Shown piece by piece: positions 1-64,000 of a stretch of DNA of 64,000 nucleotides (position 1 is its first letter; every line of letters starts with the position of its first letter). The position numbers and the translations under genes are program-made. The notes beneath the pieces are model-generated. The model made no database searches and was not told the origin of the DNA. It worked only from the letters and a program-made list of their open reading frames with translations. Source of the DNA: Ferrimonas lipolytica (lineage in GTDB: Bacteria; Pseudomonadota; Gammaproteobacteria; Enterobacterales; Shewanellaceae); the NCBI RefSeq assembly GCF_012295575.1, contig NZ_CP051180.1, forward strand, positions 868,001 to 932,000, written 5' to 3'.

Positions 1-84
1 GTCGTTGTCGTCATCACTGTCGCTGCATGCTACTAACGCGACGCTGGCCAATATGAGCAGCAGATATTGCTTGAGCTGGATCAT
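1..84 (-). CDS. Lipoprotein, N-terminal part only
   Basis: The first 28 codons of a minus-strand gene run off the left edge of the window. Seen: ATG at 84, a GGAGAG-like ribosome binding site just upstream, a short Lys-containing start, a hydrophobic stretch rich in Leu/Ile/Ala/Val, then a lipobox ending Val-Ala-Cys at about residue 20, followed by a Ser/Asp/Asn-rich linker. This is a type II signal peptide, so the product should be lipid-anchored in the envelope. The acidic linker fits many surface or periplasmic lipoproteins. Nothing of the mature domain is visible, so no function is proposed. Confidence 0.75.
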   Translation of the reverse strand, partial: MIQLKQYLLLILASVALVACSDSDDDND

Positions 85-240
85 TGTTTCTCTCCGTAGA
101 CTGGTAATAGAGCCATCAAACGGAGACTAAATCGGTTTAGATCACTGCCACGGGTGATTTTATCCGAGCCAACAATCGCCAACTGATTATCGAGCAATCG
201 AAACAACTATTAGTTAATGTCGCAGTAGGTCATTTAATTA

Positions 241-531
241 GGCTGTGTACCAACTCAGTGTTGTTGTTCCAATACTGTTAAAGCTCAGGCTAGGCGAGTT
301 TTGATACAAGCGGAAAGCACTACCGCCGTTGATCTTCTGCCGCACTGTAGCAGTTCAGCGAAGCGTTTTGGACTGCCACCTAAGCAGAGGGTATTGCATA
401 AGGGGGCGGAGCTCCCCCTCAAATGCATACAAGAATGTGTCGTCGCTACCGCGACATAACTCCTTAAGAGTACTGCAATCGGTAGAGCCGAAGGCTTGAT
501 ATAAACCTCAACAGTTAACAGTGACACAGCC
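241..531 (+). repeat. MITE-like repeat, copy 1 (about 290-bp family)
   Basis: Element of 291 bp with left end GGCTGTGTACC and right end GTGACACAGCC, which are inverted repeats of each other at the tips. It is flanked by the 7-bp direct repeat TTAATTA (234-240 and 532-538), consistent with a target duplication. Inside are the family's short hairpins (the GCAGTCCA/TGGACTGC type, diverged here, and a G-run/C-run stem). There is no transposase, so it is non-autonomous. Open frames running through it recur in every copy and look like by-products of the repeat. Confidence 0.85.
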
Positions 532-614
532 TTAATTAACGGCGTTATATAGGCTAAGTTTAGTATCAGATATTCTATAATATAAAGCGGTAACAATATA
601 ATACTGTTTACTTG

Positions 615-992
615 TTATTTATTGATAAGTTTCCCTTTATGAAAGAACGTATGTTCGCCTCCAAATAACGCACTGCCGTGAATTATGTTTTTAGTTGGAT
701 CAATTAGTACGGTGACAAAGTCGTTGTTATCTTGCTCATACCAGGCAATTAGATACTGTCCATAGTCGGTCCTTGTCGCTTGGTATGGGTAGCTTCCTTG
801 CCACTCTATATGTTTATCATGATTACGGTAGCTGAGCTTTTCAGCTGTAAACTTGAGTGAATAAGTGTGTCCTTCAGAGTATTCATAGGTTATCACTTCA
901 CCGGCTAGCTCAGCGGTTAGAAAGTTTGAATTATCAGCTTGCGCTAAAGTACTTAAAGACAGCAGCAAAGAGTATGCAAATATATTTTTCAT
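615..992 (-). CDS. Small secreted protein, possibly MoaF-like calycin fold
   Basis: A 125-residue protein with a clear Sec signal peptide (MKNIF..., hydrophobic to about residue 17, cleavage after Ala-Gln-Ala). The mature part is a single beta-rich domain of about 105 residues, with spaced motifs such as Tyr-Glu-Tyr-Ser-Glu-Gly-His-Thr-Tyr, Trp-Gln-Gly-Ser-Tyr and Ala-Trp-Tyr-Glu-Gln. This layout resembles the lipocalin-like MoaF/phenolic-acid-decarboxylase type fold, but that is only an impression. It is likely periplasmic. It sits alone between a repeat element and a divergent 5'-nucleotidase gene. The upstream region contains a CRP-like palindrome. Function unknown. Confidence 0.7.
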   Translation of the reverse strand: MKNIFAYSLLLSLSTLAQADNSNFLTAELAGEVITYEYSEGHTYSLKFTAEKLSYRNHDKHIEWQGSYPYQATRTDYGQYLIAWYEQDNNDFVTVLIDPTKNIIHGSALFGGEHTFFHKGKLINK

Positions 993-1431
993 TAGGATTT
1001 TTCAAGTTTAGGGTTAATTATCAATGAAATTAATATTATTGATATTGATTTTTTTATAAGTGATTAATATCACATTCATTAATTTTTTAGTTTAGAGATA
1101 TTATATTTGCAAGCGATATTTAATTTCCTAAATATGTAGGTTGATTTTAAAACAAAGGTGCTGTTACCCTTAGATACGCTGAAACTCACGCCGTTAAAAA
1201 ACCTCACGCCAGTTAACTTTTTAGGTTTTATTTTATCAATGTAGCAACATTAAAGTGGGGGCGATTGCAGTCGATTGCTGAGCTAGCTGCAAGTCGGTAA
1301 AGCATTGCTAGAGTGCAAATTTGGGCTGCAAGGCGTCGCCCCATGCAACACAAAAATCCAATCAATCTTTAATCAAATTGTCTTTTTTGTTCCATAACCT
1401 GCCTGCGTAAACTTACTTTAAGGAATAAAAA
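993..1431. other. Divergent intergenic region, 439 bp
   Basis: AT-rich spacer between the minus-strand secreted protein gene and the plus-strand 5'-nucleotidase gene. It holds the CRP-like site at 1059-1074 and presumably both promoters. No open frame with a convincing start, no repeat copy and no RNA gene were recognised. Confidence 0.6.
1059..1074. promoter_or_regulatory. CRP-like site upstream of the small secreted protein
   Basis: AGTGA-N6-TCACA, 9 of 10 matches to the CRP core TGTGA-N6-TCACA, centred about 75 bp upstream of the minus-strand start codon at 992. It lies in AT-rich DNA that could hold the promoter. Confidence 0.4.
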
Positions 1432-3462
1432 GTGAAACGTAGTCTTGTTACTTTAGGTGTTATTGTTGCACTAGCTGGTTGTGATTCAGATAACCACAAT
1501 GTAGTTACTTCTGATTTTACCTTACAGCTCCTTCATGTTGCAGATATGGATGGCTCCAATGCAACGGTTCTCGAAAACGCCAGTAATATGTCGGCACTGG
1601 TTGAAGGTTTCACTTCTCAACATGCTAACAACACGTTATTCCTAAGCTCGGGTGATAACTATATCCCAGGCTCGCGTTATGATGCTGCGGCGGATGAGTC
1701 AATGGTAAATGTCGATACCATTGGTGTTCCAGGTGTTGCTCGCGCAGATATCGCCATGCTTAACGCCATGGGCTTACAAGCATCAGCGGTAGGCAATCAT
1801 GATCTCGATGGTGGTTCAGCTGAGTTTGCCAGCATTATTAACACACAATCTGCTAGCAGCTGTGACGCTAACATAAGCTGCAGCGCTGACTATATCGGTG
1901 CGCAGTTCCCTTATTTGAGTGCCAACATGGACTTTGCAACCGATGAGAATACGATTGCTCTGGTTGCTACTGCTGGACAAAGTGCGGCTAACTTAGCCAA
2001 TAAATTAACCGCTAGTACGGTTATTACTGTAGATGGTGAGCATATTGGTATTGTCGGTATTACTACCCCAACTAACGATGACATTACCACTGTTGATGAT
2101 ATTGCCGTTTACCCACTAAACGATGATATTGGTGAGTTAGCTGCAATTGTCCAGAGCGAGGTTAATGCACTTACTGCAACAGGGATTAATAAGATCATTG
2201 CGCTTGCGCATATGCAGTCTATTACCTACGAGAAACAATTAGCTGAATTACTTCGCGATGTCGACATTATTGTTGCTGGTGGTTCCAATACCCTGCTCGC
2301 AAATGATGACGACCGACTATGGGCGGGGGACACTGCAGCCGGTAGTTATCCGATCATCAAACAAGATGCCGATGGTAATGACGTCGCCATTGTTAACGTT
2401 GATGCAGACTATAAGTACCTTGGGCGATTGGTTGTTGATTTTGACAGTGATGGCAAGCTACTGGTCGACAGCATTTCAGCGGCAGATAGTGGCCCTGTCA
2501 TCACCGATGGTCAAATGGTCGATGCCACTGAAGGAGCAACTCCAAACTCAGATGTTATTGCTCTAGTCGATTCCATTAATGAGGTCCTGATTGAGAGTGA
2601 GTCTAACGTTGTTGGCCACACAGATGTCTTTCTTAACGGCACACGCAGCTATGTGCGAACCGAAGAGACTAATCTAGGTAACCTATCGGCCGACGCAAAC
2701 CTTTGGTATGCACAGTTGCACGACGCGAGTGTGGTTATCTCACTTAAAAACGGTGGTGGTATCCGGGCTGATATTGGTTACTCAGCCTTTCCTGCAGGCT
2801 CAACTGATCCGGACGACCTAACCTACTACCCACCGGCGGCCTACCCAGCAGCGCAGAAGGCCGAAGGTGACATATCGCAATACGACGTGCAGACCGCACT
2901 GGCCTTTAACAACGGCCTTTCTGTCTTTGATTTAACTGGCGAACAATTGTGGGATATTCTTGAGTCTGGTGTCGCTGGAGTCGAGAATATCTCTGGTGGT
3001 TTTCACCATGTTGCAGGTCTGTGCTTTAGCTACGATGGTACCAAAACGGCGCGTCAATCGGATCCTGAAAGCGGTGCCGTTACCGTTGCCGGCGAGCGAG
3101 TTCAACAAATCATTGTTGATACTGATAGCGATGGGAATTGTGATAAAAATAGTGACGACATGGTAATGGCGGGTGGTACGCTGCAGTTGCCGGACGCCAC
3201 CTACCGCACCGTGTCGCTTGATTACCTAGCATCGGGAGCGCCTTATCCATGCGCTGGCGATGACTGCGACAACCAAGTGCAGTTAGGCGACGAGATGACC
3301 ACCGATCCACAAGCAAGCAACTTTGCCGCAACCGGTAGCGAACAGGACGCTTTGGCTGAGTTCCTGCAGGCGTTTTATGCTGATAGCGATTCGGCCTACA
3401 ACAGCAGCGATAGTGTTGATGGTGGTGAAGCGGATGCCCGCGTGATCCGCCTAGACAAGTGA
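1432..3462 (+). CDS. Lipoprotein 5'-nucleotidase / UshA-family metallophosphatase
   Basis: A 676-residue enzyme predicted to hydrolyse nucleotides in the envelope. GTG start at 1432 behind AAGGA. A lipobox (Leu-Ala-Gly-Cys at about residue 16) implies lipid anchoring. The N-terminal calcineurin-like metallophosphatase domain carries a metal motif starting His-Val-Ala-Asp (the family usually has His-Thr-Asn-Asp), then Ser-Gly-Asp-Asn, Gly-Asn-His-Asp and Ala-His-Met. The C-terminal half matches the 5'-nucleotidase substrate-binding domain (Asn-Gly-Gly-Gly-Ile-Arg near residue 440; Phe-Asn-Asn-Gly-Leu). Acidic throughout, as in many marine exoenzymes. Monocistronic, with a strong inverted repeat downstream. 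Likely role: scavenging phosphate and nucleosides from extracellular nucleotides. Confidence 0.88.
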   Translation: MKRSLVTLGVIVALAGCDSDNHNVVTSDFTLQLLHVADMDGSNATVLENASNMSALVEGFTSQHANNTLFLSSGDNYIPGSRYDAAADESMVNVDTIGVPGVARADIAMLNAMGLQASAVGNHDLDGGSAEFASIINTQSASSCDANISCSADYIGAQFPYLSANMDFATDENTIALVATAGQSAANLANKLTASTVITVDGEHIGIVGITTPTNDDITTVDDIAVYPLNDDIGELAAIVQSEVNALTATGINKIIALAHMQSITYEKQLAELLRDVDIIVAGGSNTLLANDDDRLWAGDTAAGSYPIIKQDADGNDVAIVNVDADYKYLGRLVVDFDSDGKLLVDSISAADSGPVITDGQMVDATEGATPNSDVIALVDSINEVLIESESNVVGHTDVFLNGTRSYVRTEETNLGNLSADANLWYAQLHDASVVISLKNGGGIRADIGYSAFPAGSTDPDDLTYYPPAAYPAAQKAEGDISQYDVQTALAFNNGLSVFDLTGEQLWDILESGVAGVENISGGFHHVAGLCFSYDGTKTARQSDPESGAVTVAGERVQQIIVDTDSDGNCDKNSDDMVMAGGTLQLPDATYRTVSLDYLASGAPYPCAGDDCDNQVQLGDEMTTDPQASNFAATGSEQDALAEFLQAFYADSDSAYNSSDSVDGGEADARVIRLDK

Positions 3463-3521
3463 TTGAGTCAACATAGATGAGCTAAAGCCGTAGGAGCGTT
3501 GTTCGGTTAGCTGCTCAAACA

Positions 3522-3548
3522 GTAAGGGCGCCTGTATGGCGCCCTTAC
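3522..3548 (+). terminator. Inverted repeat after the 5'-nucleotidase gene
   Basis: Perfect 11-bp stem GTAAGGGCGCC with a 5-nt loop, 60 bp past the stop codon. No T-run follows, so it may be a weak terminator or an mRNA 3'-end stabiliser. Confidence 0.55.
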
Positions 3549-3639
3549 TCGTTATAAGAAACTGGCTCGCTTTGCTCCTCGCTAATCATTCAGATTTAGC
3601 CTGTGTAATGCCCGCAGTGGTTGGAGGGTAGAGGTTTAT

Positions 3640-4977
3640 TTACTCTCGATTACGGATCTCGCTGTAGCTGAAGCGACCAGCGAATAGGTCGTCATGCAAT
3701 CGCGCGGCAAACTCATCGGTCATGCCACTGAGGTAATCACTCAACACGCGGTAGCCGCTGCCGTCATTTTGTTGGGCTTGGCGCCATTTCTGCTGGGTTC
3801 CGCTGGGGAGAAGTCGCTCCGGCTCGCTGGCAAAGGCACTAAATAGCGCCATTACTATATGTTGCCCTTTAAACTCTAAGCGCTGTACTTCTGGCAGACG
3901 GATAACGTTCCTAAAGACAAACTGTTTCAGTAATGATAGTAGCGCGTGATGCTGTCGAGGAAGCACCGCATTGTAGCTCAGCAAAGGTTCGGCAAACTGT
4001 TGGTTTTGCTGCACTGATATGGCGGTGACAAAGCCATTGACCAAGGCGCCGATGGCTTTTTTGCGTCGAAAGTTGTCTGGTGAGAACAGTTGCTTGGTTA
4101 AATCGTTGAACTGCTCGGCAGAGTAGGGGCTATCAGCTTGGCTCAATGGTTCCACAACCTGTTGTTGCCATTGAGCTTGGGTGATAATGCCCAACACGAT
4201 CGAATCCTCTAAATCATGCACTGAGTAGGCGATGTCGTCAGCCAATTCCATGATCGAACAATCTAAAGACTTGAAGCCACAACGGCCGTGCTCTTCTGCC
4301 CGAGGTTGCTGTTTTAATGTTGCAAACAATGAGCGATCGCTACTTGATAGCGGCGCCAGTACCCACGACAAAATATCGTTATCTTGATCAAATATACACT
4401 TCGGTGGGTGCCAGCTATCGGCATTGAGAAAACCACCGACGCTAATGTCGTTAGGCAGCTGGCGCTGTACCACATCGCTGTATCTAACCGGATATTTGAG
4501 CACACCCAGCAGAGTCCGACGGGTTAGATTCATACCGTGGTGTTCGGTATAGGGCTCAAGGGTGGCCAGAATACGAAAGGTTTGGCCATTGCCTTCAAAG
4601 CCACCGTGCTGACGCATCATATAGTTGAGTGCGACTTCACCACCATGGCCGAACGGCGGGTGGCCAATGTCGTGGGCCAAACACAACGCTTCTATCAGCT
4701 GGTCGTCAAACAGAAATGCCAACTTGGGGTAGTGGTGCCGAAGCTGAGCATTGATGCCACTGCCGATCTGGGCTGATTCAATCGAATGGGTTAACCGGGT
4801 GCGGTAAAAGTCGTTCAGACCGATGCCAAGTACTTGGGTTTTTGATTGCAGCCGACGGAATGCGGCGCTGTGCAGCACTCGTGCCTTATCGCGTTGAAAG
4901 CGTGAGCGTTGATCCTGTTGGGTGGTGGAATTGCCACTAAGGCGTCGTTGTAGCCACTGGCTGCTAATTTCGGTCAT
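3640..4977 (-). CDS. dgt: dGTP triphosphohydrolase-like HD protein
   Basis: 445 residues, HD-domain phosphohydrolase of the dGTPase family, which converts dNTPs to deoxynucleosides plus triphosphate. Seen: an early Arg-rich segment with Phe-Arg-Arg-Leu-Gln-Ser-Lys-Thr-Gln-Val, His-Ser-Ile-Glu, the HD signature Ala-His-Asp-Ile-Gly-His-Pro-Pro-Phe-Gly-His at about residue 110, and Asp-Asp-Ile-Ala-Tyr-Ser at about residue 250. Length fits the shorter Dgt-like class of marine gammaproteobacteria rather than the roughly 505-residue E. coli enzyme. It is followed on the same strand by a second HD nucleotidase gene (yfbR), which points to nucleotide-pool control. Dgt proteins can also restrict phages, but nothing here suggests a dedicated defence locus. 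Confidence 0.9.
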   Translation of the reverse strand: MTEISSQWLQRRLSGNSTTQQDQRSRFQRDKARVLHSAAFRRLQSKTQVLGIGLNDFYRTRLTHSIESAQIGSGINAQLRHHYPKLAFLFDDQLIEALCLAHDIGHPPFGHGGEVALNYMMRQHGGFEGNGQTFRILATLEPYTEHHGMNLTRRTLLGVLKYPVRYSDVVQRQLPNDISVGGFLNADSWHPPKCIFDQDNDILSWVLAPLSSSDRSLFATLKQQPRAEEHGRCGFKSLDCSIMELADDIAYSVHDLEDSIVLGIITQAQWQQQVVEPLSQADSPYSAEQFNDLTKQLFSPDNFRRKKAIGALVNGFVTAISVQQNQQFAEPLLSYNAVLPRQHHALLSLLKQFVFRNVIRLPEVQRLEFKGQHIVMALFSAFASEPERLLPSGTQQKWRQAQQNDGSGYRVLSDYLSGMTDEFAARLHDDLFAGRFSYSEIRNRE

Positions 4978-5056
4978 TGCTGGTTCCAGATCAAGCGGTT
5001 AACTTCAGTCTGAACCAGCGACGAGGTTATGGTCAAGCGGCAATGGCTAACTGACG

Positions 5057-5659
5057 TTAGCGTGAGCGAGTCAGGCTGTCTAAGGTGTGGTTGCAGGATG
5101 AGATAAACACATCCATAAAATAGGCGACCTCAGGCTGTTGACGTAATTCAACCATTTTCGGCTCCATTCGTTCAACCACGTGGTCAAATTCATGGTTGTG
5201 GTGAGCCAATTCATCTTTGGCTTTTAGGTAAGCACAGATAATATCGGCCGCCTTCACAATGGCTGCATACTCAGGATCGATATTGTTCTGCACCACCAGA
5301 TTGGCAAAAGCCGGTTGCAACTCTTGCGGCAAGCTTGCCAAACACTGCTGTTCAGCGGCTTCCTCAAGCAGCTTAAACTCCTTGGTGATCTGTGGATTGG
5401 AGTATTTGACCGGGCTGACAATGTCGCCCAGCCAAGTTTCAGAACACTCGTGATAGAGCGCAATGGTTGCTGCCCGTTCGGCGCTGAGTTGGCCGCCAAA
5501 TTGGCTGTTTTTAATTACCGTTAGCAGGTGTGCCACAATGGCAACCTGATGACTGTGCTCCGCCACGTTTTCTGGTTTAACGCTAAACATCAGCGACCAA
5601 CGGCGGATCAGCGGCATTCGAAACAGCCAGGCGAGAAAGGTACTAGGTTGGCGAGACAC
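5057..5659 (-). CDS. yfbR: 5'-deoxynucleotidase YfbR
   Basis: 200-residue HD-domain enzyme that dephosphorylates deoxyribonucleoside 5'-monophosphates. Diagnostic segments: Arg-Trp in the N-terminal helix (substrate selection in E. coli YfbR), Glu-His-Ser-His-Gln-Val-Ala (first metal His), Tyr-His-Glu-Cys-Ser-Glu (HD-like pair), Asp-Ile-Val-Ser-Pro-Val-Lys-Tyr, and Lys-Ala-Ala-Asp near residue 137. Length equals the family norm (199-200). It lies 12 bp downstream of alaA and about 80 bp upstream of dgt on the same strand. The alaA-yfbR order is also found in E. coli, so cotranscription is likely. Confidence 0.93.
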   Translation of the reverse strand: MSRQPSTFLAWLFRMPLIRRWSLMFSVKPENVAEHSHQVAIVAHLLTVIKNSQFGGQLSAERAATIALYHECSETWLGDIVSPVKYSNPQITKEFKLLEEAAEQQCLASLPQELQPAFANLVVQNNIDPEYAAIVKAADIICAYLKAKDELAHHNHEFDHVVERMEPKMVELRQQPEVAYFMDVFISSCNHTLDSLTRSR

Positions 5660-5671
5660 AGTGACTCTCCG

Positions 5672-6886
5672 TTATTGACGGTAGCGGCTAAGGAACACTT
5701 CAAAGTTATCCATCGCTTTGGAAAGATCCTCTAAATGGGGTAAGAACACCACGCGAACGTGGTCCGGCTCTGGCCAATTAAAGGCGGTACCTTGTACTAG
5801 CAATATCTTTTCTTGCATCAGCAAATCGAGCACCAGTTGCTGGTCATCAACTAGGTTAAACTTTTTCACATCCAATTTAGGAAAGGCGTACATCGCCCCT
5901 TTGGGCTTATAACAGCTAACGCCGTCGATAGCGTTGAGGCGGTCGACCACCAGATCGCGCTGCTGACACAGGCGGCCACTTGGCAGCAATAACTCGTTAA
6001 TGCTCTGGTAGCCCCCCAAGGCCGTTTGAATGGCGTGTTGCATCGGCACGTTGGCACACAGTCGCATCGAAGCGAGCATCTCTAGCCCTTCGATGTAATC
6101 GCGGGCATGCTCGCGCCGACCGGAAAGCATCATCCAACCAACGCGGAAGCCCGCAGCCCGATAAGCCTTAGATAGACCATTGAAGGTCATAATGAAGATG
6201 TCATCGGCTAAGCTAGCGGTTGGAATATGCTGGGCGCCATCGTAAAGCACTTTGTCGTAGATCTCGTCGGAGAAGACGATAAGGTTGTGCTCGCGGGCGA
6301 TCTGTAACAACTCCAGCAGCATGGCACGGCTGTATACCGCGCCTGTCGGGTTGTTGGGGTTAATCAAAACCAAGCCTTTGGTTTGAGGAGTGATCTTGCG
6401 TCGAATATCGTCGAGATCCGGCATCCAGTCGGCTTGTTCATCGCATAAGTAATGACGTGCCTTACCGCCCGAAAGGTTCACTGCCGCAGTCCAAAGCGGG
6501 TAATCCGGTGCCGGCACTAAGATCTCATCGCCATTATTGAGTAGACCTTGCATTGCCATCACGATCAGTTCGGATACGCCGTTGCCAATGTAGATATCTT
6601 CGATGTCGACGTCACGAATACCAACCTGTTGGTAGGATTGCATTATCGCCTTACGTGCGGAGAACAAGCCTTTGGAATCACAGTAACCTTGGCTTTCTGG
6701 CAGATTGTGGATTACATCGCGGATAATCTCTTCCGGTGCTTCAAATCCAAATGGGGCAGGGTTGCCGATGTTGAGTTTAAGCACTCGGTGACCTTCCTCC
6801 TCTAAGCGCTTGGCTTCACGCGCTACTGGACCACGGATGTCGTAACAAACGGAGTTGAGCTTATTGGATTTGGTGAGCACGTTCAT
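5672..6886 (-). CDS. alaA: Alanine aminotransferase AlaA (YfbQ)
   Basis: 404-residue PLP-dependent class I aminotransferase that makes alanine from pyruvate and glutamate. Seen: Asn-Ile-Gly-Asn-Pro-Ala-Pro-Phe-Gly near the N-terminus, Gly-Asn-Gly-Val-Ser-Glu-Leu, Pro-Asn-Asn-Pro-Thr-Gly-Ala-Val, Ser-Asp-Glu-Ile-Tyr-Asp, and the PLP-lysine motif Gly-Leu-Ser-Lys-Ala-Tyr-Arg-Ala-Ala-Gly. Length matches E. coli AlaA (405). It is the first gene of the alaA-yfbR-dgt run. A near-perfect CRP operator lies about 105 bp upstream of its start codon, so carbon status may influence it or the divergent gene. Confidence 0.95.
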   Translation of the reverse strand: MNVLTKSNKLNSVCYDIRGPVAREAKRLEEEGHRVLKLNIGNPAPFGFEAPEEIIRDVIHNLPESQGYCDSKGLFSARKAIMQSYQQVGIRDVDIEDIYIGNGVSELIVMAMQGLLNNGDEILVPAPDYPLWTAAVNLSGGKARHYLCDEQADWMPDLDDIRRKITPQTKGLVLINPNNPTGAVYSRAMLLELLQIAREHNLIVFSDEIYDKVLYDGAQHIPTASLADDIFIMTFNGLSKAYRAAGFRVGWMMLSGRREHARDYIEGLEMLASMRLCANVPMQHAIQTALGGYQSINELLLPSGRLCQQRDLVVDRLNAIDGVSCYKPKGAMYAFPKLDVKKFNLVDDQQLVLDLLMQEKILLVQGTAFNWPEPDHVRVVFLPHLEDLSKAMDNFEVFLSRYRQ

Positions 6887-6992
6887 AGGTGGACCTTACT
6901 GCATTAGAGCGGAAATTTAGCAAATTCATCGGTTTGCTTGGGGCATATCAACACCATAACCAATTACATCGAAATGGGAAAGTGACCCTTGA

Positions 6993-7008
6993 TGTGATCT
7001 TGATCACA
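6993..7008. promoter_or_regulatory. CRP operator between alaA and a DUF4442 gene
   Basis: TGTGATCTTGATCACA, 15 of 16 matches to the symmetrical E. coli CRP core (TGTGATCTAGATCACA). It is centred about 115 bp upstream of the alaA start and about 53 bp upstream of the divergent hotdog gene start at 7054. A class I or II role at either promoter is possible. Confidence 0.75.
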
Positions 7009-7053
7009 ATGTAGTATTTCTCGCCCAAGAGGTATGACCAGTTGAGGGTGCTG

Positions 7054-7545
7054 ATGAGCTGGCCGGTAAGTGCAAATACGGTAAGGCGGTTGCTAAATTT
7101 ATGGCCGCCGCTGCTATTTAGTGGCATTAAGATCGAAGCGTTGTCGCCGGACTATCGCTATTGTCGGGTTGGATTAAAATTGCATTGGTGGAACCGCAAT
7201 GCTAACCGCAGTCATTACGGTGGTTCGCTGTTTTCGATGAGCGACCCTATCTACGCAATGATGCTAATGGGCAATTTTGGCAAAGGCTATCGGATCTGGG
7301 ATAAATCGGCGGATATCAACTTTATTAAGCCGGGTTTTGGCCGGGTTTATTGTGAGTTTCATCTTACCGATGGGCAGATAGAAGCGATCAACAACGCTAC
7401 TGCCTTTGGCGAAAAGCATCTGCCTGAATTTATTATTGATGTGAAAGATGAGCAGGGCGAGTTGGTGTCGCAGTTACGACGGGTGCTGTTTATTCGTAAG
7501 AAGTTGGCCAAAACTAACGCAGCAGACATGAAAAAGGCCGCGTAA
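7054..7545 (+). CDS. DUF4442 hotdog-fold protein (thioesterase-like)
   Basis: About 163 residues. I chose ATG 7054 because GAGGG lies 5 bp upstream; an in-frame TTG at 7042 is possible but less well placed. The sequence matches DUF4442 hotdog proteins: Trp-Asn-Arg-Asn-Ala-Asn-Arg-Ser-His-Tyr-Gly-Gly-Ser-Leu-Phe, Asp-Pro-Ile-Tyr-Ala-Met-Met-Leu, and Trp-Asp-Lys-Ser-Ala near the middle. Hotdog proteins commonly act on acyl-CoA or acyl-ACP thioesters, but no substrate is known for this group. It is transcribed alone, away from alaA, and ends in a terminator that begins inside its stop region. Confidence 0.8.
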   Translation: MSWPVSANTVRRLLNLWPPLLFSGIKIEALSPDYRYCRVGLKLHWWNRNANRSHYGGSLFSMSDPIYAMMLMGNFGKGYRIWDKSADINFIKPGFGRVYCEFHLTDGQIEAINNATAFGEKHLPEFIIDVKDEQGELVSQLRRVLFIRKKLAKTNAADMKKAA

Positions 7546-7555
7546 GCGGCCTTTT
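7532..7555. terminator. Bidirectional terminator between the DUF4442 gene and fldA
   Basis: Stem AAAAGGCCGC / GCGGCCTTTT with a 4-nt loop. The A and T runs at both ends allow function in both directions for the convergent genes. The stop codon of the plus-strand gene lies inside the loop. Confidence 0.85.
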
Positions 7556-7570
7556 CGATAAAGAGTGGGC

Positions 7571-8092
7571 TTAGCCTAGCTCAGCCAGACACATCTCTTC
7601 ATAAATCTGCTTAACCCAAGCGTCTACACGCTGTTCGGTTAATTCAGGTTGGCGATCTTCGTCGATGCCCAAACCAATGAAGGTGTTGTCGTCTACCAAT
7701 GCCTTTGATGCTTCAAACTCAAAGCCTTCAGTAGACATGTGGCCAACGATGATGGCGCCGCGGTCACGGACGATGTTGCCCAGCTCACCCATCGCGTCGA
7801 GGAAGTACTCAGCGTAGTCTTCCTGATCACCACAACCAAAGATAGCAACCAACTTATCGTTGAAGTCGATCTGCTCTAGCTCTGGGAAGAAATCGTCCCA
7901 ATCACACTGAGCTTCGCCGTAATACCAAGTAGGGATCCCAAACAGCAGCAAGCTGAATTCATCGATCTCTTCTTTGCTACTTTTGGCGATGTCTTTTACT
8001 TCAACCAGTTCGCCAAGTTTCTTTTGGATCATTTTAGCAACGGCTTCGGTATTGCCGGTGTCGCTGCCAAAGAACAGACCTACGCTTGCCAT
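7571..8092 (-). CDS. fldA: Flavodoxin FldA
   Basis: 173-residue long-chain flavodoxin, a cytoplasmic FMN electron carrier. Seen: the phosphate-binding loop Gly-Ser-Asp-Thr-Gly-Asn-Thr-Glu at residues 9-16, the FMN-contact segment Pro-Thr-Trp-Tyr-Tyr-Gly-Glu near residue 55, Gly-Cys-Gly-Asp-Gln-Glu-Asp-Tyr near 98, and the long-chain insertion after it. Length agrees with E. coli FldA (176). It is followed upstream by ybfE, the usual gammaproteobacterial neighbour, 33 bp away on the same strand. Strongly acidic, as expected. Confidence 0.96.
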   Translation of the reverse strand: MASVGLFFGSDTGNTEAVAKMIQKKLGELVEVKDIAKSSKEEIDEFSLLLFGIPTWYYGEAQCDWDDFFPELEQIDFNDKLVAIFGCGDQEDYAEYFLDAMGELGNIVRDRGAIIVGHMSTEGFEFEASKALVDDNTFIGLGIDEDRQPELTEQRVDAWVKQIYEEMCLAELG

Positions 8093-8125
8093 TCTTTAAT
8101 ACCTATAATTTCTTGATGTGAAAAC

Positions 8126-8422
8126 TTACTCGCTCTTGGAGTGATCGCTGTCAATGTTCACCTGTTCTAACAGGATAGACTCGATCAACTGTCCTCGAGT
8201 GAGGTTACTGTCCAAAGCGATGTCATTCAAGGCGTTATACAACGTCTGTGAAACCTTAAACTCAATGCGCTTAAGGCCTTTGGACTTGTCTCGCTGCATC
8301 TGGTTACGTTTGTTGATACGTACCTGCTGCTCGCGCGACAACGGATTCGTTCTGGGGCGACCACGGCGTTTTTCCGCGGCAAACATATCCAGAGTGGTTC
8401 TATCGGATTTTTCTACTGCCAT
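8126..8422 (-). CDS. ybfE: LexA-regulated protein YbfE family, ribbon-helix-helix
   Basis: 98-residue basic protein. The N-terminal half has the family hallmark Arg-Arg-Gly-Arg-Pro-Arg-Thr-Asn-Pro and a Lys/Arg-rich linker. The C-terminal half is a ribbon-helix-helix-like segment (Lys-Arg-Ile-Glu-Phe-Lys-Val-Ser, then two helices). In E. coli the ybfE-fldA pair is adjacent and ybfE is under LexA. Here I see no LexA box immediately upstream, because the start lies only 12 bp after a DUF2788 gene. A DNA-binding role is inferred from the fold; targets are unknown. Confidence 0.88.
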   Translation of the reverse strand: MAVEKSDRTTLDMFAAEKRRGRPRTNPLSREQQVRINKRNQMQRDKSKGLKRIEFKVSQTLYNALNDIALDSNLTRGQLIESILLEQVNIDSDHSKSE

Positions 8423-8434
8423 GAATCAAACAAT

Positions 8435-8656
8435 TCAGCTGAGCCCTGAGCCTTCCCAAAATAGTTGGATAAGACCTTTTGCGATAAATCCGGCACAGCC
8501 TAAAAACAGTACCAGCCAAACGATAAAGCGGCCAAATGGCGGCACTTTACCCTGTTTAAGAACGTCCTTGATGGACATGCCGATCAGAAAAAATATCCCA
8601 GCAAAAAGCAGATTCAGTCCAAATGCTTCTAGCTGTTCATAGTTATTAATCAACAT
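8435..8656 (-). CDS. DUF2788 small membrane protein
   Basis: 73 residues with two transmembrane segments (about residues 10-27 and 45-65) separated by a short basic loop containing Lys-Gln-Gly-Lys-Val-Pro-Pro-Phe-Gly-Arg. This pattern matches DUF2788, a family found in marine gammaproteobacteria next to ybfE/fldA or ybfF. The ATG at 8656 has an AGGAAGG-type ribosome binding site. It probably heads a DUF2788-ybfE-fldA operon. Function unknown. Confidence 0.82.
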   Translation of the reverse strand: MLINNYEQLEAFGLNLLFAGIFFLIGMSIKDVLKQGKVPPFGRFIVWLVLFLGCAGFIAKGLIQLFWEGSGLS

Positions 8657-8727
8657 GGCATTACCTTCCTGGTATTCCGAGGCCGCGCACTATAGCACAG
8701 CGCTTAGATCGTGCCTATGCCCAACAA

Positions 8728-9501
8728 TCAAGCATTTGCTGTTGATCTAAAAAAGCGTATCGCCACTCGTTGGAACTGCTCGGCCTTTTCTGCGTGGAGC
8801 CAATGGCCGGTCCCAGTGATGACATGAGCCCGAGCATTAGGGAAGCGCTTAACTATTTCATTTCGGTGCTCGGGTAAGATGTAATCGGACCGTTCACCTT
8901 TGACCATCATTACTGGGCCAGAGTAAGGCGGCAGCTGCGGCAGGGCACCAATGATATTGGGGTAGCTGTCAGTCAACGCCTGTAGATTAATGCGCCACCG
9001 ATACCCACCATCGGCTAGGCGATGCAGGTTCTTGGTTAAAAATGCGGCGGTGGCAACATCGATGCCATCATGCTGCAGCTGCGCTTGTACTTGCGAACGC
9101 TTGTTGATGTTGGCCAACTCGATACGCGGTAGTGCCGCTAAGATGGTATCGTGGCGGCTTTGATAAGCGACCGGTGCAATATCGGCAACCAGCAGCGCAT
9201 CAACATTGGCGGGAAAGCGCTGGGCGTAGGTCATCGCGACCTTGCCGCCAAGGCTGTGCCCTAATAACGACCAGCTGGGCAGTTCCAGCGTGGTGCGAAT
9301 AGTGTCGAGCTGCTCAGCTACCAGCTCGAAATCGAACAACCCTAATAAAGGTGAGTCACCATGCCCAGGCAAACTGACCCGTAACGTTTGGTAACCAGCT
9401 TGGCGCAGTGCATTAGCGCAAGCGCTGAGGTTATCTAAATCGCCAAATAAGCCATGAAGAAGAACGATACATGGCCCTTCGCCTTGTAACTGATACTGCA
9501 T
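8728..9501 (-). CDS. ybfF: Alpha/beta hydrolase, esterase YbfF
   Basis: 257-residue serine esterase of the YbfF family. Seen: oxyanion segment His-Gly-Leu-Phe-Gly at residues 16-20, nucleophile elbow Gly-His-Ser-Leu-Gly-Gly near residue 87, acid in the segment after Met-Val-Lys-Gly-Glu-Arg-Ser-Asp, and catalytic His in Gly-Thr-Gly-His-Trp-Leu-His near the C-terminus. E. coli YbfF (254 residues) hydrolyses short acyl esters and acyl-CoA in vitro. It is divergent from seqA, the same arrangement as in E. coli. Confidence 0.93.
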   Translation of the reverse strand: MQYQLQGEGPCIVLLHGLFGDLDNLSACANALRQAGYQTLRVSLPGHGDSPLLGLFDFELVAEQLDTIRTTLELPSWSLLGHSLGGKVAMTYAQRFPANVDALLVADIAPVAYQSRHDTILAALPRIELANINKRSQVQAQLQHDGIDVATAAFLTKNLHRLADGGYRWRINLQALTDSYPNIIGALPQLPPYSGPVMMVKGERSDYILPEHRNEIVKRFPNARAHVITGTGHWLHAEKAEQFQRVAIRFFRSTANA

Positions 9502-9700
9502 TGTTATTCTCTGTTAGGGTTGGTTGCGGCGGCATTTTGTGCAAACTCCACAAATAAATGCAACCGCTTAGCAACGCTATTGTTGCATTCACCCCGAACT
9601 GAATTAGTTACAATAGCTTTTGCTATATAGGCATAGCCAGCGTTGAATTGTGCTGGTTATAATGCGTGCCAACGGGAACTGGAAACGATACGAATAAACA

Positions 9701-10258
9701 ATGAAATACATTGAAATCGATGACGAGCTTTATCGTCATATCGCGGGTAACACGCAACGGATTGGCGAAAGCGCGTCAGATATCTTACGTCGCTTACTGG
9801 GTTTAGAAGTTGAGTCCAGCGAAGAGTCTGTGCCAAAGCAGCTAAGCGAACCAAGCCGTGAAGCAATTGCAAAGCCAGCGAAGAAAGAGTCAACGCCAGT
9901 GCGTTCAGCTGTTGCTGAGTCCGGGGTGTTCGAAGAGCTGGTTAATGACAAGGCGCTTAGCAAGCAAAAGGGTGCAGTAGGGCGTTTTACCTACCTACTT
10001 GATGCCGTTTACCGTCAGTTCCCTAGCAGTTTTGGTGCGGTACTTGAGATCCGCGGTCGTGACCGCCTCTATTTCTCAACCGGCAAAGATGATCTGCTAG
10101 CTAGCAGTAAGACGGCCAATCCGAAACAGATTGGTTCTAGCCCTTATTGGGTGAGCGCAAACAACAACACCCGTCGAAAGCAGACTATTCTGGAAGAGGT
10201 GTTGGTTAAGTTAGGTTGCGATAGCGAGCTAGCAGACCAAATCGCGTTACAGATTTAA
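9701..10258 (+). CDS. seqA: Negative regulator of replication initiation SeqA
   Basis: 185 residues. The N-terminal oligomerisation motif (Met-Lys-Tyr-Ile-Glu-Ile-Asp-Asp-Glu-Leu-Tyr, residues 1-11) is intact. A hydrophilic linker covers about residues 40-85. The C-terminal domain that binds hemimethylated GATC ends in Ser-Pro-Tyr-Trp-Val-Ser-Ala-Asn-Asn-Asn-Thr, the DNA-contact loop. SeqA sequesters oriC after initiation and implies Dam methylation in the host. It is followed 18 bp later by pgm, the conserved seqA-pgm operon. Confidence 0.97.
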   Translation: MKYIEIDDELYRHIAGNTQRIGESASDILRRLLGLEVESSEESVPKQLSEPSREAIAKPAKKESTPVRSAVAESGVFEELVNDKALSKQKGAVGRFTYLLDAVYRQFPSSFGAVLEIRGRDRLYFSTGKDDLLASSKTANPKQIGSSPYWVSANNNTRRKQTILEEVLVKLGCDSELADQIALQI

Positions 10259-10276
10259 TCTGCCCAAGGATTTTAC

Positions 10277-11911
10277 ATGGCTTTACATGATCGAGCGGGC
10301 ACCATTGCCCGTTCTGTTGATCTGGTTGATATCCCAAAATTAATCAGCAGTTTCTACACTCAATCTCCACGCATTGATAAACCGGCCGAACGGGTTAGCT
10401 TTGGAACCTCGGGGCACCGAGGAAGCGCTTTCAAACGCAGCTTTAACCAAGCTCACATCTATGCAATTACCCAAGCGGTTATCGATTACCGCCGTAACTT
10501 TGACATTACCGGCCCGATGTATATCGGCTTTGATACTCATGCCCTTAGCCAACCGGCTTTCTATTCGGCACTGGAAGTATTAGCAGGTAATGGGGTTGAG
10601 GTTCGAATTCAGTCAAAACACGGTTACCTGCCAACGCCGGTATTATCGTTTGCAGTTATCCGCCACAATCGAGATTCAGCCACACGAGCGGATGGCTTGA
10701 TCCTTACTCCAAGCCATAACCCACCACAGGACGGCGGCATTAAATACAACCCGCCCCATGGTGGTCCTGCTGATACTGATGTCACTGATTTTGTGGCTGA
10801 GCGAGCCAATCACTATCTAGCCAACAACCTTGAAGGTGTGCGTCGAGTTAACCGCGATGTGGCTGAAGCGACCGGTTTGATTAAACCAGTCGATATGATT
10901 GGCGCCTACGTTGAAGCCCTTGGCTCAGTGGTTGATCTTGAAGCCGTTGCTAAAGCGGGAGTAAAGCTTGGTGTTGACCCAATGGGCGGCGCCGCCGTAT
11001 CGGTTTGGTCGCGTATAGCGAAGCGTTACCAGCTTGATTTAACCGTTACCAACGACCGGGTCGACGCGGCATTTGGCTTTATGGCACTGGATAAAGACGG
11101 TGCCATTCGCATGGATTGCTCCAGCGCCGCAGCCATGGCACCGCTGTTATCATTGAAGGATAGCTTCGATCTGGCTGTTGCCAATGATCCCGATGCGGAT
11201 CGCCACGGCATTGTGTGTGCTGATGGCGGCTTAATGAACCCAAACCACTACCTTGCTGTGGCTATCAACTACTTGGTTGGCCATCGCCCTAACTGGAATA
11301 ATCAAGCAGCTATTGGCAAGACTTTGGTATCCAGTGCGATGATTGACAAGGTGGTAGCGCAACATCAACGCCGATTGATGGAAGTGCCCGTTGGCTTTAA
11401 ATGGTTTGTTGATGGCTTAGCCAATGGCAGCGTGGTGTTTGGTGGCGAAGAGAGCGCTGGTGCCAGCTTCCCAGACTTTGCTGGCGCGGCATTCTCTACC
11501 GACAAAGACGGCTTTATCTTATGTTTGCTGGCAGCAGAGATCCTCGCGGTTACCGGTAAATCACCAGCGGCGCACTACGCTGAGCTAGAGCAGCAGTTTG
11601 GCGCGCACTACTACCGCCGTGTTGATGCACCCGCATCAGATAAGATCCGTCAGGCGTTAAAAACCTTAAGTGCTGATGATTTAGGCCAAGACCAGCTCGC
11701 GGGCGATCCTATTGAAGCGGCACTGACTGAGGCCCCAGGTAATGGCGCCGCCATTGGTGGCCTTAAAGTGGTGACCAAGCGTGGCTGGTTTGCAGCTCGC
11801 CCGTCGGGCACTGAGCCAATCTATAAGATCTACGCCGAAAGCAGCGACAGTGAAACTCACCTCGAACAGTTGCTGGTTCAAGCACAGCAATTGATTGCTA
11901 AGATCGCCTAA
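10277..11911 (+). CDS. pgm: Phosphoglucomutase, alpha-D-glucose specific
   Basis: 544-residue phosphohexomutase interconverting glucose-1-phosphate and glucose-6-phosphate, linking glycolysis to nucleotide sugars and glycogen. Seen: Gly-Thr-Ser-Gly-His-Arg-Gly near residue 45, the phosphoserine loop Thr-Pro-Ser-His-Asn-Pro near residue 148, the metal loop Asp-Pro-Asp-Ala-Asp-Arg near 305, the sugar loop Gly-Gly-Glu-Glu-Ser-Ala-Gly near 392, and the phosphate-binding C-terminal Arg-Pro-Ser-Gly-Thr-Glu-Pro. Length agrees with E. coli Pgm (546). Cotranscribed with seqA and ended by a strong terminator. Confidence 0.97.
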   Translation: MALHDRAGTIARSVDLVDIPKLISSFYTQSPRIDKPAERVSFGTSGHRGSAFKRSFNQAHIYAITQAVIDYRRNFDITGPMYIGFDTHALSQPAFYSALEVLAGNGVEVRIQSKHGYLPTPVLSFAVIRHNRDSATRADGLILTPSHNPPQDGGIKYNPPHGGPADTDVTDFVAERANHYLANNLEGVRRVNRDVAEATGLIKPVDMIGAYVEALGSVVDLEAVAKAGVKLGVDPMGGAAVSVWSRIAKRYQLDLTVTNDRVDAAFGFMALDKDGAIRMDCSSAAAMAPLLSLKDSFDLAVANDPDADRHGIVCADGGLMNPNHYLAVAINYLVGHRPNWNNQAAIGKTLVSSAMIDKVVAQHQRRLMEVPVGFKWFVDGLANGSVVFGGEESAGASFPDFAGAAFSTDKDGFILCLLAAEILAVTGKSPAAHYAELEQQFGAHYYRRVDAPASDKIRQALKTLSADDLGQDQLAGDPIEAALTEAPGNGAAIGGLKVVTKRGWFAARPSGTEPIYKIYAESSDSETHLEQLLVQAQQLIAKIA

Positions 11912-11929
11912 CGTTTCGCAGCGTATACT

Positions 11930-11957
11930 AAGGGAAGCCAAGTGGCTTCCCTTTTTT
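11930..11957 (+). terminator. Intrinsic terminator of seqA-pgm
   Basis: AAGGGAAGCCA / TGGCTTCCCTT stem with a 2-nt loop region, followed by a T-rich tract, 19 bp after the pgm stop. Confidence 0.9.
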
Positions 11958-12042
11958 CTTGTGCCAGCTTAAGGCTGTGAGTGGAGCCGGAGCGACAAGC
12001 AGGGTAAACTTGCGCGCTAATAACCAGTTGAAGAGATAAATT

Positions 12043-12972
12043 ATGGCGATCCAGTGGTTCCCTGGCCATATGAATAAGGCCCGGCGTGAGATTAAAGAGG
12101 TCATGCCGCAGATGGATGTGATCATCGAAGTACTTGATGCTCGCGTACCATATAGCAGTGAAAACCCAATGGTGGCGCAACTGCGTCGCGATAAGCCAGT
12201 AATCAAAGTCTTCAACAAAGCCGATTTGGCTGATCCGCTGCTTACCGAGCAATGGATGGCTTATCTGGAACAGCAACGTGGGGTTAAAACCTTAGCGTTG
12301 GATACCGATAAAGCCGGCCATGTGCATAAGATCAGCGAACTGTGCAAAAAATTGGTCCCGAATAAAGTCGGTAACGATAAGCAGATCAAAGCGATGATCA
12401 TGGGCATTCCGAACGTAGGCAAATCAACGCTTATCAACACCATGGCTAAGCGTATCGTCGCCAAAACCGGTAACGAGCCAGCAGTGACTAAAGCCCAACA
12501 GCGGATCAAGCTGGAAGAGGGGATCATGCTGTACGATACCCCAGGAATGCTATGGCCAAAACTTGAGAATGAACATTACGGTTTTCGATTGGCTGCCATT
12601 GCCGCGGTACGCGACACCGTTGTTGATTACTCAGAGTTGGGTAGCTACGTATCTGAATATCTGCTGGCGGCCTACCCAGAGCGGCTAGAGGAACGCTATA
12701 AGCTGGATGAACTGCCACAAACGGACTGGGAATTTATGGAAGCGGCCGGTAAGAAACGCGGCTGTGTTCGCGGTGGTGGGCGCGTCGATCTTGAACGCTT
12801 TGGTGCCATTCTCATTAACGAGTTGCGAGATGGAACCCTAGGTGGCATTACGCTTGAAACGCCAGCGATGATGGAAGTGGAAGAGGCTGAGTTGCAAAAG
12901 AAGCGTGAGCGCGAAGAAGCCGCTAAGCAGGCCAAAGAGGAAGAGAAAGCCAATCGACGTAAACGTCGTTAA
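12043..12972 (+). CDS. Circularly permuted ribosome-biogenesis GTPase, YlqF/RbgA type
   Basis: 309 residues. GTPase motifs appear in permuted order: G4 Asn-Lys-Ala-Asp-Leu-Ala-Asp near residue 59, then G1 Gly-Ile-Pro-Asn-Val-Gly-Lys-Ser-Thr near 123, then G3 Asp-Thr-Pro-Gly near 166. N-terminal Trp-Phe-Pro-Gly-His-Met is the signature of YlqF/RbgA GTPases, which help assemble the 50S subunit in Bacillus. The C-terminal tail from about residue 270 is a highly charged Lys/Arg/Glu helix, probably RNA-binding. It is a single gene with its own terminator. The exact ribosomal step in gammaproteobacteria is not established. Confidence 0.9.
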   Translation: MAIQWFPGHMNKARREIKEVMPQMDVIIEVLDARVPYSSENPMVAQLRRDKPVIKVFNKADLADPLLTEQWMAYLEQQRGVKTLALDTDKAGHVHKISELCKKLVPNKVGNDKQIKAMIMGIPNVGKSTLINTMAKRIVAKTGNEPAVTKAQQRIKLEEGIMLYDTPGMLWPKLENEHYGFRLAAIAAVRDTVVDYSELGSYVSEYLLAAYPERLEERYKLDELPQTDWEFMEAAGKKRGCVRGGGRVDLERFGAILINELRDGTLGGITLETPAMMEVEEAELQKKREREEAAKQAKEEEKANRRKRR

Positions 12973-12998
12973 GTTTGATTATCTTCAGTTAAATGCCA

Positions 12999-13024
12999 AA
13001 CCCGAGCTAAGCTCGGGTTTGTTG
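12999..13024 (+). terminator. Intrinsic terminator of the YlqF-type GTPase
   Basis: AACCCGAGC / GCTCGGGTT stem, 3-nt loop, then a short T-rich tail. Confidence 0.9.
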
Positions 13025-13103
13025 TTTGTGGCAGCCGCAATAATCGGCAGTGCTGTGCCTTCGCCATGCGTAGTTGCCAATGTCATCTAGTCTGGCGGTT
13101 AGT

Positions 13104-13586
13104 TTAAAAGAATGGCAGGTGGCAGCTTGGTAGCTCGTGCTTACCAAAGTAGTTCTGGTGGTACTCCTCGGCATCCCAAAAGGTGGTGGCTGGCACGATT
13201 TCGGTAACGATGGTGTTGCCGGCCCAGTAGCCGGTTTGGCTGATTTGATGTTTGGTTTGTTCAGCCACTATTTTTTGATTGTCGTTATGGTAAAACACCA
13301 CTGAACGGTATTGGCTACCCACGTCCTCACCTTGTTGATGGACAGTCGTTGGGTTGTGATACTGCCAGAATACCTGCAGCAACTGTTCGAAACTGACCAC
13401 CACCGGGTCAAACTCAAGTTGTACTACTTCGGCGTGGCCAGTATCACCAGCTTTCACTTGCGCATAGGTCGGATTATCAAGGTGGCCGCCCATATAGCCA
13501 CAACGTACCGCAGTTACTCCGTCAATCTCACGAATAAACTGTTCAACACCCCAAAAACATCCGGCGCCAAAGGTTGCTACTGCCAT
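13104..13586 (-). CDS. msrA: Peptide methionine-(S)-S-oxide reductase MsrA
   Basis: 160-residue enzyme that reduces methionine S-sulfoxide in proteins. The catalytic motif Gly-Ala-Gly-Cys-Phe-Trp-Gly is at residues 7-13. Also seen: Gly-Tyr-Met-Gly-Gly, His-Ala-Glu-Val-Val, Phe-Trp-Gln-Tyr-His-Asn-Pro-Thr and Gln-Tyr-Arg-Ser. The C-terminus ends near a second Cys (Pro-Ser-Cys-His) that could serve as the resolving cysteine. This is the short MsrA form without the E. coli N-terminal extension. Four tandem MetJ-like boxes lie about 40-70 bp upstream of its start codon, so methionine-dependent control is possible. Confidence 0.94.
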   Translation of the reverse strand: MAVATFGAGCFWGVEQFIREIDGVTAVRCGYMGGHLDNPTYAQVKAGDTGHAEVVQLEFDPVVVSFEQLLQVFWQYHNPTTVHQQGEDVGSQYRSVVFYHNDNQKIVAEQTKHQISQTGYWAGNTIVTEIVPATTFWDAEEYHQNYFGKHELPSCHLPFF

Positions 13587-13625
13587 GGTGATACTCCTTC
13601 CGACCTAACTGAACGATAAAAGTCT

Positions 13626-13657
13626 AAACGTTAAGATGTTTAGATGGCTAAACGTCC
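13626..13657. promoter_or_regulatory. Four tandem MetJ-like boxes upstream of msrA
   Basis: Four contiguous 8-bp units, AAACGTTA, AGATGTTT, AGATGGCT and AAACGTCC, match the met box AGACGTCT at 5, 6, 6 and 6 positions. Contiguous 8-bp phasing is the hallmark of MetJ operators. The site is 40-71 bp upstream of the msrA start and about 110 bp upstream of the divergent astE start. Binding is inferred, not shown. Confidence 0.5.
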
Positions 13658-13764
13658 ATGGAGAATAATGTCACGGCGGCGGAATTACAACCATTGTGTG
13701 CAGGAGAATTGTTGTGGTGGCCTTGGTACACTGCCTGCAGATCATTTGCTCAAGGAGAAGAGCC

Positions 13765-14772
13765 TTGCTACAACAACATCACGACCTGCTGTCGCACACC
13801 CTGAAGTATCCATCGAATTTACCGCAACAAGAACAGTTTGAGTTGGCTGGTGGAGTAGAGGTAAGCCTTACCGATGTGGGGATCTTGCGGTTCGAACCGC
13901 CACAACCGGATGCGGCTGATATTGTTTTGTCTGCTGGCGTGCATGGTAACGAAACTGGGCCAATAGAGTTGCTTAACCGACTGGTGCAAGAACTGCTAGC
14001 TGGAACCTTGAACTGTCGTAATCGACTGCTTATTTTACTCGGTAACCCGCCAGCGATGGTCGTGGGTAAGCGCGAGTTAGAACACAATATGAATCGCTTG
14101 TTTAGTGGTAATCATTCGAACTATCAAGGCGATGAAGCACAACGAGCGAAACGATTGGAGTTGGCGGTTACTGAGTTTTTCCAGCAACGAGACGGACAGC
14201 GCTACCACTATGATCTGCACACTGCCATTCGCGATTCGAAACGGGAGAAGTTTGCAATCTACCCGTTCCGTCATGGTAAGCCGTGGAAACGTCAACAGCT
14301 GGCCTTTTTGGCCAATGGCGGCATTGATACCGCGCTGTTAATCCATTCGCCTCAAACCACTTTCAGCTACTTTAGCTCCAACCAATTCGGTGCCGATGCC
14401 TTTACGGTGGAATTAGGAAAGGTGCGCCCATTTGGTCACAACGATAGCCAGTCGGTTGCACAGATTGAAAGCCAGTTACGACGTTTAATCAGTGCAGAAC
14501 CGGTGTTGATTGATGCGGCAGCACCACTGACGGTGTTTGACGTAGCCCAAGAGATCAATAAACAAAGCGATGCCTTTACCCTTAATTTTGCCGACGATGC
14601 CGCTAATTTTACTGAGTACCAACGGGGTGATCTATTGGCGCAGGATGGAGAGGTTGAATATCGTGCTAAGGCCGATGGGGAAGCGATTGTGTTCCCAAAC
14701 GCCAAGGTCGCTCTGGGGCAACGGGCGTTGCTTACGGTTCTACCAGTGGGCGCAGAGCAACCATTTGAGTAA
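13765..14772 (+). CDS. astE: Succinylglutamate desuccinylase / AstE family
   Basis: 336 residues from TTG 13765, chosen because AAGGAGAAG lies 5-8 bp upstream; longer in-frame starts give a spurious Cys/Arg-rich leader. Zinc peptidase-like fold of the AstE/aspartoacylase family: Gly-Val-His-Gly-Asn-Glu-Thr-Gly-Pro (zinc His and Glu), Gly-Asn-Pro-Pro-Ala, Glu-His-Asn-Met-Asn-Arg-Leu-Phe, Tyr-Asp-Leu-His-Thr-Ala-Ile-Arg (third zinc ligand), and Val-Glu-Leu-Gly-Lys-Val. AstE releases succinate and glutamate in the last step of the AST arginine pathway. No astA, astB, astC or astD lies nearby, so those genes, if present, are elsewhere, or the enzyme has another substrate. Confidence 0.88.
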   Translation: MLQQHHDLLSHTLKYPSNLPQQEQFELAGGVEVSLTDVGILRFEPPQPDAADIVLSAGVHGNETGPIELLNRLVQELLAGTLNCRNRLLILLGNPPAMVVGKRELEHNMNRLFSGNHSNYQGDEAQRAKRLELAVTEFFQQRDGQRYHYDLHTAIRDSKREKFAIYPFRHGKPWKRQQLAFLANGGIDTALLIHSPQTTFSYFSSNQFGADAFTVELGKVRPFGHNDSQSVAQIESQLRRLISAEPVLIDAAAPLTVFDVAQEINKQSDAFTLNFADDAANFTEYQRGDLLAQDGEVEYRAKADGEAIVFPNAKVALGQRALLTVLPVGAEQPFE

Positions 14773-14786
14773 TTAATCTAATCAAA

Positions 14787-14816
14787 CACCGCTGTAAAAG
14801 GGGTTTTACAGCGGTG
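14787..14816 (+). terminator. Strong hairpin between astE and the bkd operon
   Basis: CACCGCTGTAAAA / TTTTACAGCGGTG perfect 13-bp stem with a GGGG loop. It can act as a terminator for astE. Confidence 0.8.
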
Positions 14817-14981
14817 GCGCAACCATCACTGACTTTAAGTGGACGCTTGGTTGTGTGGCATTACTGTGGCAGGTAACTTGCTCTGATGTCGTCAACTGGA
14901 TGTCATTAAATAAAACAAAAATTGACATCAAGGTAGTTGGCGAAAGGCGATAACAACACCAGACATATTGGACGTTAAGTG

Positions 14982-16166
14982 ATGACAGACAACTCTGCCC
15001 AACCACAGCATTGTACCGAGGCCACATTGGTCGACGGGCATGCGTTGGTGTTTCCAACCTTACGAGTTCTGCAGGCGGATGGGTCGCTCTATGAACAGGC
15101 TCAATTACCACAAATCGACAAGGCCTCAGCGCTAAAGATCTACCATAGCTGCGTATTTACAAGGGTTCTAGACGAGCGGATGCTGGCGGCCCAACGGCAA
15201 GGGCGAATCAGCTTCTACATGACCTGCACCGGCGAAGAAGCAGCGGTACTTGGTGCGGCGGCGGCCTTGGATGACGCAGACATGATCATGGCTCAATACC
15301 GTGAACATGCAGCACTGCATTACCGCGGCTTTACCCTCGAGCAGTTTATGAACCAGATGTTTTCCAACATCAACGATCTGGGCAAAGGACGGCAAATGCC
15401 GATCCATTACGGCAGTAAAGCGCTGCATTACATGACCATCTCATCGCCATTGGGAACGCAGATCCCGCAAGCAGCAGGTTACGCCTATGGTCAAAAGATG
15501 CGTGGTGAGGACAACGTTACCATCTGCTTCTTTGGTGAAGGGGCTGCCTCCGAAGGGGACTTTCACGCTGGCTTAAATATGGCGGCAGTGCATCAAGCTC
15601 CAGTGATCTTCTTCTGTCGTAATAATGGCTATGCCATCTCGACTCCAGCAGAAGAGCAGTACGCTGGCGATGGCATTGCTCCCCGTGGCGTAGGCTACGG
15701 CATCAAGACCATTCGTGTTGATGGCAACGATATGCTCGCCGTGCTGGCGGCAACCCAATTAGCACGTCAGGTTGCACTGGAACAACAATGCCCTGTATTG
15801 ATCGAAGCGATGAGTTATCGCTTAGGGGCGCACTCAAGCTCAGACGATCCTTCCGGTTATCGCAGTAAGGAGGAGGAGCAGAAATGGCGAGAGCACGATC
15901 CGGTGTTGCGTTACAAGTTGTGGCTGCAAGCGCAGGGGTGGTGGAGTGAGAGCGATGATGAAGCCCTGTATCAGCAGTACAAACAAGAAGTACTTGCTGC
16001 GGTAAAGGTTGCCGAAGTGCTGCCGATGCCAGAACTTAGCACCTTAGTAACCGATGTCTACGACGAGGTTCCTAAGCACCTGAGCGAACAGTTAGAGCAG
16101 GTTAAGACTCAAGTACAACAATACCCAGAATACTATCGCGCCACCGCTGGCAAGGAGCACCTGTAA
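14982..16166 (+). CDS. bkdA1: Branched-chain 2-oxoacid dehydrogenase E1 alpha subunit
   Basis: About 394 residues, thiamine-diphosphate-dependent E1 alpha. Seen: Tyr-Arg-Glu-His-Ala-Ala-Leu near residue 107, the TPP motif [11 protein letters not shown] running to Asn-Asn-Gly-Tyr-Ala-Ile-Ser, and a phosphorylation-loop-like segment [12 protein letters not shown]. With E1 beta it oxidatively decarboxylates the 2-oxoacids of valine, leucine and isoleucine. It heads a three-gene operon; its last base is the first base of the next start codon. The ATG at 14982 is preferred over the adjacent GTG. Confidence 0.93.
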
Positions 16167-17143
16167 TGGCCAAGATGAATTTACTACAGGCCATTAACGA
16201 GGCGCTTGATATTGCTATGGGCAATGACGACACAGTGGTTGTCTTTGGTGAGGACGTTGGTCACTTTGGTGGGGTGTTTCGCGCTACTGCCAAGCTGCAG
16301 GATAAGTTTGGTAAAGATCGTTGTTTCAATACCCCGCTTACTGAGCAAGGGATTATCGGCTTTGCTAATGGTATGGCTGCTCAAGGTATGCGGCCAGTAG
16401 CTGAAATCCAGTTTGCTGATTACATCTTTCCCGCTTTCGATCAGATCGTTAATGAAACCGCTAAGTTCCGTTACCGCAGTGGCAATGAGTTTGATGTGGG
16501 CGGCCTAACCATCCGTACTCCTTATGGTGGTGGTATCGCCGGTGGCCACTATCATTCGCAATCTCCGGAAGCTTATTTTACCCAAACCCCCGGATTGAAG
16601 GTGGTTGTACCCCGTAACCCAGAGCAAGCGAAAGGACTACTGTTAGCGTCGATCCGTGATAATAATCCGGTGATATTCTTTGAACCGAAGCGGCTCTATC
16701 GCGCCTCGGTCGGTGAGGTTCCTGAGGGGGACTACGAGATCCCCTTATCAGCCGCTGAGGTGGTTAAAACCGGCAGCGATATAACCCTGCTAGGTTGGGG
16801 GGCACAGATGGAGTTGATTGAAGCAGCGGCGAAAAGAGCTGAAAATGACGGCATCAGCTGTGAAATTATTGATTTACGTACACTCATGCCATGGGATGTT
16901 GATACCGTTGCTCAATCAGTTATCAACACCGGAAGGTTACTGATAAGCCACGAAGCACCGTTAAGTGGTGGTTTCGCCGGTGAGATTGCCGCCACCATTC
17001 AAGAGCAGTGCTTTCTTTATTTAGAGGCGCCGATTGCTCGGGTTTGTGGTTTAGATACACCATACCCGTTGTCGTTAGAGAAAGAACACATGGCTAACGA
17101 ACATAAAATATTTGAAGCGATTAAAACCTGCGTCAATTTCTAG
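16166..17143 (+). CDS. bkdA2: Branched-chain 2-oxoacid dehydrogenase E1 beta subunit
   Basis: 325 residues. Transketolase-like pyrimidine-binding domain with Phe-Gly-Glu-Asp-Val-Gly near residue 27, Pro-Leu-Thr-Glu-Gln-Gly-Ile, Glu-Ile-Gln-Phe-Ala-Asp-Tyr and [10 protein letters not shown]. The C-terminal transketolase domain contains [10 protein letters not shown]. Together with the alpha subunit it forms the alpha2beta2 E1 component. Translationally coupled to the alpha gene by a 1-bp overlap of stop and start. Confidence 0.95.
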
Positions 17144-17152
17144 GGAGTGGCA

Positions 17153-18697
17153 ATGATTAAGGATTTTATCTTGCCGGATATCGGCGAGGGAGTGGTTGAG
17201 TGTGAGTTGGTTGAGTGGTTAGTCGCTGAAGGCGATGTGATTGCGGAAGATCAGCCTATTGCTGACGTGATGACAGACAAAGCATTGGTGCAGATCCCAG
17301 CTCCGTACGCCGGTACCATCACCAAGCTGTTCTATCGAAAAGGTCAGGTGGCGAAGGTGCACGCGCCACTATTTCAGGTAGAGCTGGCTGATGCAAGCAC
17401 AGCCATCACTGAGGTTGCAGTTGAGCCACCACAAGCTGCAGCAGCTAAGGTGATTGATGATTTTATTTTGCCAGATATTGGCGAAGGAATTGTCGAGTGT
17501 GAGCTGGTTGAATGGTTAGTTGCAGAGGGTGATGTGGTCGAAGAAGATCAGCCTATCTGTGATGTGATGACCGACAAAGCGTTGGTACAAATCCCAGCGA
17601 AACAGCAGGGAACCATCCATAAGCTTTATTACCGTAAAGGCCAAGTAGCTAAGGTGCACCAACCTCTGTTCGCATTAGCGCTGCCAAGCAGCGCCGCTGG
17701 TGCAGCGGCAGCACCTGTCGAGGCTAGCTCGGCAGCAACCCCCGATTCAATGGTGCAAGCTACTGCGCCTGTGCGTCATGGCAAAGCCGTTGCTAGTCCT
17801 GCGGTTAGGCGGTTGGCTCGGGAGCATGAGGTCGACTTGGGTTTAGTTAGCGGTACTGGTAAAAATGGGCGCATCTATAAAGAAGATCTGCATCGCTACC
17901 TAGAATCTGCTCAGTCAGATAGTGCCCCCCTTGCCCTGCCTGAAACCATGCCAATTGAAGCGAAACGGGCTGCGGCTGAGTACGTTGCTGGAACAGACCG
18001 GGTTGAGCCGATTAAGGGCATTAAGGCGGCCATGGCAAAGCAGATGATGGCCTCAGTGCAGAGCATTCCTCACTTCACCTACTGCGACGAACTTGACCTG
18101 ACTGAGCTGGTTGCATTACGGCAAAGCCTGAATGCTCAATATGCGGAGCAGGGGATTAAACTGAGCTTTATGCCGTTTTTCATCAAGGCGTTGTCGTTAG
18201 CGATGAGTCAATATCCTGCTCTAAACAGCCGTGTCAATGATGCTGGCGATGAACAAACCTTCGTGCATGACCACAATATTGGTATCGCGGTTGATGGCAA
18301 GCTTGGCTTGATGGTGCCAAACATTAAGCAGGTGCAGGTGCGGTCTATTCTCGAAGTAGGTGCTGAGGTTGGGCGGCTTATCAGCGCTGCTCGTGATGGC
18401 CGTGTTGCTCCAGCAGATCTCCAAGGCGGCACCATTAGCATCTCTAATATTGGTGCCATTGGTGGTACGGTAGCGACGCCGATCATCAATAAGCCAGAGG
18501 TTGCCATTGTTGCCTTGGGCAAACTGCAAACCTTGCCACGGTTTAATAATGATGGCGAGGTGGAAGCTCGGACTATTATGCAGATCAGCTGGTCTGGTGA
18601 TCATCGGGTGATTGACGGTGCGACTATTGCGCGATTCTGCAATCTGTGGCGCAGTTACCTTGAGCAACCGCAACGGATGATGATGGCGATGCGATAA
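17153..18697 (+). CDS. bkdB: Branched-chain 2-oxoacid dehydrogenase E2 (two lipoyl domains)
   Basis: 514 residues from ATG 17153, preceded by GGGAG at 5-bp spacing (better than GTG 17147). Two tandem lipoyl domains, about residues 1-80 and 102-180, are nearly identical in their cores (Asp-Ile-Gly-Glu-Gly, Glu-Trp-Leu-Val-Ala-Glu-Gly-Asp, and the lipoylated Asp-Lys-Ala). An Ala/Ser/Pro-rich linker follows. The peripheral subunit-binding domain (Ala-Ser-Pro-Ala-Val-Arg-Arg-Leu) lies near 220. The acyltransferase domain ends with the active-site His-Arg-Val-Ile-Asp-Gly. It transfers the branched acyl group to CoA. No dihydrolipoamide dehydrogenase gene follows, so E3 must be shared with another complex. 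Confidence 0.94.
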   Translation: MIKDFILPDIGEGVVECELVEWLVAEGDVIAEDQPIADVMTDKALVQIPAPYAGTITKLFYRKGQVAKVHAPLFQVELADASTAITEVAVEPPQAAAAKVIDDFILPDIGEGIVECELVEWLVAEGDVVEEDQPICDVMTDKALVQIPAKQQGTIHKLYYRKGQVAKVHQPLFALALPSSAAGAAAAPVEASSAATPDSMVQATAPVRHGKAVASPAVRRLAREHEVDLGLVSGTGKNGRIYKEDLHRYLESAQSDSAPLALPETMPIEAKRAAAEYVAGTDRVEPIKGIKAAMAKQMMASVQSIPHFTYCDELDLTELVALRQSLNAQYAEQGIKLSFMPFFIKALSLAMSQYPALNSRVNDAGDEQTFVHDHNIGIAVDGKLGLMVPNIKQVQVRSILEVGAEVGRLISAARDGRVAPADLQGGTISISNIGAIGGTVATPIINKPEVAIVALGKLQTLPRFNNDGEVEARTIMQISWSGDHRVIDGATIARFCNLWRSYLEQPQRMMMAMR

Positions 18698-18703
18698 CCC
18701 TAA

Positions 18704-18728
18704 TATGGCGCCAATGGCGCCTTATTTT
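18704..18728 (+). terminator. Intrinsic terminator of the bkd operon
   Basis: GGCGCC-AAT-GGCGCC hairpin with extended A/T pairs and a TTATTTT tail, just after the E2 stop. Confidence 0.8.
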
Positions 18729-18794
18729 CGCGACAGCCCGTTGAAATCGACTGCATGTAACCAGATATATATGACAGTATTCGCCAGAGTTAGG

Positions 18795-18823
18795 TTAACG
18801 AGTGGAATGGCATCTCGTATAAT
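18795..18823 (+). promoter_or_regulatory. Sigma-70 promoter of nadA
   Basis: TTAACG, 17-bp spacer, then a perfect TATAAT at 18818-18823, 34 bp upstream of the nadA start codon. Confidence 0.65.
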
Positions 18824-18856
18824 GGCGCCAATTAGTTGTAGAGGCATTGACCCAAA

Positions 18857-19921
18857 ATGTTAGAAGCCCCGGTTGTAGATGATTCGCATTACCTTTTTCC
18901 TCCCAAGCCACAGCCAATGTCAGTTGACGAGAAAGCTGTAGCAAAGGAACGCATTAAGCGTTTACTGAAAGAGAAAGATGCGGTTTTGGTAGCGCACTAT
19001 TATACCGATCCTGAGATCCAAGCTCTGGCAGAAGAAACTGGTGGTTGCGTTGCGGATTCATTGGAAATGGCGCGCTTTGGCAATGATCACCCAGCACAAA
19101 CCCTGGTGGTCGCTGGCGTACGTTTTATGGGGGAAACCGCAAAAACGTTAACGCCAAATAAAACCGTATTGATGCCAACTCTCGAAGCAACTTGTTCGCT
19201 TGATTTAGGTTGCCCTGCGGATCAGTTTACTGAGTTTTGTGATGCTCACCCTGATCATACCGTGGTGGTATACGCCAACACCTCTGCAGCAGTTAAAGCC
19301 CGTGCGGATTGGGTGGTTACCTCGTCGATTGCGCTAGAAATTGTTGAACATCTCGATAGTGAAGGACACCAGATCATCTGGGGGCCAGATCGTCATCTAG
19401 GCAGTTACATTGCTAAACAAACTGGCGCAGATATGCTGATGTGGCAGGGCGCTTGTATCGTCCATGATGAGTTTAAAGCCAAGGCGTTGTTTGATCTGAA
19501 AGCTCAGAATCCTCATGCGGCGGTGCTAGTACACCCAGAATCACCGGAATCTGTGGTTGCTATTGCTGATGCGGTCGGCTCGACTTCACAGCTAATTAAA
19601 GCCAGCCAAGAGATGGACAATGACATGTTCATCGTCGCGACCGATAAAGGGATCTTCTACAAGATGGAGCAGCTGTCTCCAAATAAGACCTTTATTGAAG
19701 CGCCAACAGGTGGTAACGGCGCAACTTGCCGTAGCTGTGCTCACTGCCCATGGATGGCGATGAATGGCTTAGCAGCGATTGAGAACTCGCTGATTAGCTC
19801 AGATCGCACCGATCATGAAGTGCATGTTGATCCGGAGCTAGCCAAGCAAGCGATGCTGCCGCTGAATCGGATGCTTGATTTTGCCGCTACCTTAAATGAG
19901 GTTGTTAAAGGTAACGCCTAA
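18857..19921 (+). CDS. nadA: Quinolinate synthase NadA
   Basis: 354-residue [4Fe-4S] enzyme that condenses iminoaspartate with dihydroxyacetone phosphate to quinolinate for NAD synthesis. Seen: His-Tyr-Tyr-Thr-Asp-Pro-Glu-Ile near residue 43, [11 protein letters not shown], the cluster cysteine region Cys-Ser-Leu-Asp-Leu-Gly-Cys, Val-Val-Thr-Ser-Ser, Gly-Pro-Asp-Arg-His-Leu-Gly, His-Pro-Glu-Ser, and the C-terminal [10 protein letters not shown]. Length matches the family (about 350). Monocistronic, with its own promoter and a terminator whose T-run is occupied by a repeat element. Confidence 0.97.
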
Positions 19922-19944
19922 GCAACTAAACTTACCCTTATTAA

Positions 19945-19968
19945 GCACCGTAATCACGGTGCTTTTTT
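19945..19968 (+). terminator. Intrinsic terminator of nadA
   Basis: GCACCGT / ACGGTGC stem, 4-nt loop, then six T. Repeat copy 2 begins 2 bp after the T-run. Confidence 0.93.
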
Positions 19969-19970
19969 GT

Positions 19971-20263
19971 GGCTGTGTACCAACTAAGTGTTGTTGTTTA
20001 CAATGTTGTTAACGCACCGGCTAGGCGAGTTTTGATACAAGGAGAAAGCACTGCCGTCGTTGATCTTCTGCCACATTGGAACAGTCCAGCGAAGCGTTTT
20101 GGATTGCGACCTAAGGCAAGGGGGGAGATTCCAAAGGGGCGAAGCAGCCCCCTAATGCATACAAGAATGTGCCGTCGCCACCGCGACATAACCCTTTAAG
20201 AGCACTGCAATCGGTGAAGCCGAAGGCTTAAGATAAACTTCAACAGCTAACTATGACCCAGCC
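19971..20263 (+). repeat. MITE-like repeat, copy 2
   Basis: 293 bp. Left tip GGCTGTGTACC, right tip ATGACCCAGCC. Flanks are TTTTTTGT (19963-19970) and TTTTTTAT (20264-20271), an 8-bp target duplication with one mismatch, made from the T-tract of the nadA terminator. Same orientation as copies 1, 3 and 6. Internal hairpins include GTCGC...GCGAC and AGCC-GAA-GGCT. Confidence 0.92.
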
Positions 20264-20282
20264 TTTTTTATAGGGTAATAAG

Positions 20283-21089
20283 ATGGATGACAGCGTAGTA
20301 ACCGCAGTTCAACAACGGCTTGTTAACCAATATCAGCGCATGCTGAGCCAAGTTGAGACTATTGCTAGCAATAATGATGTTGAGGCAGTTCATCGCTATC
20401 GAGTGAGCTTACGTAAGAGCCGCTGTTTATTGGCAATATTTGCTGATGAGCTGGCAAATACTCCCGCGGCAACGTTGGCAGCCAGCTTTAAGCAGCAAGC
20501 GCACGTGTCGAATGCTGTGCGCGATATTGACGTATTTATTGCGGCTGTCGACATCCCCATGATTATTGATTACCTATTGCAGCAGCGGCTGTTACTACAA
20601 CAACAATTACGACAACGGCTTGGTGATTTACAGCGGGAGCGGCAACTGTGTCTCAGCTGTTTGCTGTTGCCGTGGCCAACAACTGCAGTGACGTTATCTG
20701 CAGCGGTAGCAACTCAGTTGCAGCAATTACAACAGCGGAGCATAGCTGCAAGTAAGTTGGCGGTGTCGACCGGTAAAGATAAGCATTGGCACAAATTGCG
20801 TTTATTGATTAAAGCCCAGCGCTACTTAATTGAGTTGTGCCTAGATAACCATCACAGTGACGCGTCGCTATGGCAACAACGATTAGGCGAGTTTAATGAC
20901 AACTGTAATCAACTCCAGTTTTTGACTGACTTACCCCTTCAACCAAAAAGGTTGCAACGGCAGCTGAGAAAGTTAACGAAGAGGTTAAAGCAGCAAAAAA
21001 AACAACAAAAGCGCGAGTTGACGGTACTGGTTGAGCAGGAGTTGACTAAAAAAGATGCGTTCGGTTTAAAGTTGAAAAATAGCAGTTGA
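20283..21089 (+). CDS. CHAD domain protein
   Basis: 268 residues, all helical and strongly basic in its C-terminal part. The CHAD signature appears early: Val-His-Arg-Tyr-Arg-Val-Ser-Leu-Arg-Lys-Ser-Arg, then Arg-Asp-Ile-Asp-Val-Phe near residue 83. Conserved His and Arg/Lys of this fold bind polyphosphate. There is no CYTH or triphosphatase domain, so this is a stand-alone CHAD protein. The C-terminus is an Arg/Lys/Gln-rich helix. The tRNA-Ser promoter overlaps its stop codon. It starts 19 bp after repeat copy 2, which must therefore lie in or next to its promoter region. Role inferred: polyphosphate granule association. Confidence 0.82.
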   Translation: MDDSVVTAVQQRLVNQYQRMLSQVETIASNNDVEAVHRYRVSLRKSRCLLAIFADELANTPAATLAASFKQQAHVSNAVRDIDVFIAAVDIPMIIDYLLQQRLLLQQQLRQRLGDLQRERQLCLSCLLLPWPTTAVTLSAAVATQLQQLQQRSIAASKLAVSTGKDKHWHKLRLLIKAQRYLIELCLDNHHSDASLWQQRLGEFNDNCNQLQFLTDLPLQPKRLQRQLRKLTKRLKQQKKQQKRELTVLVEQELTKKDAFGLKLKNSS

Positions 21090-21113
21090 CGACAACCGAT
21101 GAACTCCCTAATA
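21085..21113 (+). promoter_or_regulatory. Promoter of tRNA-Ser
   Basis: TTGACG, 17-bp spacer, TAATAT, followed by a GC-rich discriminator (GCGCTTCCCG) typical of stringently controlled stable RNA promoters. The -35 overlaps the CHAD stop codon. Confidence 0.75.
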
Positions 21114-21162
21114 TGCGCTTCCCGTAGCGAGTGAGAACTCGATAAACATCGAACAATTTAAA

Positions 21163-21250
21163 GGTCAGGTGTCCGAGTGGCTGAAGGAGCACGCCTGGAA
21201 AGTGTGTATACGGCAACGTATCGAGAGTTCGAATCTCTCCCTGACCGCCA
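21163..21250 (+). tRNA. tRNA-Ser (GGA)
   Basis: 88 nt including encoded CCA. Acceptor stem GGTCAGG pairs with CCTGACC. Anticodon GGA lies in the loop of CCTGGAAAG. A long class II variable arm and the TTCGAAT T-loop are present. Very close in sequence to E. coli serW/serX. Confidence 0.97.
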
Positions 21251-21262
21251 TATAAACAACAA

Positions 21263-21295
21263 CGCCCCGCACGAAAGTGCGGGGCGTTTTTGTTT
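21263..21295 (+). terminator. Intrinsic terminator of tRNA-Ser
   Basis: CGCCCCGCAC-GAAA-GTGCGGGGCG stem-loop followed by TTTTTGTTT. Repeat copy 3 starts at the last base of this T-tract. Confidence 0.95.
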
Positions 21296-21594
21296 GGTTG
21301 TGTACCAATTAAGGGTTGTTCTTGCCAATGCTGTTAAAGCACCGGTTAGGCGAGCTTTGAAACAAGGGCAAAGCACTACCGCCGTTGCTCTTCTGCCGCA
21401 TTGGAGCAGTCCAGCGAAGCGTTTTGGAATGCGACCTAAGGCAAAGGGGATTCCAAACGGGGCGGAGCTTCCCCTAATGCATACAAGAATGTGCCGCCAA
21501 CGCGACATAACCCCTTAATAGTCTGCAACCGATAGAGCCGAAGGCTTGATATTAACTTCAACACTTAACCTCAACACTTAACTGTGACACAGCC
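21296..21594 (+). repeat. MITE-like repeat, copy 3
   Basis: 299 bp with a perfect 8-bp target duplication TTTTGTTT (21288-21295 and 21595-21602). Left tip GGTTGTGTACC (one change from the family GGCTGTGT), right tip GTGACACAGCC. Near the right end the segment TCAACACTTAAC is repeated, adding a few bases. Inserted into the T-tract of the tRNA-Ser terminator. Confidence 0.95.
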
Positions 21595-21735
21595 TTTTGT
21601 TTATATGGTCAGTGAAGATTTTGGTTCTAAACCTTAGTTCGCCATCGCCATCGCCATCGCCGTAGGCACTCATCTCTTCTAAGCGCTTGCTCGCTAACCG
21701 TGATGGTAAACGAGCAGTCTGTTGCTTCGCTGTGC

Positions 21736-23109
21736 TCAACAGCCCGATTTATTAAAGATCTTATCTGCCCACAGAGTCAGTCCCGAGGTTACGCTGCCGA
21801 AGTTATCGGCTGAAACCATTGGGATCTGATAGCGTTGCCATAGGTAATCCTTGATAAACGGCGCATTGGCGCTACCACCGGTGAGGAATAGCACGTCCGG
21901 TTTGCAACTGGATTGGGCGATCACGTCATCGATTAATACCGACATACGTTTCAGCAGTTGTTGGGCCGCTTCGGTGAAGTTGGCGCGGTCGACGACAGTA
22001 GCCAGTTCGGGCTCTAGGAAATCCAGTGCTACCTTGGCTTGCTCTAACTCACTCAAGGCGATTTTAGCGCGTTCTGCACAGGCACTAAGCTGGAAGGTCA
22101 TGTGCTGTTGTTGCAGAGTTAGGATCCGCATCAAGGTTGTTAGCTCTGGCTGGCGTTGCAGCTCCGACAGCATCGCTCTGGTGTCGTTGCGATAAAAACG
22201 TGTTTGATCTGAGATGTTGTTTACCGAAGCAGCGTCGATGAACGGCTTGTTGGGGATAGGGCGTCCCTTACCGTCTTTCAGTCGTGAGCCGAGAGTTGGC
22301 ATTAAACAGTTAAAGTTCAGTGCGATATCAAAGTCATTACCGCCGATCCGTTCGCCGCTGTAGCCCAATACCCATTCGTCGTGACGTTCACTTAAGTCGC
22401 TGCCCGCGGCCATCTGCAACATGGAGATATCCGAAGTACCACCACCGATATCCACTACCAATACGTTCTGCTGTTGCTGCAGCTGTTGTTGGTAGCTTAA
22501 ACCGGCGGCAATCGGCTCATACAGAAATTCAACTTGGTCAAAACCTGCGAATTTAGCGGCGCGAGTCAGTACTTCGGTGGCTTGGGTATTACTGCGGTGG
22601 CTATCGAGCCCCTGAAAATTAACCGGACGACCAATCACAACCTTCTTAATCGGTGCTAAACCCGTTTGTTCCGCTTGGTGACGCAGGTGCCACATGGTTG
22701 AAGCACAAATGTCTTCAAACATCTGCTGCTGCCGTGGGGTAATGCCACTGGAGCCGAGAAAGGATTTAGGGCTACGAACGTAGTAACAGTCCGCAGGATC
22801 AACTAGGTACTTGTCGAGAGCATCAACGCCGAAGGCCAATTGGTCATCGTAGCCATCAAGCTTGGCTTCACGCAGGGCATTAAGACTGGCACCTAGGTTA
22901 GGGCGGGCTTGCTGATATGGCTGCTCTAGCCCTTGGCTTTTAAGCTGTTGATATAGCCAACCAGAGATCACTTCTGGCTGCGGTGCGTAAAGGGTCGAAG
23001 GAAGGTAGTGGCCGTGTTGGGGCAGATTTACCAGTGTTGGTTGGTTATCTGTTATTACACCAAAGGCACAGTTAGATGTACCGAAATCAAAACCTGCAAT
23101 TGTACTCAT
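21736..23109 (-). CDS. yegD: Hsp70-family chaperone YegD
   Basis: 457-residue actin-like ATPase of the Hsp70 superfamily, without the C-terminal peptide-binding domain of DnaK. Seen: phosphate-1 loop Gly-Phe-Asp-Phe-Gly-Thr-Ser-Asn-Cys near residue 6, Val-Ile-Gly-Arg-Pro-Val-Asn-Phe, Tyr-Glu-Pro-Ile-Ala-Ala-Gly-Leu, phosphate-2 Val-Asp-Ile-Gly-Gly-Gly-Thr-Ser-Asp, and Leu-Thr-Gly-Gly-Ser-Ala. Length matches E. coli YegD (450). Clients unknown. Stands alone on the minus strand. Confidence 0.93.
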   Translation of the reverse strand: MSTIAGFDFGTSNCAFGVITDNQPTLVNLPQHGHYLPSTLYAPQPEVISGWLYQQLKSQGLEQPYQQARPNLGASLNALREAKLDGYDDQLAFGVDALDKYLVDPADCYYVRSPKSFLGSSGITPRQQQMFEDICASTMWHLRHQAEQTGLAPIKKVVIGRPVNFQGLDSHRSNTQATEVLTRAAKFAGFDQVEFLYEPIAAGLSYQQQLQQQQNVLVVDIGGGTSDISMLQMAAGSDLSERHDEWVLGYSGERIGGNDFDIALNFNCLMPTLGSRLKDGKGRPIPNKPFIDAASVNNISDQTRFYRNDTRAMLSELQRQPELTTLMRILTLQQQHMTFQLSACAERAKIALSELEQAKVALDFLEPELATVVDRANFTEAAQQLLKRMSVLIDDVIAQSSCKPDVLFLTGGSANAPFIKDYLWQRYQIPMVSADNFGSVTSGLTLWADKIFNKSGC

Positions 23110-23359
23110 CTATGCACTACCGTTTTCGAAAATGGTCAGCGAGGGTAGCGATCGCTCAGTGGATTTACAAGTGATTTTAGTGGCTAGTAGGGCAAGGTTT
23201 GCTAGCAACTATTGAAATTCTAACGCAGGTGATAACAGCACTAAAAATGGCTAACAAACTGATTATCAAGGATGAAGGTAAGTTTTTTCTAATCATTCAA
23301 ATAACTGTAACAATTGGCAGAGATAATCACTAGGCATCCTATGTGAATCAACCTCCTTG
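23110..23359 (+). other. Intergenic region, possible small RNA upstream of an orphan terminator
   Basis: Between the yegD start (minus) and the 105-residue gene end (minus) there is no plus-strand gene, yet a strong plus-strand terminator sits at 23360-23389. A GATAAT-like -10 lies near 23324. Just before the hairpin is the single-stranded motif AACCTCCTT, complementary to a Shine-Dalgarno sequence. A short plus-strand RNA ending at the terminator is possible. There is no homology basis. Confidence 0.35.
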
Positions 23360-23389
23360 TGCACGCAAACCTAAGCGTGCATTTTTTTT
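23360..23389 (+). terminator. Orphan intrinsic terminator, plus strand
   Basis: TGCACGC / GCGTGCA stem, 8-nt loop, then eight T on the plus strand. The T-run orientation does not suit the neighbouring minus-strand gene. Confidence 0.85.
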
Positions 23390-23401
23390 GCTGTTTTTTC
23401 G

Positions 23402-23719
23402 CTATCGGGGTAACCGCACCCGTTTTTGTTGTTTGAGTGCACACTTACATAGGTGTCCCTCTAATGCGGGGCAATTCTTACAGGGCTTGCCCTTATACGG
23501 CCGGGTCAGCACGATACCGTGGTGGGGAAAGTGATGGCGTGTACTGGTGGCTTTAGCCAGTCCTAAGTTCGAAATGAAGGTTGAAGCAAGTTGCTCGCAT
23601 TCCACTTGGGTTAAAGCAGTAAAGTCGGTTCCCTGCTTTAACTTATCTTTTATCTGTTGCTTCAGCGCCTTTTGCAGCATTTTAGCGGCTTGCTTATTGC
23701 CGCCTTTATCTTTCGCCAT
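23402..23719 (-). CDS. Small basic protein with Cys cluster, function unknown
   Basis: 105 residues. The N-terminal half is Lys/Gln-rich and helical (Lys-Gln-Ala-Ala-Lys-Met-Leu-Gln-Lys). The C-terminal part has Cys-Lys-Asn-Cys-Pro-Ala then His-Leu-Cys-Lys-Cys, four cysteines spaced like a small zinc or iron-sulfur knuckle, and ends with a basic tail. I do not recognise a named family. It starts with ATG and a GGGGG-type ribosome binding site, and sits between yegD and a penicillin-acylase gene on the same strand. Confidence 0.6.
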   Translation of the reverse strand: MAKDKGGNKQAAKMLQKALKQQIKDKLKQGTDFTALTQVECEQLASTFISNLGLAKATSTRHHFPHHGIVLTRPYKGKPCKNCPALEGHLCKCALKQQKRVRLPR

Positions 23720-23775
23720 AAAACCCCCAACGAATACAGCCTATGCCGATAGTAGCCGATTGGATCTATGAAAGC

Positions 23776-26088
23776 CTATTTGTTTGGCGACAAAATAAGT
23801 GCAGCACGAGTTGGTTGTGCAATGGTAACGGTGCGGTACTGTCCGTTCATGTAATCAATGGCTTGATCGGAGAAATGTTTCGAGTGTGATACCCCGCTTT
23901 GCCCTAATGGGCTGATAACGCGGGCGGTGAGCGGTGACGCCATGTCCACCAATCGACGAGTTGATGGGCCGAATGTCGCTTGCCGTTGCTCGTTTTGGTA
24001 CTGGTAAGAGATGTTATTTATGGCGCGTTTAGAACCATGGATCGGCATACTTGGGCCTTCAAATATCTGTCGCAGTAGGGGATTGGCCCCCATGGCGTGA
24101 CGATGGCGACTTTGTGCACTTTGTTGCCACTTGGGAATATCGGTACCTAGGCTGGATTCGGTTTGTAACCATGCTCGTCTAATGGCGTCTTGCTGGTTTT
24201 GTTGCGAGTATTGGTTGAGGTTGTTCCACCATGGTGAATTGGGGTTTTCCAACACTTGATATAGCATCTTGTCAATCAAGCTCTGGGTCACTAACACCTC
24301 AAAACGATCGCTACCGAGTTCGTCGGCAAAGATCTCTTCAAGTAGGTGGTTGTAGAAACTCTCAAATATGGTTGGTGCAATAAGATCTGCACTGTAAGTA
24401 CCATCCCACTGCTGTAATGCTTGATAGGCACTGCTACCGGTGTCGGTGACGGCAGCTGCGAGCATAGGCTTGAGCATCATTACTCGTAAGTTACGGCTGT
24501 CGTTCTGCAGCTGCTTAAACTCATCGAGATTCCATTGCTGTTGGCTCTCTAGTTGTTCTTGTAGCCACATCGGTCGGAACTTAGGGGCGTAGTAACCAGA
24601 GGCTTCAACTTGCTGCAATGGTTCTGAATATGGGTGGTTAGCGGAAAAAATAATGCCGGAGGTGGGATTAAGCTGTTTGGGATTGCTGGAGAAGTCGTAA
24701 TGGCCTTGGGGCAGGTTGTTGCGCTTGGAGCCGTCAATCATTACTGAGCCACTGATTCCCTCGGCACGCTTAAGGTATTTAGCCACCGCCCATTTGGCAA
24801 TGTTACCTTGATTGTCGGCATAGAGGAGGTTAACCCCTGGCGACCAGATATTTTCTAGGCTCTGTTCGGTTTCCTCTAATGAGGTGGCGTTGACCAATTG
24901 ATAGAGGCCATGCAGTGGCTGATTCCCTGGTTGGGTAAAGGTCCAATATAGTGCAGTGGGCTGATCTAACCCGAGCGCTTGATCGACGCGAGGCCCAAAT
25001 GCCGTTACCTGGCGTTGGTAGTGGAGGCTTTCGCCCCCCTTTATTTCGATTAGCTCATCAATCAGGTCCATTTGCGCGACCTCATCGTCTATCTGGTAGC
25101 CATTGTCGGTTATGGTCAGTTGGTAGAGATCGGCGTCGTCGTTCAATAGCATGGTTAACCCCCATACCCGCTGAGGGGTTTGCCCTAATAGTGGGATGGG
25201 TAAACCGGGCAAGTAGTGACCGTATAGCACCCGCTCAGGAGTATGGATCTGCGCCTCATACCACACTTGTGGGCTGGAGTAGCTGATGTGAGGATCATTA
25301 GCAAACAACGGTGCCCCACTTTCGCTGCGTTCAGCGCTGACGACCCAGCCGTTTGAACCTTGCATCTGGCCCATTGGTAACAGCGAGTCTAACTCTAACT
25401 CCAACCAATCTTGGCTAACTAACTCGATACCATCGAGTTCTGCGGCCGCCCAGTGGTCTTGTAAGGCATGCAGATAAGGCTCATCTAAGTTTTGGCGCAA
25501 GTCAGTCATTAGCGGGTCTTGCTTGAAGGCCGTGGTGAAACTGTGGGCCATATAACTCAGTGTGGCGAATACATCGACTGGCTGGAATGGTTCGGGGGTT
25601 GCGGCCAACAGTTGATACTCTAGCGGAGTGGGTAGGTTTTCAATTGCATTGTTGATGCCATCAACATAGGAGTAAACCCACAGCTGTAATTTAGGATCTT
25701 GGGAAAGTAATGCCTGAGCTTGCTGTTCACTCCATTGACGCATACCAAGGGCGCGGAATAGTTGGTCTGTCTTTACTGCTCGCTCACCAAATAAGGCGGC
25801 AAGTTCGCCCTTACCAACCCGACGTAATAGATCCATTTGAAATAGACGCTCTTTGGCATGCAGCCAACCAAGGGCAACCATGGCATCGGCATCGTTGTTA
25901 GCGTAGAGGGATGGCACTCCATAATCGTCAAATGAGACGGCAATTTTGTTTTGCAGTGCTGGTACAGACTCGATGCCGTGATAGGTCGGGCTGGTTCTCC
26001 ACAGTTGCAGTGCGACAAAGGCAGTTACTATTGTGACAATAGCGAGAACAACGATAAAGACCGCTTTTATTGCGCGACTGAAAAACAT
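23776..26088 (-). CDS. Penicillin acylase family N-terminal nucleophile hydrolase
   Basis: About 770 residues from ATG 26088, chosen because AAGGA lies 5 bp upstream; an in-frame ATG at 26142 has no such site. An N-terminal membrane anchor or uncleaved signal (about residues 8-28) exports it. The alpha chain region has Asp-Asp-Tyr-Gly-Val-Pro and Leu-Gly-Trp-Leu-His-Ala-Lys-Glu-Arg-Leu-Phe-Gln-Met. The autoprocessing site is Gly-Ser-Asn-Gly-Trp, whose Ser would become the nucleophile of the beta chain, followed by Asn-Asp-Pro-His. Near the C-terminus is His-Gly-Ser-Lys-Arg-Ala. Family members cleave amides of penicillins, N-acyl-homoserine lactones or cyclic lipopeptides; the substrate cannot be told from sequence. 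Confidence 0.88.
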   Translation of the reverse strand: MFFSRAIKAVFIVVLAIVTIVTAFVALQLWRTSPTYHGIESVPALQNKIAVSFDDYGVPSLYANNDADAMVALGWLHAKERLFQMDLLRRVGKGELAALFGERAVKTDQLFRALGMRQWSEQQAQALLSQDPKLQLWVYSYVDGINNAIENLPTPLEYQLLAATPEPFQPVDVFATLSYMAHSFTTAFKQDPLMTDLRQNLDEPYLHALQDHWAAAELDGIELVSQDWLELELDSLLPMGQMQGSNGWVVSAERSESGAPLFANDPHISYSSPQVWYEAQIHTPERVLYGHYLPGLPIPLLGQTPQRVWGLTMLLNDDADLYQLTITDNGYQIDDEVAQMDLIDELIEIKGGESLHYQRQVTAFGPRVDQALGLDQPTALYWTFTQPGNQPLHGLYQLVNATSLEETEQSLENIWSPGVNLLYADNQGNIAKWAVAKYLKRAEGISGSVMIDGSKRNNLPQGHYDFSSNPKQLNPTSGIIFSANHPYSEPLQQVEASGYYAPKFRPMWLQEQLESQQQWNLDEFKQLQNDSRNLRVMMLKPMLAAAVTDTGSSAYQALQQWDGTYSADLIAPTIFESFYNHLLEEIFADELGSDRFEVLVTQSLIDKMLYQVLENPNSPWWNNLNQYSQQNQQDAIRRAWLQTESSLGTDIPKWQQSAQSRHRHAMGANPLLRQIFEGPSMPIHGSKRAINNISYQYQNEQRQATFGPSTRRLVDMASPLTARVISPLGQSGVSHSKHFSDQAIDYMNGQYRTVTIAQPTRAALILSPNK

Positions 26089-26368
26089 ACCCATCCTTGG
26101 TGTAAGTACTAACGCCTGTGACTTTATTGATACCATCTGCATTGCAGAAGTAAAGCACTAAGTTACTGTTTTTATGTTTTTTTTGAATTTTGGTATGGGC
26201 ATTGTCTGTAGCGTTAATCGGCACTTTTCTTGCTGAGTGCAGTGAGCGACGATAAAGGTATTTGGTTTTTGTCTGCTGGACAATGGATGTGGTGGGAGGA
26301 GGAGGTTGTGATCAGCGTAAGCCTAACGGCTACGCTGACGATATTGGAAGCTAACGGTGATGGTGTGG

Positions 26369-26842
26369 TTAAACAACCTGATTTTTAATCTGAGGCTGCA
26401 ATTTTGCCTGAAGCCATAAGCCCGATGATTTCATCATGGCACCAAACAAAACACCTACCAGCAGCGATGGGACAACCATTTGCCAGTTGCCATTGGAGGC
26501 AAAGGTCGCGCAACACCCTAAAAAGGTGCCAGGTATGTAATTAAGCCACTCTTTTTTCGCTTGGATACACATCAGCATCGACACAATGCCAGTAATGATG
26601 TAGCCGATAACCTCGATGTTACTGACGGTGGAAAGCTGGATAATAACCATGCCCCAAAACACACCGCTTAGATTGGTTAGCATGCTGATGGCGACTGCCT
26701 TTTTGCCTTCAGCTGGCGCAGCAAAATAGGTTGAGCAGCCCATAAATCCTGCCCAGGTTAGCAGACCAAGGGCGACCGAGAGCCATCCCCACAGTGCCGA
26801 GAGAATACCAGTAGTAATTGAGATAGCGACCAATGCAGACAT
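26369..26842 (-). CDS. DUF1097 inner-membrane protein (YcdZ-like)
   Basis: 157 residues with four to five transmembrane helices and few charged residues. Features of DUF1097: Trp-Ala-Gly-Phe-Met-Gly-Cys-Ser-Thr-Tyr-Phe-Ala near residue 31, Ser-Gly-Val-Phe-Trp-Gly, and Gly-Thr-Phe-Leu-Gly-Cys-Cys-Ala-Thr-Phe-Ala in the last third. E. coli YcdZ is of this family; its role is not known. The gene is alone. The upstream region has a CRP-like half-site pair with 7-bp rather than 6-bp spacing. Confidence 0.82.
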   Translation of the reverse strand: MSALVAISITTGILSALWGWLSVALGLLTWAGFMGCSTYFAAPAEGKKAVAISMLTNLSGVFWGMVIIQLSTVSNIEVIGYIITGIVSMLMCIQAKKEWLNYIPGTFLGCCATFASNGNWQMVVPSLLVGVLFGAMMKSSGLWLQAKLQPQIKNQVV

Positions 26843-27109
26843 GATTCGTTTTCACCAAGCTGAGTAAACCAGCCAGAATATTAGCCGCTTAAGTTGAAGA
26901 TGTTGTGACGATTGATCACACTTTTGTGGTTAATTTTCAACATTGAGCTCAAGTTAAACCGAAGATTAACCTTATTGGTTGTTCTTAATGAGTTTTATGA
27001 AATTAAATAATGTCGAATGTTTTTCAATTACAGCGCGGGTCTTGGGCGTGTCAGCGAATGCAGATGTGACTAACAGGCAGAATATTGGCTATGGACTAGC
27101 TAAGAGCGA
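26843..27109. other. Spacer between the DUF1097 gene and the tRNA-Pro terminator
   Basis: Holds the likely promoter of the DUF1097 gene, with a TGTGA-N7-TCACA motif near 26904. No supported gene was seen; a short plus-strand frame here lacks a ribosome binding site and runs into the tRNA terminator. Confidence 0.5.
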
Positions 27110-27142
27110 CCAAGCCCACAACGGAGGCCGTTGTGGGCTTGG
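27110..27142 (-). terminator. Terminator-like inverted repeat after tRNA-Pro
   Basis: CCAAGCCCACAACGG / CCGTTGTGGGCTTGG perfect 15-bp stem with a 3-nt loop, directly downstream of tRNA-Pro on the minus strand. Confidence 0.8.
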
Positions 27143-27151
27143 TGCTGAAGG

Positions 27152-27228
27152 TGGTCGGCCAGAGAGGACTTGAACCTCCGACCCTCGCTCCCCCAGAGCG
27201 ATGCGCTACCAGACTGCGCTACTGGCCG
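27152..27228 (-). tRNA. tRNA-Pro (GGG)
   Basis: 77 nt including CCA. Acceptor CGGCCAG pairs with CTGGCCG. D-arm AGCGCAGTCTGGTAGCGC, anticodon stem TCGCT/AGCGA with loop CTGGGGG giving anticodon GGG, T-arm GTCGG-AGGTTCAAGTC. Close to E. coli proL. Confidence 0.95.
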
Positions 27229-27315
27229 ATACCATTTAAATATCTCGCAGCGGCGTTATAAAATCAATAGTTTTCAACTCTAACTGATTGATGTTTATCC
27301 AGTTGATGCGTGCTG

Positions 27316-29109
27316 TTAGTGGCTACGGAAGCGACCACCTTCTTCCATCATCAGTACCAAAACTGGCACATCAAGCTTGGCTTCACGCTGCCGCTTATAG
27401 TTATTGTTGTACACGCGGTAGGCACCACGATTGTCGATCACGGTGATGGCACGTTCGGTTTGAATCGCAAACTGACGAGCGTTGCCAATAACCAAATAGT
27501 CGTTGTGTGGCGGCTGATATAGCTCTTCACCTAGGCTGTATTCACGGATTGGCGTGGTGCACTGGAGTAAGTTGGTCATTAACGTCGGTACCACACCGTA
27601 GTGACTGGTGCGATGACTTATGGCTCGTGGGCGTTGCCCGTTCCAGCGGATAAGCAGTGGCACTCTGGTGGCTGCGGGGCTGAAGTTAGCGCGGCTATCG
27701 GCATTAATGTCAGTGGTAAATAGGTGGCCATGGGTACCGGTAATGATCACCACGGTGTTTTCTCCCGCGGCTTCAACCAATCGTTGGAGCTGTCCATCGA
27801 TAAAGTGCAACGACTGCCGGTACTGGTTAAACAACACCTGTTGGGCGTGGTTTAACGATTTGTCGGCTCGCACTGTCGGGATCCCAACTTCGCCAACAGG
27901 GGTACTGTAATAAGCGGGTGCTGACAAGCTCACCAGATTAAACTGTGGGCCGTTTTTCTGCTCTATATGGCTGATGACCTGTTGGCTAATGGCAATATCT
28001 TGCTCGGCAGCGACATCATCGACAGGGGTAGGAACCACATTAAAGTCTTGTAGCCAGGTTTGTTTATCAAACGGGGTTGCCGCTTGATTGATGCCGTAAG
28101 CGGACAGATGGTAGCCCGCTCGGTGTAGTTGTTTGGTTAGCTCTGGGCCTTTTAAGTCCAACAGTAGTGGCTCTCGGTATGAGGGCAACATGCTGTAGAA
28201 CATAGTGAATAGGCCGTGGTTGTAGCTGTTGCTAGCCGAAGAGTGGTGCTCAAACCAGTGGGATTGCTGGGATAGGTCCATCAGGTACGGCATGGTTTGC
28301 TGATTAACCATGTCGGCGCGGAAGCCATCTATGGTGATCATCAACACATCTTGGGTGGTTGGTGGCACGCAATTGATGTCGGTCAGCGGATATAGCAATT
28401 GATGTGATGAAGGGGCAATGCGATTGGGTACCGCCATCTCTCCCTCTTCCATCAACCCTTGGCGGGCGATAAAGCCTCGAGCGGTAGCCGGGTAATGCAA
28501 CGGGAATATATCGTCTTGTGCCACAATTGGACGGTAACCAGTAGCATCGGCCCAAATATGCACCAAGTGCGACGCGATAAAACAACTGGCTAGTACGATT
28601 ACCACCGGAATCCCCATACGGCGACGACGAACTCGAGCTAATCGTTTCCAAAGTCCATTGGCTAGCACTAGCTGTAAGGCGAGCAGGGCGATTGGGAATA
28701 CGGCCACAATGGGGTTGTCGAGTAGGGCACCGATATCAGCGCTGGCGATATCAAGAACAAATGGATTGAGGTGGAGTCGATAGTGGTCAAAAATTTCGGC
28801 ATCGAAGGCCAAAATGGTTAACCCGATGGTTGCAACCAAAGCACCAACGCCGCGCAATATGTGCGAAAACGGCAGCAGTACTGTAATTGGAAACAGAGTA
28901 AATAAGTATCCAGCAAAGCCCAAGAATGCAAAATGGCCAACCAGGTTCACCAGCATGTACGCCTGGGCCAATAGCGTGTCAGGCCAGCCTTGGATGTACA
29001 AAAAACGTGTTGCGATTAGCATTGCTAACAGCATGTTTATAAAGGTAAACCAGTGTCCCCACAGTACCAAGGGCGACACATTGTCTTTGGTGTGATCGTT
29101 GAATTGCAT
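27316..29109 (-). CDS. yejM: Inner-membrane sulfatase-fold protein YejM / PbgA / LapC
   Basis: 597 residues. Five N-terminal transmembrane helices (DUF3413, to about residue 190), then a periplasmic sulfatase-like domain: Ile-Thr-Ile-Asp-Gly-Phe-Arg-Ala-Asp-Met near residue 268, His-His-Ser-Ser-Ala-Ser-Asn-Ser, Thr-Gly-Thr-His-Gly-His-Leu-Phe. In E. coli YejM senses LPS and regulates LpxC stability via LapB. The nucleophile position reads Ser-Asn rather than the Cys/Ser motif of active sulfatases, which fits a non-catalytic role. It lies downstream of yejL and divergent from yejK, a conserved trio. Confidence 0.92.
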   Translation of the reverse strand: MQFNDHTKDNVSPLVLWGHWFTFINMLLAMLIATRFLYIQGWPDTLLAQAYMLVNLVGHFAFLGFAGYLFTLFPITVLLPFSHILRGVGALVATIGLTILAFDAEIFDHYRLHLNPFVLDIASADIGALLDNPIVAVFPIALLALQLVLANGLWKRLARVRRRRMGIPVVIVLASCFIASHLVHIWADATGYRPIVAQDDIFPLHYPATARGFIARQGLMEEGEMAVPNRIAPSSHQLLYPLTDINCVPPTTQDVLMITIDGFRADMVNQQTMPYLMDLSQQSHWFEHHSSASNSYNHGLFTMFYSMLPSYREPLLLDLKGPELTKQLHRAGYHLSAYGINQAATPFDKQTWLQDFNVVPTPVDDVAAEQDIAISQQVISHIEQKNGPQFNLVSLSAPAYYSTPVGEVGIPTVRADKSLNHAQQVLFNQYRQSLHFIDGQLQRLVEAAGENTVVIITGTHGHLFTTDINADSRANFSPAATRVPLLIRWNGQRPRAISHRTSHYGVVPTLMTNLLQCTTPIREYSLGEELYQPPHNDYLVIGNARQFAIQTERAITVIDNRGAYRVYNNNYKRQREAKLDVPVLVLMMEEGGRFRSH

Positions 29110-29187
29110 TCTAGGGCTTCAGGCCTGACAAGTTAGGGTTATCCTACGGTGAATAAAAACAGTAATCCAGCAAGCTATTTCAATTGT

Positions 29188-29415
29188 TTAGGCGTCATCA
29201 CTGCTATCGATGGATGCCTGCAAAGCTTGCGCAAACTGTTCGGCCAGTGCAGCACGATTTGCCGGTGCAATTTTGCTGTTAATGATAATGGTAGCGGCAT
29301 TACCAAGGGACATAAGCGCCAAATCGGTTGGGGTTTGGTGTTTTTCCATCACTGCCAGCAGATCCGACAGCAGGGTTTCTACTTGTTGATTGCTGTATTT
29401 AGATACGATCGCCAT
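29188..29415 (-). CDS. yejL: DUF1414 protein YejL
   Basis: 75 residues from ATG 29415, behind AGGAAA; a longer upstream frame adds a leader absent from the family. Pattern: Met-Ala-Ile-Val-Ser-Lys-Tyr-Ser-Asn, Glu-Lys-His-Gln-Thr-Pro-Thr-Asp-Leu, Ser-Leu-Gly-Asn-Ala. E. coli YejL is also 75 residues. Small cytoplasmic helical protein of unknown role, always next to yejM and yejK. Confidence 0.93.
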
Positions 29416-29489
29416 GAGTTTTCCTGTGATGTTATAAAAAGGGCGGCATATAATAGCGGCTTTTACTGCCAACGACTAATGCCAAAGCC

Positions 29490-30539
29490 ATGAGTATAAA
29501 AATCGATCAAGCCATTATCCACACAGTCAACCAAGGTAACGATGGTCAACTGGAGTGCCGCTTACGCTCACAACCGCTCAAGCAGTCGATGGCTGCTGAC
29601 GACCTAATCGCTGAACTGCACCGATTATACACCGCCAAAGCCGGCAAAGGTTTTGGCCACTTTGGGGTTCCTATTAATGAAGACGGCACCCCAGCCGGTG
29701 AAGCCAATGAGGAGTTCGAACAAGCGCTAACCCAATGGCAAGCCGGTGAACTCGGCTATGTAGAGTTTACGGCACAAGCCAGTAATCTGCTTGGTAAAGA
29801 GTTATCTAAGTATGATTTTGCCACTGGTGGTTACCTACTGTTGGCTCATTACAGCCACGTTGCTTGCAACTACCTATTTGTGGCTCTGATCTCAGCTAAG
29901 CCGTCAGTGGCGGTATCCGATGAAATGGAAGTACACGGCATGGAGCATTTAGATTTGTCTAATATGCAGCTGACTGCCCGCATCGATTTAACCGAGTGGA
30001 AGGCCGATCCTACCTCTAAAAAGTACATCTCCTTCGTCAAAGGTCGAGCCGGGCGTAAGATCGCCGACTTTTTCTTAGACTTTATGGGCTGTATTGAAGG
30101 CATTGATGCTAAAAAGCAAAATAAAGCGTTGATGCAGGCGGTTGAGGATTACGTTGGCACGGCAGAACTCGATAAGTCTGAGCAGCAAGATTGCCGTGAC
30201 GCCGTGTTCGACTACTGTAAAAGCCAGATTGCCACAGGTGATAACGTTCAGATCAGTGACATTGCCGATGAGTTGGCAGACAAAGGCTTGGAAAGCTTCC
30301 ACCAATTTACCAGCGATGGCAGCTATGAGTTGATTGAGGAGTTTCCGGCTGATCAGAGCACGTTGCGTCAATTGAAGAAGTTTGCCGGTACCGGCGGTGG
30401 TGTTTCTTTGAGTTTTGATGGTCAACATTTAGGCGAACGAGTGCAGTGGGATCCGGCTCGAGATACCATAACTATTCATGGTGTTCCGCCAAACCTGTTA
30501 GAGCAGTTGATGCGTCGCAGCGGCAGCAAGGCTGATTAA
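29490..30539 (+). CDS. yejK: Nucleoid-associated protein YejK (NdpA)
   Basis: 349 residues. Family features: N-terminal Ile-Ile-His-Thr-Val-Asn near residue 10, Phe-Gly-His-Phe near 55, Tyr-Leu-Leu-Leu-Ala-His-Tyr, [13 protein letters not shown], and Lys-Gly-Arg-Ala-Gly-Arg-Lys. YejK is abundant on the nucleoid and interacts with topoisomerases in E. coli. Divergent from yejL with a 74-bp shared promoter region. Length close to E. coli YejK (335). Confidence 0.94.
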
Positions 30540-30781
30540 TTATTATTCATATTGTTGGGCAATTGGTACGCCTGAATAATTACGCGGTAATGGTGCATTA
30601 AAAGGTGTGATGCCGATCACTAAAGGCGCAGTGGTCGGCACTTTTAAAACTAAATAAGTGTCGGTAGGATACCCGCTACAAATAACTTCTTGTGCATAAA
30701 AATGCACTGAAGTGAAATTAATCCCAGTTACGGCACCATCAATAATTGGGATAATTACTCTTTAAGCAGGCACAACACACC

Positions 30782-32128
30782 ATGCAAAATAATTCGTTAC
30801 GGAACATCCTGATGTTCCTGATCCCATCGATACTGGGCGTCTTTTTCTTTATGACCCCGGTTGTTCACGCCGATGGTATTACTATCCCTATTGCGGTTTT
30901 GAAAGATGCTCTGCTTGGTGTTATTGGCGATAACATTGCCGCGGTAGTAAGTGGTGTGTTGATTGTCTCAGCGCTAGCCGCTATTGCCACCAAACTGTTT
31001 AAACCTCAGTTTATTCTCAACAACTCATTCCTGAACGGGCTGTTTAATCCGTCGCCGCTGTGGTTTTCTGTTCGTGTATTGGGTGCTGCCTTCGTTGCTA
31101 TGGTTATCACTCAAACAGGCCCTGAAGTGATCATCAGTGATCTAACCGGTGCTTTTGTGTTTGCCGAGCTAATGCCAACGCTATTTGCCGTATTTGTGTT
31201 TGCAGGTTTGTTATTGCCACTGTTGACCCACTTTGGCTTGCTCGAACTGATTGGTAGCCTGCTGACCAAGGTGATGCGTCCGCTGTTTAATCTGCCTGGC
31301 CGTTCAGCCATTGACTGCCTTGCGTCATGGCTTGGCGATGGCTCCGTTGGGATCTTGATGTCGTCGAAGCAGTATGAAGAAAAGTGTTATACCCAGCGTG
31401 AAGCTGCGGTTATTGGCACTACCTTCTCGGCCGTATCCATTAGTTTCAGTTTGGTGGTGATTGCTCAGGTTGGCTTAGAGTCGATGTTTATTCCTTTCTA
31501 CTTAACCGTTTGTGTCGCTGGTTTAGTAGTAGCGTTGATTGTGCCGCGTTTACCACCGTTATCTAATAAGAAAGATCTGCTGATTGATGGCACCGAGCGC
31601 GCTAAAGACGCTGAGGTGATCCCTGCTGGTCATACTGTATTCTCTTTCGGTTATCAGAATGCTCTAAATACAGCAGCCAAGATTGAAAAGCTGTCTGACG
31701 TTATTGTCGTGAGCTGTAAAAATGCCATCGATATGGTGTTTGGAGTACTACCAGTGGTTATGGCTGTGGGTACCATGGGACTTATTGTGGCCGAGTTTAC
31801 CCCAGTGTTTGCTTGGTTGGGTGCACCGTTTGTACCGTTACTCGAGCTGTTGCAGATCCCGTTTGCTGAAGCGGCCTCTGAAACCATGGTGGTTGGTTTT
31901 GCGGATATGTTTATTCCATCAATCATTGCTGCAGGTATTGAAAATGACATGACCAAGTTTGTGATTGCCGCTTTGTCTGTTACCCAACTTATCTTTATGT
32001 CAGAAGTAGGCGCCTTGTTACTGGGCTCTAAGATCCCAGTAAATGCATTTGAGCTATTGGTGGTGTTCTTGCTGCGTACCTTAGTATCGCTGCCAGTGAT
32101 TGCTGGCATGGCTCATCTGATTTTCTAA
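30782..32128 (+). CDS. YjiH-family membrane protein with nucleoside-recognition (Gate) domain
   Basis: 448 residues, nine to eleven predicted transmembrane helices. Gate-domain features: Asp-Cys-Leu-Ala-Ser-Trp-Leu-Gly-Asp-Gly-Ser-Val-Gly near residue 178, Tyr-Thr-Gln-Arg-Glu-Ala-Ala-Val-Ile-Gly-Thr-Thr-Phe, and Gly-Phe-Ala-Asp-Met-Phe-Ile-Pro in the last quarter. This matches the YjiH group, related to nucleoside transport proteins and SpmA/SpmB but of unknown substrate. It is monocistronic. The 240-bp leader holds two short inverted repeats (near 30612-30638 and 30696-30712) that may be regulatory. Confidence 0.85.
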   Translation: MQNNSLRNILMFLIPSILGVFFFMTPVVHADGITIPIAVLKDALLGVIGDNIAAVVSGVLIVSALAAIATKLFKPQFILNNSFLNGLFNPSPLWFSVRVLGAAFVAMVITQTGPEVIISDLTGAFVFAELMPTLFAVFVFAGLLLPLLTHFGLLELIGSLLTKVMRPLFNLPGRSAIDCLASWLGDGSVGILMSSKQYEEKCYTQREAAVIGTTFSAVSISFSLVVIAQVGLESMFIPFYLTVCVAGLVVALIVPRLPPLSNKKDLLIDGTERAKDAEVIPAGHTVFSFGYQNALNTAAKIEKLSDVIVVSCKNAIDMVFGVLPVVMAVGTMGLIVAEFTPVFAWLGAPFVPLLELLQIPFAEAASETMVVGFADMFIPSIIAAGIENDMTKFVIAALSVTQLIFMSEVGALLLGSKIPVNAFELLVVFLLRTLVSLPVIAGMAHLIF

Positions 32129-32146
32129 CCAGCGCCAGAGCGAACC

Positions 32147-32170
32147 AAAGCCGAGCTTATGCTCGGCTTT
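32147..32170 (+). terminator. Intrinsic terminator of the YjiH-family gene
   Basis: AAAGCCGAGC / GCTCGGCTTT stem with a TTAT loop, 18 bp after the stop. Confidence 0.9.
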
Positions 32171-32254
32171 GTTGTATCTGCATGTTGCCAAGCATAGGCG
32201 AGGGCGGGTAGCGGTGATATGGTGATTGCTTCAATCAGCAGAGAATCAGTTGTC

Positions 32255-32578
32255 ATGGATAAGATAACCCTTACCAATATCGAAACCATTCCCGGAAAAA
32301 CCATCGTTAGCCACCTTGGCTTAGTTCAGGGTAATACAGTGCGCGCCAAACATGTTGGTCGTGATTTTATGGCGGGGCTTAAGAATCTCGTTGGTGGCGA
32401 ATTGGTTGGTTATACCGAACTGCTGCAAGAATCCCGAGAGCAAGCGGTCGAACGGATGACCGAACAAGCTATCGCCATTGGAGCTAATGCGGTAATCAAT
32501 GTTCGCTTCTCAACGTCATCAGTGACCTCCGGTGCGGCGGAATTGTTTGCCTACGGTACTGCGGTTGTAGTGGAGTAA
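32255..32578 (+). CDS. YbjQ-family (DUF74) protein 1
   Basis: 107 residues from ATG 32255, equal to E. coli YbjQ; an in-frame ATG at 32219 would add 12 residues. Core features: Gly-Lys-Thr-Ile-Val, Arg-Asp-Phe-Met-Ala-Gly-Leu-Lys-Asn-Leu-Val-Gly-Gly-Glu near residue 37, Gly-Ala-Asn-Ala-Val and Tyr-Gly-Thr-Ala-Val-Val. YbjQ proteins form small oligomers; a metal-binding role has been suggested by domain naming but not proven. It is the first gene of a three-gene operon with a second YbjQ protein and an M48 protease. Confidence 0.88.
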   Translation: MDKITLTNIETIPGKTIVSHLGLVQGNTVRAKHVGRDFMAGLKNLVGGELVGYTELLQESREQAVERMTEQAIAIGANAVINVRFSTSSVTSGAAELFAYGTAVVVE

Positions 32579-32581
32579 CCA

Positions 32582-33040
32582 ATGCAGACACTCATTGGGG
32601 TACTGTTGTTGATTGGCTTAGGCTTCGTGTTTGGGCGCTATGCAGAGCAACGACATTTCAAACGTCTGCGCCAAGAAGAAGCTCGGTTGCAGTCGATATT
32701 GGTGTTTAATACCAAAGAGGTGCCAGCGCAATTCCAACCCTGTCGGGTTAGCTTGGTGGGGGGTAATACCGTTATAGCGGTGGATTACTTTAAGAGCTTT
32801 GTGGCGTCGCTTCGCAACATTGTTGGCGGCAACGTTAGTTCATTTGAGTCATTGATTGAACGGGCGCGCAGAGAATCGATTGTGCGAATGAAGCAAGAAG
32901 CTGAACAACTTGGTGCCAATGCGGTGTTCAATATGCGTATTGAAACCTCAGCAATTGGCCAAGGAGACGATAAGAGCCAAGTCTCGGTTGAGGTTTATGC
33001 ATATGGTACGGCGGTAGTGAGCGATGAGCCAGTTCGTTAA
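32582..33040 (+). CDS. YbjQ-family protein 2 with N-terminal membrane anchor
   Basis: 152 residues. Residues 2-20 form a transmembrane helix (Leu-Ile-Gly-Val-Leu-Leu-Leu-Ile), followed by an Arg/Glu-rich amphipathic linker to about residue 40. The YbjQ core then shows Phe-Lys-Ser-Phe-Val-Ala-Ser-Leu-Arg-Asn-Ile-Val-Gly-Gly and Gly-Ala-Asn-Ala-Val-Phe-Asn-Met. It starts 3 bp after the first ybjQ-like gene and overlaps the protease gene by 17 bp, so translation is coupled. The anchored second copy suggests a membrane-linked complex of the two YbjQ proteins. Confidence 0.87.
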   Translation: MQTLIGVLLLIGLGFVFGRYAEQRHFKRLRQEEARLQSILVFNTKEVPAQFQPCRVSLVGGNTVIAVDYFKSFVASLRNIVGGNVSSFESLIERARRESIVRMKQEAEQLGANAVFNMRIETSAIGQGDDKSQVSVEVYAYGTAVVSDEPVR

Positions 33041-33809
33041 TCGTCCTACCCCAGAAAATAACCATAAGTCAGGTTCACCACTGCCAGATTTTTTTATTCT
33101 GGTTGCAGGCGTTGGTTTGGCGATTAGCGTAGTAGTGCTATTGATTAACCTAGCCATCGGTCAATTGGGACAGTTTATTCCATTCTCGTGGGAGCAACGG
33201 TTGGCACCTGCGTGGTCTGCTCAAAGAGTAGAGTCTCCAGCACAGCGACAGATGGATGAGCTATTGGCACGGTTGCTAGCGGTTAAGCCGATGCAAGACG
33301 ATATCGATGTGAAGGTCACGTTGATTGAGGACGAGCAGATCAACGCCTTTGCCGGATTAGGCGGCGAAATCGTTATCTTTAGCGGATTGATTGAAGCGTT
33401 GCCGTCGGAGAATGCGTTAGCGATGGTGGTCGCTCATGAACTGGCTCATGTACGCCAACGTCACGTGATTAAGTCACTATCAAAAAACCTTAGCATTACT
33501 GGGTTATCAATCTTATTGGGAATAGAAAACCAAGCGTTGTTACAGCTGTCGAGCCAATTCACCATGTTGTCCTTTAGTCGGGATGATGAAGCTGAAGCAG
33601 ATCAATTAGCGTTAGCGGCTGTCGTGGCTCTATATGGTCACAGCGGCGGTGTTACGGCGTTATTTGATGTACTAGAAAACGGAAATAGTTCAAGCTGGTT
33701 AAGCAGTCACCCAAGCAATGAGGCGCGGCGGGCGGCGACACAGGTTGGGCTCAATTTAGCGCAACCGCTGCCGCTATCTGCGGACTATCTTGATTTCAAA
33801 GCAAAATAG
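33024..33809 (+). CDS. M48-family membrane-anchored metalloprotease
   Basis: 261 residues. One transmembrane helix near residues 22-45, then the zinc protease domain with His-Glu-Leu-Ala-His-Val (HExxH) near residue 144 and the downstream Glu ligand in Asp-Asp-Glu-Ala-Glu-Ala-Asp near residue 190, the M48 arrangement of Oma1/BepA/LoiP proteins. Gly-Gly-Glu-Ile-Val-Ile-Phe and Ser-Ser-His-Pro-Ser-Asn-Glu-Ala-Arg are further family signatures. Overlaps the upstream ybjQ-like gene. Probably faces the periplasm and takes part in envelope quality control. Confidence 0.9.
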   Translation: MSQFVNRPTPENNHKSGSPLPDFFILVAGVGLAISVVVLLINLAIGQLGQFIPFSWEQRLAPAWSAQRVESPAQRQMDELLARLLAVKPMQDDIDVKVTLIEDEQINAFAGLGGEIVIFSGLIEALPSENALAMVVAHELAHVRQRHVIKSLSKNLSITGLSILLGIENQALLQLSSQFTMLSFSRDDEAEADQLALAAVVALYGHSGGVTALFDVLENGNSSSWLSSHPSNEARRAATQVGLNLAQPLPLSADYLDFKAK

Positions 33810-33825
33810 TTGAGCTTATAAAATC

Positions 33826-33853
33826 AAAAAACCAGCCTTACGGCTGGTTTTTT
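33826..33853. terminator. Bidirectional terminator, M48 gene and DUF3622 gene
   Basis: AAAAAACCAGCC / GGCTGGTTTTTT stem with a short loop; A and T runs on both sides suit the convergent genes. Confidence 0.93.
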
Positions 33854-33871
33854 GTTGATATTGAGGAGTGC

Positions 33872-34249
33872 TTACTCTTCGCTATCAAAGTCGCTGAAAT
33901 CGAACTCTTCGTCTTCAGCAACGTCATCGGCGTCAAACTCGTCACCTAAGGCTTCGGCACGTAAGGCGCGTTTTTCAGCGGCTTTTTGTTCCGCCTTTTC
34001 AGCTTGGCGAGCAGCAACGGCTTCACGCTCAATACGGGTTTTAGCGTGACGGTCGTTACGCTCTGCTTGGTTCTTTTGGAACTCTTGCAGCATCTCTTCA
34101 CCCCAAGCTTGTGCTTCAGCTTCAGTGGCAAAACGACCCTTCTTTTTAGACACCATGGTCTTGCGGTTGGACACTTTACGGATGATTTTTGCGGTCCACT
34201 TATCTTCGGTTTGTTCTACCGACAGTGAGAATTTTTTGCTTTGAGCCAT
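33872..34249 (-). CDS. DUF3622 protein, highly charged
   Basis: 125 residues. The N-terminal 50 residues form a small beta-rich segment (Trp-Thr-Ala-Lys-Ile-Ile-Arg-Lys-Val, Lys-Lys-Gly-Arg-Phe-Ala-Thr-Glu). An Ala/Lys/Arg/Glu helix (about residues 60-98) follows, and the tail is very acidic (Asp/Glu/Phe repeats to the end). The N-terminal part matches DUF3622, found in Shewanella and Vibrio relatives. Probably cytoplasmic; function unknown. Single gene ending in a shared terminator. Confidence 0.78.
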   Translation of the reverse strand: MAQSKKFSLSVEQTEDKWTAKIIRKVSNRKTMVSKKKGRFATEAEAQAWGEEMLQEFQKNQAERNDRHAKTRIEREAVAARQAEKAEQKAAEKRALRAEALGDEFDADDVAEDEEFDFSDFDSEE

Positions 34250-34408
34250 GGTGACAGGTTCCTAGGGGGGTTATCCAAGTTCAGATTCTCCGGCAGCACA
34301 GAACACAGTCAGTACTGAGAACCGGGGCGCACAGTATACGCCTCTTTTTATTTTATGCTCGCCTTTTTACTGAGCAATGCCGTTAACTTCGGTGGCAACC
34401 GGGCCAGT

Positions 34409-34789
34409 TTAGAAGTATTTGATGTTGGTGGCCGACTGGTTGAGTGAACTGTCGCTATAGGTTTCTGTCACCATAGCGGCATGTTCCATCGCTTGCATCA
34501 GCCCTAGTACGGCAGCTACGCCTAAGCCATGCAACCAGAATGTTGGACCACTACTGAGTTGTAGGCTAATCACTATGACCAAAACAACTTGGGATGACCC
34601 AAATAGAATAGCTAAGTGTTCTTTCGAAGCAGAGACGGCGATGGCAGTAAGAATTGGCAACAGCAGCAAACCATAGCCGAGGGGGCCCATATCTGCGCCG
34701 GTTTGGCTTGTCGGAGTTAATACCAATGGATGGCTCCAACAAAAAGCGGCAATGATGGCGATAAACGAGGCAACTGTTTCGCGTCCCAT
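34409..34789 (-). CDS. Small membrane protein, unknown
   Basis: 126 residues with three to four hydrophobic helices (about 5-20, 36-52, 60-77 and 85-100) and a polar C-terminal tail. No named family recognised. ATG at 34789 is preceded by AGGTTATT, a weak ribosome binding site. It lies between the DUF3622 gene and fadE on the same strand but is separated from both by terminators or long gaps, so it is probably transcribed alone. Confidence 0.6.
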   Translation of the reverse strand: MGRETVASFIAIIAAFCWSHPLVLTPTSQTGADMGPLGYGLLLLPILTAIAVSASKEHLAILFGSSQVVLVIVISLQLSSGPTFWLHGLGVAAVLGLMQAMEHAAMVTETYSDSSLNQSATNIKYF

Positions 34790-34875
34790 AATAACCTCAC
34801 GTCTTTTGTGCTTATAGTTATTATAGCTACTGGTGTTGAAATCACTGGGAGTTTTAGCGTGGTGGGAGAACTAAC

Positions 34876-34905
34876 TAAAAAGAAAGGGAGCCTAACGGCT
34901 CCCTT
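34876..34905 (-). terminator. Intrinsic terminator of fadE
   Basis: Read on the minus strand: AAGGGAGCC-GTTA-GGCTCCC stem then a TTTCTTTTT tail, 20 bp past the fadE stop. Confidence 0.9.
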
Positions 34906-34924
34906 GTTAGCTTATCTTATAAAG

Positions 34925-37369
34925 TTAAGCGGCTTTGTCGTTTTGCTGGGCGATAACAGGGTTGGATTTCAACTCGTCGGAGTCAAAGTCATCAACGTTG
35001 ATGGTCGCCAGACGACCGGCTTCCGCTTCATTAAGAAGCTGTGCTTCTTCAGCGGTGATAGCGCCAAGCTCAAGGCCTTGAGCAGCAATACGGTCGAGGA
35101 ACATAAACGGCAGTTTCTTACCGGCAGCTTTACATACTTTGTCGTACAGTGGCTCGGCTTTAAGGATCAAGCCCAAGGTATGCTCCAGCTTGCCGAGCGC
35201 ATTTCTATCGTGGTTTGCTAACCACTGGCCAGCAATCAGGCGGTCACGAGTGGCACTTGGGGTTTGCAAAATACGCGCAACTTGGTGGTCATTTTTGTCA
35301 GACGGGCGTTTAATTGGGCGTCCGAATGGGAACAGCAGGAACTTCAGTAGGCCACCAAACATTGGGAAGTTTTCTAACAACTCAATCTGTGCGGTTTGCA
35401 GTTTGTACAGTGAATCCTCAACACCCCAACGCAGCAGTGGTAGGTCATCAGCCATACGACCATCGTCGTTATAACGCTTCAACGCGCCAGAGGTCAGGAA
35501 CAGTTGGCTGAGTAAGTCACCTAGACGAGCAGAGGTACGCTCTTTGCGCTTCAAGTCGCCGCCAAGCAGTGCCATTGCGATATCCGATAGTAGCGCTAGG
35601 TTGGCACTGAAACGGTTCATCTGCTGGTAGTAGCGCTTGGTTTCGTCTTGGTATGGGCTGTTGCTCAAACGGCCACCGGTTAGGCCAAGCCATACACTGC
35701 GAACTAAGTTAGTAAATACGAAACCAACGTGGCCCCAAATGGCTTTGTCGAAGTCAGCTAAGCCCTTTTGCTTATCTTCATCAAAGGCCGCTTGCATCTC
35801 GTTTAAGATGTATGGGTGGCATCGGATTGCGCCCTGACCATAGATGATCATGGAACGAGTTAGGATGTTGGCACCCTCTACGGTGATCGCAATTGGCGCA
35901 CCTTGGTAGCCACGACCCAAGTAGTTGTTTGGCCCTAAACAGACCCCTTTACCGCCGTGGATATCCATGGCGTCAATGATGCATTTCTGCATCCGGTCGG
36001 TCAGGTGCATCTTGACGATAGCGGAGATAACCGATGGTTTTTCACCAAGGTTTAAACCGGTTGTTGTTAAGGTGGACACCGCGTCCATTAGGTAAGCGTT
36101 ACCGCCAATCCGCGCTAATGGCTCTTCAATGCCTTCCATCTTACCGATTGGTAGTTTGAACTGACGGCGGATACGAGAGTAGGCTCCGGTTGCGCCAGCA
36201 ACGGTCTTCATGCCACCAGCAGCGCTTGATGGCAGGGTGATACCACGACCAACCGACAAACATTCAACCAGCATGCGCCAGCCTTGGCCTGCCATCTCTT
36301 GGCCACCAATAATGTAATCCAGTGGGACAAACACCTGGTTACCACGGGTCGGGCCGTTTTGGAACATGGTGTTCAACGGGAAGTGGCGGCGGCCAATCTC
36401 AACACCTTGCATATCGGTCGGGATCAACGCACAGGTAATGCCAATCTCTTTCTTGTCGCCAATCAAGCCGTCTGGATCGCGTAGTTTGAAAGCCAAACCA
36501 AGTACGGTAGATACCGGGGCTAGGGTAATGTAGCGCTTGTTCCAAGTTAGCTTCATACCCAGAACTTCTTTACCTTCCCATTCGCCCTTACAGACGATGC
36601 CGTAATCAGGGATAGAGCCGGCATCGGAACCCGCTTCAGGGCTGGTTAGAGCGAAACATGGGATCTCTTGACCAATAGCTAAGCGTGGCAGGTAGTAATT
36701 CTTTTGCTCTTCAGTGCCGTAATGTTGCAGCAATTCACCTGGACCCAATGAGTTAGGCACGCCAACAGTTGAGGAGAGTACTGAGCTGTGACCAGCCAGT
36801 TTCTGCAAAATCTGCGATTGGGCGTATGGGGTAAACTCTAAGCCGCCATACTGCTTCTTGATGATCATGGCAAAGAACTTGTTGTCTTTCAGGTACTGCC
36901 ATACATCTTGAGGCAGATCCGCCAGAGTGTGGGTAACCTCAAAGTCATCCACCATTGCCATCACTTCTTCAACAGGACCGTCGATGAAAGCCTGCTCTTC
37001 AGCCGTTAGGGTCGGCTTAGGGTAGTTGTGTAAGGTTTTCCAGTCTGGTGCACCGGAGAAGAGTTCTGAATCCCACCAGGTTGTACCGGCTTCAATGGCG
37101 TCTTTTTCGGTTTCAGACATTTCCGGCATGATGCCTTGGTAGGCTTTCAACATTGGCTTGGTTAGGTATTGTTTACGCACCGAGTCAACATTCACAGGAA
37201 TGGCGATAATGGCAAAGATTACCCACGGGATGATACCAACATGGCCCAAGGCGGTGCCTGCGGCGAGGAATAGCGCGGCGGCAACAGTAAATTGAGTTAA
37301 CGAACGGCGTTGGTAGATCAACGCGCCCAGCACAATTATGCTGGTTAGGCTCCAAATTAGGGTTATCAC
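34925..37369 (-). CDS. fadE: Acyl-CoA dehydrogenase FadE
   Basis: 814 residues, the large FadE type (E. coli FadE also 814). Two N-terminal transmembrane helices (about 1-18 and 30-60) anchor it to the inner membrane. The dehydrogenase core includes Lys-Lys-Gln-Tyr-Gly-Gly-Leu near residue 170, [10 protein letters not shown] (FAD/substrate), Thr-Trp-Asn-Lys-Arg-Tyr-Ile-Thr, Gly-Gly-Lys-Gly-Val-Cys and Glu-Gly-Ala-Asn-Ile-Leu-Thr-Arg. It catalyses the first oxidation step of fatty-acid beta-oxidation. It is preceded by a FadR-type operator and a second palindrome, and is divergent from yafJ as in related bacteria. Confidence 0.96.
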
Positions 37370-37442
37370 GGTGTTACTCCTTATCTTGGCGTCAAATCAC
37401 ATGGGTAATGTAATTTCGTGTGATGAGTCACAGTTTATGTGG

Positions 37443-37453
37443 TGGTCTGACCT
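37443..37453. promoter_or_regulatory. FadR-type operator upstream of fadE
   Basis: TGGTCTGACCT matches the FadR core TGGTCNGACC, about 75-85 bp upstream of the fadE start. The same core, inverted, is found upstream of fadL. Confidence 0.7.
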
Positions 37454-37472
37454 CTGTCACGAAAAAATTAAA

Positions 37473-37482
37473 CAAACGTTTG
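37473..37482. promoter_or_regulatory. Palindrome CAAACGTTTG near fadE/yafJ
   Basis: Perfect 10-bp palindrome about 105 bp upstream of fadE and 107 bp upstream of yafJ. It resembles the CAAAC/GTTTG half-sites reported for PsrA-type regulators of fatty-acid genes, but without the usual spacer, so the assignment is tentative. Confidence 0.35.
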
Positions 37483-37588
37483 AGGATTGTTATGAAAATG
37501 AGAGCGGAGTTCGCTTGGGACGGGGCTCGCAAGGGGTTATGCTACCTTGTGTTAAATATGCAATTTGTTGAGTAAAGGCGTTTGATTA

Positions 37589-38368
37589 ATGTGTGAACTG
37601 CTGGCAATGAGTGCCAATGTGCCAACCGATATCGTGTTTAGTTTTACAGGGTTAGTCGAACGTGGTGGTAAGACTGGGCCACACCGAGATGGCTGGGGTA
37701 TTACCTTTTATGACGGACCAGGGAGTCGCACCTTTAAAGACAGCGATCCCAGTTGTCGCAGCGAAGTCGCGAGCATGCTTAAAAGCTATCCGATTAAATC
37801 GAAAACGGTGATTAGCCATATTCGTCAAGCCAACCGAGGCAAAGTCAGTCTAGAGAATACCCACCCCTTTGGCCGAGAGCTGTGGGGGCGTAACTGGGCC
37901 TTTGCCCACAATGGGCAGCTTTCCGGTTATAAGGAGGTGTTGAAGTGTGAGCGCTTCATGCCGGTCGGCAGTACCGACAGCGAGCTGGCGTTTTGTTATC
38001 TGATGGATCGCTTAGCGGCAAACTATGCCGATAAAAAGCCCAGCAGAGAGCAAGCGTTCCGCTTTATGGCCAAAGAGGGTAAAAAACTACAGCAGTATGG
38101 GGTGTTCAACATGTTGCTGTCGGATGGCCCATACCTGCTAGCACTGTGCGGCAATAATCTTAATTGGATTACCCGTAAGGCGCCGTTTGGAGAGGCTAAG
38201 TTGATCGATACCGAAATGGTGATCGACTTTAAACAAGAAACCACACCTAACGATGTGGTTACTGTGATTGCTACACGGCCATTAACCAGTAATGAATCTT
38301 GGACCAAGATGGCAGCGGGAGAGTGGATTCTGTTTCGCAATGGCGTCAAGATCGCCAGCGGTAAATAG
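37589..38368 (+). CDS. yafJ: Class II glutamine amidotransferase YafJ
   Basis: 259 residues. Cys2 directly after the initiator Met is the N-terminal nucleophile (Met-Cys-Glu-Leu-Leu). Further Ntn glutaminase motifs: His-Arg-Asp-Gly-Trp-Gly, Ser-His-Ile-Arg-Gln-Ala, Ala-His-Asn-Gly-Gln-Leu and Gly-Ser-Thr-Asp-Ser-Glu. Length and order agree with E. coli YafJ (255). It releases ammonia from glutamine, but the partner or acceptor substrate is unknown. Divergent from fadE, an arrangement shared with E. coli relatives. Confidence 0.93.
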   Translation: MCELLAMSANVPTDIVFSFTGLVERGGKTGPHRDGWGITFYDGPGSRTFKDSDPSCRSEVASMLKSYPIKSKTVISHIRQANRGKVSLENTHPFGRELWGRNWAFAHNGQLSGYKEVLKCERFMPVGSTDSELAFCYLMDRLAANYADKKPSREQAFRFMAKEGKKLQQYGVFNMLLSDGPYLLALCGNNLNWITRKAPFGEAKLIDTEMVIDFKQETTPNDVVTVIATRPLTSNESWTKMAAGEWILFRNGVKIASGK

Positions 38369-38381
38369 TACTCGTGTGAGG

Positions 38382-38402
38382 GAGTGAGCTTCGGCTCACT
38401 CT
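38382..38402. terminator. Hairpin between convergent yafJ and the DUF3108 gene
   Basis: GAGTGAGC-TTC-GGCTCACTC stem overlapping the 3' end of the minus-strand gene. T-runs are short, so it may be a weak bidirectional terminator. Confidence 0.6.
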
Positions 38403-39094
38403 TGGCCGAACGTTACTTTCTGCAGCTCCATACCCGCTTTTAACTCCCCATCCTCATAGTGCTGTATCTGTGCAATCACGTAGTTATGATCTTTAGCGAG
38501 CCAAGCAAAAGTCTGTTTAGGGCTGTCAGCTTTGCGGATCCGCGCAACCTTAACGGTATTAAGGGTACCAAATGGGGTTGTTAGCTGTTCTTCACCAACG
38601 ACGTGATAGATGATATTACGCTGCTTGGTTTTTTGAATGTAGTGGTAATTCATCTGCGTTTTGCCCGCTGCAACATCGAGCCGTAATTGCATTAGGTACA
38701 GAATGTTATCGTAGATAGGCAATTTATAGGGGAAGTCAGCGGCACGATCTTTATAGCGGGCATGGATCTGGCCGGTAACTGAATCGAATTCCACTTCGGC
38801 ACTAAAATCGGGGCCGGAGCCAGAACGCTCCATGAGATAGCGTTTGGGAATAAGGGTATCGCCATTAACATCGAAAAGGCTTTGTTCGCTGCGGATATCA
38901 CTGAGCAAAAGCCAGCCCACATCGCTGACGTACCCCATCTGAAATTGATTAGTCGCGGTTTTTTGTAATGTAATTTTACCGCCACCAAGGCTGCTGTCGC
39001 CGTGGGTTACATCGTAATTTGCCTCAAATGGCGTTAATGGTGCCGCCATTAGCTTGCAGCAAAATAGTAGACTTAATGCAGCGATAAGACGCAT
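38396..39094 (-). CDS. DUF3108 periplasmic protein
   Basis: 232 residues with a Sec signal peptide (to about residue 17, ending Lys-Leu-Met-Ala-Ala). The body is beta-rich: Phe-Glu-Ala-Asn-Tyr-Asp-Val near residue 24, Gly-Gly-Gly-Lys-Ile-Thr-Leu, Tyr-Leu-Met-Glu-Arg-Ser-Gly-Ser-Gly-Pro, Asp-Asn-Ile-Leu-Tyr-Leu-Met-Gln-Leu-Arg and Phe-Gly-Thr-Leu-Asn-Thr-Val-Lys-Val. These are typical of DUF3108, a periplasmic family of unknown function. Lies 10 bp downstream of the alkyltransferase-like gene on the same strand, so the two are probably cotranscribed. Confidence 0.86.
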   Translation of the reverse strand: MRLIAALSLLFCCKLMAAPLTPFEANYDVTHGDSSLGGGKITLQKTATNQFQMGYVSDVGWLLLSDIRSEQSLFDVNGDTLIPKRYLMERSGSGPDFSAEVEFDSVTGQIHARYKDRAADFPYKLPIYDNILYLMQLRLDVAAGKTQMNYHYIQKTKQRNIIYHVVGEEQLTTPFGTLNTVKVARIRKADSPKQTFAWLAKDHNYVIAQIQHYEDGELKAGMELQKVTFGQE

Positions 39095-39104
39095 GTGCTT
39101 TCCT

Positions 39105-39443
39105 TTAGTGTTGCAGTGTCCACAGCAACTCAGCTAAATCTGGTTGCCAACGGAAACGTTTCATATCGACCCGACCGTTGATTACTTCGACCCCTTCGTT
39201 GCGCAGTAATTCCATCTGTTTGCGATAGTTATCGCTTTCCTTAGCAATGCTTATCTGGCCAGATGTAGCAAGAACGCGGTGCCACGGTAATGCCATTTCA
39301 GTTGGCGCTATTTTCAGTGCGCGTGCCGCGAGGCGGTGGCGCCGTGGTAAACCTGCTAGATCAGCGAGTTGACCATAACTGACGACTTTTCCTGTCGGTA
39401 CAAGCTGAAGTGTCGACCATATTTTCTTGATGGCTATATTCAT
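39105..39443 (-). CDS. Alkyltransferase-like protein (ATL)
   Basis: 112 residues, the MGMT DNA-binding domain only: Val-Pro-Thr-Gly-Lys-Val-Val-Ser-Tyr-Gly-Gln-Leu-Ala near residue 17 and Leu-Pro-Trp-His-Arg-Val-Leu near 52. The catalytic Pro-Cys-His-Arg of true O6-methylguanine methyltransferases is Pro-Trp-His-Arg here, the mark of ATL proteins, which bind O6-alkylguanine and hand it to nucleotide excision repair. E. coli YbaZ is the closest known relative. Cotranscribed with a DUF3108 gene. Confidence 0.9.
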   Translation of the reverse strand: MNIAIKKIWSTLQLVPTGKVVSYGQLADLAGLPRRHRLAARALKIAPTEMALPWHRVLATSGQISIAKESDNYRKQMELLRNEGVEVINGRVDMKRFRWQPDLAELLWTLQH

Positions 39444-40058
39444 TTTGTAAGATTTTATGCTTTCTTAGCAATAGCTTACCAGTCTTTTAGAGTGAACACG
39501 ATGGTTGCTGCTGAGCGTTCGCCAATTGAATTACAATGTAATCGCGCCAGTTGATTGGATTGTACTGATGCCAGTGAATTTTGTTCAAGCGTACGCCAGC
39601 TAAGGTTGATGGCGCTTGGGCGGGATGCGTAGTTCAAGTGGTAAGAGCAGTAAACAACTGTAACCCTTTTTTACCTTTACTTCAGAGGTCAGACCACGTT
39701 AATAACTTTAAAAACAATTATTTAGGTTTTTAGTGGGGGCAAGTTTAAGGCGTGCAGTTTGATCTGCTACGGCAGTTGGTGCCATTAAGAGTACGCGTGT
39801 ACCCATTTGTTTTAAGATAAACTTTTGTAATTTAAGGGTTTATTTTCAATTTTGACGAAATGTGAATTTATTTAGAGTACATTGGAAATGATGCCGTTGT
39901 GCTTACTTCGCTATATGCAGCACTGGTTTGAAGTATTATCCTGCTGGGTTGCTTCGAATTGAAGTTTTGTATCGTTTTGGTTTGAGTAATTGCACTATTT
40001 TTCTTTGTCCCTATTATGCGCGCTAATTACATACGCAGTAACGGATATTAGATTAAGT
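39444..40058. other. Regulatory spacer upstream of fadL, about 615 bp
   Basis: No gene seen. It contains a FadR-type core at 39686-39696, an AT-rich segment around 39700-39890 suited to a promoter, and the long 5' region of fadL. No repeat copy. Confidence 0.6.
39686..39696. promoter_or_regulatory. FadR-type operator upstream of fadL
   Basis: AGGTCAGACCA, the exact inverse of the fadE site TGGTCTGACCT, about 360-370 bp upstream of the fadL start. Flanking bases AG and CG are also shared by the two sites. Confidence 0.65.
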
Positions 40059-41333
40059 ATGAAAGTTCGTGTTATCGCCGCCCTAGTTATGGGCGCACTG
40101 GGCGCACAAGCCCACGCCGCTGGTTTTCAATTGGCAGAATCTTCAGCAACTGGCCTTGGTCGTGCTTTTGCTGGTGAAGCAGCAATTGCGGATAACGCCT
40201 CTTCTCAAGCACGCAACAGCGCATTGTTGATGGAGCTTGAAGGTCAGCAGATATCTTTTGGTTTTATCTATGTTGATCCTAACTTAGATATGGAAGGAAC
40301 CACTGGCTTAACCATGGGTGATGCACGTATCCCTACCGCCGATGCAGATGCTGATGATTTTGCTCCATCTGCTTTGATCCCGAACTTTTACTACAGCAAC
40401 CGCCTAAACGATAAGTGGGCTGTTGGCATTTCGTTAAACTCTGCCCATGGTATGGCTACTGAGCTTCCAGCGGACCACGCTGCTGCTATTTTTGGTTCTG
40501 ATACCTCTATCACCACCGTTGAGTTGGCTCCAGCAGTGGCTTACCAGCTGACTGATACGGTTGCCATTGGTGCAGCACTTCGCGTGGTTTACGGTGAAGG
40601 TGAAGTTAGCGCAACCGTTCCTGGTTGGGCTGCACAAACCTTAGGCTTGGAAGCGGGTCAAAAGATCAAGTCGGTTGAAGGTGACGGCGTTGATTACGGT
40701 TACCAGTTGGGTGCTACATGGGCCCCAACAGCCAATAATCGCATTGGTTTGAGCTTCCGCTCTGAAGTCGAGCTGACCCTAGAGGGTGAAGCTGAAGGCG
40801 CTGGTTTCGGTTTGGCTCCAGGCCAGAAAAAAGATGGCGAGCTAGTGTTGCCGTTACCTGCCACCGCCGAGTTGGCTGGCTTGCATCAGTTAACCGATAA
40901 GTTTGCGATGCACGCCTCGATAAACTGGACCGATTGGAGTGCGTTTGAATCACTGGAAGTTGATTTCGATGACTACTCTGATCACCTTAAAGATGAGAAC
41001 TTCAAAGACAACTGGCGTTATGCCGTAGGTGCAACCTATCAAGTTGATGACAAGATGATCCTGCGTGCTGGTGTTGCTCTTGATAAAGGCGCGGTTTCTG
41101 ATGGCAACCGTACTCTAAGCATCCCAGATTCCGATCGTTTGTGGTTCTCTTTTGGTAGCGGTTACGTTCTAAGTGAGTCTTTGACGCTTGATCTGGCCTT
41201 CACCTACATCAAAGCAGATGACGCCAGTATCGATGAAACGGTTGCTCTTACTGAGAACGTTGGTGTTAATTACCAAGGTGAGCTGGGCGGTGACGTTTGG
41301 TTGGCTGGTGCGCAGCTAAGCTACCGCTTCTAA
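40059..41333 (+). CDS. fadL: Long-chain fatty acid outer-membrane transporter FadL
   Basis: 424 residues from ATG 40059, with a signal peptide ending Ala-His-Ala-Ala at about residue 21. The mature N-terminus Gly-Phe-Gln-Leu-Ala-Glu-Ser-Ser-Ala-Thr-Gly-Leu-Gly-Arg-Ala-Phe-Ala-Gly-Glu-Ala is the FadL/OmpP1 hatch signature, followed by an Asn-Pro-like segment in diverged form (Asn-Ser-Ala-Leu). The rest is a beta-barrel with alternating hydrophobic strands ending in Tyr-Arg-Phe. It imports long-chain fatty acids, which fits the nearby fadE and the shared FadR operators. Confidence 0.95.
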   Translation: MKVRVIAALVMGALGAQAHAAGFQLAESSATGLGRAFAGEAAIADNASSQARNSALLMELEGQQISFGFIYVDPNLDMEGTTGLTMGDARIPTADADADDFAPSALIPNFYYSNRLNDKWAVGISLNSAHGMATELPADHAAAIFGSDTSITTVELAPAVAYQLTDTVAIGAALRVVYGEGEVSATVPGWAAQTLGLEAGQKIKSVEGDGVDYGYQLGATWAPTANNRIGLSFRSEVELTLEGEAEGAGFGLAPGQKKDGELVLPLPATAELAGLHQLTDKFAMHASINWTDWSAFESLEVDFDDYSDHLKDENFKDNWRYAVGATYQVDDKMILRAGVALDKGAVSDGNRTLSIPDSDRLWFSFGSGYVLSESLTLDLAFTYIKADDASIDETVALTENVGVNYQGELGGDVWLAGAQLSYRF

Positions 41334-41353
41334 GTCTTAAGCAAGAGATAATA

Positions 41354-41389
41354 AGCCCCTGCAGCCTTTGGTTGCAGGGGCTTTTTGTT
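41354..41389 (+). terminator. Intrinsic terminator of fadL
   Basis: AGCCCCTGCA / TGCAGGGGCT stem, 9-nt loop, then TTTTTGTT. The tandem repeat array begins at the end of this T-tract. Confidence 0.95.
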
Positions 41390-42299
41390 GGCGGTGTCAC
41401 AGTTAAGTGTTGAGGTGTATATCAAGACCGATTGCGGTGCTTTAGGGGAGGATGTTGCGGTGGCGACGGCACATTTTTGTATGCATTAGGGGGTTATGTC
41501 GCGGTGGCGACGGCACCCAAAGGGGAGCTTCGCCCCCTTTGGAATCCCCCTTGCCTTAGGTCGCAGTCCAAAACGCTTCGCTGAACTGCTCCAATGCGGC
41601 AGAAGATCAACGGCGGTAGTGCTTTACCCTTGTATCAAAACTAGCCTAAGCGGTGCTTTAACAGCATTAGCAAAAACAACACTTAGCTGGTACATAGCCA
41701 AATAAAAGGTTGTTGCGTAGTTAGCTGTTGAGGTTTATTTCAAGCCTTCGGCTTCACCGATTGCGGTGCTTTTAGGTGAGGATGTCGCGGTGGCGACGGC
41801 ACATTCTTGTGTGCATGAGGGGGCGAGCTTCGCCCCCTTTGGAATCCCCCTTGCCTTAGGTCGCAGTCCAAAACGCTTCGCTGAACTGCTCCAATGCGGC
41901 AGCAGATCAACGGCGGTAGTGCTTTCCCCTTGTATCAAAACTAGCCTAAGCGGTGCTTTAACAGCATTAGCAAAAACAACACTTAGCTGGTACATAGCCA
42001 AATAAAAGGTTGTTGCGTAGTTAGCTGTTGAGGTTTATTTCAAGCCTTCGGCTTCACCGATTGCGGTGCTTTTAGGTGAGGATGTCGCGGTGGCGACGGC
42101 ACATTCTTGTGTGCATGAGGGGGCGAGCTTCGCCCCCTTTGGAATCCCCCTTGCCTTAGGTCGCAGTCCAAAACGCTTCGCTGAACTGCTCCAATGCGGC
42201 AGAAGATCAACGGCGGTAGTGCTTTCCCCTTGTATCAAAACTCACCTAGCCGGTGCGTTAACTGTATTAGAAAGAACAATACTTAGTTGGTACGCAGCC
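41390..42299 (-). repeat. Tandem array of three MITE-like repeats (copies 4a-4c)
   Basis: Three units in the orientation opposite to copies 1-3: 41390-41699, 41708-41999 and 42008-42299. Units two and three repeat with an exact 300-bp period, and each junction holds the same 8-bp spacer AAATAAAA (41700-41707, 42000-42007). The whole array is flanked by an exact 8-bp duplication TTTTTGTT (41382-41389 and 42300-42307). Unit 4a carries an extra internal partial duplication of the GTCGCGGTGGCGACGGCAC segment. No transposase gene is inside. Confidence 0.95.
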
Positions 42300-42495
42300 T
42301 TTTTGTTGACCTACGTTATTGTAGATTGCGCTGATATACGAAGTTGTGCCGATACCCCATAGCGACAATCAGTAATGACACAGTTATTGCGTGTGGTTCA
42401 CGCCAACCACCACCCTCAAGCTGAGATCTCAATAGTGCAGGGATCGATTCATGGGAAGCAACGATCGTTTTTGATCATCATCCTAATAAGGTGTA

Positions 42496-42511
42496 CTGTA
42501 TAAATATACAG
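42496..42511. promoter_or_regulatory. LexA (SOS) box of imuA-imuB-dnaE2
   Basis: CTGTATAAATATACAG matches CTGT-N8-ACAG perfectly, 29 bp upstream of the imuA start. A TATAAA -10-like segment lies inside the box, so LexA would block polymerase. Confidence 0.93.
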
Positions 42512-42540
42512 TGCATGGTGTTAAGTATTAGGTTTTAGTT

Positions 42541-43215
42541 ATGGCGGCACGAGTTTCAACACTTTTTAATCGCAACGACATTTGGCTTGGCAAGCAATGG
42601 CAGCAGCAGGAGCAAGGGATCAGTAGTGGCTACGCGGCCTTGGATAAGCAGCTTGCTGGTGGCGGCTGGCCGCAGGTTGGCTTAGTGGAGTTGCTTGGCG
42701 ATAGTGTGGGGATCGGCGCGCTATTGCAGCCATTGCTAAAACAGAAGCAACAGCAAGATCGATGGCAGATGTGTATTGCTCCTCCGGCTCAGCCTCATGC
42801 GCCAGCATGGGCGGCGGCAGGCGTTGAACTAACACGGATGGTTTGGATCGATAGCCCATGCCGTAAAGAGCAGTTATGGACGCTAGAGCACAGCCTTAAC
42901 TCCGGTTGCTGCAGCCTGATTCTCGCTTGGCTGGATGAGTTGAGCCCTACGGAAGCACGGCGACTGCAACTGGCGGCGAAGAAAGGCCAATGCTTGTTGC
43001 TACTGCATCTACCGGAAGCGGTGGTGGCTCAACCTCATGCAGTGGCGTTGCGCTTATTGGTTCAACCGAATCGATACGGTTGCGACGTGCGTATCATCAA
43101 ACAACGAGGTGGTTGGCCGCAGTCAGATTTAGCACTGGGGTTACCGCACCGGCCGAAACCGTTGCCGCCGCAATCAAGCCCAATGAGTGCGGCAGTTACT
43201 CATGGGCCTTGGTGA
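42541..43215 (+). CDS. imuA: Translesion mutagenesis factor ImuA
   Basis: 224 residues, RecA/SulA-like fold of the ImuA family. Seen: Trp-Leu-Gly-Lys-Gln near residue 15, Gly-Tyr-Ala-Ala-Leu-Asp-Lys-Gln-Leu-Ala-Gly-Gly-Gly-Trp-Pro near residue 30-45, and Leu-Val-Glu-Leu-Leu-Gly-Asp following it. No complete Walker A is present, as usual for this group. With ImuB and DnaE2 it forms the SOS-induced mutasome found in bacteria lacking polymerase V. The stop codon overlaps the imuB start (TGATG). Confidence 0.92.
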   Translation: MAARVSTLFNRNDIWLGKQWQQQEQGISSGYAALDKQLAGGGWPQVGLVELLGDSVGIGALLQPLLKQKQQQDRWQMCIAPPAQPHAPAWAAAGVELTRMVWIDSPCRKEQLWTLEHSLNSGCCSLILAWLDELSPTEARRLQLAAKKGQCLLLLHLPEAVVAQPHAVALRLLVQPNRYGCDVRIIKQRGGWPQSDLALGLPHRPKPLPPQSSPMSAAVTHGPW

Positions 43216-44627
43216 TGTTGTTGGGTCTGCACTTTATTGATTTGGAACTGCATTCGCAGGCTCAGGCGCATCAGTTCGTTGAGGGTGACGCTGCCGCAAT
43301 GCCGATAGCCTTAGTCGGCGGCCATCCCTTGTTGGTGTTGCAGTGTAACGATAGTGCTATGACCGCAGGGGTAAGGGAGGGGCAGAAGCTTGGTACTGCC
43401 ACTGCGTTGTGCGCTGAGCTGATGTTGTTACAGCAAGATAGTGATCAACAGCAAAGGGCACTGCAAGAGCTTGCCGCTTGGGCGTATGGTTTTAGTGCCC
43501 AAGTTATGGTGGTTGAGCCAGATACCTTGGTGCTTGAAGTGCAGTCGATGCTGCGCTTGTTTGGGGGTCTATCACAATGGCAAACCGAGCTGCAGACAGA
43601 GCTTAATTTGCGCGGTTTGCCATGGCGGCAAGCATTAGCGCATACCCCGCTGGCGGCAACATTGCTGGCCCGCAATGCCATCGCGCATCAGCAGCCGGAA
43701 CGCGCCGCAGTGATGGCCGCCTTAGCACCATTAAAATTACAGCATTGCATGCGTCCAGAAGCGCCCCGATTAGCGAGCATGGGGGTGCTGACTCTTGGCC
43801 AATTAGCGCAGTTACCTCGGGCTGAGTTAGGGCAACGCTTTGGGGCTGAACTGTTGCTGTGGTTAGAGCAATTACAGGGACAACGGCCAGATCCGCGTCA
43901 GTGGTTTATGCCCCCGCAGCATTACCAACGTAAATTAATTTTGCTGCATGAGATCAGCCATACCACCACCTTACGTTTTCCGTTAAAACGCTTGTTTGGT
44001 GAACTGGAAGCTCATTTACGCCGATGCCAACTGGCTTTGCCGCAGCTGCAGTTACACCTAATTCATCGCCACCGGCCCGTAACCATCATAACCCTTAGAG
44101 GGGCTGGGAATGAGCACCGTGCTGAGGCATGGCAGCGTCTGTGCGAGCTGCAGTTGGAACGATTAACCCTGTATGAACCAATTATCGAGATTGAGTTAAT
44201 AGGTCGGCAATTGCAGCCGTTGCTGGCGCAAAGTGGCACGTTAATAGGAGCAGCTCAACCAGAAGGGAAAGCGCGCGATCTATTGGCGCAATTGTCGGCG
44301 CGGCTAGGGGCTGGGCGGGTATGCAGTGTGCAAGCATTGGCAGAGCATCGACCCGAGTACGCCAGCAAAACCGTCACCGCTGGGGAGGGGGGCGATCACC
44401 GCGGTGAATCGGCATTAACGTTGCAACGACCAACTTGGCTGTTGCGACAACCGCAAGCGATAGCTCGCACTGAGATTGAATTGCAACGAGGGCCAGAGCG
44501 GATTGAATCGGGCTGGTGGCAAGCCGACCCCATAGCTCGAGACTATTTTATTGCTCTCAATCAAAGCGGCGGCCAGTGTTGGGTTTTCCACTGCGCCGAA
44601 GGATGGTTTCTGCATGGTTGGTTCTGA
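43215..44627 (+). CDS. imuB: Y-family polymerase-like protein ImuB
   Basis: 470 residues from ATG 43215, which overlaps the imuA stop; a longer frame inside imuA is ignored. Y-family palm and little-finger regions are recognisable (Leu-Glu-Val-Gln-Ser-Met-Leu-Arg-Leu-Phe-Gly-Gly-Leu; Ala-His-Thr-Pro-Leu-Ala-Ala), but the acidic catalytic triad of active polymerases is not evident, as expected for ImuB. ImuB bridges DnaE2 to the beta clamp and ImuA. It overlaps dnaE2 by 14 bp. Confidence 0.93.
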   Translation: MLLGLHFIDLELHSQAQAHQFVEGDAAAMPIALVGGHPLLVLQCNDSAMTAGVREGQKLGTATALCAELMLLQQDSDQQQRALQELAAWAYGFSAQVMVVEPDTLVLEVQSMLRLFGGLSQWQTELQTELNLRGLPWRQALAHTPLAATLLARNAIAHQQPERAAVMAALAPLKLQHCMRPEAPRLASMGVLTLGQLAQLPRAELGQRFGAELLLWLEQLQGQRPDPRQWFMPPQHYQRKLILLHEISHTTTLRFPLKRLFGELEAHLRRCQLALPQLQLHLIHRHRPVTIITLRGAGNEHRAEAWQRLCELQLERLTLYEPIIEIELIGRQLQPLLAQSGTLIGAAQPEGKARDLLAQLSARLGAGRVCSVQALAEHRPEYASKTVTAGEGGDHRGESALTLQRPTWLLRQPQAIARTEIELQRGPERIESGWWQADPIARDYFIALNQSGGQCWVFHCAEGWFLHGWF

Positions 44628-47600
44628 AACGGCAATGGCGGTGGAGTATGCCGAGTTGCACTGCCTCAGTAATTACAGCTTTCTTCGCAGCGCTTCTTAT
44701 CCTGATGAACTCGTGCAACAAGCGGCTGCTTTGGGGTACCGAGCCTTGGCCATCACCGATGAGTGTTCGATGGCGGGAATTGTTAAAGCACACCAAGCGG
44801 CGAAGCAGTATGGCATCAAACTGTTGGTCGGCAGTGAATTTCGTCTTGATGATAATTTATTGGTGTTACTGGCGTGCAACCGCCGTGGCTACGGCCAGAT
44901 CTGTCGTTTGATAACCTTAGCACGGCGCCGCTGTGAAAAGGGGCAATACCAATTGCAGTGGCAGGATTTGGCTAGTGATAATGACGATTACCTGCTGTTG
45001 TGGGCACCACAAGCCCCCGCCAACGCCGAGCAGCAAGCGCAGCGCTTACAGCGTTGGTTCGAGAACCGCTTGTGGTTATTGTTGGAACGTACCCTCGTGC
45101 CAGGGGAGGGGGAGCGCTTACAGCAACTGTTATTGTTGGCGCAGCAACAGAGTTTAGCGATAACGGCCGCAGGGCAGGTGCGGATGCATTGTCGGCAGCG
45201 CAAACCGTTGCTGGATGTGCTCGATGGCGTGCGTCAAGGCTGCACCTTAGCGCAGGCAGGAGAGCGGCTCAGTGCCAATGGTGAAGCCTATCTTAAACCG
45301 TGGTCGCTGCTGCAAAAACGCTATCAAGCTGAGTGGTTAGCGCAAACGATGGTGATCGCCAATCGCTGTCAATTCAGCTTAGATGAGCTGCGCTATGAAT
45401 ATCCGGCAGAACTGGTGCCGCAAGGGTTGAGCGCTAGCCTTTACCTAAGGCAACAGGTTGCCCTTGGGGCTCGTTGGCGCTTTGGTGAACATACGCCGGT
45501 GGCAATTCAGGCCCAGATTGAACAAGAACTTACTCTTATTGATGAACTGGAGTATCACTACTTTTTTCTTACCATTTACGACATTGTTCAGTTTGCTAAG
45601 TCGCAACAGATCTTGCATCAAGGGCGAGGCTCCGCTGCAAACTCGGTGGTGTGTTATTGCCTTGGGATCACCGAAGTCGACCCCACCAAGGTCAATCTGC
45701 TGTTTGAGCGCTTTATCTCCAAGGAGCGTAATGAGCCGCCAGATATCGACGTAGATTTTGAGCACCAGCGCCGGGAAGAGGTGATCCAGTATATATACCA
45801 AAAGTATGGCCGTGACCGAGCAGCGCTGGCGGCGACGGTGATCAGTTATCGCTTTAAAAGTGCGATGCGCGATGTCGGTAAGGTACTGGGCTTAGATGAA
45901 GCCTATATAGAATACTTGATCCGCAGTACCGACCGCCGAGATAGCCAACAGGATTGGCGTGAACAACTACGCCAACTTGGGCTGAACGAACAAGGCTGCG
46001 CCGCTCAGCATCTCATCCCTTTAGTGGAGCAAATCCTCGGCTTCCCGCGCCACCTCTCACAGCATGTCGGTGGCTTTATTGTCTCCGCTGGGCCACTGCA
46101 TCAGCTGGTACCGATTGAGAACGCAGCCATGGCGGATCGCACCGTAATCCAGTGGGACAAAGACGACCTGGAAGAGCTGGGACTGCTTAAGGTTGATATT
46201 TTAGCGTTGGGCATGCTCAGTGCTATTCGCCGTTGTTTTGAGTTAATAGGGCAATGGCAACAACAGCCTTATGGCATGGCACAGGTGCAGTGGGAACAAC
46301 CAGAGGTATACAACATGCTCTGTCAGGCGGACAGCATTGGCGTGTTTCAGATTGAGTCGCGGGCGCAATCAAACATGCTACCACGTCTTCGTCCCCGCTG
46401 TTATTACGATCTGGTGGTACAGATCGCCATCGTCCGCCCGGGGCCCATTCAAGGAGATATGGTGCACCCTTACCTAAAACGGCGCGATGGCCGTGAGCAA
46501 GTCAGTTTTCCTTCTGAAGCCGTTAAAGCGGTATTGGCGCGTACCCTTGGCGTTCCCATCTTTCAGGAACAGGTTATCAAGCTGGCGATGGTGGCCGCGG
46601 GCTTCAGTGGTGGTGAAGCAGATCAATTGCGCCGGGCTATGGCCAGTTGGAAACGCCACGGTGAGTTGGATAAGTTTGAGCGTAAATTAAAGCAGGGTAT
46701 GGCGCAGCGGGGCTATCAAGCGCAGTTTGCCGATCAGCTGTTTAATCAGATCCGTGGCTTTGGTGAATATGGTTTTCCGGAGTCCCACTCCGCCAGTTTT
46801 GCTTTGCTGGCTTACGTTTCTGCGTATCTGAAATACCACTATCCGGTTGCTTTTACCTGTTCGTTGTTGAATAGCCAACCAATGGGTTTTTATACGCCGT
46901 CACAGTTGGTGCAAGATCTGCGTCATCACGGCGAGGTGGTATTACCGGTCGATTTACAGTGCAGTGGTTGGGATCACCAGATTGAGCAGCATCAAGGCAA
47001 GATGGCACTGCGGCTTGGTTTTCGCTTGGTCAAAGGCTTAGCCTTTGCTGCCGTAGAGCGGTTGTTGTCGGTTCGGCCGCAACACGGCTTTAGCGATATG
47101 CACCAATTGATTCAATTAACCGGATTAGATAAAGGTTCACTAGAAGCGTTAGCCGCGGCCAATGTCTTACAACACATTGGTGGGAACCGACATCAAGCAC
47201 GTTGGCTGTTGGCGGGAGAGGCGCAACAGCTACCGTTGTTTGCTGAGCTGGCCGTAGGCAGTGAAGTGGCACTCACCGCGCCGCAACCAGGTGAGTCGAT
47301 TGTTGCTGATTATCGTCATACTGGCCTAACCCTAGACAGCCACCCGCTAACGTTGATACGGCAACGGGGCCTGTTAGCGAAATCGATTGCATCGACTCAA
47401 TTAAGCCAATGTCGTCACGGTCAACTGGTTACCGTGGCTGGCTTAGTGGTTGGTCGGCAACGACCTGGCACCGCGTCAGGGGTAACCTTTATCACCCTTG
47501 AAGATGAAAGCGGCAACATCAATGTCGTGGTGTGGGCCAATACGGCACGGGCACAAAAACAGCCCTACCTTACCGCCACCCTTATGCAAGTGAAGGGCAT

Positions 47601-47703
47601 AGTAGAGCGCGAAGGGGAGATAATACACGTGATTGCAGGGCAGCTAAGCGATCTATCGGAGCACCTTGATAGCCTTGAGTTACGCTCTCGTGACTTTCAT
47701 TGA
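44614..47703 (+). CDS. dnaE2: Error-prone DNA polymerase DnaE2 (ImuC)
   Basis: 1029 residues from ATG 44614, which follows GAAGGA and overlaps imuB. C-family polymerase: N-terminal PHP domain (Tyr-Ala-Glu-Leu-His-Cys-Leu-Ser-Asn-Tyr-Ser-Phe-Leu), palm motif Gly-Arg-Gly-Ser-Ala-Ala-Asn-Ser near residue 350 and the catalytic Pro-Asp-Ile-Asp-Val-Asp-Phe near 395, then Val-Gly-Gly-Phe-Ile, Gly-Pro-Ile-Gln-Gly-Asp-Met-Val-His-Pro-Tyr, and a C-terminal OB-fold. Length is typical (1020-1070). It is the catalytic unit of the mutasome induced by DNA damage. Confidence 0.96.
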   Translation: MVGSETAMAVEYAELHCLSNYSFLRSASYPDELVQQAAALGYRALAITDECSMAGIVKAHQAAKQYGIKLLVGSEFRLDDNLLVLLACNRRGYGQICRLITLARRRCEKGQYQLQWQDLASDNDDYLLLWAPQAPANAEQQAQRLQRWFENRLWLLLERTLVPGEGERLQQLLLLAQQQSLAITAAGQVRMHCRQRKPLLDVLDGVRQGCTLAQAGERLSANGEAYLKPWSLLQKRYQAEWLAQTMVIANRCQFSLDELRYEYPAELVPQGLSASLYLRQQVALGARWRFGEHTPVAIQAQIEQELTLIDELEYHYFFLTIYDIVQFAKSQQILHQGRGSAANSVVCYCLGITEVDPTKVNLLFERFISKERNEPPDIDVDFEHQRREEVIQYIYQKYGRDRAALAATVISYRFKSAMRDVGKVLGLDEAYIEYLIRSTDRRDSQQDWREQLRQLGLNEQGCAAQHLIPLVEQILGFPRHLSQHVGGFIVSAGPLHQLVPIENAAMADRTVIQWDKDDLEELGLLKVDILALGMLSAIRRCFELIGQWQQQPYGMAQVQWEQPEVYNMLCQADSIGVFQIESRAQSNMLPRLRPRCYYDLVVQIAIVRPGPIQGDMVHPYLKRRDGREQVSFPSEAVKAVLARTLGVPIFQEQVIKLAMVAAGFSGGEADQLRRAMASWKRHGELDKFERKLKQGMAQRGYQAQFADQLFNQIRGFGEYGFPESHSASFALLAYVSAYLKYHYPVAFTCSLLNSQPMGFYTPSQLVQDLRHHGEVVLPVDLQCSGWDHQIEQHQGKMALRLGFRLVKGLAFAAVERLLSVRPQHGFSDMHQLIQLTGLDKGSLEALAAANVLQHIGGNRHQARWLLAGEAQQLPLFAELAVGSEVALTAPQPGESIVADYRHTGLTLDSHPLTLIRQRGLLAKSIASTQLSQCRHGQLVTVAGLVVGRQRPGTASGVTFITLEDESGNINVVVWANTARAQKQPYLTATLMQVKGIVEREGEIIHVIAGQLSDLSEHLDSLELRSRDFH

Positions 47704-47824
47704 TTGCAGTAATCACAGACGGTAGCGTTAACTGCGACATGCTAATACTGGTTAGTTTGAATCATTGGGTCTTGTGCATATGAATGTAAATCGATTGTGT
47801 TTTGTCCATTAAACAAGCAGGTTA

Positions 47825-48706
47825 ATGGCAACGCTTAGTAAGGATGCATCGATGCAACAACAATATGTTAGTGCCGCAGATGGCCAACCAGTAAGTCTCA
47901 ATTGGTTCGAGCCAGACTCAGCTACAACAACCGCATGGGTTCTGATTGCACCAGCGCTTGGGGTTCCCCAGCGGTTTTACCATGACTTTGCCAACTACTT
48001 GGTAGGTAACGGCTTTGGCGTGATGACGCTGGATTACCGAGGCATTGCTCAGTCGCCGCTGCAGGTTACCGACGATGCTGAGGTAAAAATGAGTGATTGG
48101 GGCCTGCTGGATCTGCCGATTGCGCTGCAAACCCTAAAAGCGAAAGCGGCGGGGCAGCCATGCCATGTTATTGGCCACAGCTGTGGCGGCCAGTTGCTTG
48201 GGTTAAGCGGTGAGCTTGACGGCATTGCCAGCATCACCTGTATTGGTGCCTCGGTGCCAGCACTGCAGTATTACCATGGTCAACGGCTAAAGATGTGGTT
48301 GTTGTGGCGACTCATCTTGCCACTGCTATGCATGGGTAAGCGTTTTCCGGCACAAAAACTGGGGATCGCCAAGCAAAGCATCCCATCGGGGATCATACGC
48401 CAATGGGCAAGCTGGGGGCGCAGCAATCACTACCTGTTTGAACCGAAAAATGGCTTTGATCTTAGTGGTTATCAAGATTACCAGCAGCGGCTACTCAGCA
48501 TCGGCTTTGCCGATGACGATTATGCTCCACCAGCGGCGGTATTGGATTTAGGCCGGCGTTATAGCCACGCTGAGCGGAGTGAGCGCATTTACGGTGACAG
48601 TGAAGTTAACCAAGTTGGTGGCATCGGCCACTTTAACTACTTTCGCCGCCGTCATCAGCCATTGTGGCCAGAACTGGTTGATTGGCTAACGCGGCCAGCG
48701 AGTTAG
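47825..48706 (+). CDS. Alpha/beta hydrolase
   Basis: 293 residues; ATG 47852 with AAGGA upstream is an equally good start and would remove 9 residues. Nucleophile elbow Gly-His-Ser-Cys-Gly-Gly near residue 118, preceded by Leu-Asp-Tyr-Arg-Gly-Ile; catalytic acid probably in Ser-Ile-Gly-Phe-Ala-Asp-Asp-Asp-Tyr-Ala near 228, catalytic His in Gly-Ile-Gly-His-Phe-Asn-Tyr-Phe near 273. Looks like the group of uncharacterised hydrolases annotated as Pimeloyl/YheT-like. Its stop overlaps the 3' end of the convergent EAL gene by 4 bp. Confidence 0.85.
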   Translation: MATLSKDASMQQQYVSAADGQPVSLNWFEPDSATTTAWVLIAPALGVPQRFYHDFANYLVGNGFGVMTLDYRGIAQSPLQVTDDAEVKMSDWGLLDLPIALQTLKAKAAGQPCHVIGHSCGGQLLGLSGELDGIASITCIGASVPALQYYHGQRLKMWLLWRLILPLLCMGKRFPAQKLGIAKQSIPSGIIRQWASWGRSNHYLFEPKNGFDLSGYQDYQQRLLSIGFADDDYAPPAAVLDLGRRYSHAERSERIYGDSEVNQVGGIGHFNYFRRRHQPLWPELVDWLTRPAS

Positions 48707-50334
48707 TGTTTGGCGCAGCTATTCTCAAGTAACCGTTCGATCTGTTGGCTATCGACTGGTTTGTGTAAGAAGTAGCCTTGGGCGTATTCACAGTGATACT
48801 GCTTAAGCAGTTGTAGCTGTGTTTCATTTTCAATGCCTTCGGCAAGGGCGGAGATATTGAGGGTTTGCGCCATTTCAAGCGCCAACTTGAATAACACCTT
48901 GTTCAATGGAACGGTTTCAATATTGCGGATCAAATCGCGGTCGATCTTAATCTTATTAACCCGTGAGGCAAGCGCCTGCAGTAGCCCGAGTGACGAGTAA
49001 CCGGTACCAAAATCGTCAACGGCGAGCTCAATGCCGAGTGCCTTTAGCTCATCAATATTACGGAAAAAGTCATCTTGGTGAATAACCTCTGCAGTTTCAG
49101 TTATCTCGATATTTATGGCATGTCGAGGGCACCGGGTTTGTTGTAAAACCTGCGCGACCGCATTAGCCAAGCCATTCGACTCACAGGTTCTGACTGAGAA
49201 GTTGACGGCAATCGGCGGCACCTGCGTAAACTGTTGTCGCCACATAACCACCTGACGACAAACTTTGCCTAGCACATACAGATCAAACTCAATGTTAAAA
49301 CCGGTGTCTTCGCAGATTTTAATAAACTCAACTGGGGAGACATTACCTAAGGTTGGGTGATGCCAACGAGACAACGATTCAAAGCCGATGATCTGCTGAT
49401 CGTTGACTCGATATAGCGGCTGATAAACCAAATTGATCTGATCATGTTCTACCGCAATTGGTAATTCATCAATCAATATCTTTTGCCGTAATAGCCCACC
49501 GATACCACTGGCTTGAGCGAAGGTATAATAACTGCGGCTGTATTGCTTGGAGTTGATGAATGCGGTCTCGGTGGCCACGTCTAATTCATTAAAATCGCGA
49601 TAACCAGCGGCGCAACTATTGGCCCCGATACTGAACGACTTCTTGACAAAGATGCCATTACCAATCTCCACTGGCATCGCCACTATCTCGCACAACTGTT
49701 GGCAGCAGCGCTCAATGTAGTGATGAAACAAGGCGGGATCGTCCTGCGCGGCGCCAATATGCAATAACCCAAACTTGGCCGCCGAGTAACGCACAATCAA
49801 CCATTGTTCGCCGAGCGCTTGCTGCAGCAATTTGGTAATCGCCACCAGGTATTGGTTACCCACTTCAAAGCCGTAGCGGAAGTTAATGGTTGAATAGTTA
49901 TCGATCTTAGCGATGATGTAACCGAGATTATTGTTGTTGTTCTTTTCTTTAAAGAACATATCGGCACGAAGAGTGATAGCCCAGCCATTTGGGAGCCCGG
50001 TGGCAGGATCTAATGCGCGGTGTTGCAACAACTTGAACGATAGCACCTGTGAGCCATCATCCAGAGTCGTACGGTCCATTAGTAGCGGTACTATGTCTCC
50101 ACGTCGGTGCTTCCATAGCCAAACCTTCGATTGCGCAACGTCACCATCATCGAAATTTTGGAACAGCATCAATTTTTTACTCAAGGCATTATCTTGAAAT
50201 AGGCATTGGCTGACTAACAAGTGTTGGAGATCAACTAAGTTCAGGCCAAAGTTCGCACTAAAGGCCTCGTTGCAGTCGATAAATCGATCATCCTTGATGG
50301 AAATTGTGGGGTGGACCGATTGAATGAACGACAA
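48703..50334 (-). CDS. PAS-GGDEF(degenerate)-EAL cyclic-di-GMP protein
   Basis: 543 residues, no membrane segment. A PAS-like sensor covers about 1-105 (Asp-Asp-Arg-Phe-Ile-Asp-Cys-Asn-Glu-Ala-Phe). The GGDEF-fold domain, about 110-270, starts Asp-Pro-Ala-Thr-Gly-Leu-Pro-Asn, but the active-site loop reads Arg-Tyr-Ser-Ala-Ala-Lys-Phe rather than Gly-Gly-Asp-Glu-Phe, so cyclase activity is unlikely. The EAL domain, about 285-535, has Phe-Glu-Ser-Leu-Ser-Arg-Trp, Asn-Phe-Ser, Glu-Ile-Thr-Glu-Thr-Ala, Asp-Asp-Phe-Gly-Thr-Gly, Lys-Ile-Asp-Arg and Ala-Glu-Gly-Ile-Glu. The metal ligands are kept, so phosphodiesterase activity is plausible. Confidence 0.92.
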   Translation of the reverse strand: MSFIQSVHPTISIKDDRFIDCNEAFSANFGLNLVDLQHLLVSQCLFQDNALSKKLMLFQNFDDGDVAQSKVWLWKHRRGDIVPLLMDRTTLDDGSQVLSFKLLQHRALDPATGLPNGWAITLRADMFFKEKNNNNNLGYIIAKIDNYSTINFRYGFEVGNQYLVAITKLLQQALGEQWLIVRYSAAKFGLLHIGAAQDDPALFHHYIERCCQQLCEIVAMPVEIGNGIFVKKSFSIGANSCAAGYRDFNELDVATETAFINSKQYSRSYYTFAQASGIGGLLRQKILIDELPIAVEHDQINLVYQPLYRVNDQQIIGFESLSRWHHPTLGNVSPVEFIKICEDTGFNIEFDLYVLGKVCRQVVMWRQQFTQVPPIAVNFSVRTCESNGLANAVAQVLQQTRCPRHAINIEITETAEVIHQDDFFRNIDELKALGIELAVDDFGTGYSSLGLLQALASRVNKIKIDRDLIRNIETVPLNKVLFKLALEMAQTLNISALAEGIENETQLQLLKQYHCEYAQGYFLHKPVDSQQIERLLENSCAKH

Positions 50335-50551
50335 GCTACACGCTCGATATTATCTAAAAGAGAGGTAAGTCAGTGAGTAAGCTTATTCAAACATACTCAC
50401 CATCCGCTGTAGCGATAATAGCAAATCGTTCGCACCGAGATAATGTCAAGTGATGTAAAAGTGAGCTAGTAGGCGAAATTAACTCGCGTTCGCCTTCAAT
50501 TTGAGATCTTAACGTCATTAAGTGGATATTAACTTTACTTAAAATCACGTA

Positions 50552-50968
50552 TTAGGGCAGTAGGTGCAAGCCCACTTGAATCAGCAAAACCACGTTAGCC
50601 AGTAAAGCTATGGCGTAGAAGTAGCTTCTCGGGCTAGGGTTGTTTTCGGTAGCGATAGCGTAATAGAGCACCATATGAATAATTCGAGCCACCGCGAATA
50701 TCCACAGAATTAAAGCTAATTGCTCCGGATCAAATTGGGTGAAGATCGCCAACATCGCCGTGCCAAGCAGCAGCGGTAGGTTCTCTAGTGAGTTTTGGTG
50801 GGTGCGATGGCTGCGAAAGACGAAGGATTCGTGGCTCAGTTGGTCGTTGATAATGCCGGGCACGTACTGGGTTTGCTTACGATGGGCGACACTGGCGACA
50901 ACGGCTTGGACAAATAGGGTTATCAATATCGCTAATAGCGCCCAAAAGCTGCTGAGGTATAGTTCCAT
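50552..50968 (-). CDS. MAPEG-family membrane protein
   Basis: 138 residues, four transmembrane helices. MAPEG signature: Arg-Thr-His-Gln-Asn-Ser-Leu-Glu-Asn-Leu-Pro near residue 55, Ala-Arg-Ile-Ile-His-Met-Val-Leu-Tyr near 93, and a helix after Pro-Ser-Pro-Arg-Ser. Bacterial MAPEG proteins are glutathione-dependent enzymes that can detoxify reactive lipids. It is divergent from a MarR/OhrR-type regulator with palindromes between the two, which suggests control by that regulator. Confidence 0.87.
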   Translation of the reverse strand: MELYLSSFWALLAILITLFVQAVVASVAHRKQTQYVPGIINDQLSHESFVFRSHRTHQNSLENLPLLLGTAMLAIFTQFDPEQLALILWIFAVARIIHMVLYYAIATENNPSPRSYFYAIALLANVVLLIQVGLHLLP

Positions 50969-50990
50969 TAGGAATCTCCATTTGATTTAA

Positions 50991-51058
50991 ATTGCGCACA
51001 ACCTATTGTGCTCAAGGTAATTGATACTAAGATTTCAAGCAAGTATATTGTGCACAAT
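50991..51058. promoter_or_regulatory. Operator-like palindromes between the MAPEG gene and the MarR gene
   Basis: ATTGTGCACAAT (51047-51058) is a perfect 12-bp palindrome, 19 bp before the regulator start codon. ATTGCGCACAA (50991-51001) and TATTGTGCTCAA (51004-51015) repeat the same TTG-TGC-CAA theme. The arrangement fits autoregulation by a MarR-family repressor. Confidence 0.65.
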
Positions 51059-51076
51059 GTTTAATGGATTTTAGCG

Positions 51077-51517
51077 ATGACAACTTCCGATAGTTCTGCG
51101 CAGTTATTACTCGAAAATCAACTGTGCTTCCCGTTGTATAGCGCCGCTAATGCGGTGACTAGGGCGTACCGGCCACTGCTGAAAGCACTCGATTTAACTT
51201 ACCCACAATATTTGGTGATGATGCTGCTATGGCAACATCAACAGCTTAATGTGACCGAGTTAGGGCATCGGCTCTACCTCGATTCCGGTACCCTAACGCC
51301 GTTGTTGAAGCGGTTGGAAGCAAAGGGCCTGATAAGCCGACGTCGTTGTCAGCAAGATGAACGGGTGCGACTTATTGACTTAACCGCTGCTGGGGCAGAG
51401 TTAAAAACGGCTGCAGCACAGGTACCTGAGTTAATGCGCTGTAAAGTCACCTTGCAAGCGCAAGAGTTACAGCGGATGAAAATGTTATGCCAGCAGTTGC
51501 TGGCGGATCTTAATTAG
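51077..51517 (+). CDS. MarR/OhrR-family transcriptional regulator
   Basis: 146 residues, winged helix. Near residue 16 the segment Gln-Leu-Cys-Phe-Pro-Leu-Tyr places a Cys at the redox-sensing position of OhrR proteins. DNA-binding region: Asn-Val-Thr-Glu-Leu-Gly-His-Arg-Leu-Tyr-Leu-Asp-Ser-Gly-Thr-Leu-Thr-Pro-Leu-Leu-Lys, wing Asp-Glu-Arg-Val-Arg. OhrR senses organic hydroperoxides through that Cys. No ohr gene is adjacent; instead a MAPEG gene is divergent and a DsbA-like oxidoreductase follows 8 bp downstream. Confidence 0.88.
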   Translation: MTTSDSSAQLLLENQLCFPLYSAANAVTRAYRPLLKALDLTYPQYLVMMLLWQHQQLNVTELGHRLYLDSGTLTPLLKRLEAKGLISRRRCQQDERVRLIDLTAAGAELKTAAAQVPELMRCKVTLQAQELQRMKMLCQQLLADLN

Positions 51518-51525
51518 GAGTTGCC

Positions 51526-52188
51526 ATGCAACGGTTAACCATCGACATCGTTTCAGATGTCACCTGCCCTTGGTGCATTATTGGCTATCAGAGCCTTAAG
51601 CTGGCGCTGCAACAGTTAGAGAAAGAGCTAGCGGCGACGTTGAGCTGGCATCCGTTTGAGATCAACCCGCAAGTGGGTAAGCAAGGTCAAATTAAGCGAG
51701 AAAACTTACAACAGAAGTATGGTTTGAGTGATGAGCAGATCGCTCAGAACTTCGATAACATTACCAAGCGCGCCAACGAGCTTGGCTTCGACATGCGTTT
51801 AGATAAACAGAGCCATACCTACAACACCTTTGATGCCCACCGACTGTTGCATTGGGCCAAACTGCAGGGGCAAGATACGGCCCTGAAAATGGCCTTGTTT
51901 ACGCTCTATTTTACCGATGGTGGTAACCCCAGCGATCATCAGGCGTTACTACAGCAAGTTGACCAATTGGGGCTAGATGTTGATGCAGCTAAACAGATAT
52001 TGGCCAGTGATAGCTATGCCGAAGAGGTTCGAGCAGACATCAGCCATTACCAACAGCTGGGGATCACCTCAGTACCAACCTTTGTGATCAACGGTAAATA
52101 CGGGATCAGTGGTGGTCAACCGGTGGAATCTTTCGTTGAAGGGCTACGTAATCTCGCCTTAAAAGAGCGGGGAAATAGCGGTAAATAG
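51526..52188 (+). CDS. DsbA-family FrnE-like oxidoreductase
   Basis: 220 residues, no signal peptide, so cytoplasmic. Thioredoxin-fold active site Cys-Pro-Trp-Cys at residues 14-17, the FrnE pattern Asp-Val-Thr-Cys-Pro-Trp-Cys-Ile-Ile-Gly, helical insertion with Asn-Thr-Phe-Asp-Ala-His-Arg-Leu near 105, and cis-Pro in Ile-Thr-Ser-Val-Pro-Thr-Phe-Val. FrnE-like proteins are tied to oxidative and metal stress responses in other bacteria. It is cotranscribed with the MarR/OhrR regulator. Confidence 0.9.
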   Translation: MQRLTIDIVSDVTCPWCIIGYQSLKLALQQLEKELAATLSWHPFEINPQVGKQGQIKRENLQQKYGLSDEQIAQNFDNITKRANELGFDMRLDKQSHTYNTFDAHRLLHWAKLQGQDTALKMALFTLYFTDGGNPSDHQALLQQVDQLGLDVDAAKQILASDSYAEEVRADISHYQQLGITSVPTFVINGKYGISGGQPVESFVEGLRNLALKERGNSGK

Positions 52189-52226
52189 GACGGACTACGG
52201 TAGTTTCATCACCGCCAATCCGTCCT
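52187..52226 (+). terminator. Possible terminator after the FrnE-like gene
   Basis: AGGACGGA / TCCGTCCT 8-bp stem with a long loop and no T-run, between convergent genes. Weak evidence. Confidence 0.4.
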
Positions 52227-52236
52227 TGCTGAAAGA

Positions 52237-53403
52237 TCAGTCAACGATGCAGTGAGGGATAAAGCGCGACAGATCTTGAGTAATACGGCTGTGATCTTCG
52301 CGAACGGAGATCCCAGCGGCTTTATCGCCAATCAACCAAGAGCCAATCAAGGCGTTGTCGTCACCGAATTTCGGCAACTGTTGATAAGCTTGAATGATAA
52401 AGCCCTCTTCACCGTATTCACCACCAGAGGATTCAACCACTTTACCACCATCTAAGATCTCGATATTGGCGCCTTCACGGCTGTAGATTGGTTTCTTCAC
52501 CCATTGTCCAGTGCCACTGCGATCAGCTTCATCGGCGAAGTAGGCTGGCAACAGGTTAGGGTGGTTAGGGAACATTTGCCATAACAGCGGTAATAGCGCC
52601 TTGTTGGACAACACCGATTTCCACTCAGGCTCTAACCAGCGCACGTTGGCTTTGGCAATGTGATCACCAAACTCTTCCCGCAGCATAAACTCCCACGGAT
52701 ACAGCTTGAAGCAAGCACGGATCAAGTCACCATTGGCGTCCAAAAACTCATTTTTATCACTTAAACCAATGTGCTCAATGGCGCTAAATACGGTTTTAAA
52801 GCCCGCTTCTTCTGCGCAATCTTGCAGGTATTGCACTGTGCCGCGATCTTCAATGCTATCTAAACAGGAGGCAAAGTGCAGCGGTACAGGTGGCCACTCT
52901 TGCTTGAATTGGCTGAAGCGGTCAATCAGTGATTCTTGTATCGAGTTAAACTGATCAGCGCCGCTGGCAAGGGTGCCATCTTTGATGCGGTCCTCTAGCC
53001 ATAACCATTGGAAGAAGCCAGATTCGTATAACGACGTTGGTGTATCAGCATTGTTTTCCAGCAATTTAGCTGGGCCGGTGCCGTCGTAAGCCAGATCAAT
53101 ACGGGCGTATAGGCTAGGCTCCTTCAGGCGCCAAGCTCGGGCGACGGTATCCCAATGCGCTTGTGGAATCGCGAACTTTTCTAGTAACTGTTCGGAGTTA
53201 ACCACTTTATCCACCGCTTCAAGGCACATCTGGCCAATCTCTTCGGTAGGGTCCTCTATGTCGTTTTCGATCTGCTCGAGTGAGAATTGATAGTAACGGC
53301 TTTCATCCCAGTAGACTTCGTCGTACATGGTGTGAAAATCAAAACCAAACTCTTCAGCTTGCGCTTGCCAATGAGCGCGAGGAGTAACTAAATGACGTTT
53401 CAT
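52237..53403 (-). CDS. Glutathionylspermidine synthase-like ATP-grasp protein (YgiC/YjfC)
   Basis: 388 residues, C-N ligase of the glutathionylspermidine-synthase family. Seen: Tyr-Trp-Asp-Glu-Ser near residue 30, Leu-Glu-Asn-Asn-Ala-Asp-Thr-Pro-Thr-Ser-Leu-Tyr-Glu near 126, Pro-Trp-Glu-Phe near 236, and the ATP-grasp part Lys-Lys-Pro-Ile-Tyr-Ser-Arg-Glu-Gly-Ala-Asn near 317 with Ser-Trp-Leu-Ile-Gly-Asp. It lacks the amidase half of E. coli GspS. Ligated substrates in this group are unknown. Last gene of a DUF350-DUF1190-YgiC operon; starts 0 bp after the DUF1190 gene. Confidence 0.9.
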   Translation of the reverse strand: MKRHLVTPRAHWQAQAEEFGFDFHTMYDEVYWDESRYYQFSLEQIENDIEDPTEEIGQMCLEAVDKVVNSEQLLEKFAIPQAHWDTVARAWRLKEPSLYARIDLAYDGTGPAKLLENNADTPTSLYESGFFQWLWLEDRIKDGTLASGADQFNSIQESLIDRFSQFKQEWPPVPLHFASCLDSIEDRGTVQYLQDCAEEAGFKTVFSAIEHIGLSDKNEFLDANGDLIRACFKLYPWEFMLREEFGDHIAKANVRWLEPEWKSVLSNKALLPLLWQMFPNHPNLLPAYFADEADRSGTGQWVKKPIYSREGANIEILDGGKVVESSGGEYGEEGFIIQAYQQLPKFGDDNALIGSWLIGDKAAGISVREDHSRITQDLSRFIPHCIVD

Positions 53404-54069
53404 TTAGCCTCCAAAACTGCGGCTGCCGGACTTACTCTTCATGCTGCTCGACGATGATTTCGCCGCCGCCATCTTACCAAAACCGCCGCTGCGAGTGACT
53501 CGAGTCGGCGCCGATGGTTTCTGGAATGCAGAAGGGGTGGTACGTACGGTGCGATCGCCGGCTTTACCTACCACGGTGCCATTACCGGTGAAAATTTTGC
53601 CATTTAGCGGTGAGGTTTTAGAGCGCGAACCATACACTGGAGTGTAGCGAGTTGAACGGCCACCGGACATCATATTGCCCATCATGTAGCCCATCATCAT
53701 CGGCATAAACCAAGAACCACCGCCGCTTTCGGCGCTGGCTTGGCCAGCTTCAGGGTTACCTTCGCTGCCCTCTGGTGCCGGTTGACAGGCTTCAGCTCCA
53801 AACTCGTTTTCACACTCCGCTTGGCTGGTAAAGCGCGGAGCGGTAGTAAGGTGATCCATTTGTGCTGAGCTGAAGACCTGATCACACAGCTGCGGCTGAT
53901 CCGGGTAAACCGCTTTACACTCTTCAGCGTTTGAGTAGATCTGTGCGGTTTCTTGCATCTCGGCTGGGCTACAACCGGATAAAACTAAAGATACTGATAA
54001 CGCCACACCTGTTGCGGTAGGAATCGACTTACGAAAGCGGGCTAGACGTACGTTTGAACTGCGTTTCAT
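53404..54069 (-). CDS. DUF1190 lipoprotein-like protein (YgiB/YjfM)
   Basis: 221 residues from ATG 54069, behind AGGAG; an upstream in-frame ATG at 54093 is inside the DUF350 gene. A basic N-terminus leads to a hydrophobic stretch ending Leu-Val-Leu-Ser-Gly-Cys-Ser (lipobox, Cys near residue 32). The body has Cys residues at regular spacing (Glu-Glu-Cys-Lys; Gln-Leu-Cys-Asp-Gln-Val-Phe; Gln-Ala-Glu-Cys-Glu; Glu-Ala-Cys-Gln), then a Met/Gly-rich segment, and a Ser/Lys/Arg/Gly-rich tail ending Phe-Gly-Gly. This is the DUF1190 pattern. Function unknown; partner of the YgiC-like ligase. Confidence 0.88.
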   Translation of the reverse strand: MKRSSNVRLARFRKSIPTATGVALSVSLVLSGCSPAEMQETAQIYSNAEECKAVYPDQPQLCDQVFSSAQMDHLTTAPRFTSQAECENEFGAEACQPAPEGSEGNPEAGQASAESGGGSWFMPMMMGYMMGNMMSGGRSTRYTPVYGSRSKTSPLNGKIFTGNGTVVGKAGDRTVRTTPSAFQKPSAPTRVTRSGGFGKMAAAKSSSSSMKSKSGSRSFGG

Positions 54070-54077
54070 TAGGGCTC

Positions 54078-54479
54078 CTAGTAGCTCATGCAAGCGGCGT
54101 TAATTAGACCGACACAGACATTGATGCTGGCCAGCACCAATGCACTGGCAAGATGATTTTGTTCAATTTTCACTGAGATTCCAGGCATCAGCAGCACCTG
54201 CACGGCGATAAACGCCAACACCTGAGCGCCCATGGCAACAACCGCCCAAAGGACAAAGTCAAAAAAGGTGACGGAGTTACTGATGGCACCTGCTAACGCC
54301 AAGCTAAAGCCCATCAGAGCACCCATCATCGACACGGCAGCGGCTTGGTTACCGCCATTAATTAATGCCCACTCATCAAACGGAGTGACCTTTAAGTAGA
54401 TAACCTTAAAGAGATACAGCGCCACTAAGGCAACGGCAAAATAACCGGTAAATGCGCCTAAACTGCTAAAAAATTCCAT
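54078..54479 (-). CDS. DUF350 membrane protein (YjfL-like)
   Basis: 133 residues from ATG 54479, preceded by AAGGAAC. Four transmembrane helices with the DUF350 features Asn-Gly-Gly-Asn-Gln-Ala-Ala-Ala near residue 43 and Gly-Phe-Ser-Leu-Ala-Leu-Ala-Gly-Ala-Ile between helices. First gene of the operon, ending 8 bp before the DUF1190 start. The same trio exists as yjfL-yjfM-yjfC in E. coli. Function unknown. Confidence 0.88.
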   Translation of the reverse strand: MEFFSSLGAFTGYFAVALVALYLFKVIYLKVTPFDEWALINGGNQAAAVSMMGALMGFSLALAGAISNSVTFFDFVLWAVVAMGAQVLAFIAVQVLLMPGISVKIEQNHLASALVLASINVCVGLINAACMSY

Positions 54480-54719
54480 GAGTGTTCCTTGTGTAATTTG
54501 TTCATGTCGCAAATGGGGCGGTGAGTATGTCATTCACACTTAAATCTTGTGCTGAGACATTGGTCGTTAGTGTGGCTAGGAGCGATTGTATCAGCCTGCC
54601 AATTCGATAGTCACCGAGCATCCATTTAATGTTAACAGAACTAAATAGATGCTTGCTGACTCGCTGAGCGAATAAGGTTGAGGTCGTGGCTGCTCCCTTT
54701 AGATTTCTACCTAATAATT

Positions 54720-54940
54720 GGCTGTGTCGCGGTGGCGACAGCACATTCTTGTATGCATTAGGGGGAGCTTCGCCCCCTTTGCAATCTCCCTTGCCCTAGG
54801 TCGCAGTCCAAAACGTTTCGCTGGACTGCTCCAATGCGGCAAAAGATCAACGGCGGTAGTGCTTTCCCCTTGTATCAAAACTCACCTAGCCGGTGCTTTA
54901 ACAGCATTGGAAAAGAACAACACTTAGTTGATACACAGCC
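54720..54940 (-). repeat. MITE-like repeat, copy 5 (internally deleted)
   Basis: 221 bp, same orientation as the tandem array. The outer 9 bases of the GGCTGTGTC end are kept and then joined directly to GCGGTGGCG, so about 75 bp that normally follow the tip are missing. TGTC occurs at both sides of the deletion in other copies. Flanks TAATAATT (54712-54719) and TAAGAATT (54941-54948) match at 7 of 8 positions, so a target duplication is still visible. Confidence 0.9.
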
Positions 54941-55031
54941 TAAGAATTGGCCAGCCTAAGCCTCATTAACAGCGTCAATCACTCAGTTAAAGGCTGGGGT
55001 TGACGCAGCTTTACCCATTTGGTTGTTGCTG

Positions 55032-55637
55032 TTATTTCAAATTGAGTACTGCAGCCTCTTTACTCAAGTTGGTACTGCCTTGGGCTTGCTGACTAAACCA
55101 TTGGCTCTTTATGGTTTCAAGTTGTGGCATCAGCTCAAATAACGCCACCTTAACTGAGGTGACAACACCATCGCAGCTATATTGGTAGCGAGCTTCGAGA
55201 TTGCTGTGGTCATGATGATGTTCACCATGATGAAGCTCTTCGTCATGATGTTTCTCGCCGTGATGCTCATGGCTGTGCTCTTCATGCGCGTGGTGATGCT
55301 CAAGTTGAGCAGCATCGGCTACTTCAAAAGGCAACTCAAGCTGTTGCTCGACCAGCTTGCAGTTAGCGCCGTTAAAGCTAAATTGCGCTGTTGCTTCGAA
55401 GGATTTGATCGCAGTTGCGTAGGCTTGACGCTGCTGCTTGGTTTCGGGTTGATGCTCAAAACCCACCAGATTAGCAAGAGGAGATTCGACTTCGACTTCG
55501 ATGAGTCCCTCTTGCTGCACCAGATTGAGATGGGCAATGCCATGCTGATGGGCACCAGATTGCGCCAATACGCCACTGGAAAGGCAACTACAACTCAGCA
55601 CAATTAACGACAATGCGAGGGTTCGTTTCTGGTTCAT
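55032..55637 (-). CDS. DUF2796 His-rich periplasmic zinc protein (ZrgA-like)
   Basis: 201 residues with a signal peptide ending Val-Leu-Ala-Gln near residue 26. The mature protein begins Ser-Gly-Ala-His-Gln-His-Gly-Ile-Ala-His-Leu. Between about residues 110 and 150 is a stretch with more than fifteen His mixed with Glu/Asp, a classic zinc-binding loop. The C-terminal part is the second half of DUF2796. In Vibrio cholerae the DUF2796 protein ZrgA belongs to a zinc uptake system with an ABC transporter. The cluster here, with a Zur-type box, supports the same role. Last gene of the minus-strand arm. Confidence 0.9.
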   Translation of the reverse strand: MNQKRTLALSLIVLSCSCLSSGVLAQSGAHQHGIAHLNLVQQEGLIEVEVESPLANLVGFEHQPETKQQRQAYATAIKSFEATAQFSFNGANCKLVEQQLELPFEVADAAQLEHHHAHEEHSHEHHGEKHHDEELHHGEHHHDHSNLEARYQYSCDGVVTSVKVALFELMPQLETIKSQWFSQQAQGSTNLSKEAAVLNLK

Positions 55638-55672
55638 GCGGGTGTTTTCTCTTGTGATATATCGTTGTCAAT

Positions 55673-56188
55673 TTAGTTGGCGACAGCCAGCTTCTCTTCG
55701 GCGCTGGTGACCTTGACAAAAATGGATCTGAATTTAGATACCGTTTGGCCAGCAACGTTAGCGGTTAGTTTGCCACGCAACACAAATATTCCCGTTTTAC
55801 CCGGGGCAATATTGAGTAACAGTTGCTGATCTGCACCGGTTCCAACAGCTTGATCTTTGGCTCCCTGGAGATTGACTATGTCGTCGGCCTTCCAAGTAAC
55901 CTTCGCTTGCTCGAAATTGTCTGGCACCGTGATCGAAAATGGCACCTGACTAACTTCACTGGCATTAACCGTGAACCTCGGCTCGGCAGACAAGATCATC
56001 CCCCGAGCGAGTTGCTCAGATAACGTTGGCGCTGATCTGGCGTGCGATCCCATCGGGTACATGCCAAAGCCGGGGCCATGATTTTCGCAAGCATAACTAA
56101 CGCTTACCGACGCCATAACGGCGGCGCACAATAAGGTTACAAAACGTGTTGCGCGGCAAGCGGAGGTAAAACGGTCAATGCATTTCAT
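55673..56188 (-). CDS. Secreted protein of the zinc-related cluster, unknown
   Basis: 171 residues with a signal peptide (hydrophobic to about residue 30, cleavage near Val-Ser-Tyr-Ala-Cys). The mature N-terminus is Cys-, His- and Met-containing (Cys-Glu-Asn-His-Gly-Pro-Gly-Phe-Gly-Met-Tyr-Pro-Met-Gly-Ser-His), which could bind metal. The rest looks like an immunoglobulin-like beta sandwich. I do not recognise a named family. It lies 5 bp from the DUF3299 gene and 35 bp from the DUF2796 gene, clearly in one operon, so a role in periplasmic metal handling is inferred. Confidence 0.7.
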   Translation of the reverse strand: MKCIDRFTSACRATRFVTLLCAAVMASVSVSYACENHGPGFGMYPMGSHARSAPTLSEQLARGMILSAEPRFTVNASEVSQVPFSITVPDNFEQAKVTWKADDIVNLQGAKDQAVGTGADQQLLLNIAPGKTGIFVLRGKLTANVAGQTVSKFRSIFVKVTSAEEKLAVAN

Positions 56189-56193
56189 GATGA

Positions 56194-56763
56194 TTACTCT
56201 GTATAAGGCGTTACCGAGTCGACAACTAAGGTATAAGCTGCGGTTCCCATATCGCTGGCGGTTGTCTCAATCTTGAGGGTGCCTTCAAACCAGAATGGGT
56301 CTTGATAGGAGTTAAGCTCTACCCCTTCTGGGTAGACAACATAGATAATCTGGTTTGGCGGCGGTGGCGGCATGTGCAGACAGGCGCCGAAGAATGGCAC
56401 CATTAAAAATTCTACTGCCAGGAAATCCTCTTTCAGCTCCAACGGGACGATAAAACCGGGTAGGCGGATCTTGGTATTATTGAAGTCAGTTACCACGGTG
56501 GTTGACTCTAATGCTGCCAGGTAGCGCTGAGTCGCTTCGTCGTCTACATCTTCTAAACTGGCAACCGAGTCCTCGTCGCTGCCATCAACAATCAGTTCGA
56601 TGGCCTCTGGTGGATTGAGAAGGGCAACAAGGTCATCTTCTGGCATCAGCTCTATCCACTCGATCTGACGATAGTCATTATCTTGGGCTGTCACTGGTGC
56701 ACTGAATGTTGTTACCGTAAATAAAATTAGCCCCAAAGCCGTTTGGAGTCGATTGCTTAACAT
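56194..56763 (-). CDS. DUF3299 periplasmic protein
   Basis: 189 residues from ATG 56763; an in-frame start further up would add 25 residues that run across the Zur-type box. Signal peptide ends near Ala-Pro-Val-Thr-Ala-Gln. The DUF3299 domain covers the C-terminal part: Ile-Arg-Leu-Pro-Gly-Phe-Ile-Val-Pro-Leu-Glu near residue 103, Phe-Leu-Met-Val-Pro-Phe-Phe-Gly-Ala-Cys-Leu-His-Met-Pro-Pro-Pro-Pro-Pro-Asn-Gln near 125. DUF3299 proteins often sit with ABC transporters and DUF2796. The conserved Cys-Leu-His-Met could bind a metal. First gene of the minus-strand arm. Confidence 0.88.
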   Translation of the reverse strand: MLSNRLQTALGLILFTVTTFSAPVTAQDNDYRQIEWIELMPEDDLVALLNPPEAIELIVDGSDEDSVASLEDVDDEATQRYLAALESTTVVTDFNNTKIRLPGFIVPLELKEDFLAVEFLMVPFFGACLHMPPPPPNQIIYVVYPEGVELNSYQDPFWFEGTLKIETTASDMGTAAYTLVVDSVTPYTE

Positions 56764-56800
56764 CTTAGGTCTTCCACAGATATCTAATATTGTTAAAAAT

Positions 56801-56813
56801 GTTATAACATAAC
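56801..56813. promoter_or_regulatory. Zur-type box between the two arms of the zinc cluster
   Basis: GTTATAACATAAC fits GTTAT-N3-ATAAC, the core of the gammaproteobacterial Zur site, preceded by AAAAAT as in the longer consensus. It is 38 bp upstream of the DUF3299 start and 67 bp upstream of the ABC ATPase start, placed to control both directions. Confidence 0.7.
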
Positions 56814-56879
56814 TGCCCTCATCGATGAATACGGGCAAGCTTCTGTTGGGCTCGTTAATTACACAAGTGTTTTATTATT

Positions 56880-57599
56880 GTGCAGAAAAAAGAATTAGTT
56901 GAAGCGCAAGCGGCGATCCTTCTGAAGCAATTACGCTTCCGTTACCAAGGCGCGACTGCTGACGTTATTGATATCCCCGATTGGCGCCTTGAACAGGGCG
57001 AGAAGTGTTTCCTTTTTGGTGCCTCGGGAGCCGGTAAAAGTACCCTGATGAACTTGCTTTGTGGGGTATTACAGCCAACCTCCGGAGAGGTTGCTGTGTT
57101 AGAGCAAACGCTCACAACCATGTCAGCTAGGCAACGAGATCGCTTTCGTTCACGTCATATAGGTGTGGTATTCCAACAGTTCAATCTTATTCCTTATCTC
57201 ACTGTTGAAGAAAACGTTCGCTTGGCTTCGTGGTTTGCCAACAACGCTGGTGGAGCTGCAGAGCGCGAGTTGACGCAACGTTTGCACGAGCTGATGGATG
57301 CACTGCAATTAAAGTCAGAGCTGTTGCAGCGGCCTAGTAAGGAATTAAGTGTCGGCCAACAGCAGCGAGTAGCCATTGCCCGAGCATTGATCAACCAACC
57401 TGAATTGATGATTGTTGATGAGCCGACATCGGCGCTGGACTCCTATGCTCGGGACAATTTTATGCAACTGCTGATGAACGTCTGCTCCGAGCACAACAGT
57501 TCGCTGCTGTTTGTTAGCCATGATTTAACCTTGCAGTCCTATTTCGATTCGAGCGTCAATCTGGCTGACATTAACGTGGCTGGAGAGCGCCGCAGATGA
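56880..57599 (+). CDS. ABC transporter ATPase (LolD/MacB-type)
   Basis: 239 residues, GTG start with no clear ribosome binding site. Walker A Gly-Ala-Ser-Gly-Ala-Gly-Lys-Ser-Thr near residue 48, Q-loop Val-Phe-Gln-Gln-Phe-Asn, signature Leu-Ser-Val-Gly-Gln-Gln-Gln-Arg near 160, Walker B Leu-Met-Ile-Val-Asp-Glu-Pro, and H-loop Val-Ser-His-Asp. Belongs to the exporter-like LolD/MacB subfamily. It overlaps its permease gene by 4 bp. Within a zinc cluster it probably powers a metal-related or envelope transport step. Confidence 0.92.
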   Translation: MQKKELVEAQAAILLKQLRFRYQGATADVIDIPDWRLEQGEKCFLFGASGAGKSTLMNLLCGVLQPTSGEVAVLEQTLTTMSARQRDRFRSRHIGVVFQQFNLIPYLTVEENVRLASWFANNAGGAAERELTQRLHELMDALQLKSELLQRPSKELSVGQQQRVAIARALINQPELMIVDEPTSALDSYARDNFMQLLMNVCSEHNSSLLFVSHDLTLQSYFDSSVNLADINVAGERRR

Positions 57600-58840
57600 T
57601 CATCAAATTAGCCTATAAAAGCCTTCTTAATCGTAAGACCTCGGTGTTACTGACGCTGTTTTCTATTGTCGTCAGCTTATCGTTGTTGATCACCGTGGAG
57701 CACATTCGTTCCGAAGCGAAAGCAAGCTTTAACCGCACGGTTTCAAGTGTCGATCTGATTGTTGGCGCTCGTACTGGCCAGCTCAATCTATTGCTGTATT
57801 CCATTTTTCGTATGGGCAACGCCACTAACAATGTTGACTGGAAAAGCTATCAAGCCATCAGTGAGCAAGCAGATGTGGTTTGGTCAGTGCCGTTGTCATT
57901 GGGCGACTCCCATCGTGGTTATCGGGTGCTCGGCACTAATCAAGACTACTTTGAGTTCTATCGTTATGGCGATAAGCGGCCATTGGTGTTTGCACAGGGA
58001 AGCCGGTTTGAGAGCCCATTTGGGGCAGTGCTGGGGGCCGAAGTTGCCAAGTCCTTGAACTACAGCGTTGGAAAGCGCATTACCCTGTCTCATGGTGTTG
58101 GCTCAGTCAGTTTTACCGAGCACGATAACGCGCCATTTGCGGTGGTAGGCATACTCGAACCAACCGGCACGCCGGTAGACCGAACCATTCACGTCACTTT
58201 GGCTGGGATAGAAGCGGTGCACATGCCACCAAGTCGCTTAAAAGCGCTGCAAACCGCGGTTGATGCAGGGCAGGACATCGAGGTTAAGCCATCGTCCATT
58301 ACTGCCTTTATGCTGGGGCTAAAATCGAAGATGTCTATCTTCAAGATTCAAAGGTCGATTAATAACTACCGCCAAGAACCATTGATGGCAGTGTTGCCGG
58401 GAATCGCATTGGTTGAATTGTGGTCGTTGGTTAGCTCGGTGGAGAATATTCTCAGAGTCATCTCCCTATGTGTGTTTGTATCGGCAATTTTGGGGCTTAT
58501 TACTATGCTGTTGGCGTCGATGCAGGAGCGACAAAAAGAGATTGCGGTACTACGAGCGATAGGGGCGGGGCCGGTGCTATTGTTTGTGCTGATCCAACTG
58601 GAGGCCTTGTTGGTGACAACTTTGGCGATAGCCATCTCGTTGCTGCTGGTATGGGGCGTGTTCTATGGAGCCAGTGATCTATTAGCCAGCAATTATGGGA
58701 TTTTTGTCTCGTCACAGATCTTGTCGTCGGCACAATTGATGCAATTGGCCGCGGCGCTGGTCGTCACTGTACTGGTTGCTTTGATCCCAGCGATAAGCGC
58801 CTACCGCAAGGCACTGCATGCAGGCTTGGGTAATCAATAA
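57596..58840 (+). CDS. ABC transporter permease, FtsX/MacB type
   Basis: 414 residues. One N-terminal helix (about 18-38), a large periplasmic domain (about 40-275), then three helices (about 288-312, 335-360 and 380-400), the FtsX/MacB topology. FtsX-domain signature Glu-Ile-Ala-Val-Leu-Arg-Ala-Ile-Gly-Ala near residue 313. Pairs with the ATPase by 4-bp overlap. In Vibrio cholerae the similar DUF2796/DUF3299/ABC set is the Zrg zinc uptake system. Cargo direction cannot be read from sequence. Confidence 0.9.
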   Translation: MIIKLAYKSLLNRKTSVLLTLFSIVVSLSLLITVEHIRSEAKASFNRTVSSVDLIVGARTGQLNLLLYSIFRMGNATNNVDWKSYQAISEQADVVWSVPLSLGDSHRGYRVLGTNQDYFEFYRYGDKRPLVFAQGSRFESPFGAVLGAEVAKSLNYSVGKRITLSHGVGSVSFTEHDNAPFAVVGILEPTGTPVDRTIHVTLAGIEAVHMPPSRLKALQTAVDAGQDIEVKPSSITAFMLGLKSKMSIFKIQRSINNYRQEPLMAVLPGIALVELWSLVSSVENILRVISLCVFVSAILGLITMLLASMQERQKEIAVLRAIGAGPVLLFVLIQLEALLVTTLAIAISLLLVWGVFYGASDLLASNYGIFVSSQILSSAQLMQLAAALVVTVLVALIPAISAYRKALHAGLGNQ

Positions 58841-58916
58841 CCGCTTTAATTGCATTGGCTGAAGCCGACTTCATCTTCTAGCTCGCAGCTGAGGGGGGTG
58901 ACGTCGGCACTGTTAT

Positions 58917-59159
58917 CTAGCCGAGTTTTGATACAAAGGGGAAAGCACTACCGCCGTTGATTTTCTGCCGCATTGGAGCAGTCCAGCGAAGCGTTTTGGA
59001 CTGCGACCTAAGGCAAAGGGGGACTCCAAAGGGAGCGAAGCTCTCCCCTAATGCATACAAGAATGTGCCGTCGCCACCGCGACATCCGCCCCTAAAAGCA
59101 CCGAAATCGGTGAAGCCGAAGGCTTAAGGCAAACTTCAACAGCTAACTACGGCACAGCC
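58917..59159 (+). repeat. MITE-like repeat, copy 6 (left end lost)
   Basis: About 243 bp matching the family from CTAG-CGAGTTTTGATACAA to the right tip GGCACAGCC at 59159. The left tip and about 45 bp are missing, and no target duplication can be found. It lies between the ABC permease gene and the truncated nth copy. Confidence 0.88.
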
Positions 59160-59183
59160 AATGTAATCTGAGCAGACGTAGCC

Positions 59184-59438
59184 TTACTCGTCTGGGTAAA
59201 CCTTATCCTTGAATTCACACAAGTCTTCAATAATACATGAGCCGCAGCGAGGCTTACGGGCAAGACAGGTATAACGTCCGTGCAGAATCAACCAGTGATG
59301 CACATCGACCTTAAATTCAGTCGGAACCACTTTTAATAGCTTCTGCTCGACGTTATCGACAGTTTTGCCTACGGCAAATTTGGTGCGATTTGAAACTCGA
59401 TAGATATGGGTATCAACGGCGATGGTTGGCCAGCCAAA
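59184..59438 (-). pseudogene. nth: Truncated duplicate of nth (3' part only)
   Basis: Bases 59212-59438 are identical to 62652-62878 of the intact nth, 227 bp with no mismatch, and the frame is kept from Asn-Val-Val-like core onwards to the four Fe-S cysteines. Upstream (higher coordinates) homology stops abruptly at 59439, so no start codon or catalytic helix-hairpin-helix remains. The C-terminus here ends Lys-Asp-Lys-Val-Tyr-Pro-Asp-Glu, longer than that of the intact gene (Lys-Asp-Lys-Thr-Glu) and closer to E. coli Nth (Lys-Glu-Lys-Val-Asp-Ile), so this may be the ancestral 3' end displaced by the island. Confidence 0.93.
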
Positions 59439-59487
59439 AGATAATAAGGGTAGATGTCAACTGAACAGTATCAAATTAGCTATTAAT

Positions 59488-60384
59488 TTACCATAACGCC
59501 GAACTTTCAGTCGTTTCTTTTGATTTCGCCCACTGCTTAGGTGATAAGCCATACATTCTTTTAAACTCACGACTGAACTGAGATGAACTAATATAACCAA
59601 CATCCATTGCCGCCACGTTAACATTGGTGCCTTCCGCAATTTTCATGGCTGCATTATTAAGCCGCATCGACTTAATAAACTGAATAGGTGACATGTTAGT
59701 TGCTTGTTTAAACTTACGATGGAACACCGCACGACTCATGCCTATTTGATTCGCTAGTTCTTCAATAGTGACAGTTTCAGTTAAATGGGACGACAAAAAC
59801 TCGATGGAGCGAGCGATTTCGTTGCCTACTCCAAATGCCCGTTTAAACGAATTGCCAGCCGGACCATTTAAAATTGCATAATAAAGTTCGCGTAAGCGAC
59901 TTTTTCCAAGGATCGCTAAGTCCATCGAGTGCTCATCTAACAATAGCAGTCGATAAAGCGCATCCAAAAAAGGTTCGTCCCAAGTAGCCGTTAAAACACC
60001 CTGTGGCGTTTGCCTATTTGTGGCCGTATGAGAGCTTTTCGCACTTTCCATTTCTAAAGCGACTTCTGTCATCAGTTTGGAGTTAAGAGAAATGTATACA
60101 CCTATCAGTGGGTTTTCCGGAGATGTCTCTGGTGTGCCTGTTTCAATCGGCATCGACATGGTGCAGCATATATAGTTATTGTTGTCATAAAGATGTTTTT
60201 TACCACCCCATATCGCTTCTTTACTACCACGAACTATTGCTGTTATTGATGGTTCATACACAGCGGGGGCACACTGAATTGGTTCGGTTACTTTAAATAG
60301 TTGCACACCCTGAATACCTGTTTCTACTAGGCCACTTGTTGTCATTTTTCGGTTGATGATGCGTTCTATTTGCTCTTTATTCAT
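59488..60384 (-). CDS. AraC-family transcriptional regulator
   Basis: 298 residues. N-terminal AraC_N cupin-like domain to about 190 (Gly-Val-Gln-Leu-Phe-Lys near 26, Tyr-Glu-Pro-Ser-Ile; Gly-Val-Tyr-Ile-Ser-Leu). C-terminal double helix-turn-helix: Thr-Ile-Glu-Glu-Leu-Ala-Asn-Gln-Ile-Gly-Met-Ser-Arg-Ala-Val-Phe-His-Arg-Lys-Phe and the AraC signature Val-Gly-Tyr-Ile-Ser-Ser-Ser-Gln-Phe-Ser-Arg-Glu-Phe-Lys-Arg. Divergent from the SDR gene, with near-identical direct repeats between them, so it likely controls that gene. Members of this group often regulate short-chain alcohol or aldehyde dehydrogenases. Confidence 0.9.
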   Translation of the reverse strand: MNKEQIERIINRKMTTSGLVETGIQGVQLFKVTEPIQCAPAVYEPSITAIVRGSKEAIWGGKKHLYDNNNYICCTMSMPIETGTPETSPENPLIGVYISLNSKLMTEVALEMESAKSSHTATNRQTPQGVLTATWDEPFLDALYRLLLLDEHSMDLAILGKSRLRELYYAILNGPAGNSFKRAFGVGNEIARSIEFLSSHLTETVTIEELANQIGMSRAVFHRKFKQATNMSPIQFIKSMRLNNAAMKIAEGTNVNVAAMDVGYISSSQFSREFKRMYGLSPKQWAKSKETTESSALW

Positions 60385-60393
60385 TGTGTAATC

Positions 60394-60444
60394 TCAATAC
60401 TCAATATGAACTAACGTTAACACCGTCAATATTCAGTTTCAATT
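60394..60444. promoter_or_regulatory. Direct repeats between araC-type and SDR genes
   Basis: TCAATACTCAATATGAACT (from 60394) and TCAATATTCAGTTTCAATT (from 60426) share about 13 of 19 bases with 32-bp spacing, three helical turns. This is the usual layout of AraC-family half-sites. Inferred operator. Confidence 0.5.
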
Positions 60445-60555
60445 GAGTGATACAAATAGGCATGTTTTAGCGAGTTTTTCGCCTATTCAAGTAGTTTTTA
60501 TGAGTTTATAGTGCATGTTACGTAAATATTACAATTTAACTAATAGGGTTAAGAT

Positions 60556-61506
60556 ATGACTCGCGAAAATCAATTCGGCTTAAAAGGTTGGACACCAGAA
60601 TACTTAGATTCTTTAGTAGGTAAAACGTACTTAATTACTGGGGCAAATACAGGAGCAGGGTTCCAAGCTACGCGTATTTTATTATCGAAAGGTGCGCAGG
60701 TAATTATGTTGAATCGTAACCCTGAAAAGTCTGAAGCGGCAATTGAGGATTTAAAGAGCGAATTTGGCAATGATACTCAGGTAAGTTTTATAACAATGGA
60801 TTTGGCGGAGCTAGCCTCAATTCGAAATGCAGCGCTAGAAATTAATGAAAAAGTGCCGAAAATTGACGCATTGATTTGTAACGGAGCAATTGCACAAATA
60901 GCAAAACAGCAATTAACAGTCGACGGTTTTGAAAGTCAGTTAGGCGTTAACCACTATGGTCACTTTTTATTGTCTGGGCTATTGTTTGAGAGAATTAATG
61001 AATCAAAAGGTCGAATCGTTGTGGTGTCTAGTGAAGGGCATAAAATGGGACTTAGAAACATTCAGTTTGACGACATGAACTGGGATAAAAACTATAACCC
61101 TAATAAGGTTTATAGCCAAAGTAAGCTGGCGCAAATGATGTTTGCCTATAAATTACAAGATAAGGTGAAACAGCAAGGTAAAGCAGTTGAAGTATACGTT
61201 TGTCACCCAGGTGCATCTAATACATCACTAATCCGTGAAAATGCAAGTGTTGCTACACGACTGTCATGGTCAATTATGGTGAAGTTAGGGCTAGCGCAAT
61301 CTGCTGAAAAGGGGGCTTATCCAGAAGTAATGTGTGCAACAGAAAACACGTTGAAAGAACGCGCATATTATGGCCCTACAGGGCTTATGAATTTTAGTGG
61401 GCCAGTAGGTGAATGCAAACTTGAATCTTTTGTTTTAGATGATGAAGTGCTAACTAAACTATGGACGCTTTCTGAGCAAGAAACTGGTCACATATGGCCT
61501 TTATAA
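60556..61506 (+). CDS. Short-chain dehydrogenase/reductase, retinol-dehydrogenase-like
   Basis: 316 residues. NAD(P)-binding Thr-Gly-Ala-Asn-Thr-Gly-Ala-Gly near residue 29, Cys-Asn-Gly-Ala in place of Asn-Asn-Ala-Gly near 110, catalytic Ser in Val-Val-Val-Ser-Ser-Glu-Gly-His, and Tyr-Ser-Gln-Ser-Lys (YxxxK) near 193. His-Pro-Gly follows the active site, typical of the RDH/WWOX-like group. Substrate unknown. Divergent from the AraC-type regulator; AT-richer than genes outside the island. Confidence 0.9.
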   Translation: MTRENQFGLKGWTPEYLDSLVGKTYLITGANTGAGFQATRILLSKGAQVIMLNRNPEKSEAAIEDLKSEFGNDTQVSFITMDLAELASIRNAALEINEKVPKIDALICNGAIAQIAKQQLTVDGFESQLGVNHYGHFLLSGLLFERINESKGRIVVVSSEGHKMGLRNIQFDDMNWDKNYNPNKVYSQSKLAQMMFAYKLQDKVKQQGKAVEVYVCHPGASNTSLIRENASVATRLSWSIMVKLGLAQSAEKGAYPEVMCATENTLKERAYYGPTGLMNFSGPVGECKLESFVLDDEVLTKLWTLSEQETGHIWPL

Positions 61507-61531
61507 CTAACTTTGTAACAAGGCAAAGGTA

Positions 61532-62260
61532 ATGAAAACGAAAGCTATTATCTTCGGAATAGGAATGGTGATCTCAATGGCAAGTTCAACAGCAAAAGAC
61601 TTAGCAGATGATTTAAATCATCCGCAAGTAAGCTCATCAATTGGCAAAGTTCTGGATAATGAAGGAAATGAATACCGTACAGTAACTATAGGCGAGCAAA
61701 CTTGGTTAGCGGATAATTTAAGAACGACTAAGTTTCAAGATGGTTCAAAGGTTAGCACGGGCTATATTCCTGATGACGACGACAGCAACCTATTGAGATA
61801 TGGTCGCCTATATGATTGGAATGATGTTAGCGATAATCGCAATATTTGCCCTGCTGGGTGGCGAGTTGCAACAGATGAAGACTGGCAAACATTAGAAAGA
61901 GCTATAGGCATAGATGAGTCAGAGTTAAATACAATCGGTTGGCGTGGTAAAAATGATATAGCAATTGAATTAAAAGCCGAGCAACCGAATACATTGTTTA
62001 AAAATTTCGATCAATCTCGAGTGAATAAGTTCAGTTTTTCAGCAACTCCTGCTGGTATAAAACTTGGAAAGTCTTATGTAGGAAACTGGTATATAACCCA
62101 AGGTATGTTTACTGAATTTTGGACGAGTAGCAATGCCAGTGAAAAAGAAGCTTTTGTTAGAACGCTTGCTTACTCTTGGTGGAACCCTAATAAAGGGAAG
62201 ATTCGCCGTGCTACACTAGATAAGTCGTATATGTTTTCAGTACGTTGTGTGAAGATTTAG
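61532..62260 (+). CDS. FISUMP-domain secreted protein
   Basis: 242 residues with a signal-peptide-like N-terminus (to about residue 21). FISUMP (fibrobacter succinogenes major paralogous) hallmarks: Gly-Glu-Gln-Thr-Trp-Leu-Ala-Asp-Asn-Leu-Arg near 55, Tyr-Gly-Arg-Leu-Tyr-Asp-Trp near 88, Ile-Cys-Pro-Ala-Gly-Trp-Arg-Val-Ala-Thr-Asp-Glu-Asp-Trp near 105, Phe-Trp-Thr-Ser-Ser near 200, and Val-Arg-Cys-Val at the end. Such proteins are mostly from Bacteroidetes and Fibrobacteres, so transfer is plausible. Role unknown; surface or carbohydrate contact is a guess. Confidence 0.87.
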   Translation: MKTKAIIFGIGMVISMASSTAKDLADDLNHPQVSSSIGKVLDNEGNEYRTVTIGEQTWLADNLRTTKFQDGSKVSTGYIPDDDDSNLLRYGRLYDWNDVSDNRNICPAGWRVATDEDWQTLERAIGIDESELNTIGWRGKNDIAIELKAEQPNTLFKNFDQSRVNKFSFSATPAGIKLGKSYVGNWYITQGMFTEFWTSSNASEKEAFVRTLAYSWWNPNKGKIRRATLDKSYMFSVRCVKI

Positions 62261-62262
62261 AT

Positions 62263-62571
62263 ATGGCTAAATTAGCTAAGATGATGAACTGTACTGCCTC
62301 GATAAAAGTCATAATACTCATTCTCTTGCAAATAGCTGGCTATGCTTCTGATATGGTGGATACGTCTTCATACCAAAAAGAAAACGAGCTTGTGGTACTT
62401 GCCCATGGTTTAGGGAGCAGTGATATTACAATGTGGCTATCAAAACAACGGCTGGAACAGGCTAATTTTGATGTTTGCACGATAGACGTAAGCCACTCTG
62501 CGATGCGATATAATTTAGAAGTTGCAGAGCAAACGATTCACTTTTTACAAAAAGGAATGTTTAAGCGATAG
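62263..62571 (+). CDS. Alpha/beta hydrolase N-terminal fragment
   Basis: About 102 residues from ATG 62263. Signal-peptide-like stretch to about 27, then Leu-Val-Val-Leu-Ala-His-Gly-Leu-Gly near 47, the oxyanion region of lipase-like hydrolases. The frame stops after Phe-Leu-Gln-Lys-Gly, before any Gly-x-Ser-x-Gly nucleophile elbow, so it is a truncated, probably inactive remnant. Starts 2 bp after the FISUMP gene stop. The truncation point lies about 80 bp from the nth repeat boundary. Confidence 0.7.
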   Translation: MAKLAKMMNCTASIKVIILILLQIAGYASDMVDTSSYQKENELVVLAHGLGSSDITMWLSKQRLEQANFDVCTIDVSHSAMRYNLEVAEQTIHFLQKGMFKR

Positions 62572-62601
62572 AAGGACAATAGGCGCTTTAGAAAGTACAT
62601 A

Positions 62602-62627
62602 TAAAAAGGGCAATGGAAAAAAGCCCT
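62602..62627 (-). terminator. Terminator downstream of intact nth
   Basis: Minus strand: AGGGC / GCCCT with a T-rich loop, followed by TTTTTAT. Just past the nth stop. Confidence 0.6.
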
Positions 62628-62632
62628 CAGCC

Positions 62633-63265
62633 TTATTCTGTCTTATCTTTAAATTCACACAAGTCTTCAATAATACATGAGCCGCAGCGAGGCTTACGGG
62701 CAAGACAGGTATAACGTCCGTGCAGAATCAACCAGTGATGCACATCGACCTTAAATTCAGTCGGAACCACTTTTAATAGCTTCTGCTCGACGTTATCGAC
62801 AGTTTTGCCTACGGCAAATTTGGTGCGATTTGAAACTCGATAGATATGGGTATCAACGGCGATGGTTGGCCAGCCAAAGGCTGTATTGAGTACCACGTTA
62901 GCGGTCTTTCGGCCAACTCCGGGTAACGCCTCCAACGCTTCGCGATCTTCTGGTACCTCACCATGGTGATTATCTACCAACATCTGCGCGGCTTTGATGA
63001 CGTTGACCGCCTTGGTATTAAACAGACCAATGGTTTTGATGTATTGCTTAACGCCTTCAACACCCAAGTTCAACATCGCTTGTGGAGTATTCGCCACCGG
63101 AAACAGCACCCGTGTTGCTTTATTTACAGACACATCAGTAGCTTGAGCTGATAACGCCACAGCGACCAACAGTTCATAAGGCGAGCTGAATTCCAGTTCA
63201 GTCTCAGGGTTCGGTCGCTGTTCTTGCAGCCGGACCAAAATTTCGCGGCGTTTATCTTTATTCAT
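62633..63265 (-). CDS. nth: Endonuclease III
   Basis: 210 residues, base-excision repair glycosylase/AP lyase for oxidised pyrimidines. Helix-hairpin-helix Leu-Pro-Gly-Val-Gly-Arg-Lys-Thr-Ala-Asn-Val-Val with catalytic Lys near residue 120, catalytic Asp in Val-Asp-Thr-His-Ile-Tyr-Arg-Val near 138, and a [4Fe-4S] Cys-x6-Cys-x2-Cys-x5-Cys motif near the C-terminus. The last residues (Lys-Asp-Lys-Thr-Glu) differ from those of the truncated duplicate and may have been supplied by the island. Follows rsxE by 19 bp, the conserved rsx-nth order. Confidence 0.96.
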   Translation of the reverse strand: MNKDKRREILVRLQEQRPNPETELEFSSPYELLVAVALSAQATDVSVNKATRVLFPVANTPQAMLNLGVEGVKQYIKTIGLFNTKAVNVIKAAQMLVDNHHGEVPEDREALEALPGVGRKTANVVLNTAFGWPTIAVDTHIYRVSNRTKFAVGKTVDNVEQKLLKVVPTEFKVDVHHWLILHGRYTCLARKPRCGSCIIEDLCEFKDKTE

Positions 63266-63284
63266 AGCGTCCTGCTAGTGGTTA

Positions 63285-63980
63285 TTAGTTGGTGACGCGG
63301 ACACGTTCAACTGGTTTTTCTTGGGCTGGTTTAGGCGCGAACATCGCTTCAACTTTGTCATTGAGCTGATTTTTCGCGGCGATTAATAAGCCCATGGCAA
63401 TAAAGGCACCCGGTGGCAATAGCGCGAGCAAGAATGGACTTTCTAGTTTGAATAGTTCTATTCGTAGCACGCTGGCCCAGTCGCCGAGCAGCAATTCAGC
63501 ACCATCAAACAGAGTACCTTGACCTAGCAGTTCGCGAGTACCACCGAGAATGGCCAGCACAATGGTAAAGCCGATGCCCATCATCAAGCCATCCCATGCC
63601 GCTAGGGCGACATGGTTTTTGGAAGCAAAGGCTTCAGCGCGGCCGATGATGACGCAGTTAGTTACGATCAATGGCAGGAAGATCCCTAACGACAGATATA
63701 AGCCATAGGCATAGGCGTTAACTAGCAACTGTACGCAGGTTACCAAGGCGGCAATGATCATAACGTACACTGGAATGCGGATCTCCGCTGGAATGCCCTT
63801 ACGCAATAGCGATACCAATACGTTTGAGCCCAATAACACCACCATAGTGGCGATGCCGAGGCCCAATGCGTTGGTTAAGGTGTTGGTTACCGCTAGCAGT
63901 GGACACAGGCCCAGTAGCTGCACGATACCGGGGTTATTCTTCCACAAACTTTGCCAAACAATGTCGCGGTATTGATTCAT
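63285..63980 (-). CDS. rsxE: Electron transport complex subunit RsxE
   Basis: 231 residues from ATG 63980. Six transmembrane helices; features of Rsx/RnfE: [16 protein letters not shown] near residue 15, Gly-Arg-Ala-Glu-Ala-Phe-Ala near 115, and Gly-Thr-Arg-Glu-Leu-Leu-Gly near 150. RsxE is an inner-membrane part of the Rsx/Rnf complex, which couples ferredoxin/NADH electron flow to ion movement and helps reset SoxR in E. coli. The other rsx genes lie beyond the right edge. Confidence 0.95.
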
Positions 63981-64000
63981 GATTGAGCTCCACATTGGGG
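63977..64000 (-). CDS. rsxG: RsxG, last codons only
   Basis: Minus-strand frame ...Pro-Gln-Cys-Gly-Ala-Gln-Ser-stop, with the TGA overlapping the rsxE ATG (ATGA). Position and overlap fit rsxG, which precedes rsxE in the operon, but only seven codons are visible. Confidence 0.45.

Follow-up and report, generated by a model that had tools for sequence, protein, structure and literature searches.

Insertion of MITEs with IS1595-like ends at intrinsic terminator T-tracts in Ferrimonas lipolytica

Mobile elements known from hairpins and terminators

Group IIC introns insert at intrinsic terminators (PMC4424553, in the part available to us); they are retroelements, unlike the MITEs described here. 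The available text of PMC4923244 reports that IS1272 / TnSha1, of the IS1182 family, targets hairpins, several of which are terminators, in either orientation. IS1272 is described there as cutting bluntly in the stem, with loss of part of the stem and no target duplication (TSD), whereas in our elements the stem is intact, the T-tract is duplicated and the 8-bp TSDs lie outside the stem. The pneumococcal MITE-like repeats BOX, RUP and SPRITE are likewise short, and the ends of BOX and RUP resemble those of an IS (excerpts of PMC3049150); in the same excerpts SPRITE itself resembles a terminator, and landing in one is not described.

The IS1595 family (DDE_Tnp_IS1595; groups ISPna2, ISSod11, IS1016 and others) agrees with the present system in its transposase model (NF033547) and, according to the accessible sections of PMC8101967, in an N-terminal zinc-binding domain, ends starting with GG and AT-rich 8-bp TSDs. 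Its member ISEc69 was mapped to AT-rich intragenic sites (PMC7835479, accessible part), whereas the clade described below uses the terminator T-tract as its main target. Among open-licence papers we found no report of terminator targeting by the IS1595 family, which is weak evidence of absence.

The MITE family and its insertions

The window, a stretch of 64,000 nucleotides of the F. lipolytica genome, contains copies of a non-coding MITE of about 292 bp (292-position model) with 8-bp target duplications (Table 1). An earlier note had placed insertions in the terminators of nadA, tRNA-Ser and fadL, and all three were found there. Its statement that the duplicated 8 bp is the T-tract applies to all three sites, with one mismatch in the right copy at nadA. 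The fadL insertion was correctly positioned but is an inverted array of three copies instead of one element; because the array copies have no TSD each, its hairpin was left without an energy score. Two further copies had been described as lying in AT-rich DNA without a hairpin: this is true of copy 1, with a duplication of 7 bp, whereas in copy 5 the left end and the TSD are missing and the target is therefore unreadable. The MITE copies in the window are overlapped by short ORFs only, and no transposase gene is present. The tRNA is the sole Rfam match at gathering threshold within the window, with no group II intron or ribozyme among such matches.

Table 1. Coordinates of MITE copies, terminators and target duplications in the window
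Feature	Position	Strand	Remark
MITE copy 1	241..531	+	AT-rich target without hairpin; TTAATTA duplicated (7 bp)
nadA intrinsic terminator hairpin	19945..19962	+	Folding, -12.8 kcal/mol
nadA T-tract (left TSD)	19963..19970	+	TTTTTTGT
MITE copy 2 (after nadA)	19971..20263	+	
Right TSD copy at nadA site	20264-20271		TTTTTTAT, 1 mismatch to left copy
tRNA-Ser(GGA)	21163..21250	+	
tRNA-Ser terminator hairpin	21263..21286	+	Folding, -25.1 kcal/mol
tRNA-Ser T-tract (TSD)	21288..21295	+	TTTTGTTT; right copy 21595-21602, identical
MITE copy 3 (after tRNA-Ser)	21296..21594	+	
fadL terminator hairpin	41354..41382	+	Seen in sequence
fadL T-tract (TSD)	41382..41389	+	TTTTTGTT; right copy 42300-42307
Array of three MITE copies (fadL)	41390..42299	-	Orientation opposite to copies 2 and 3
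fadL array members	41390-41699, 41708-41999, 42008-42299		Tandem, joined by AAATAAAA
Truncated MITE stretch	54710..54940	-	Model positions 1-232
Left-truncated MITE stretch (copy 5)	58916..59159	+	Model positions 50-292, no TSD

About 350 MITE ends above control were counted in the 4.13-Mb genome. In 1.0 Mb we collected 125 element stretches, 30 of them without an end; of the 95 two-ended copies, 81 had a TSD with no more than two mismatches and 14 had no acceptable TSD or flank. A second block sample of 54 stretches (14 without an end, 7 without acceptable TSD or flank) yielded 33 insertions, 11 of which are also among the 81. Two non-overlapping block samples (864 kb and 800 kb; 1.66 Mb, 40% of the genome) together provided 74 insertions, of which 72 were scored for hairpins and 57 intergenic ones entered the final regression. 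Genes were called with a crude ORF caller on the sequence minus the element, a procedure that does not force hits to be intergenic. Of the 74 insertions, 63 were intergenic, five lay across an ORF edge and six inside a called ORF; four of these six were 20 nt or more from the edge, among them the tRNA-Ser site, where the ORF is spurious. Orthologous terminators in genomes of the same genus carry no element.

Hairpin, T-tract and target sequence

A hairpin of -8 kcal/mol or better, called by folding and not mapped, adjoins 47 of the 81 insertions with a readable TSD, compared with 24% of 2025 composition-matched intergenic 8-mers. The hairpin was adjacent in 40/46 cases when the TSD was an A/T-tract (29% of matched controls) and in 7/35 when it was mixed (17%). 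A hairpin of -10 kcal/mol or better was found at 19 of the 33 insertions of the second sample, and strong hairpins adjoined 38 of the 72 scored insertions of the two samples, leaving 34 without. Counted per target, intergenic T-tracts with a hairpin of -10 kcal/mol or better were used in 17/184 (first sample) and 12/185 cases (second sample), intergenic tracts without one in 5/784 and 5/644, and coding tracts in 2/3258 and 2/2905. The preference had been called strong but not absolute; the enrichment over both composition-matched and score-matched intergenic sites bears this out and goes beyond mere T-richness.

The sites away from terminators display a symmetric sequence preference, and a score learned from these sites alone also predicts which terminators are used (odds 1.7 per bit). 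A G or C at +2 is present in 29/45 used versus 61/170 unused terminators, and L228 and L290, two ISs of the clade described below, lie in tracts that are preceded by GC but have no hairpin. All three observations would be expected if the transposase read an AT-rich octamer bordered by GC on both sides, with terminators that happen to fit and a hairpin that is irrelevant, a reading that we consider possible but rather doubtful. Against it, intergenic sites with a score of at least 3 were used at 63 per 1000 when tract and hairpin were combined (22/349) versus 6-15 per 1000 for tract only (7/458), hairpin only (5/362) or neither (15/2542). In the regression on the 57 intergenic insertions the odds were 3.2 (1.8-5.8) for the tract at fixed score and 2.5 (1.3-4.5) for the hairpin at equal score and tract class, where the score may miss a longer-range preference; the interaction between the two was not significant (p 0.26). 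Similarly, GC-preceded intergenic T-tracts were used in 29/313 cases with a hairpin versus 7/378 without (both samples summed). At the top sequence scores of the first sample, the rates with and without a hairpin were alike (1/10 and 2/22). Some of the 34 non-terminator sites of the training set were also test sites, an overlap that should inflate the non-hairpin rate and is therefore conservative for the hairpin effect. In our reading the hairpin would be sensed, either directly or through what it does to the DNA, and would not be a simple correlate of the target.

The distribution of insertions also bears on survival. Insertion into any AT-rich 8-mer, followed by the loss of nearly all copies outside the safe DNA that lies behind genes, agrees with the numbers of hits at scores of at least 3 (9 in 20338 positions of called ORFs versus 49 in 3711 intergenic positions), with the borderline hairpin effect in convergent regions (9/328 versus 6/600, p 0.056), and with ISEc69, whose 23 mapped sites, 8-bp and AT-rich, all lie in genes (PMC7835479, accessible part). 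In both samples together, however, 29 insertions fell at -2 to +3 of the T-run start versus 6 at +10 to +99 of the same terminators (1757 versus 4428 AT-rich starts, p 3e-11), so that hits per AT-rich start are about 12-fold sparser 10-99 nt downstream, in DNA that is just as intergenic; A/T-tracts lacking a hairpin were used 4 to 14 times less. With a register of only six bases at the T-run start, survival bias alone is no sufficient account, and we regard it as quite improbable. The same sparseness qualifies the view of these sites as neutral landing places: a terminator is likely to be a place where insertion does the host little harm, but this does not suffice, as sequence score and membership in one transposase clade also predict terminator use.

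The strongest predicted hairpins show the highest insertion rate, in a dose-response with one energy bin out of order. This, and the preference for hairpin plus tract, would fit a transposase drawn to the paused RNA polymerase or open bubble at a terminator. We consider such coupling unlikely, since element orientation showed no clear bias relative to the terminator (of 45 elements, 16 had the same and 29 the opposite orientation; first sample 8 versus 12) and none relative to replication (37 versus 37), and about half of the sites are without a strong hairpin. The high rate at strong hairpins would equally fit a single-stranded or cruciform hairpin as the target, as in group IIC introns or IS1272. 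We regard this reading as improbable: the 8-bp duplications imply staggered duplex cuts outside a stem that stays intact, and the element has no replication-strand bias. Used terminators were distributed 13 leading to 5 lagging versus 92 to 78 for unused ones (p 0.21), with coarse minus-strand positions (block start + 5 kb).

The transposase clade and its target habit

The ends of the MITEs match those of IS1595-family ISs at up to 21/23 bases. Decayed IS copies in the host genome have ends in common with them: the MITE right end matches the left end of the host-genome IS at 21/23 positions and the MITE left end at 17/23. The host-genome copy contains stops (PF12762, 28.4 bits); like IS L240 it is not at a terminator, and no intact IS1595 transposase was found in this genome. 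An intact IS copy of the same genus is located at two terminators. The enzyme of genome G008 scores 185 bits with NF033547 (cutoff 75), 42.9 with PF12762 (cutoff 27) and 45.5 with the N-terminal zinc-binding domain NF050000 (cutoff 28; 26.9 in G169, just below); Pfam PF12760 reaches 21 bits, below its cutoff of 25.4. No solved structure was matched by sequence. ISs of this type have 8-bp TSDs and ends starting with GG, and the resemblance of the ends makes an IS1595-family transposase the likely candidate for the mobiliser of the MITEs.

In a well-supported clade of these transposases a strong hairpin adjoins 14 of 17 resolved insertions, three being away from one, versus 0 of 15 outside the clade; the hairpin-less relatives also speak against survival alone. 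These rows are not independent, because a single genus supplied 13 of the 17, and 11 of the 15 trace to a single IS of one genome. Many IS loci yielded no resolvable ends. L230 and L240, which have no hairpin, were outside the tree owing to short ORFs (14/19 inside if both are clade members); L193 and L200, also hairpin-less, fell outside the length filter; L223 was dropped for its short flank; and L201 and L209 were not counted separately, being taken for the insertions L213 and L215 viewed from the opposite contig end. In a sister species the element adjoined a strong hairpin in 12 of 13 insertions (G010: 35 ends were listed and gave 30 loci, of which 16, many at contig edges, had no resolved site, one was a duplicate and 13 were used); stricter parsing of the G010 ends gave 11/11.

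Taken together, the sparse downstream DNA, the score from non-terminator sites and the habit of the clade suggest that the transposase chooses its targets and that copies in genes are purged afterwards. The MITEs were probably moved by an IS1595-family DDE transposase whose clade has a distinctive target choice. The enzyme would prefer an AT-rich core of 8 bp flanked by G or C two bases beyond either end, and its favourite core would be the T-tract of an intrinsic terminator, immediately 3' of the GC-rich hairpin. A cut staggered by 8 bp across the tract would duplicate it and thereby leave the hairpin with its eight Ts. After insertion the hairpin and eight tract bases are found on one side only, the tract copy across the element being without a hairpin; termination, which the earlier note took to stay intact, may survive. 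We propose that insertions in genes are mostly lost and that those in terminators therefore accumulate.

We suggest, tentatively, that transposases of this clade may have come to recognise an intrinsic terminator as one composite site, made up of hairpin and T-tract. The transposon would thus carry its own safe harbour, in which the terminator is kept formally whole, and this habit would have arisen separately from those of group IIC introns and IS1272. Safe-harbour targeting would explain hundreds of transposon copies in a compact genome, and where T-tracts adjoin repeats in genomes of this kind, they may represent target duplications. Since the habit is tied to one clade and its relatives lack it, the determinants of target choice can be tested across near relatives. 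In the class sample, one of 369 genomes had a match at E<=1e-60, so that across the samples taken the clade appears to be concentrated in this order.

The element and its insertions in the window

The inserted element is a MITE, a non-coding element of ~292 bp whose ends form imperfect inverted repeats and whose target-site duplications (TSDs) measure 8 bp. In the single-contig genome of 4,133,133 bases, of which the window represents 868001–932000, the element end pattern yielded 429 matches with up to three mismatches versus 83 for the reversed control, and some 350 ends are therefore present. The same genome contains a decayed 1029-bp IS1595-family insertion sequence (IS; L101/L230), whose ends match those of the MITE and whose 8-bp TSD carries one mismatch, together with a shorter remnant. 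The left end of the IS is identical to the right end of the MITE at 21 of 23 bases; agreement of the MITE left end with the IS is weaker (17/23). GC skew of the sampled blocks switches sign at ~1.44 Mb and 3.5 Mb of the contig, which suggests that these points are the terminus and the origin, and MITE orientation relative to them is even (37 and 37).

Three insertions, which the earlier note had placed in the T-tracts of the terminators after nadA, tRNA-Ser and fadL, were found by sequence inspection at exactly these positions, and at all three the duplicated 8 bp is the T-tract directly 3' of the hairpin. The right TSD copy of the nadA insertion differs by one base. The fadL insertion comprises three inverted MITE copies in an array with inner junctions AAATAAAA and outer flanks TTTTTGTT; a circular element with one foreign 8-bp flank recombining into a resident copy could have been its origin. 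A second MITE array in the genome has a shape unlike the first, the left-end half being common to all its stretches. Hairpin scoring bore out that copy 1 lacks a hairpin; the last copy had been read in the same way, as an AT-rich target, and its target is not readable because the left end is missing. The window also holds a 237-bp segment in two copies of 99% identity flanking ~3.2 kb of other ORFs; since one copy lies within an ORF, the stretch between the repeats resembles DNA inserted at that gene's end.

Positions of the MITE insertions and neighbouring repeats (window coordinates unless stated)
Feature	Coordinates	Remark
MITE copy 1	241-531	
Insertion after nadA	19971	hairpin 19945-19962
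Insertion after tRNA-Ser	21296	hairpin 21263-21286
Array after fadL	41390-42299	three tandem copies, 300-bp period; hairpin 41354-41382
Last MITE copy ("copy 5")	~58916-59159	
237-bp repeat, first copy	59202-59438	
237-bp repeat, second copy	62642-62878	
ORF with one repeat copy	62633-63265 (-)	
Second MITE array, locus L070	~8216-8755 of the locus (G000:C1:1028216-1028755)	three truncated stretches in tandem

Occupancy of terminators over background

As the earlier note had proposed, insertions were compared with hairpins and AT-rich 8-mers on genome samples, which revealed an excess at hairpins over matched 8-mers. The 1.0 Mb surveyed contained 125 element stretches; 95 were two-ended, and 81 carried a TSD with no more than two mismatches. 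Of these 81 insertions, 47 lay next to a hairpin of -8 kcal/mol or better. Among 8-mers differing from an observed TSD by no more than one base, the corresponding share was 24% of 2025 intergenic and 21% of 2025 coding ones, and among 800 randomly drawn intergenic positions it was 17%. The excess resides in A/T-tract TSDs (40/46 versus 29% in controls) and is small for mixed TSDs (7/35 versus 17%).

Because part of these loci had been picked by element similarity, the test was redone on two non-overlapping sets of evenly spaced blocks (864 and 800 kb), with genes called after removing the element from the sequence. Intergenic T-tracts were occupied in 17 of 184 cases with a hairpin of -10 or below versus 5 of 784 without in the first sample, and in 12/185 versus 5/644 in the second; inside called ORFs the figures were 2/3258 and 2/2905. 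For GC-preceded intergenic tracts, both samples summed, occupancy was 29/313 with a hairpin versus 7/378 without. Nineteen of the 33 insertions of the second sample, 11 of which are also among the 81, had a hairpin (tract TSDs 17/20, mixed TSDs 2/13), and a hairpin of -10 or below was present at 38 of the 72 scored insertions of both samples.

Empty sites, also suggested by the earlier note, were observed in same-genus genomes. In G010, for which the comparison covers the nadA and fadL sites (the tRNA-Ser end lies outside the retrieved locus), the next gene directly follows the nadA terminator with no element between, and the fadL terminator carries an uninterrupted TTTTTGTT, the exact TSD sequence. 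Other same-genus genomes have uninterrupted terminators after nadA (several, e.g. L253, L260, L261, L263), tRNA-Ser (L253, L258, L260, L261, L263) and fadL or its relative (L266-L276). At L254-L257 and L262, also same-genus, partial 5' tRNA-Ser copies immediately precede another tRNA-Ser copy, as though an integration had taken place at that point.

Sequence, structure and survival

Non-terminator sites show a symmetric pattern, an AT-rich octamer with G or C two bases beyond each end, and a score trained on these sites alone also predicts terminator insertions; G or C at +2 was found at 29/45 occupied versus 61/170 unoccupied terminators (p = 7e-4). With the score held fixed, an A/T-tract (odds 3.2, 1.8–5.8) and a hairpin (odds 2.5, 1.3–4.5) each add to the prediction, with no significant interaction (p = 0.26). 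At intergenic positions scoring ≥3, occupancy was 22/349 (63 per 1000) with tract and hairpin, 7/458 (15) with a tract only, 5/362 (14) with a hairpin only and 15/2542 (6) with neither. From the strongest to the weakest hairpin energies it was 9/75, 9/153, 3/117, 5/91 and 3/371; within the highest-scoring bin of the first sample, the rates at hairpin (1/10) and non-hairpin sites (2/22) did not differ. On the score, odds and bin results, target choice depends largely on sequence preference; an effect of the hairpin is likely, although modest, and could still be a proxy.

The distribution also bears on whether targeting or survival is at work. In both samples together, 29 insertions begin between -2 and +3 of an intergenic terminator's T-run and 6 at intergenic positions 10–99 nt further downstream, against 1757 and 4428 AT-rich 8-mer starts, respectively (p = 3e-11 for the insertion contrast); one of the downstream insertions in the first sample sits at an other-strand terminator. 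Within convergent intergenic regions, which have no promoter to damage, 9/328 hairpin sites versus 6/600 others were occupied, the same direction as the hairpin preference at borderline significance (p = 0.056). Purging of insertions from genes matters too, since positions scoring ≥3 hold 9 insertions in 20338 within called ORFs versus 49 in 3711 intergenic ones.

Candidate mobilising transposases and known systems

The same-genus genome G008 carries an intact 1023-bp IS1595-family IS in CTTTTTTG and CAAAAAAG tracts with adjacent hairpins of -15.3 and -16.7 kcal/mol (four contig-end copies counted as two sites); its transposase scores 185 bits against NF033547. Relatives of the transposase occur in 35 of 394 genomes sampled from the order (E≤1e-20), and in 13/37 of another genus (E≤1e-80), and further resolved ISs were obtained from these relatives. 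In a class-wide sample, only 1/369 genomes gave a match (E≤1e-60). Among 43 transposase rows placed in a tree, one clade (100/99) holds all 14 hairpin-sited ISs and 3 resolved members not at hairpins; outside it, 0/15 resolved rows are hairpin-sited, 11 of the 15 being one IS in genome G024. The related element of G010 has a hairpin in 12/13 resolved cases from 30 loci given. The target preference for terminators is real, repeated and clade-linked.

Hairpins, several of them terminators, are described as targets of IS1272/TnSha1 (PMC4923244); there, part of the stem is deleted and no TSD arises, unlike the MITE, which duplicates the T-tract 3' of the hairpin. Intrinsic terminators serve as insertion sites of group IIC introns (PMC4424553). 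For ISEc69, of the IS1595 family, PMC7835479 gives 8-bp, AT-rich duplications and 23 mapped insertions, in genes. Searches of the open-licence literature revealed no description of terminator insertion by members of the IS1595 family.

The G024 copies (L211, L214, L217-L220, L323-L326) belong to another IS1595-family IS, whose 24-bp ends are identical; most of the 11 resolved copies lie in a palindromic target of roughly ACTGT-N8-ACAGT. The G010 element (L369-L392), from a sister species, is mostly 490–620 bp long with very uniform ends (22/35 exact), and is apparently younger than the MITE of the source genome.
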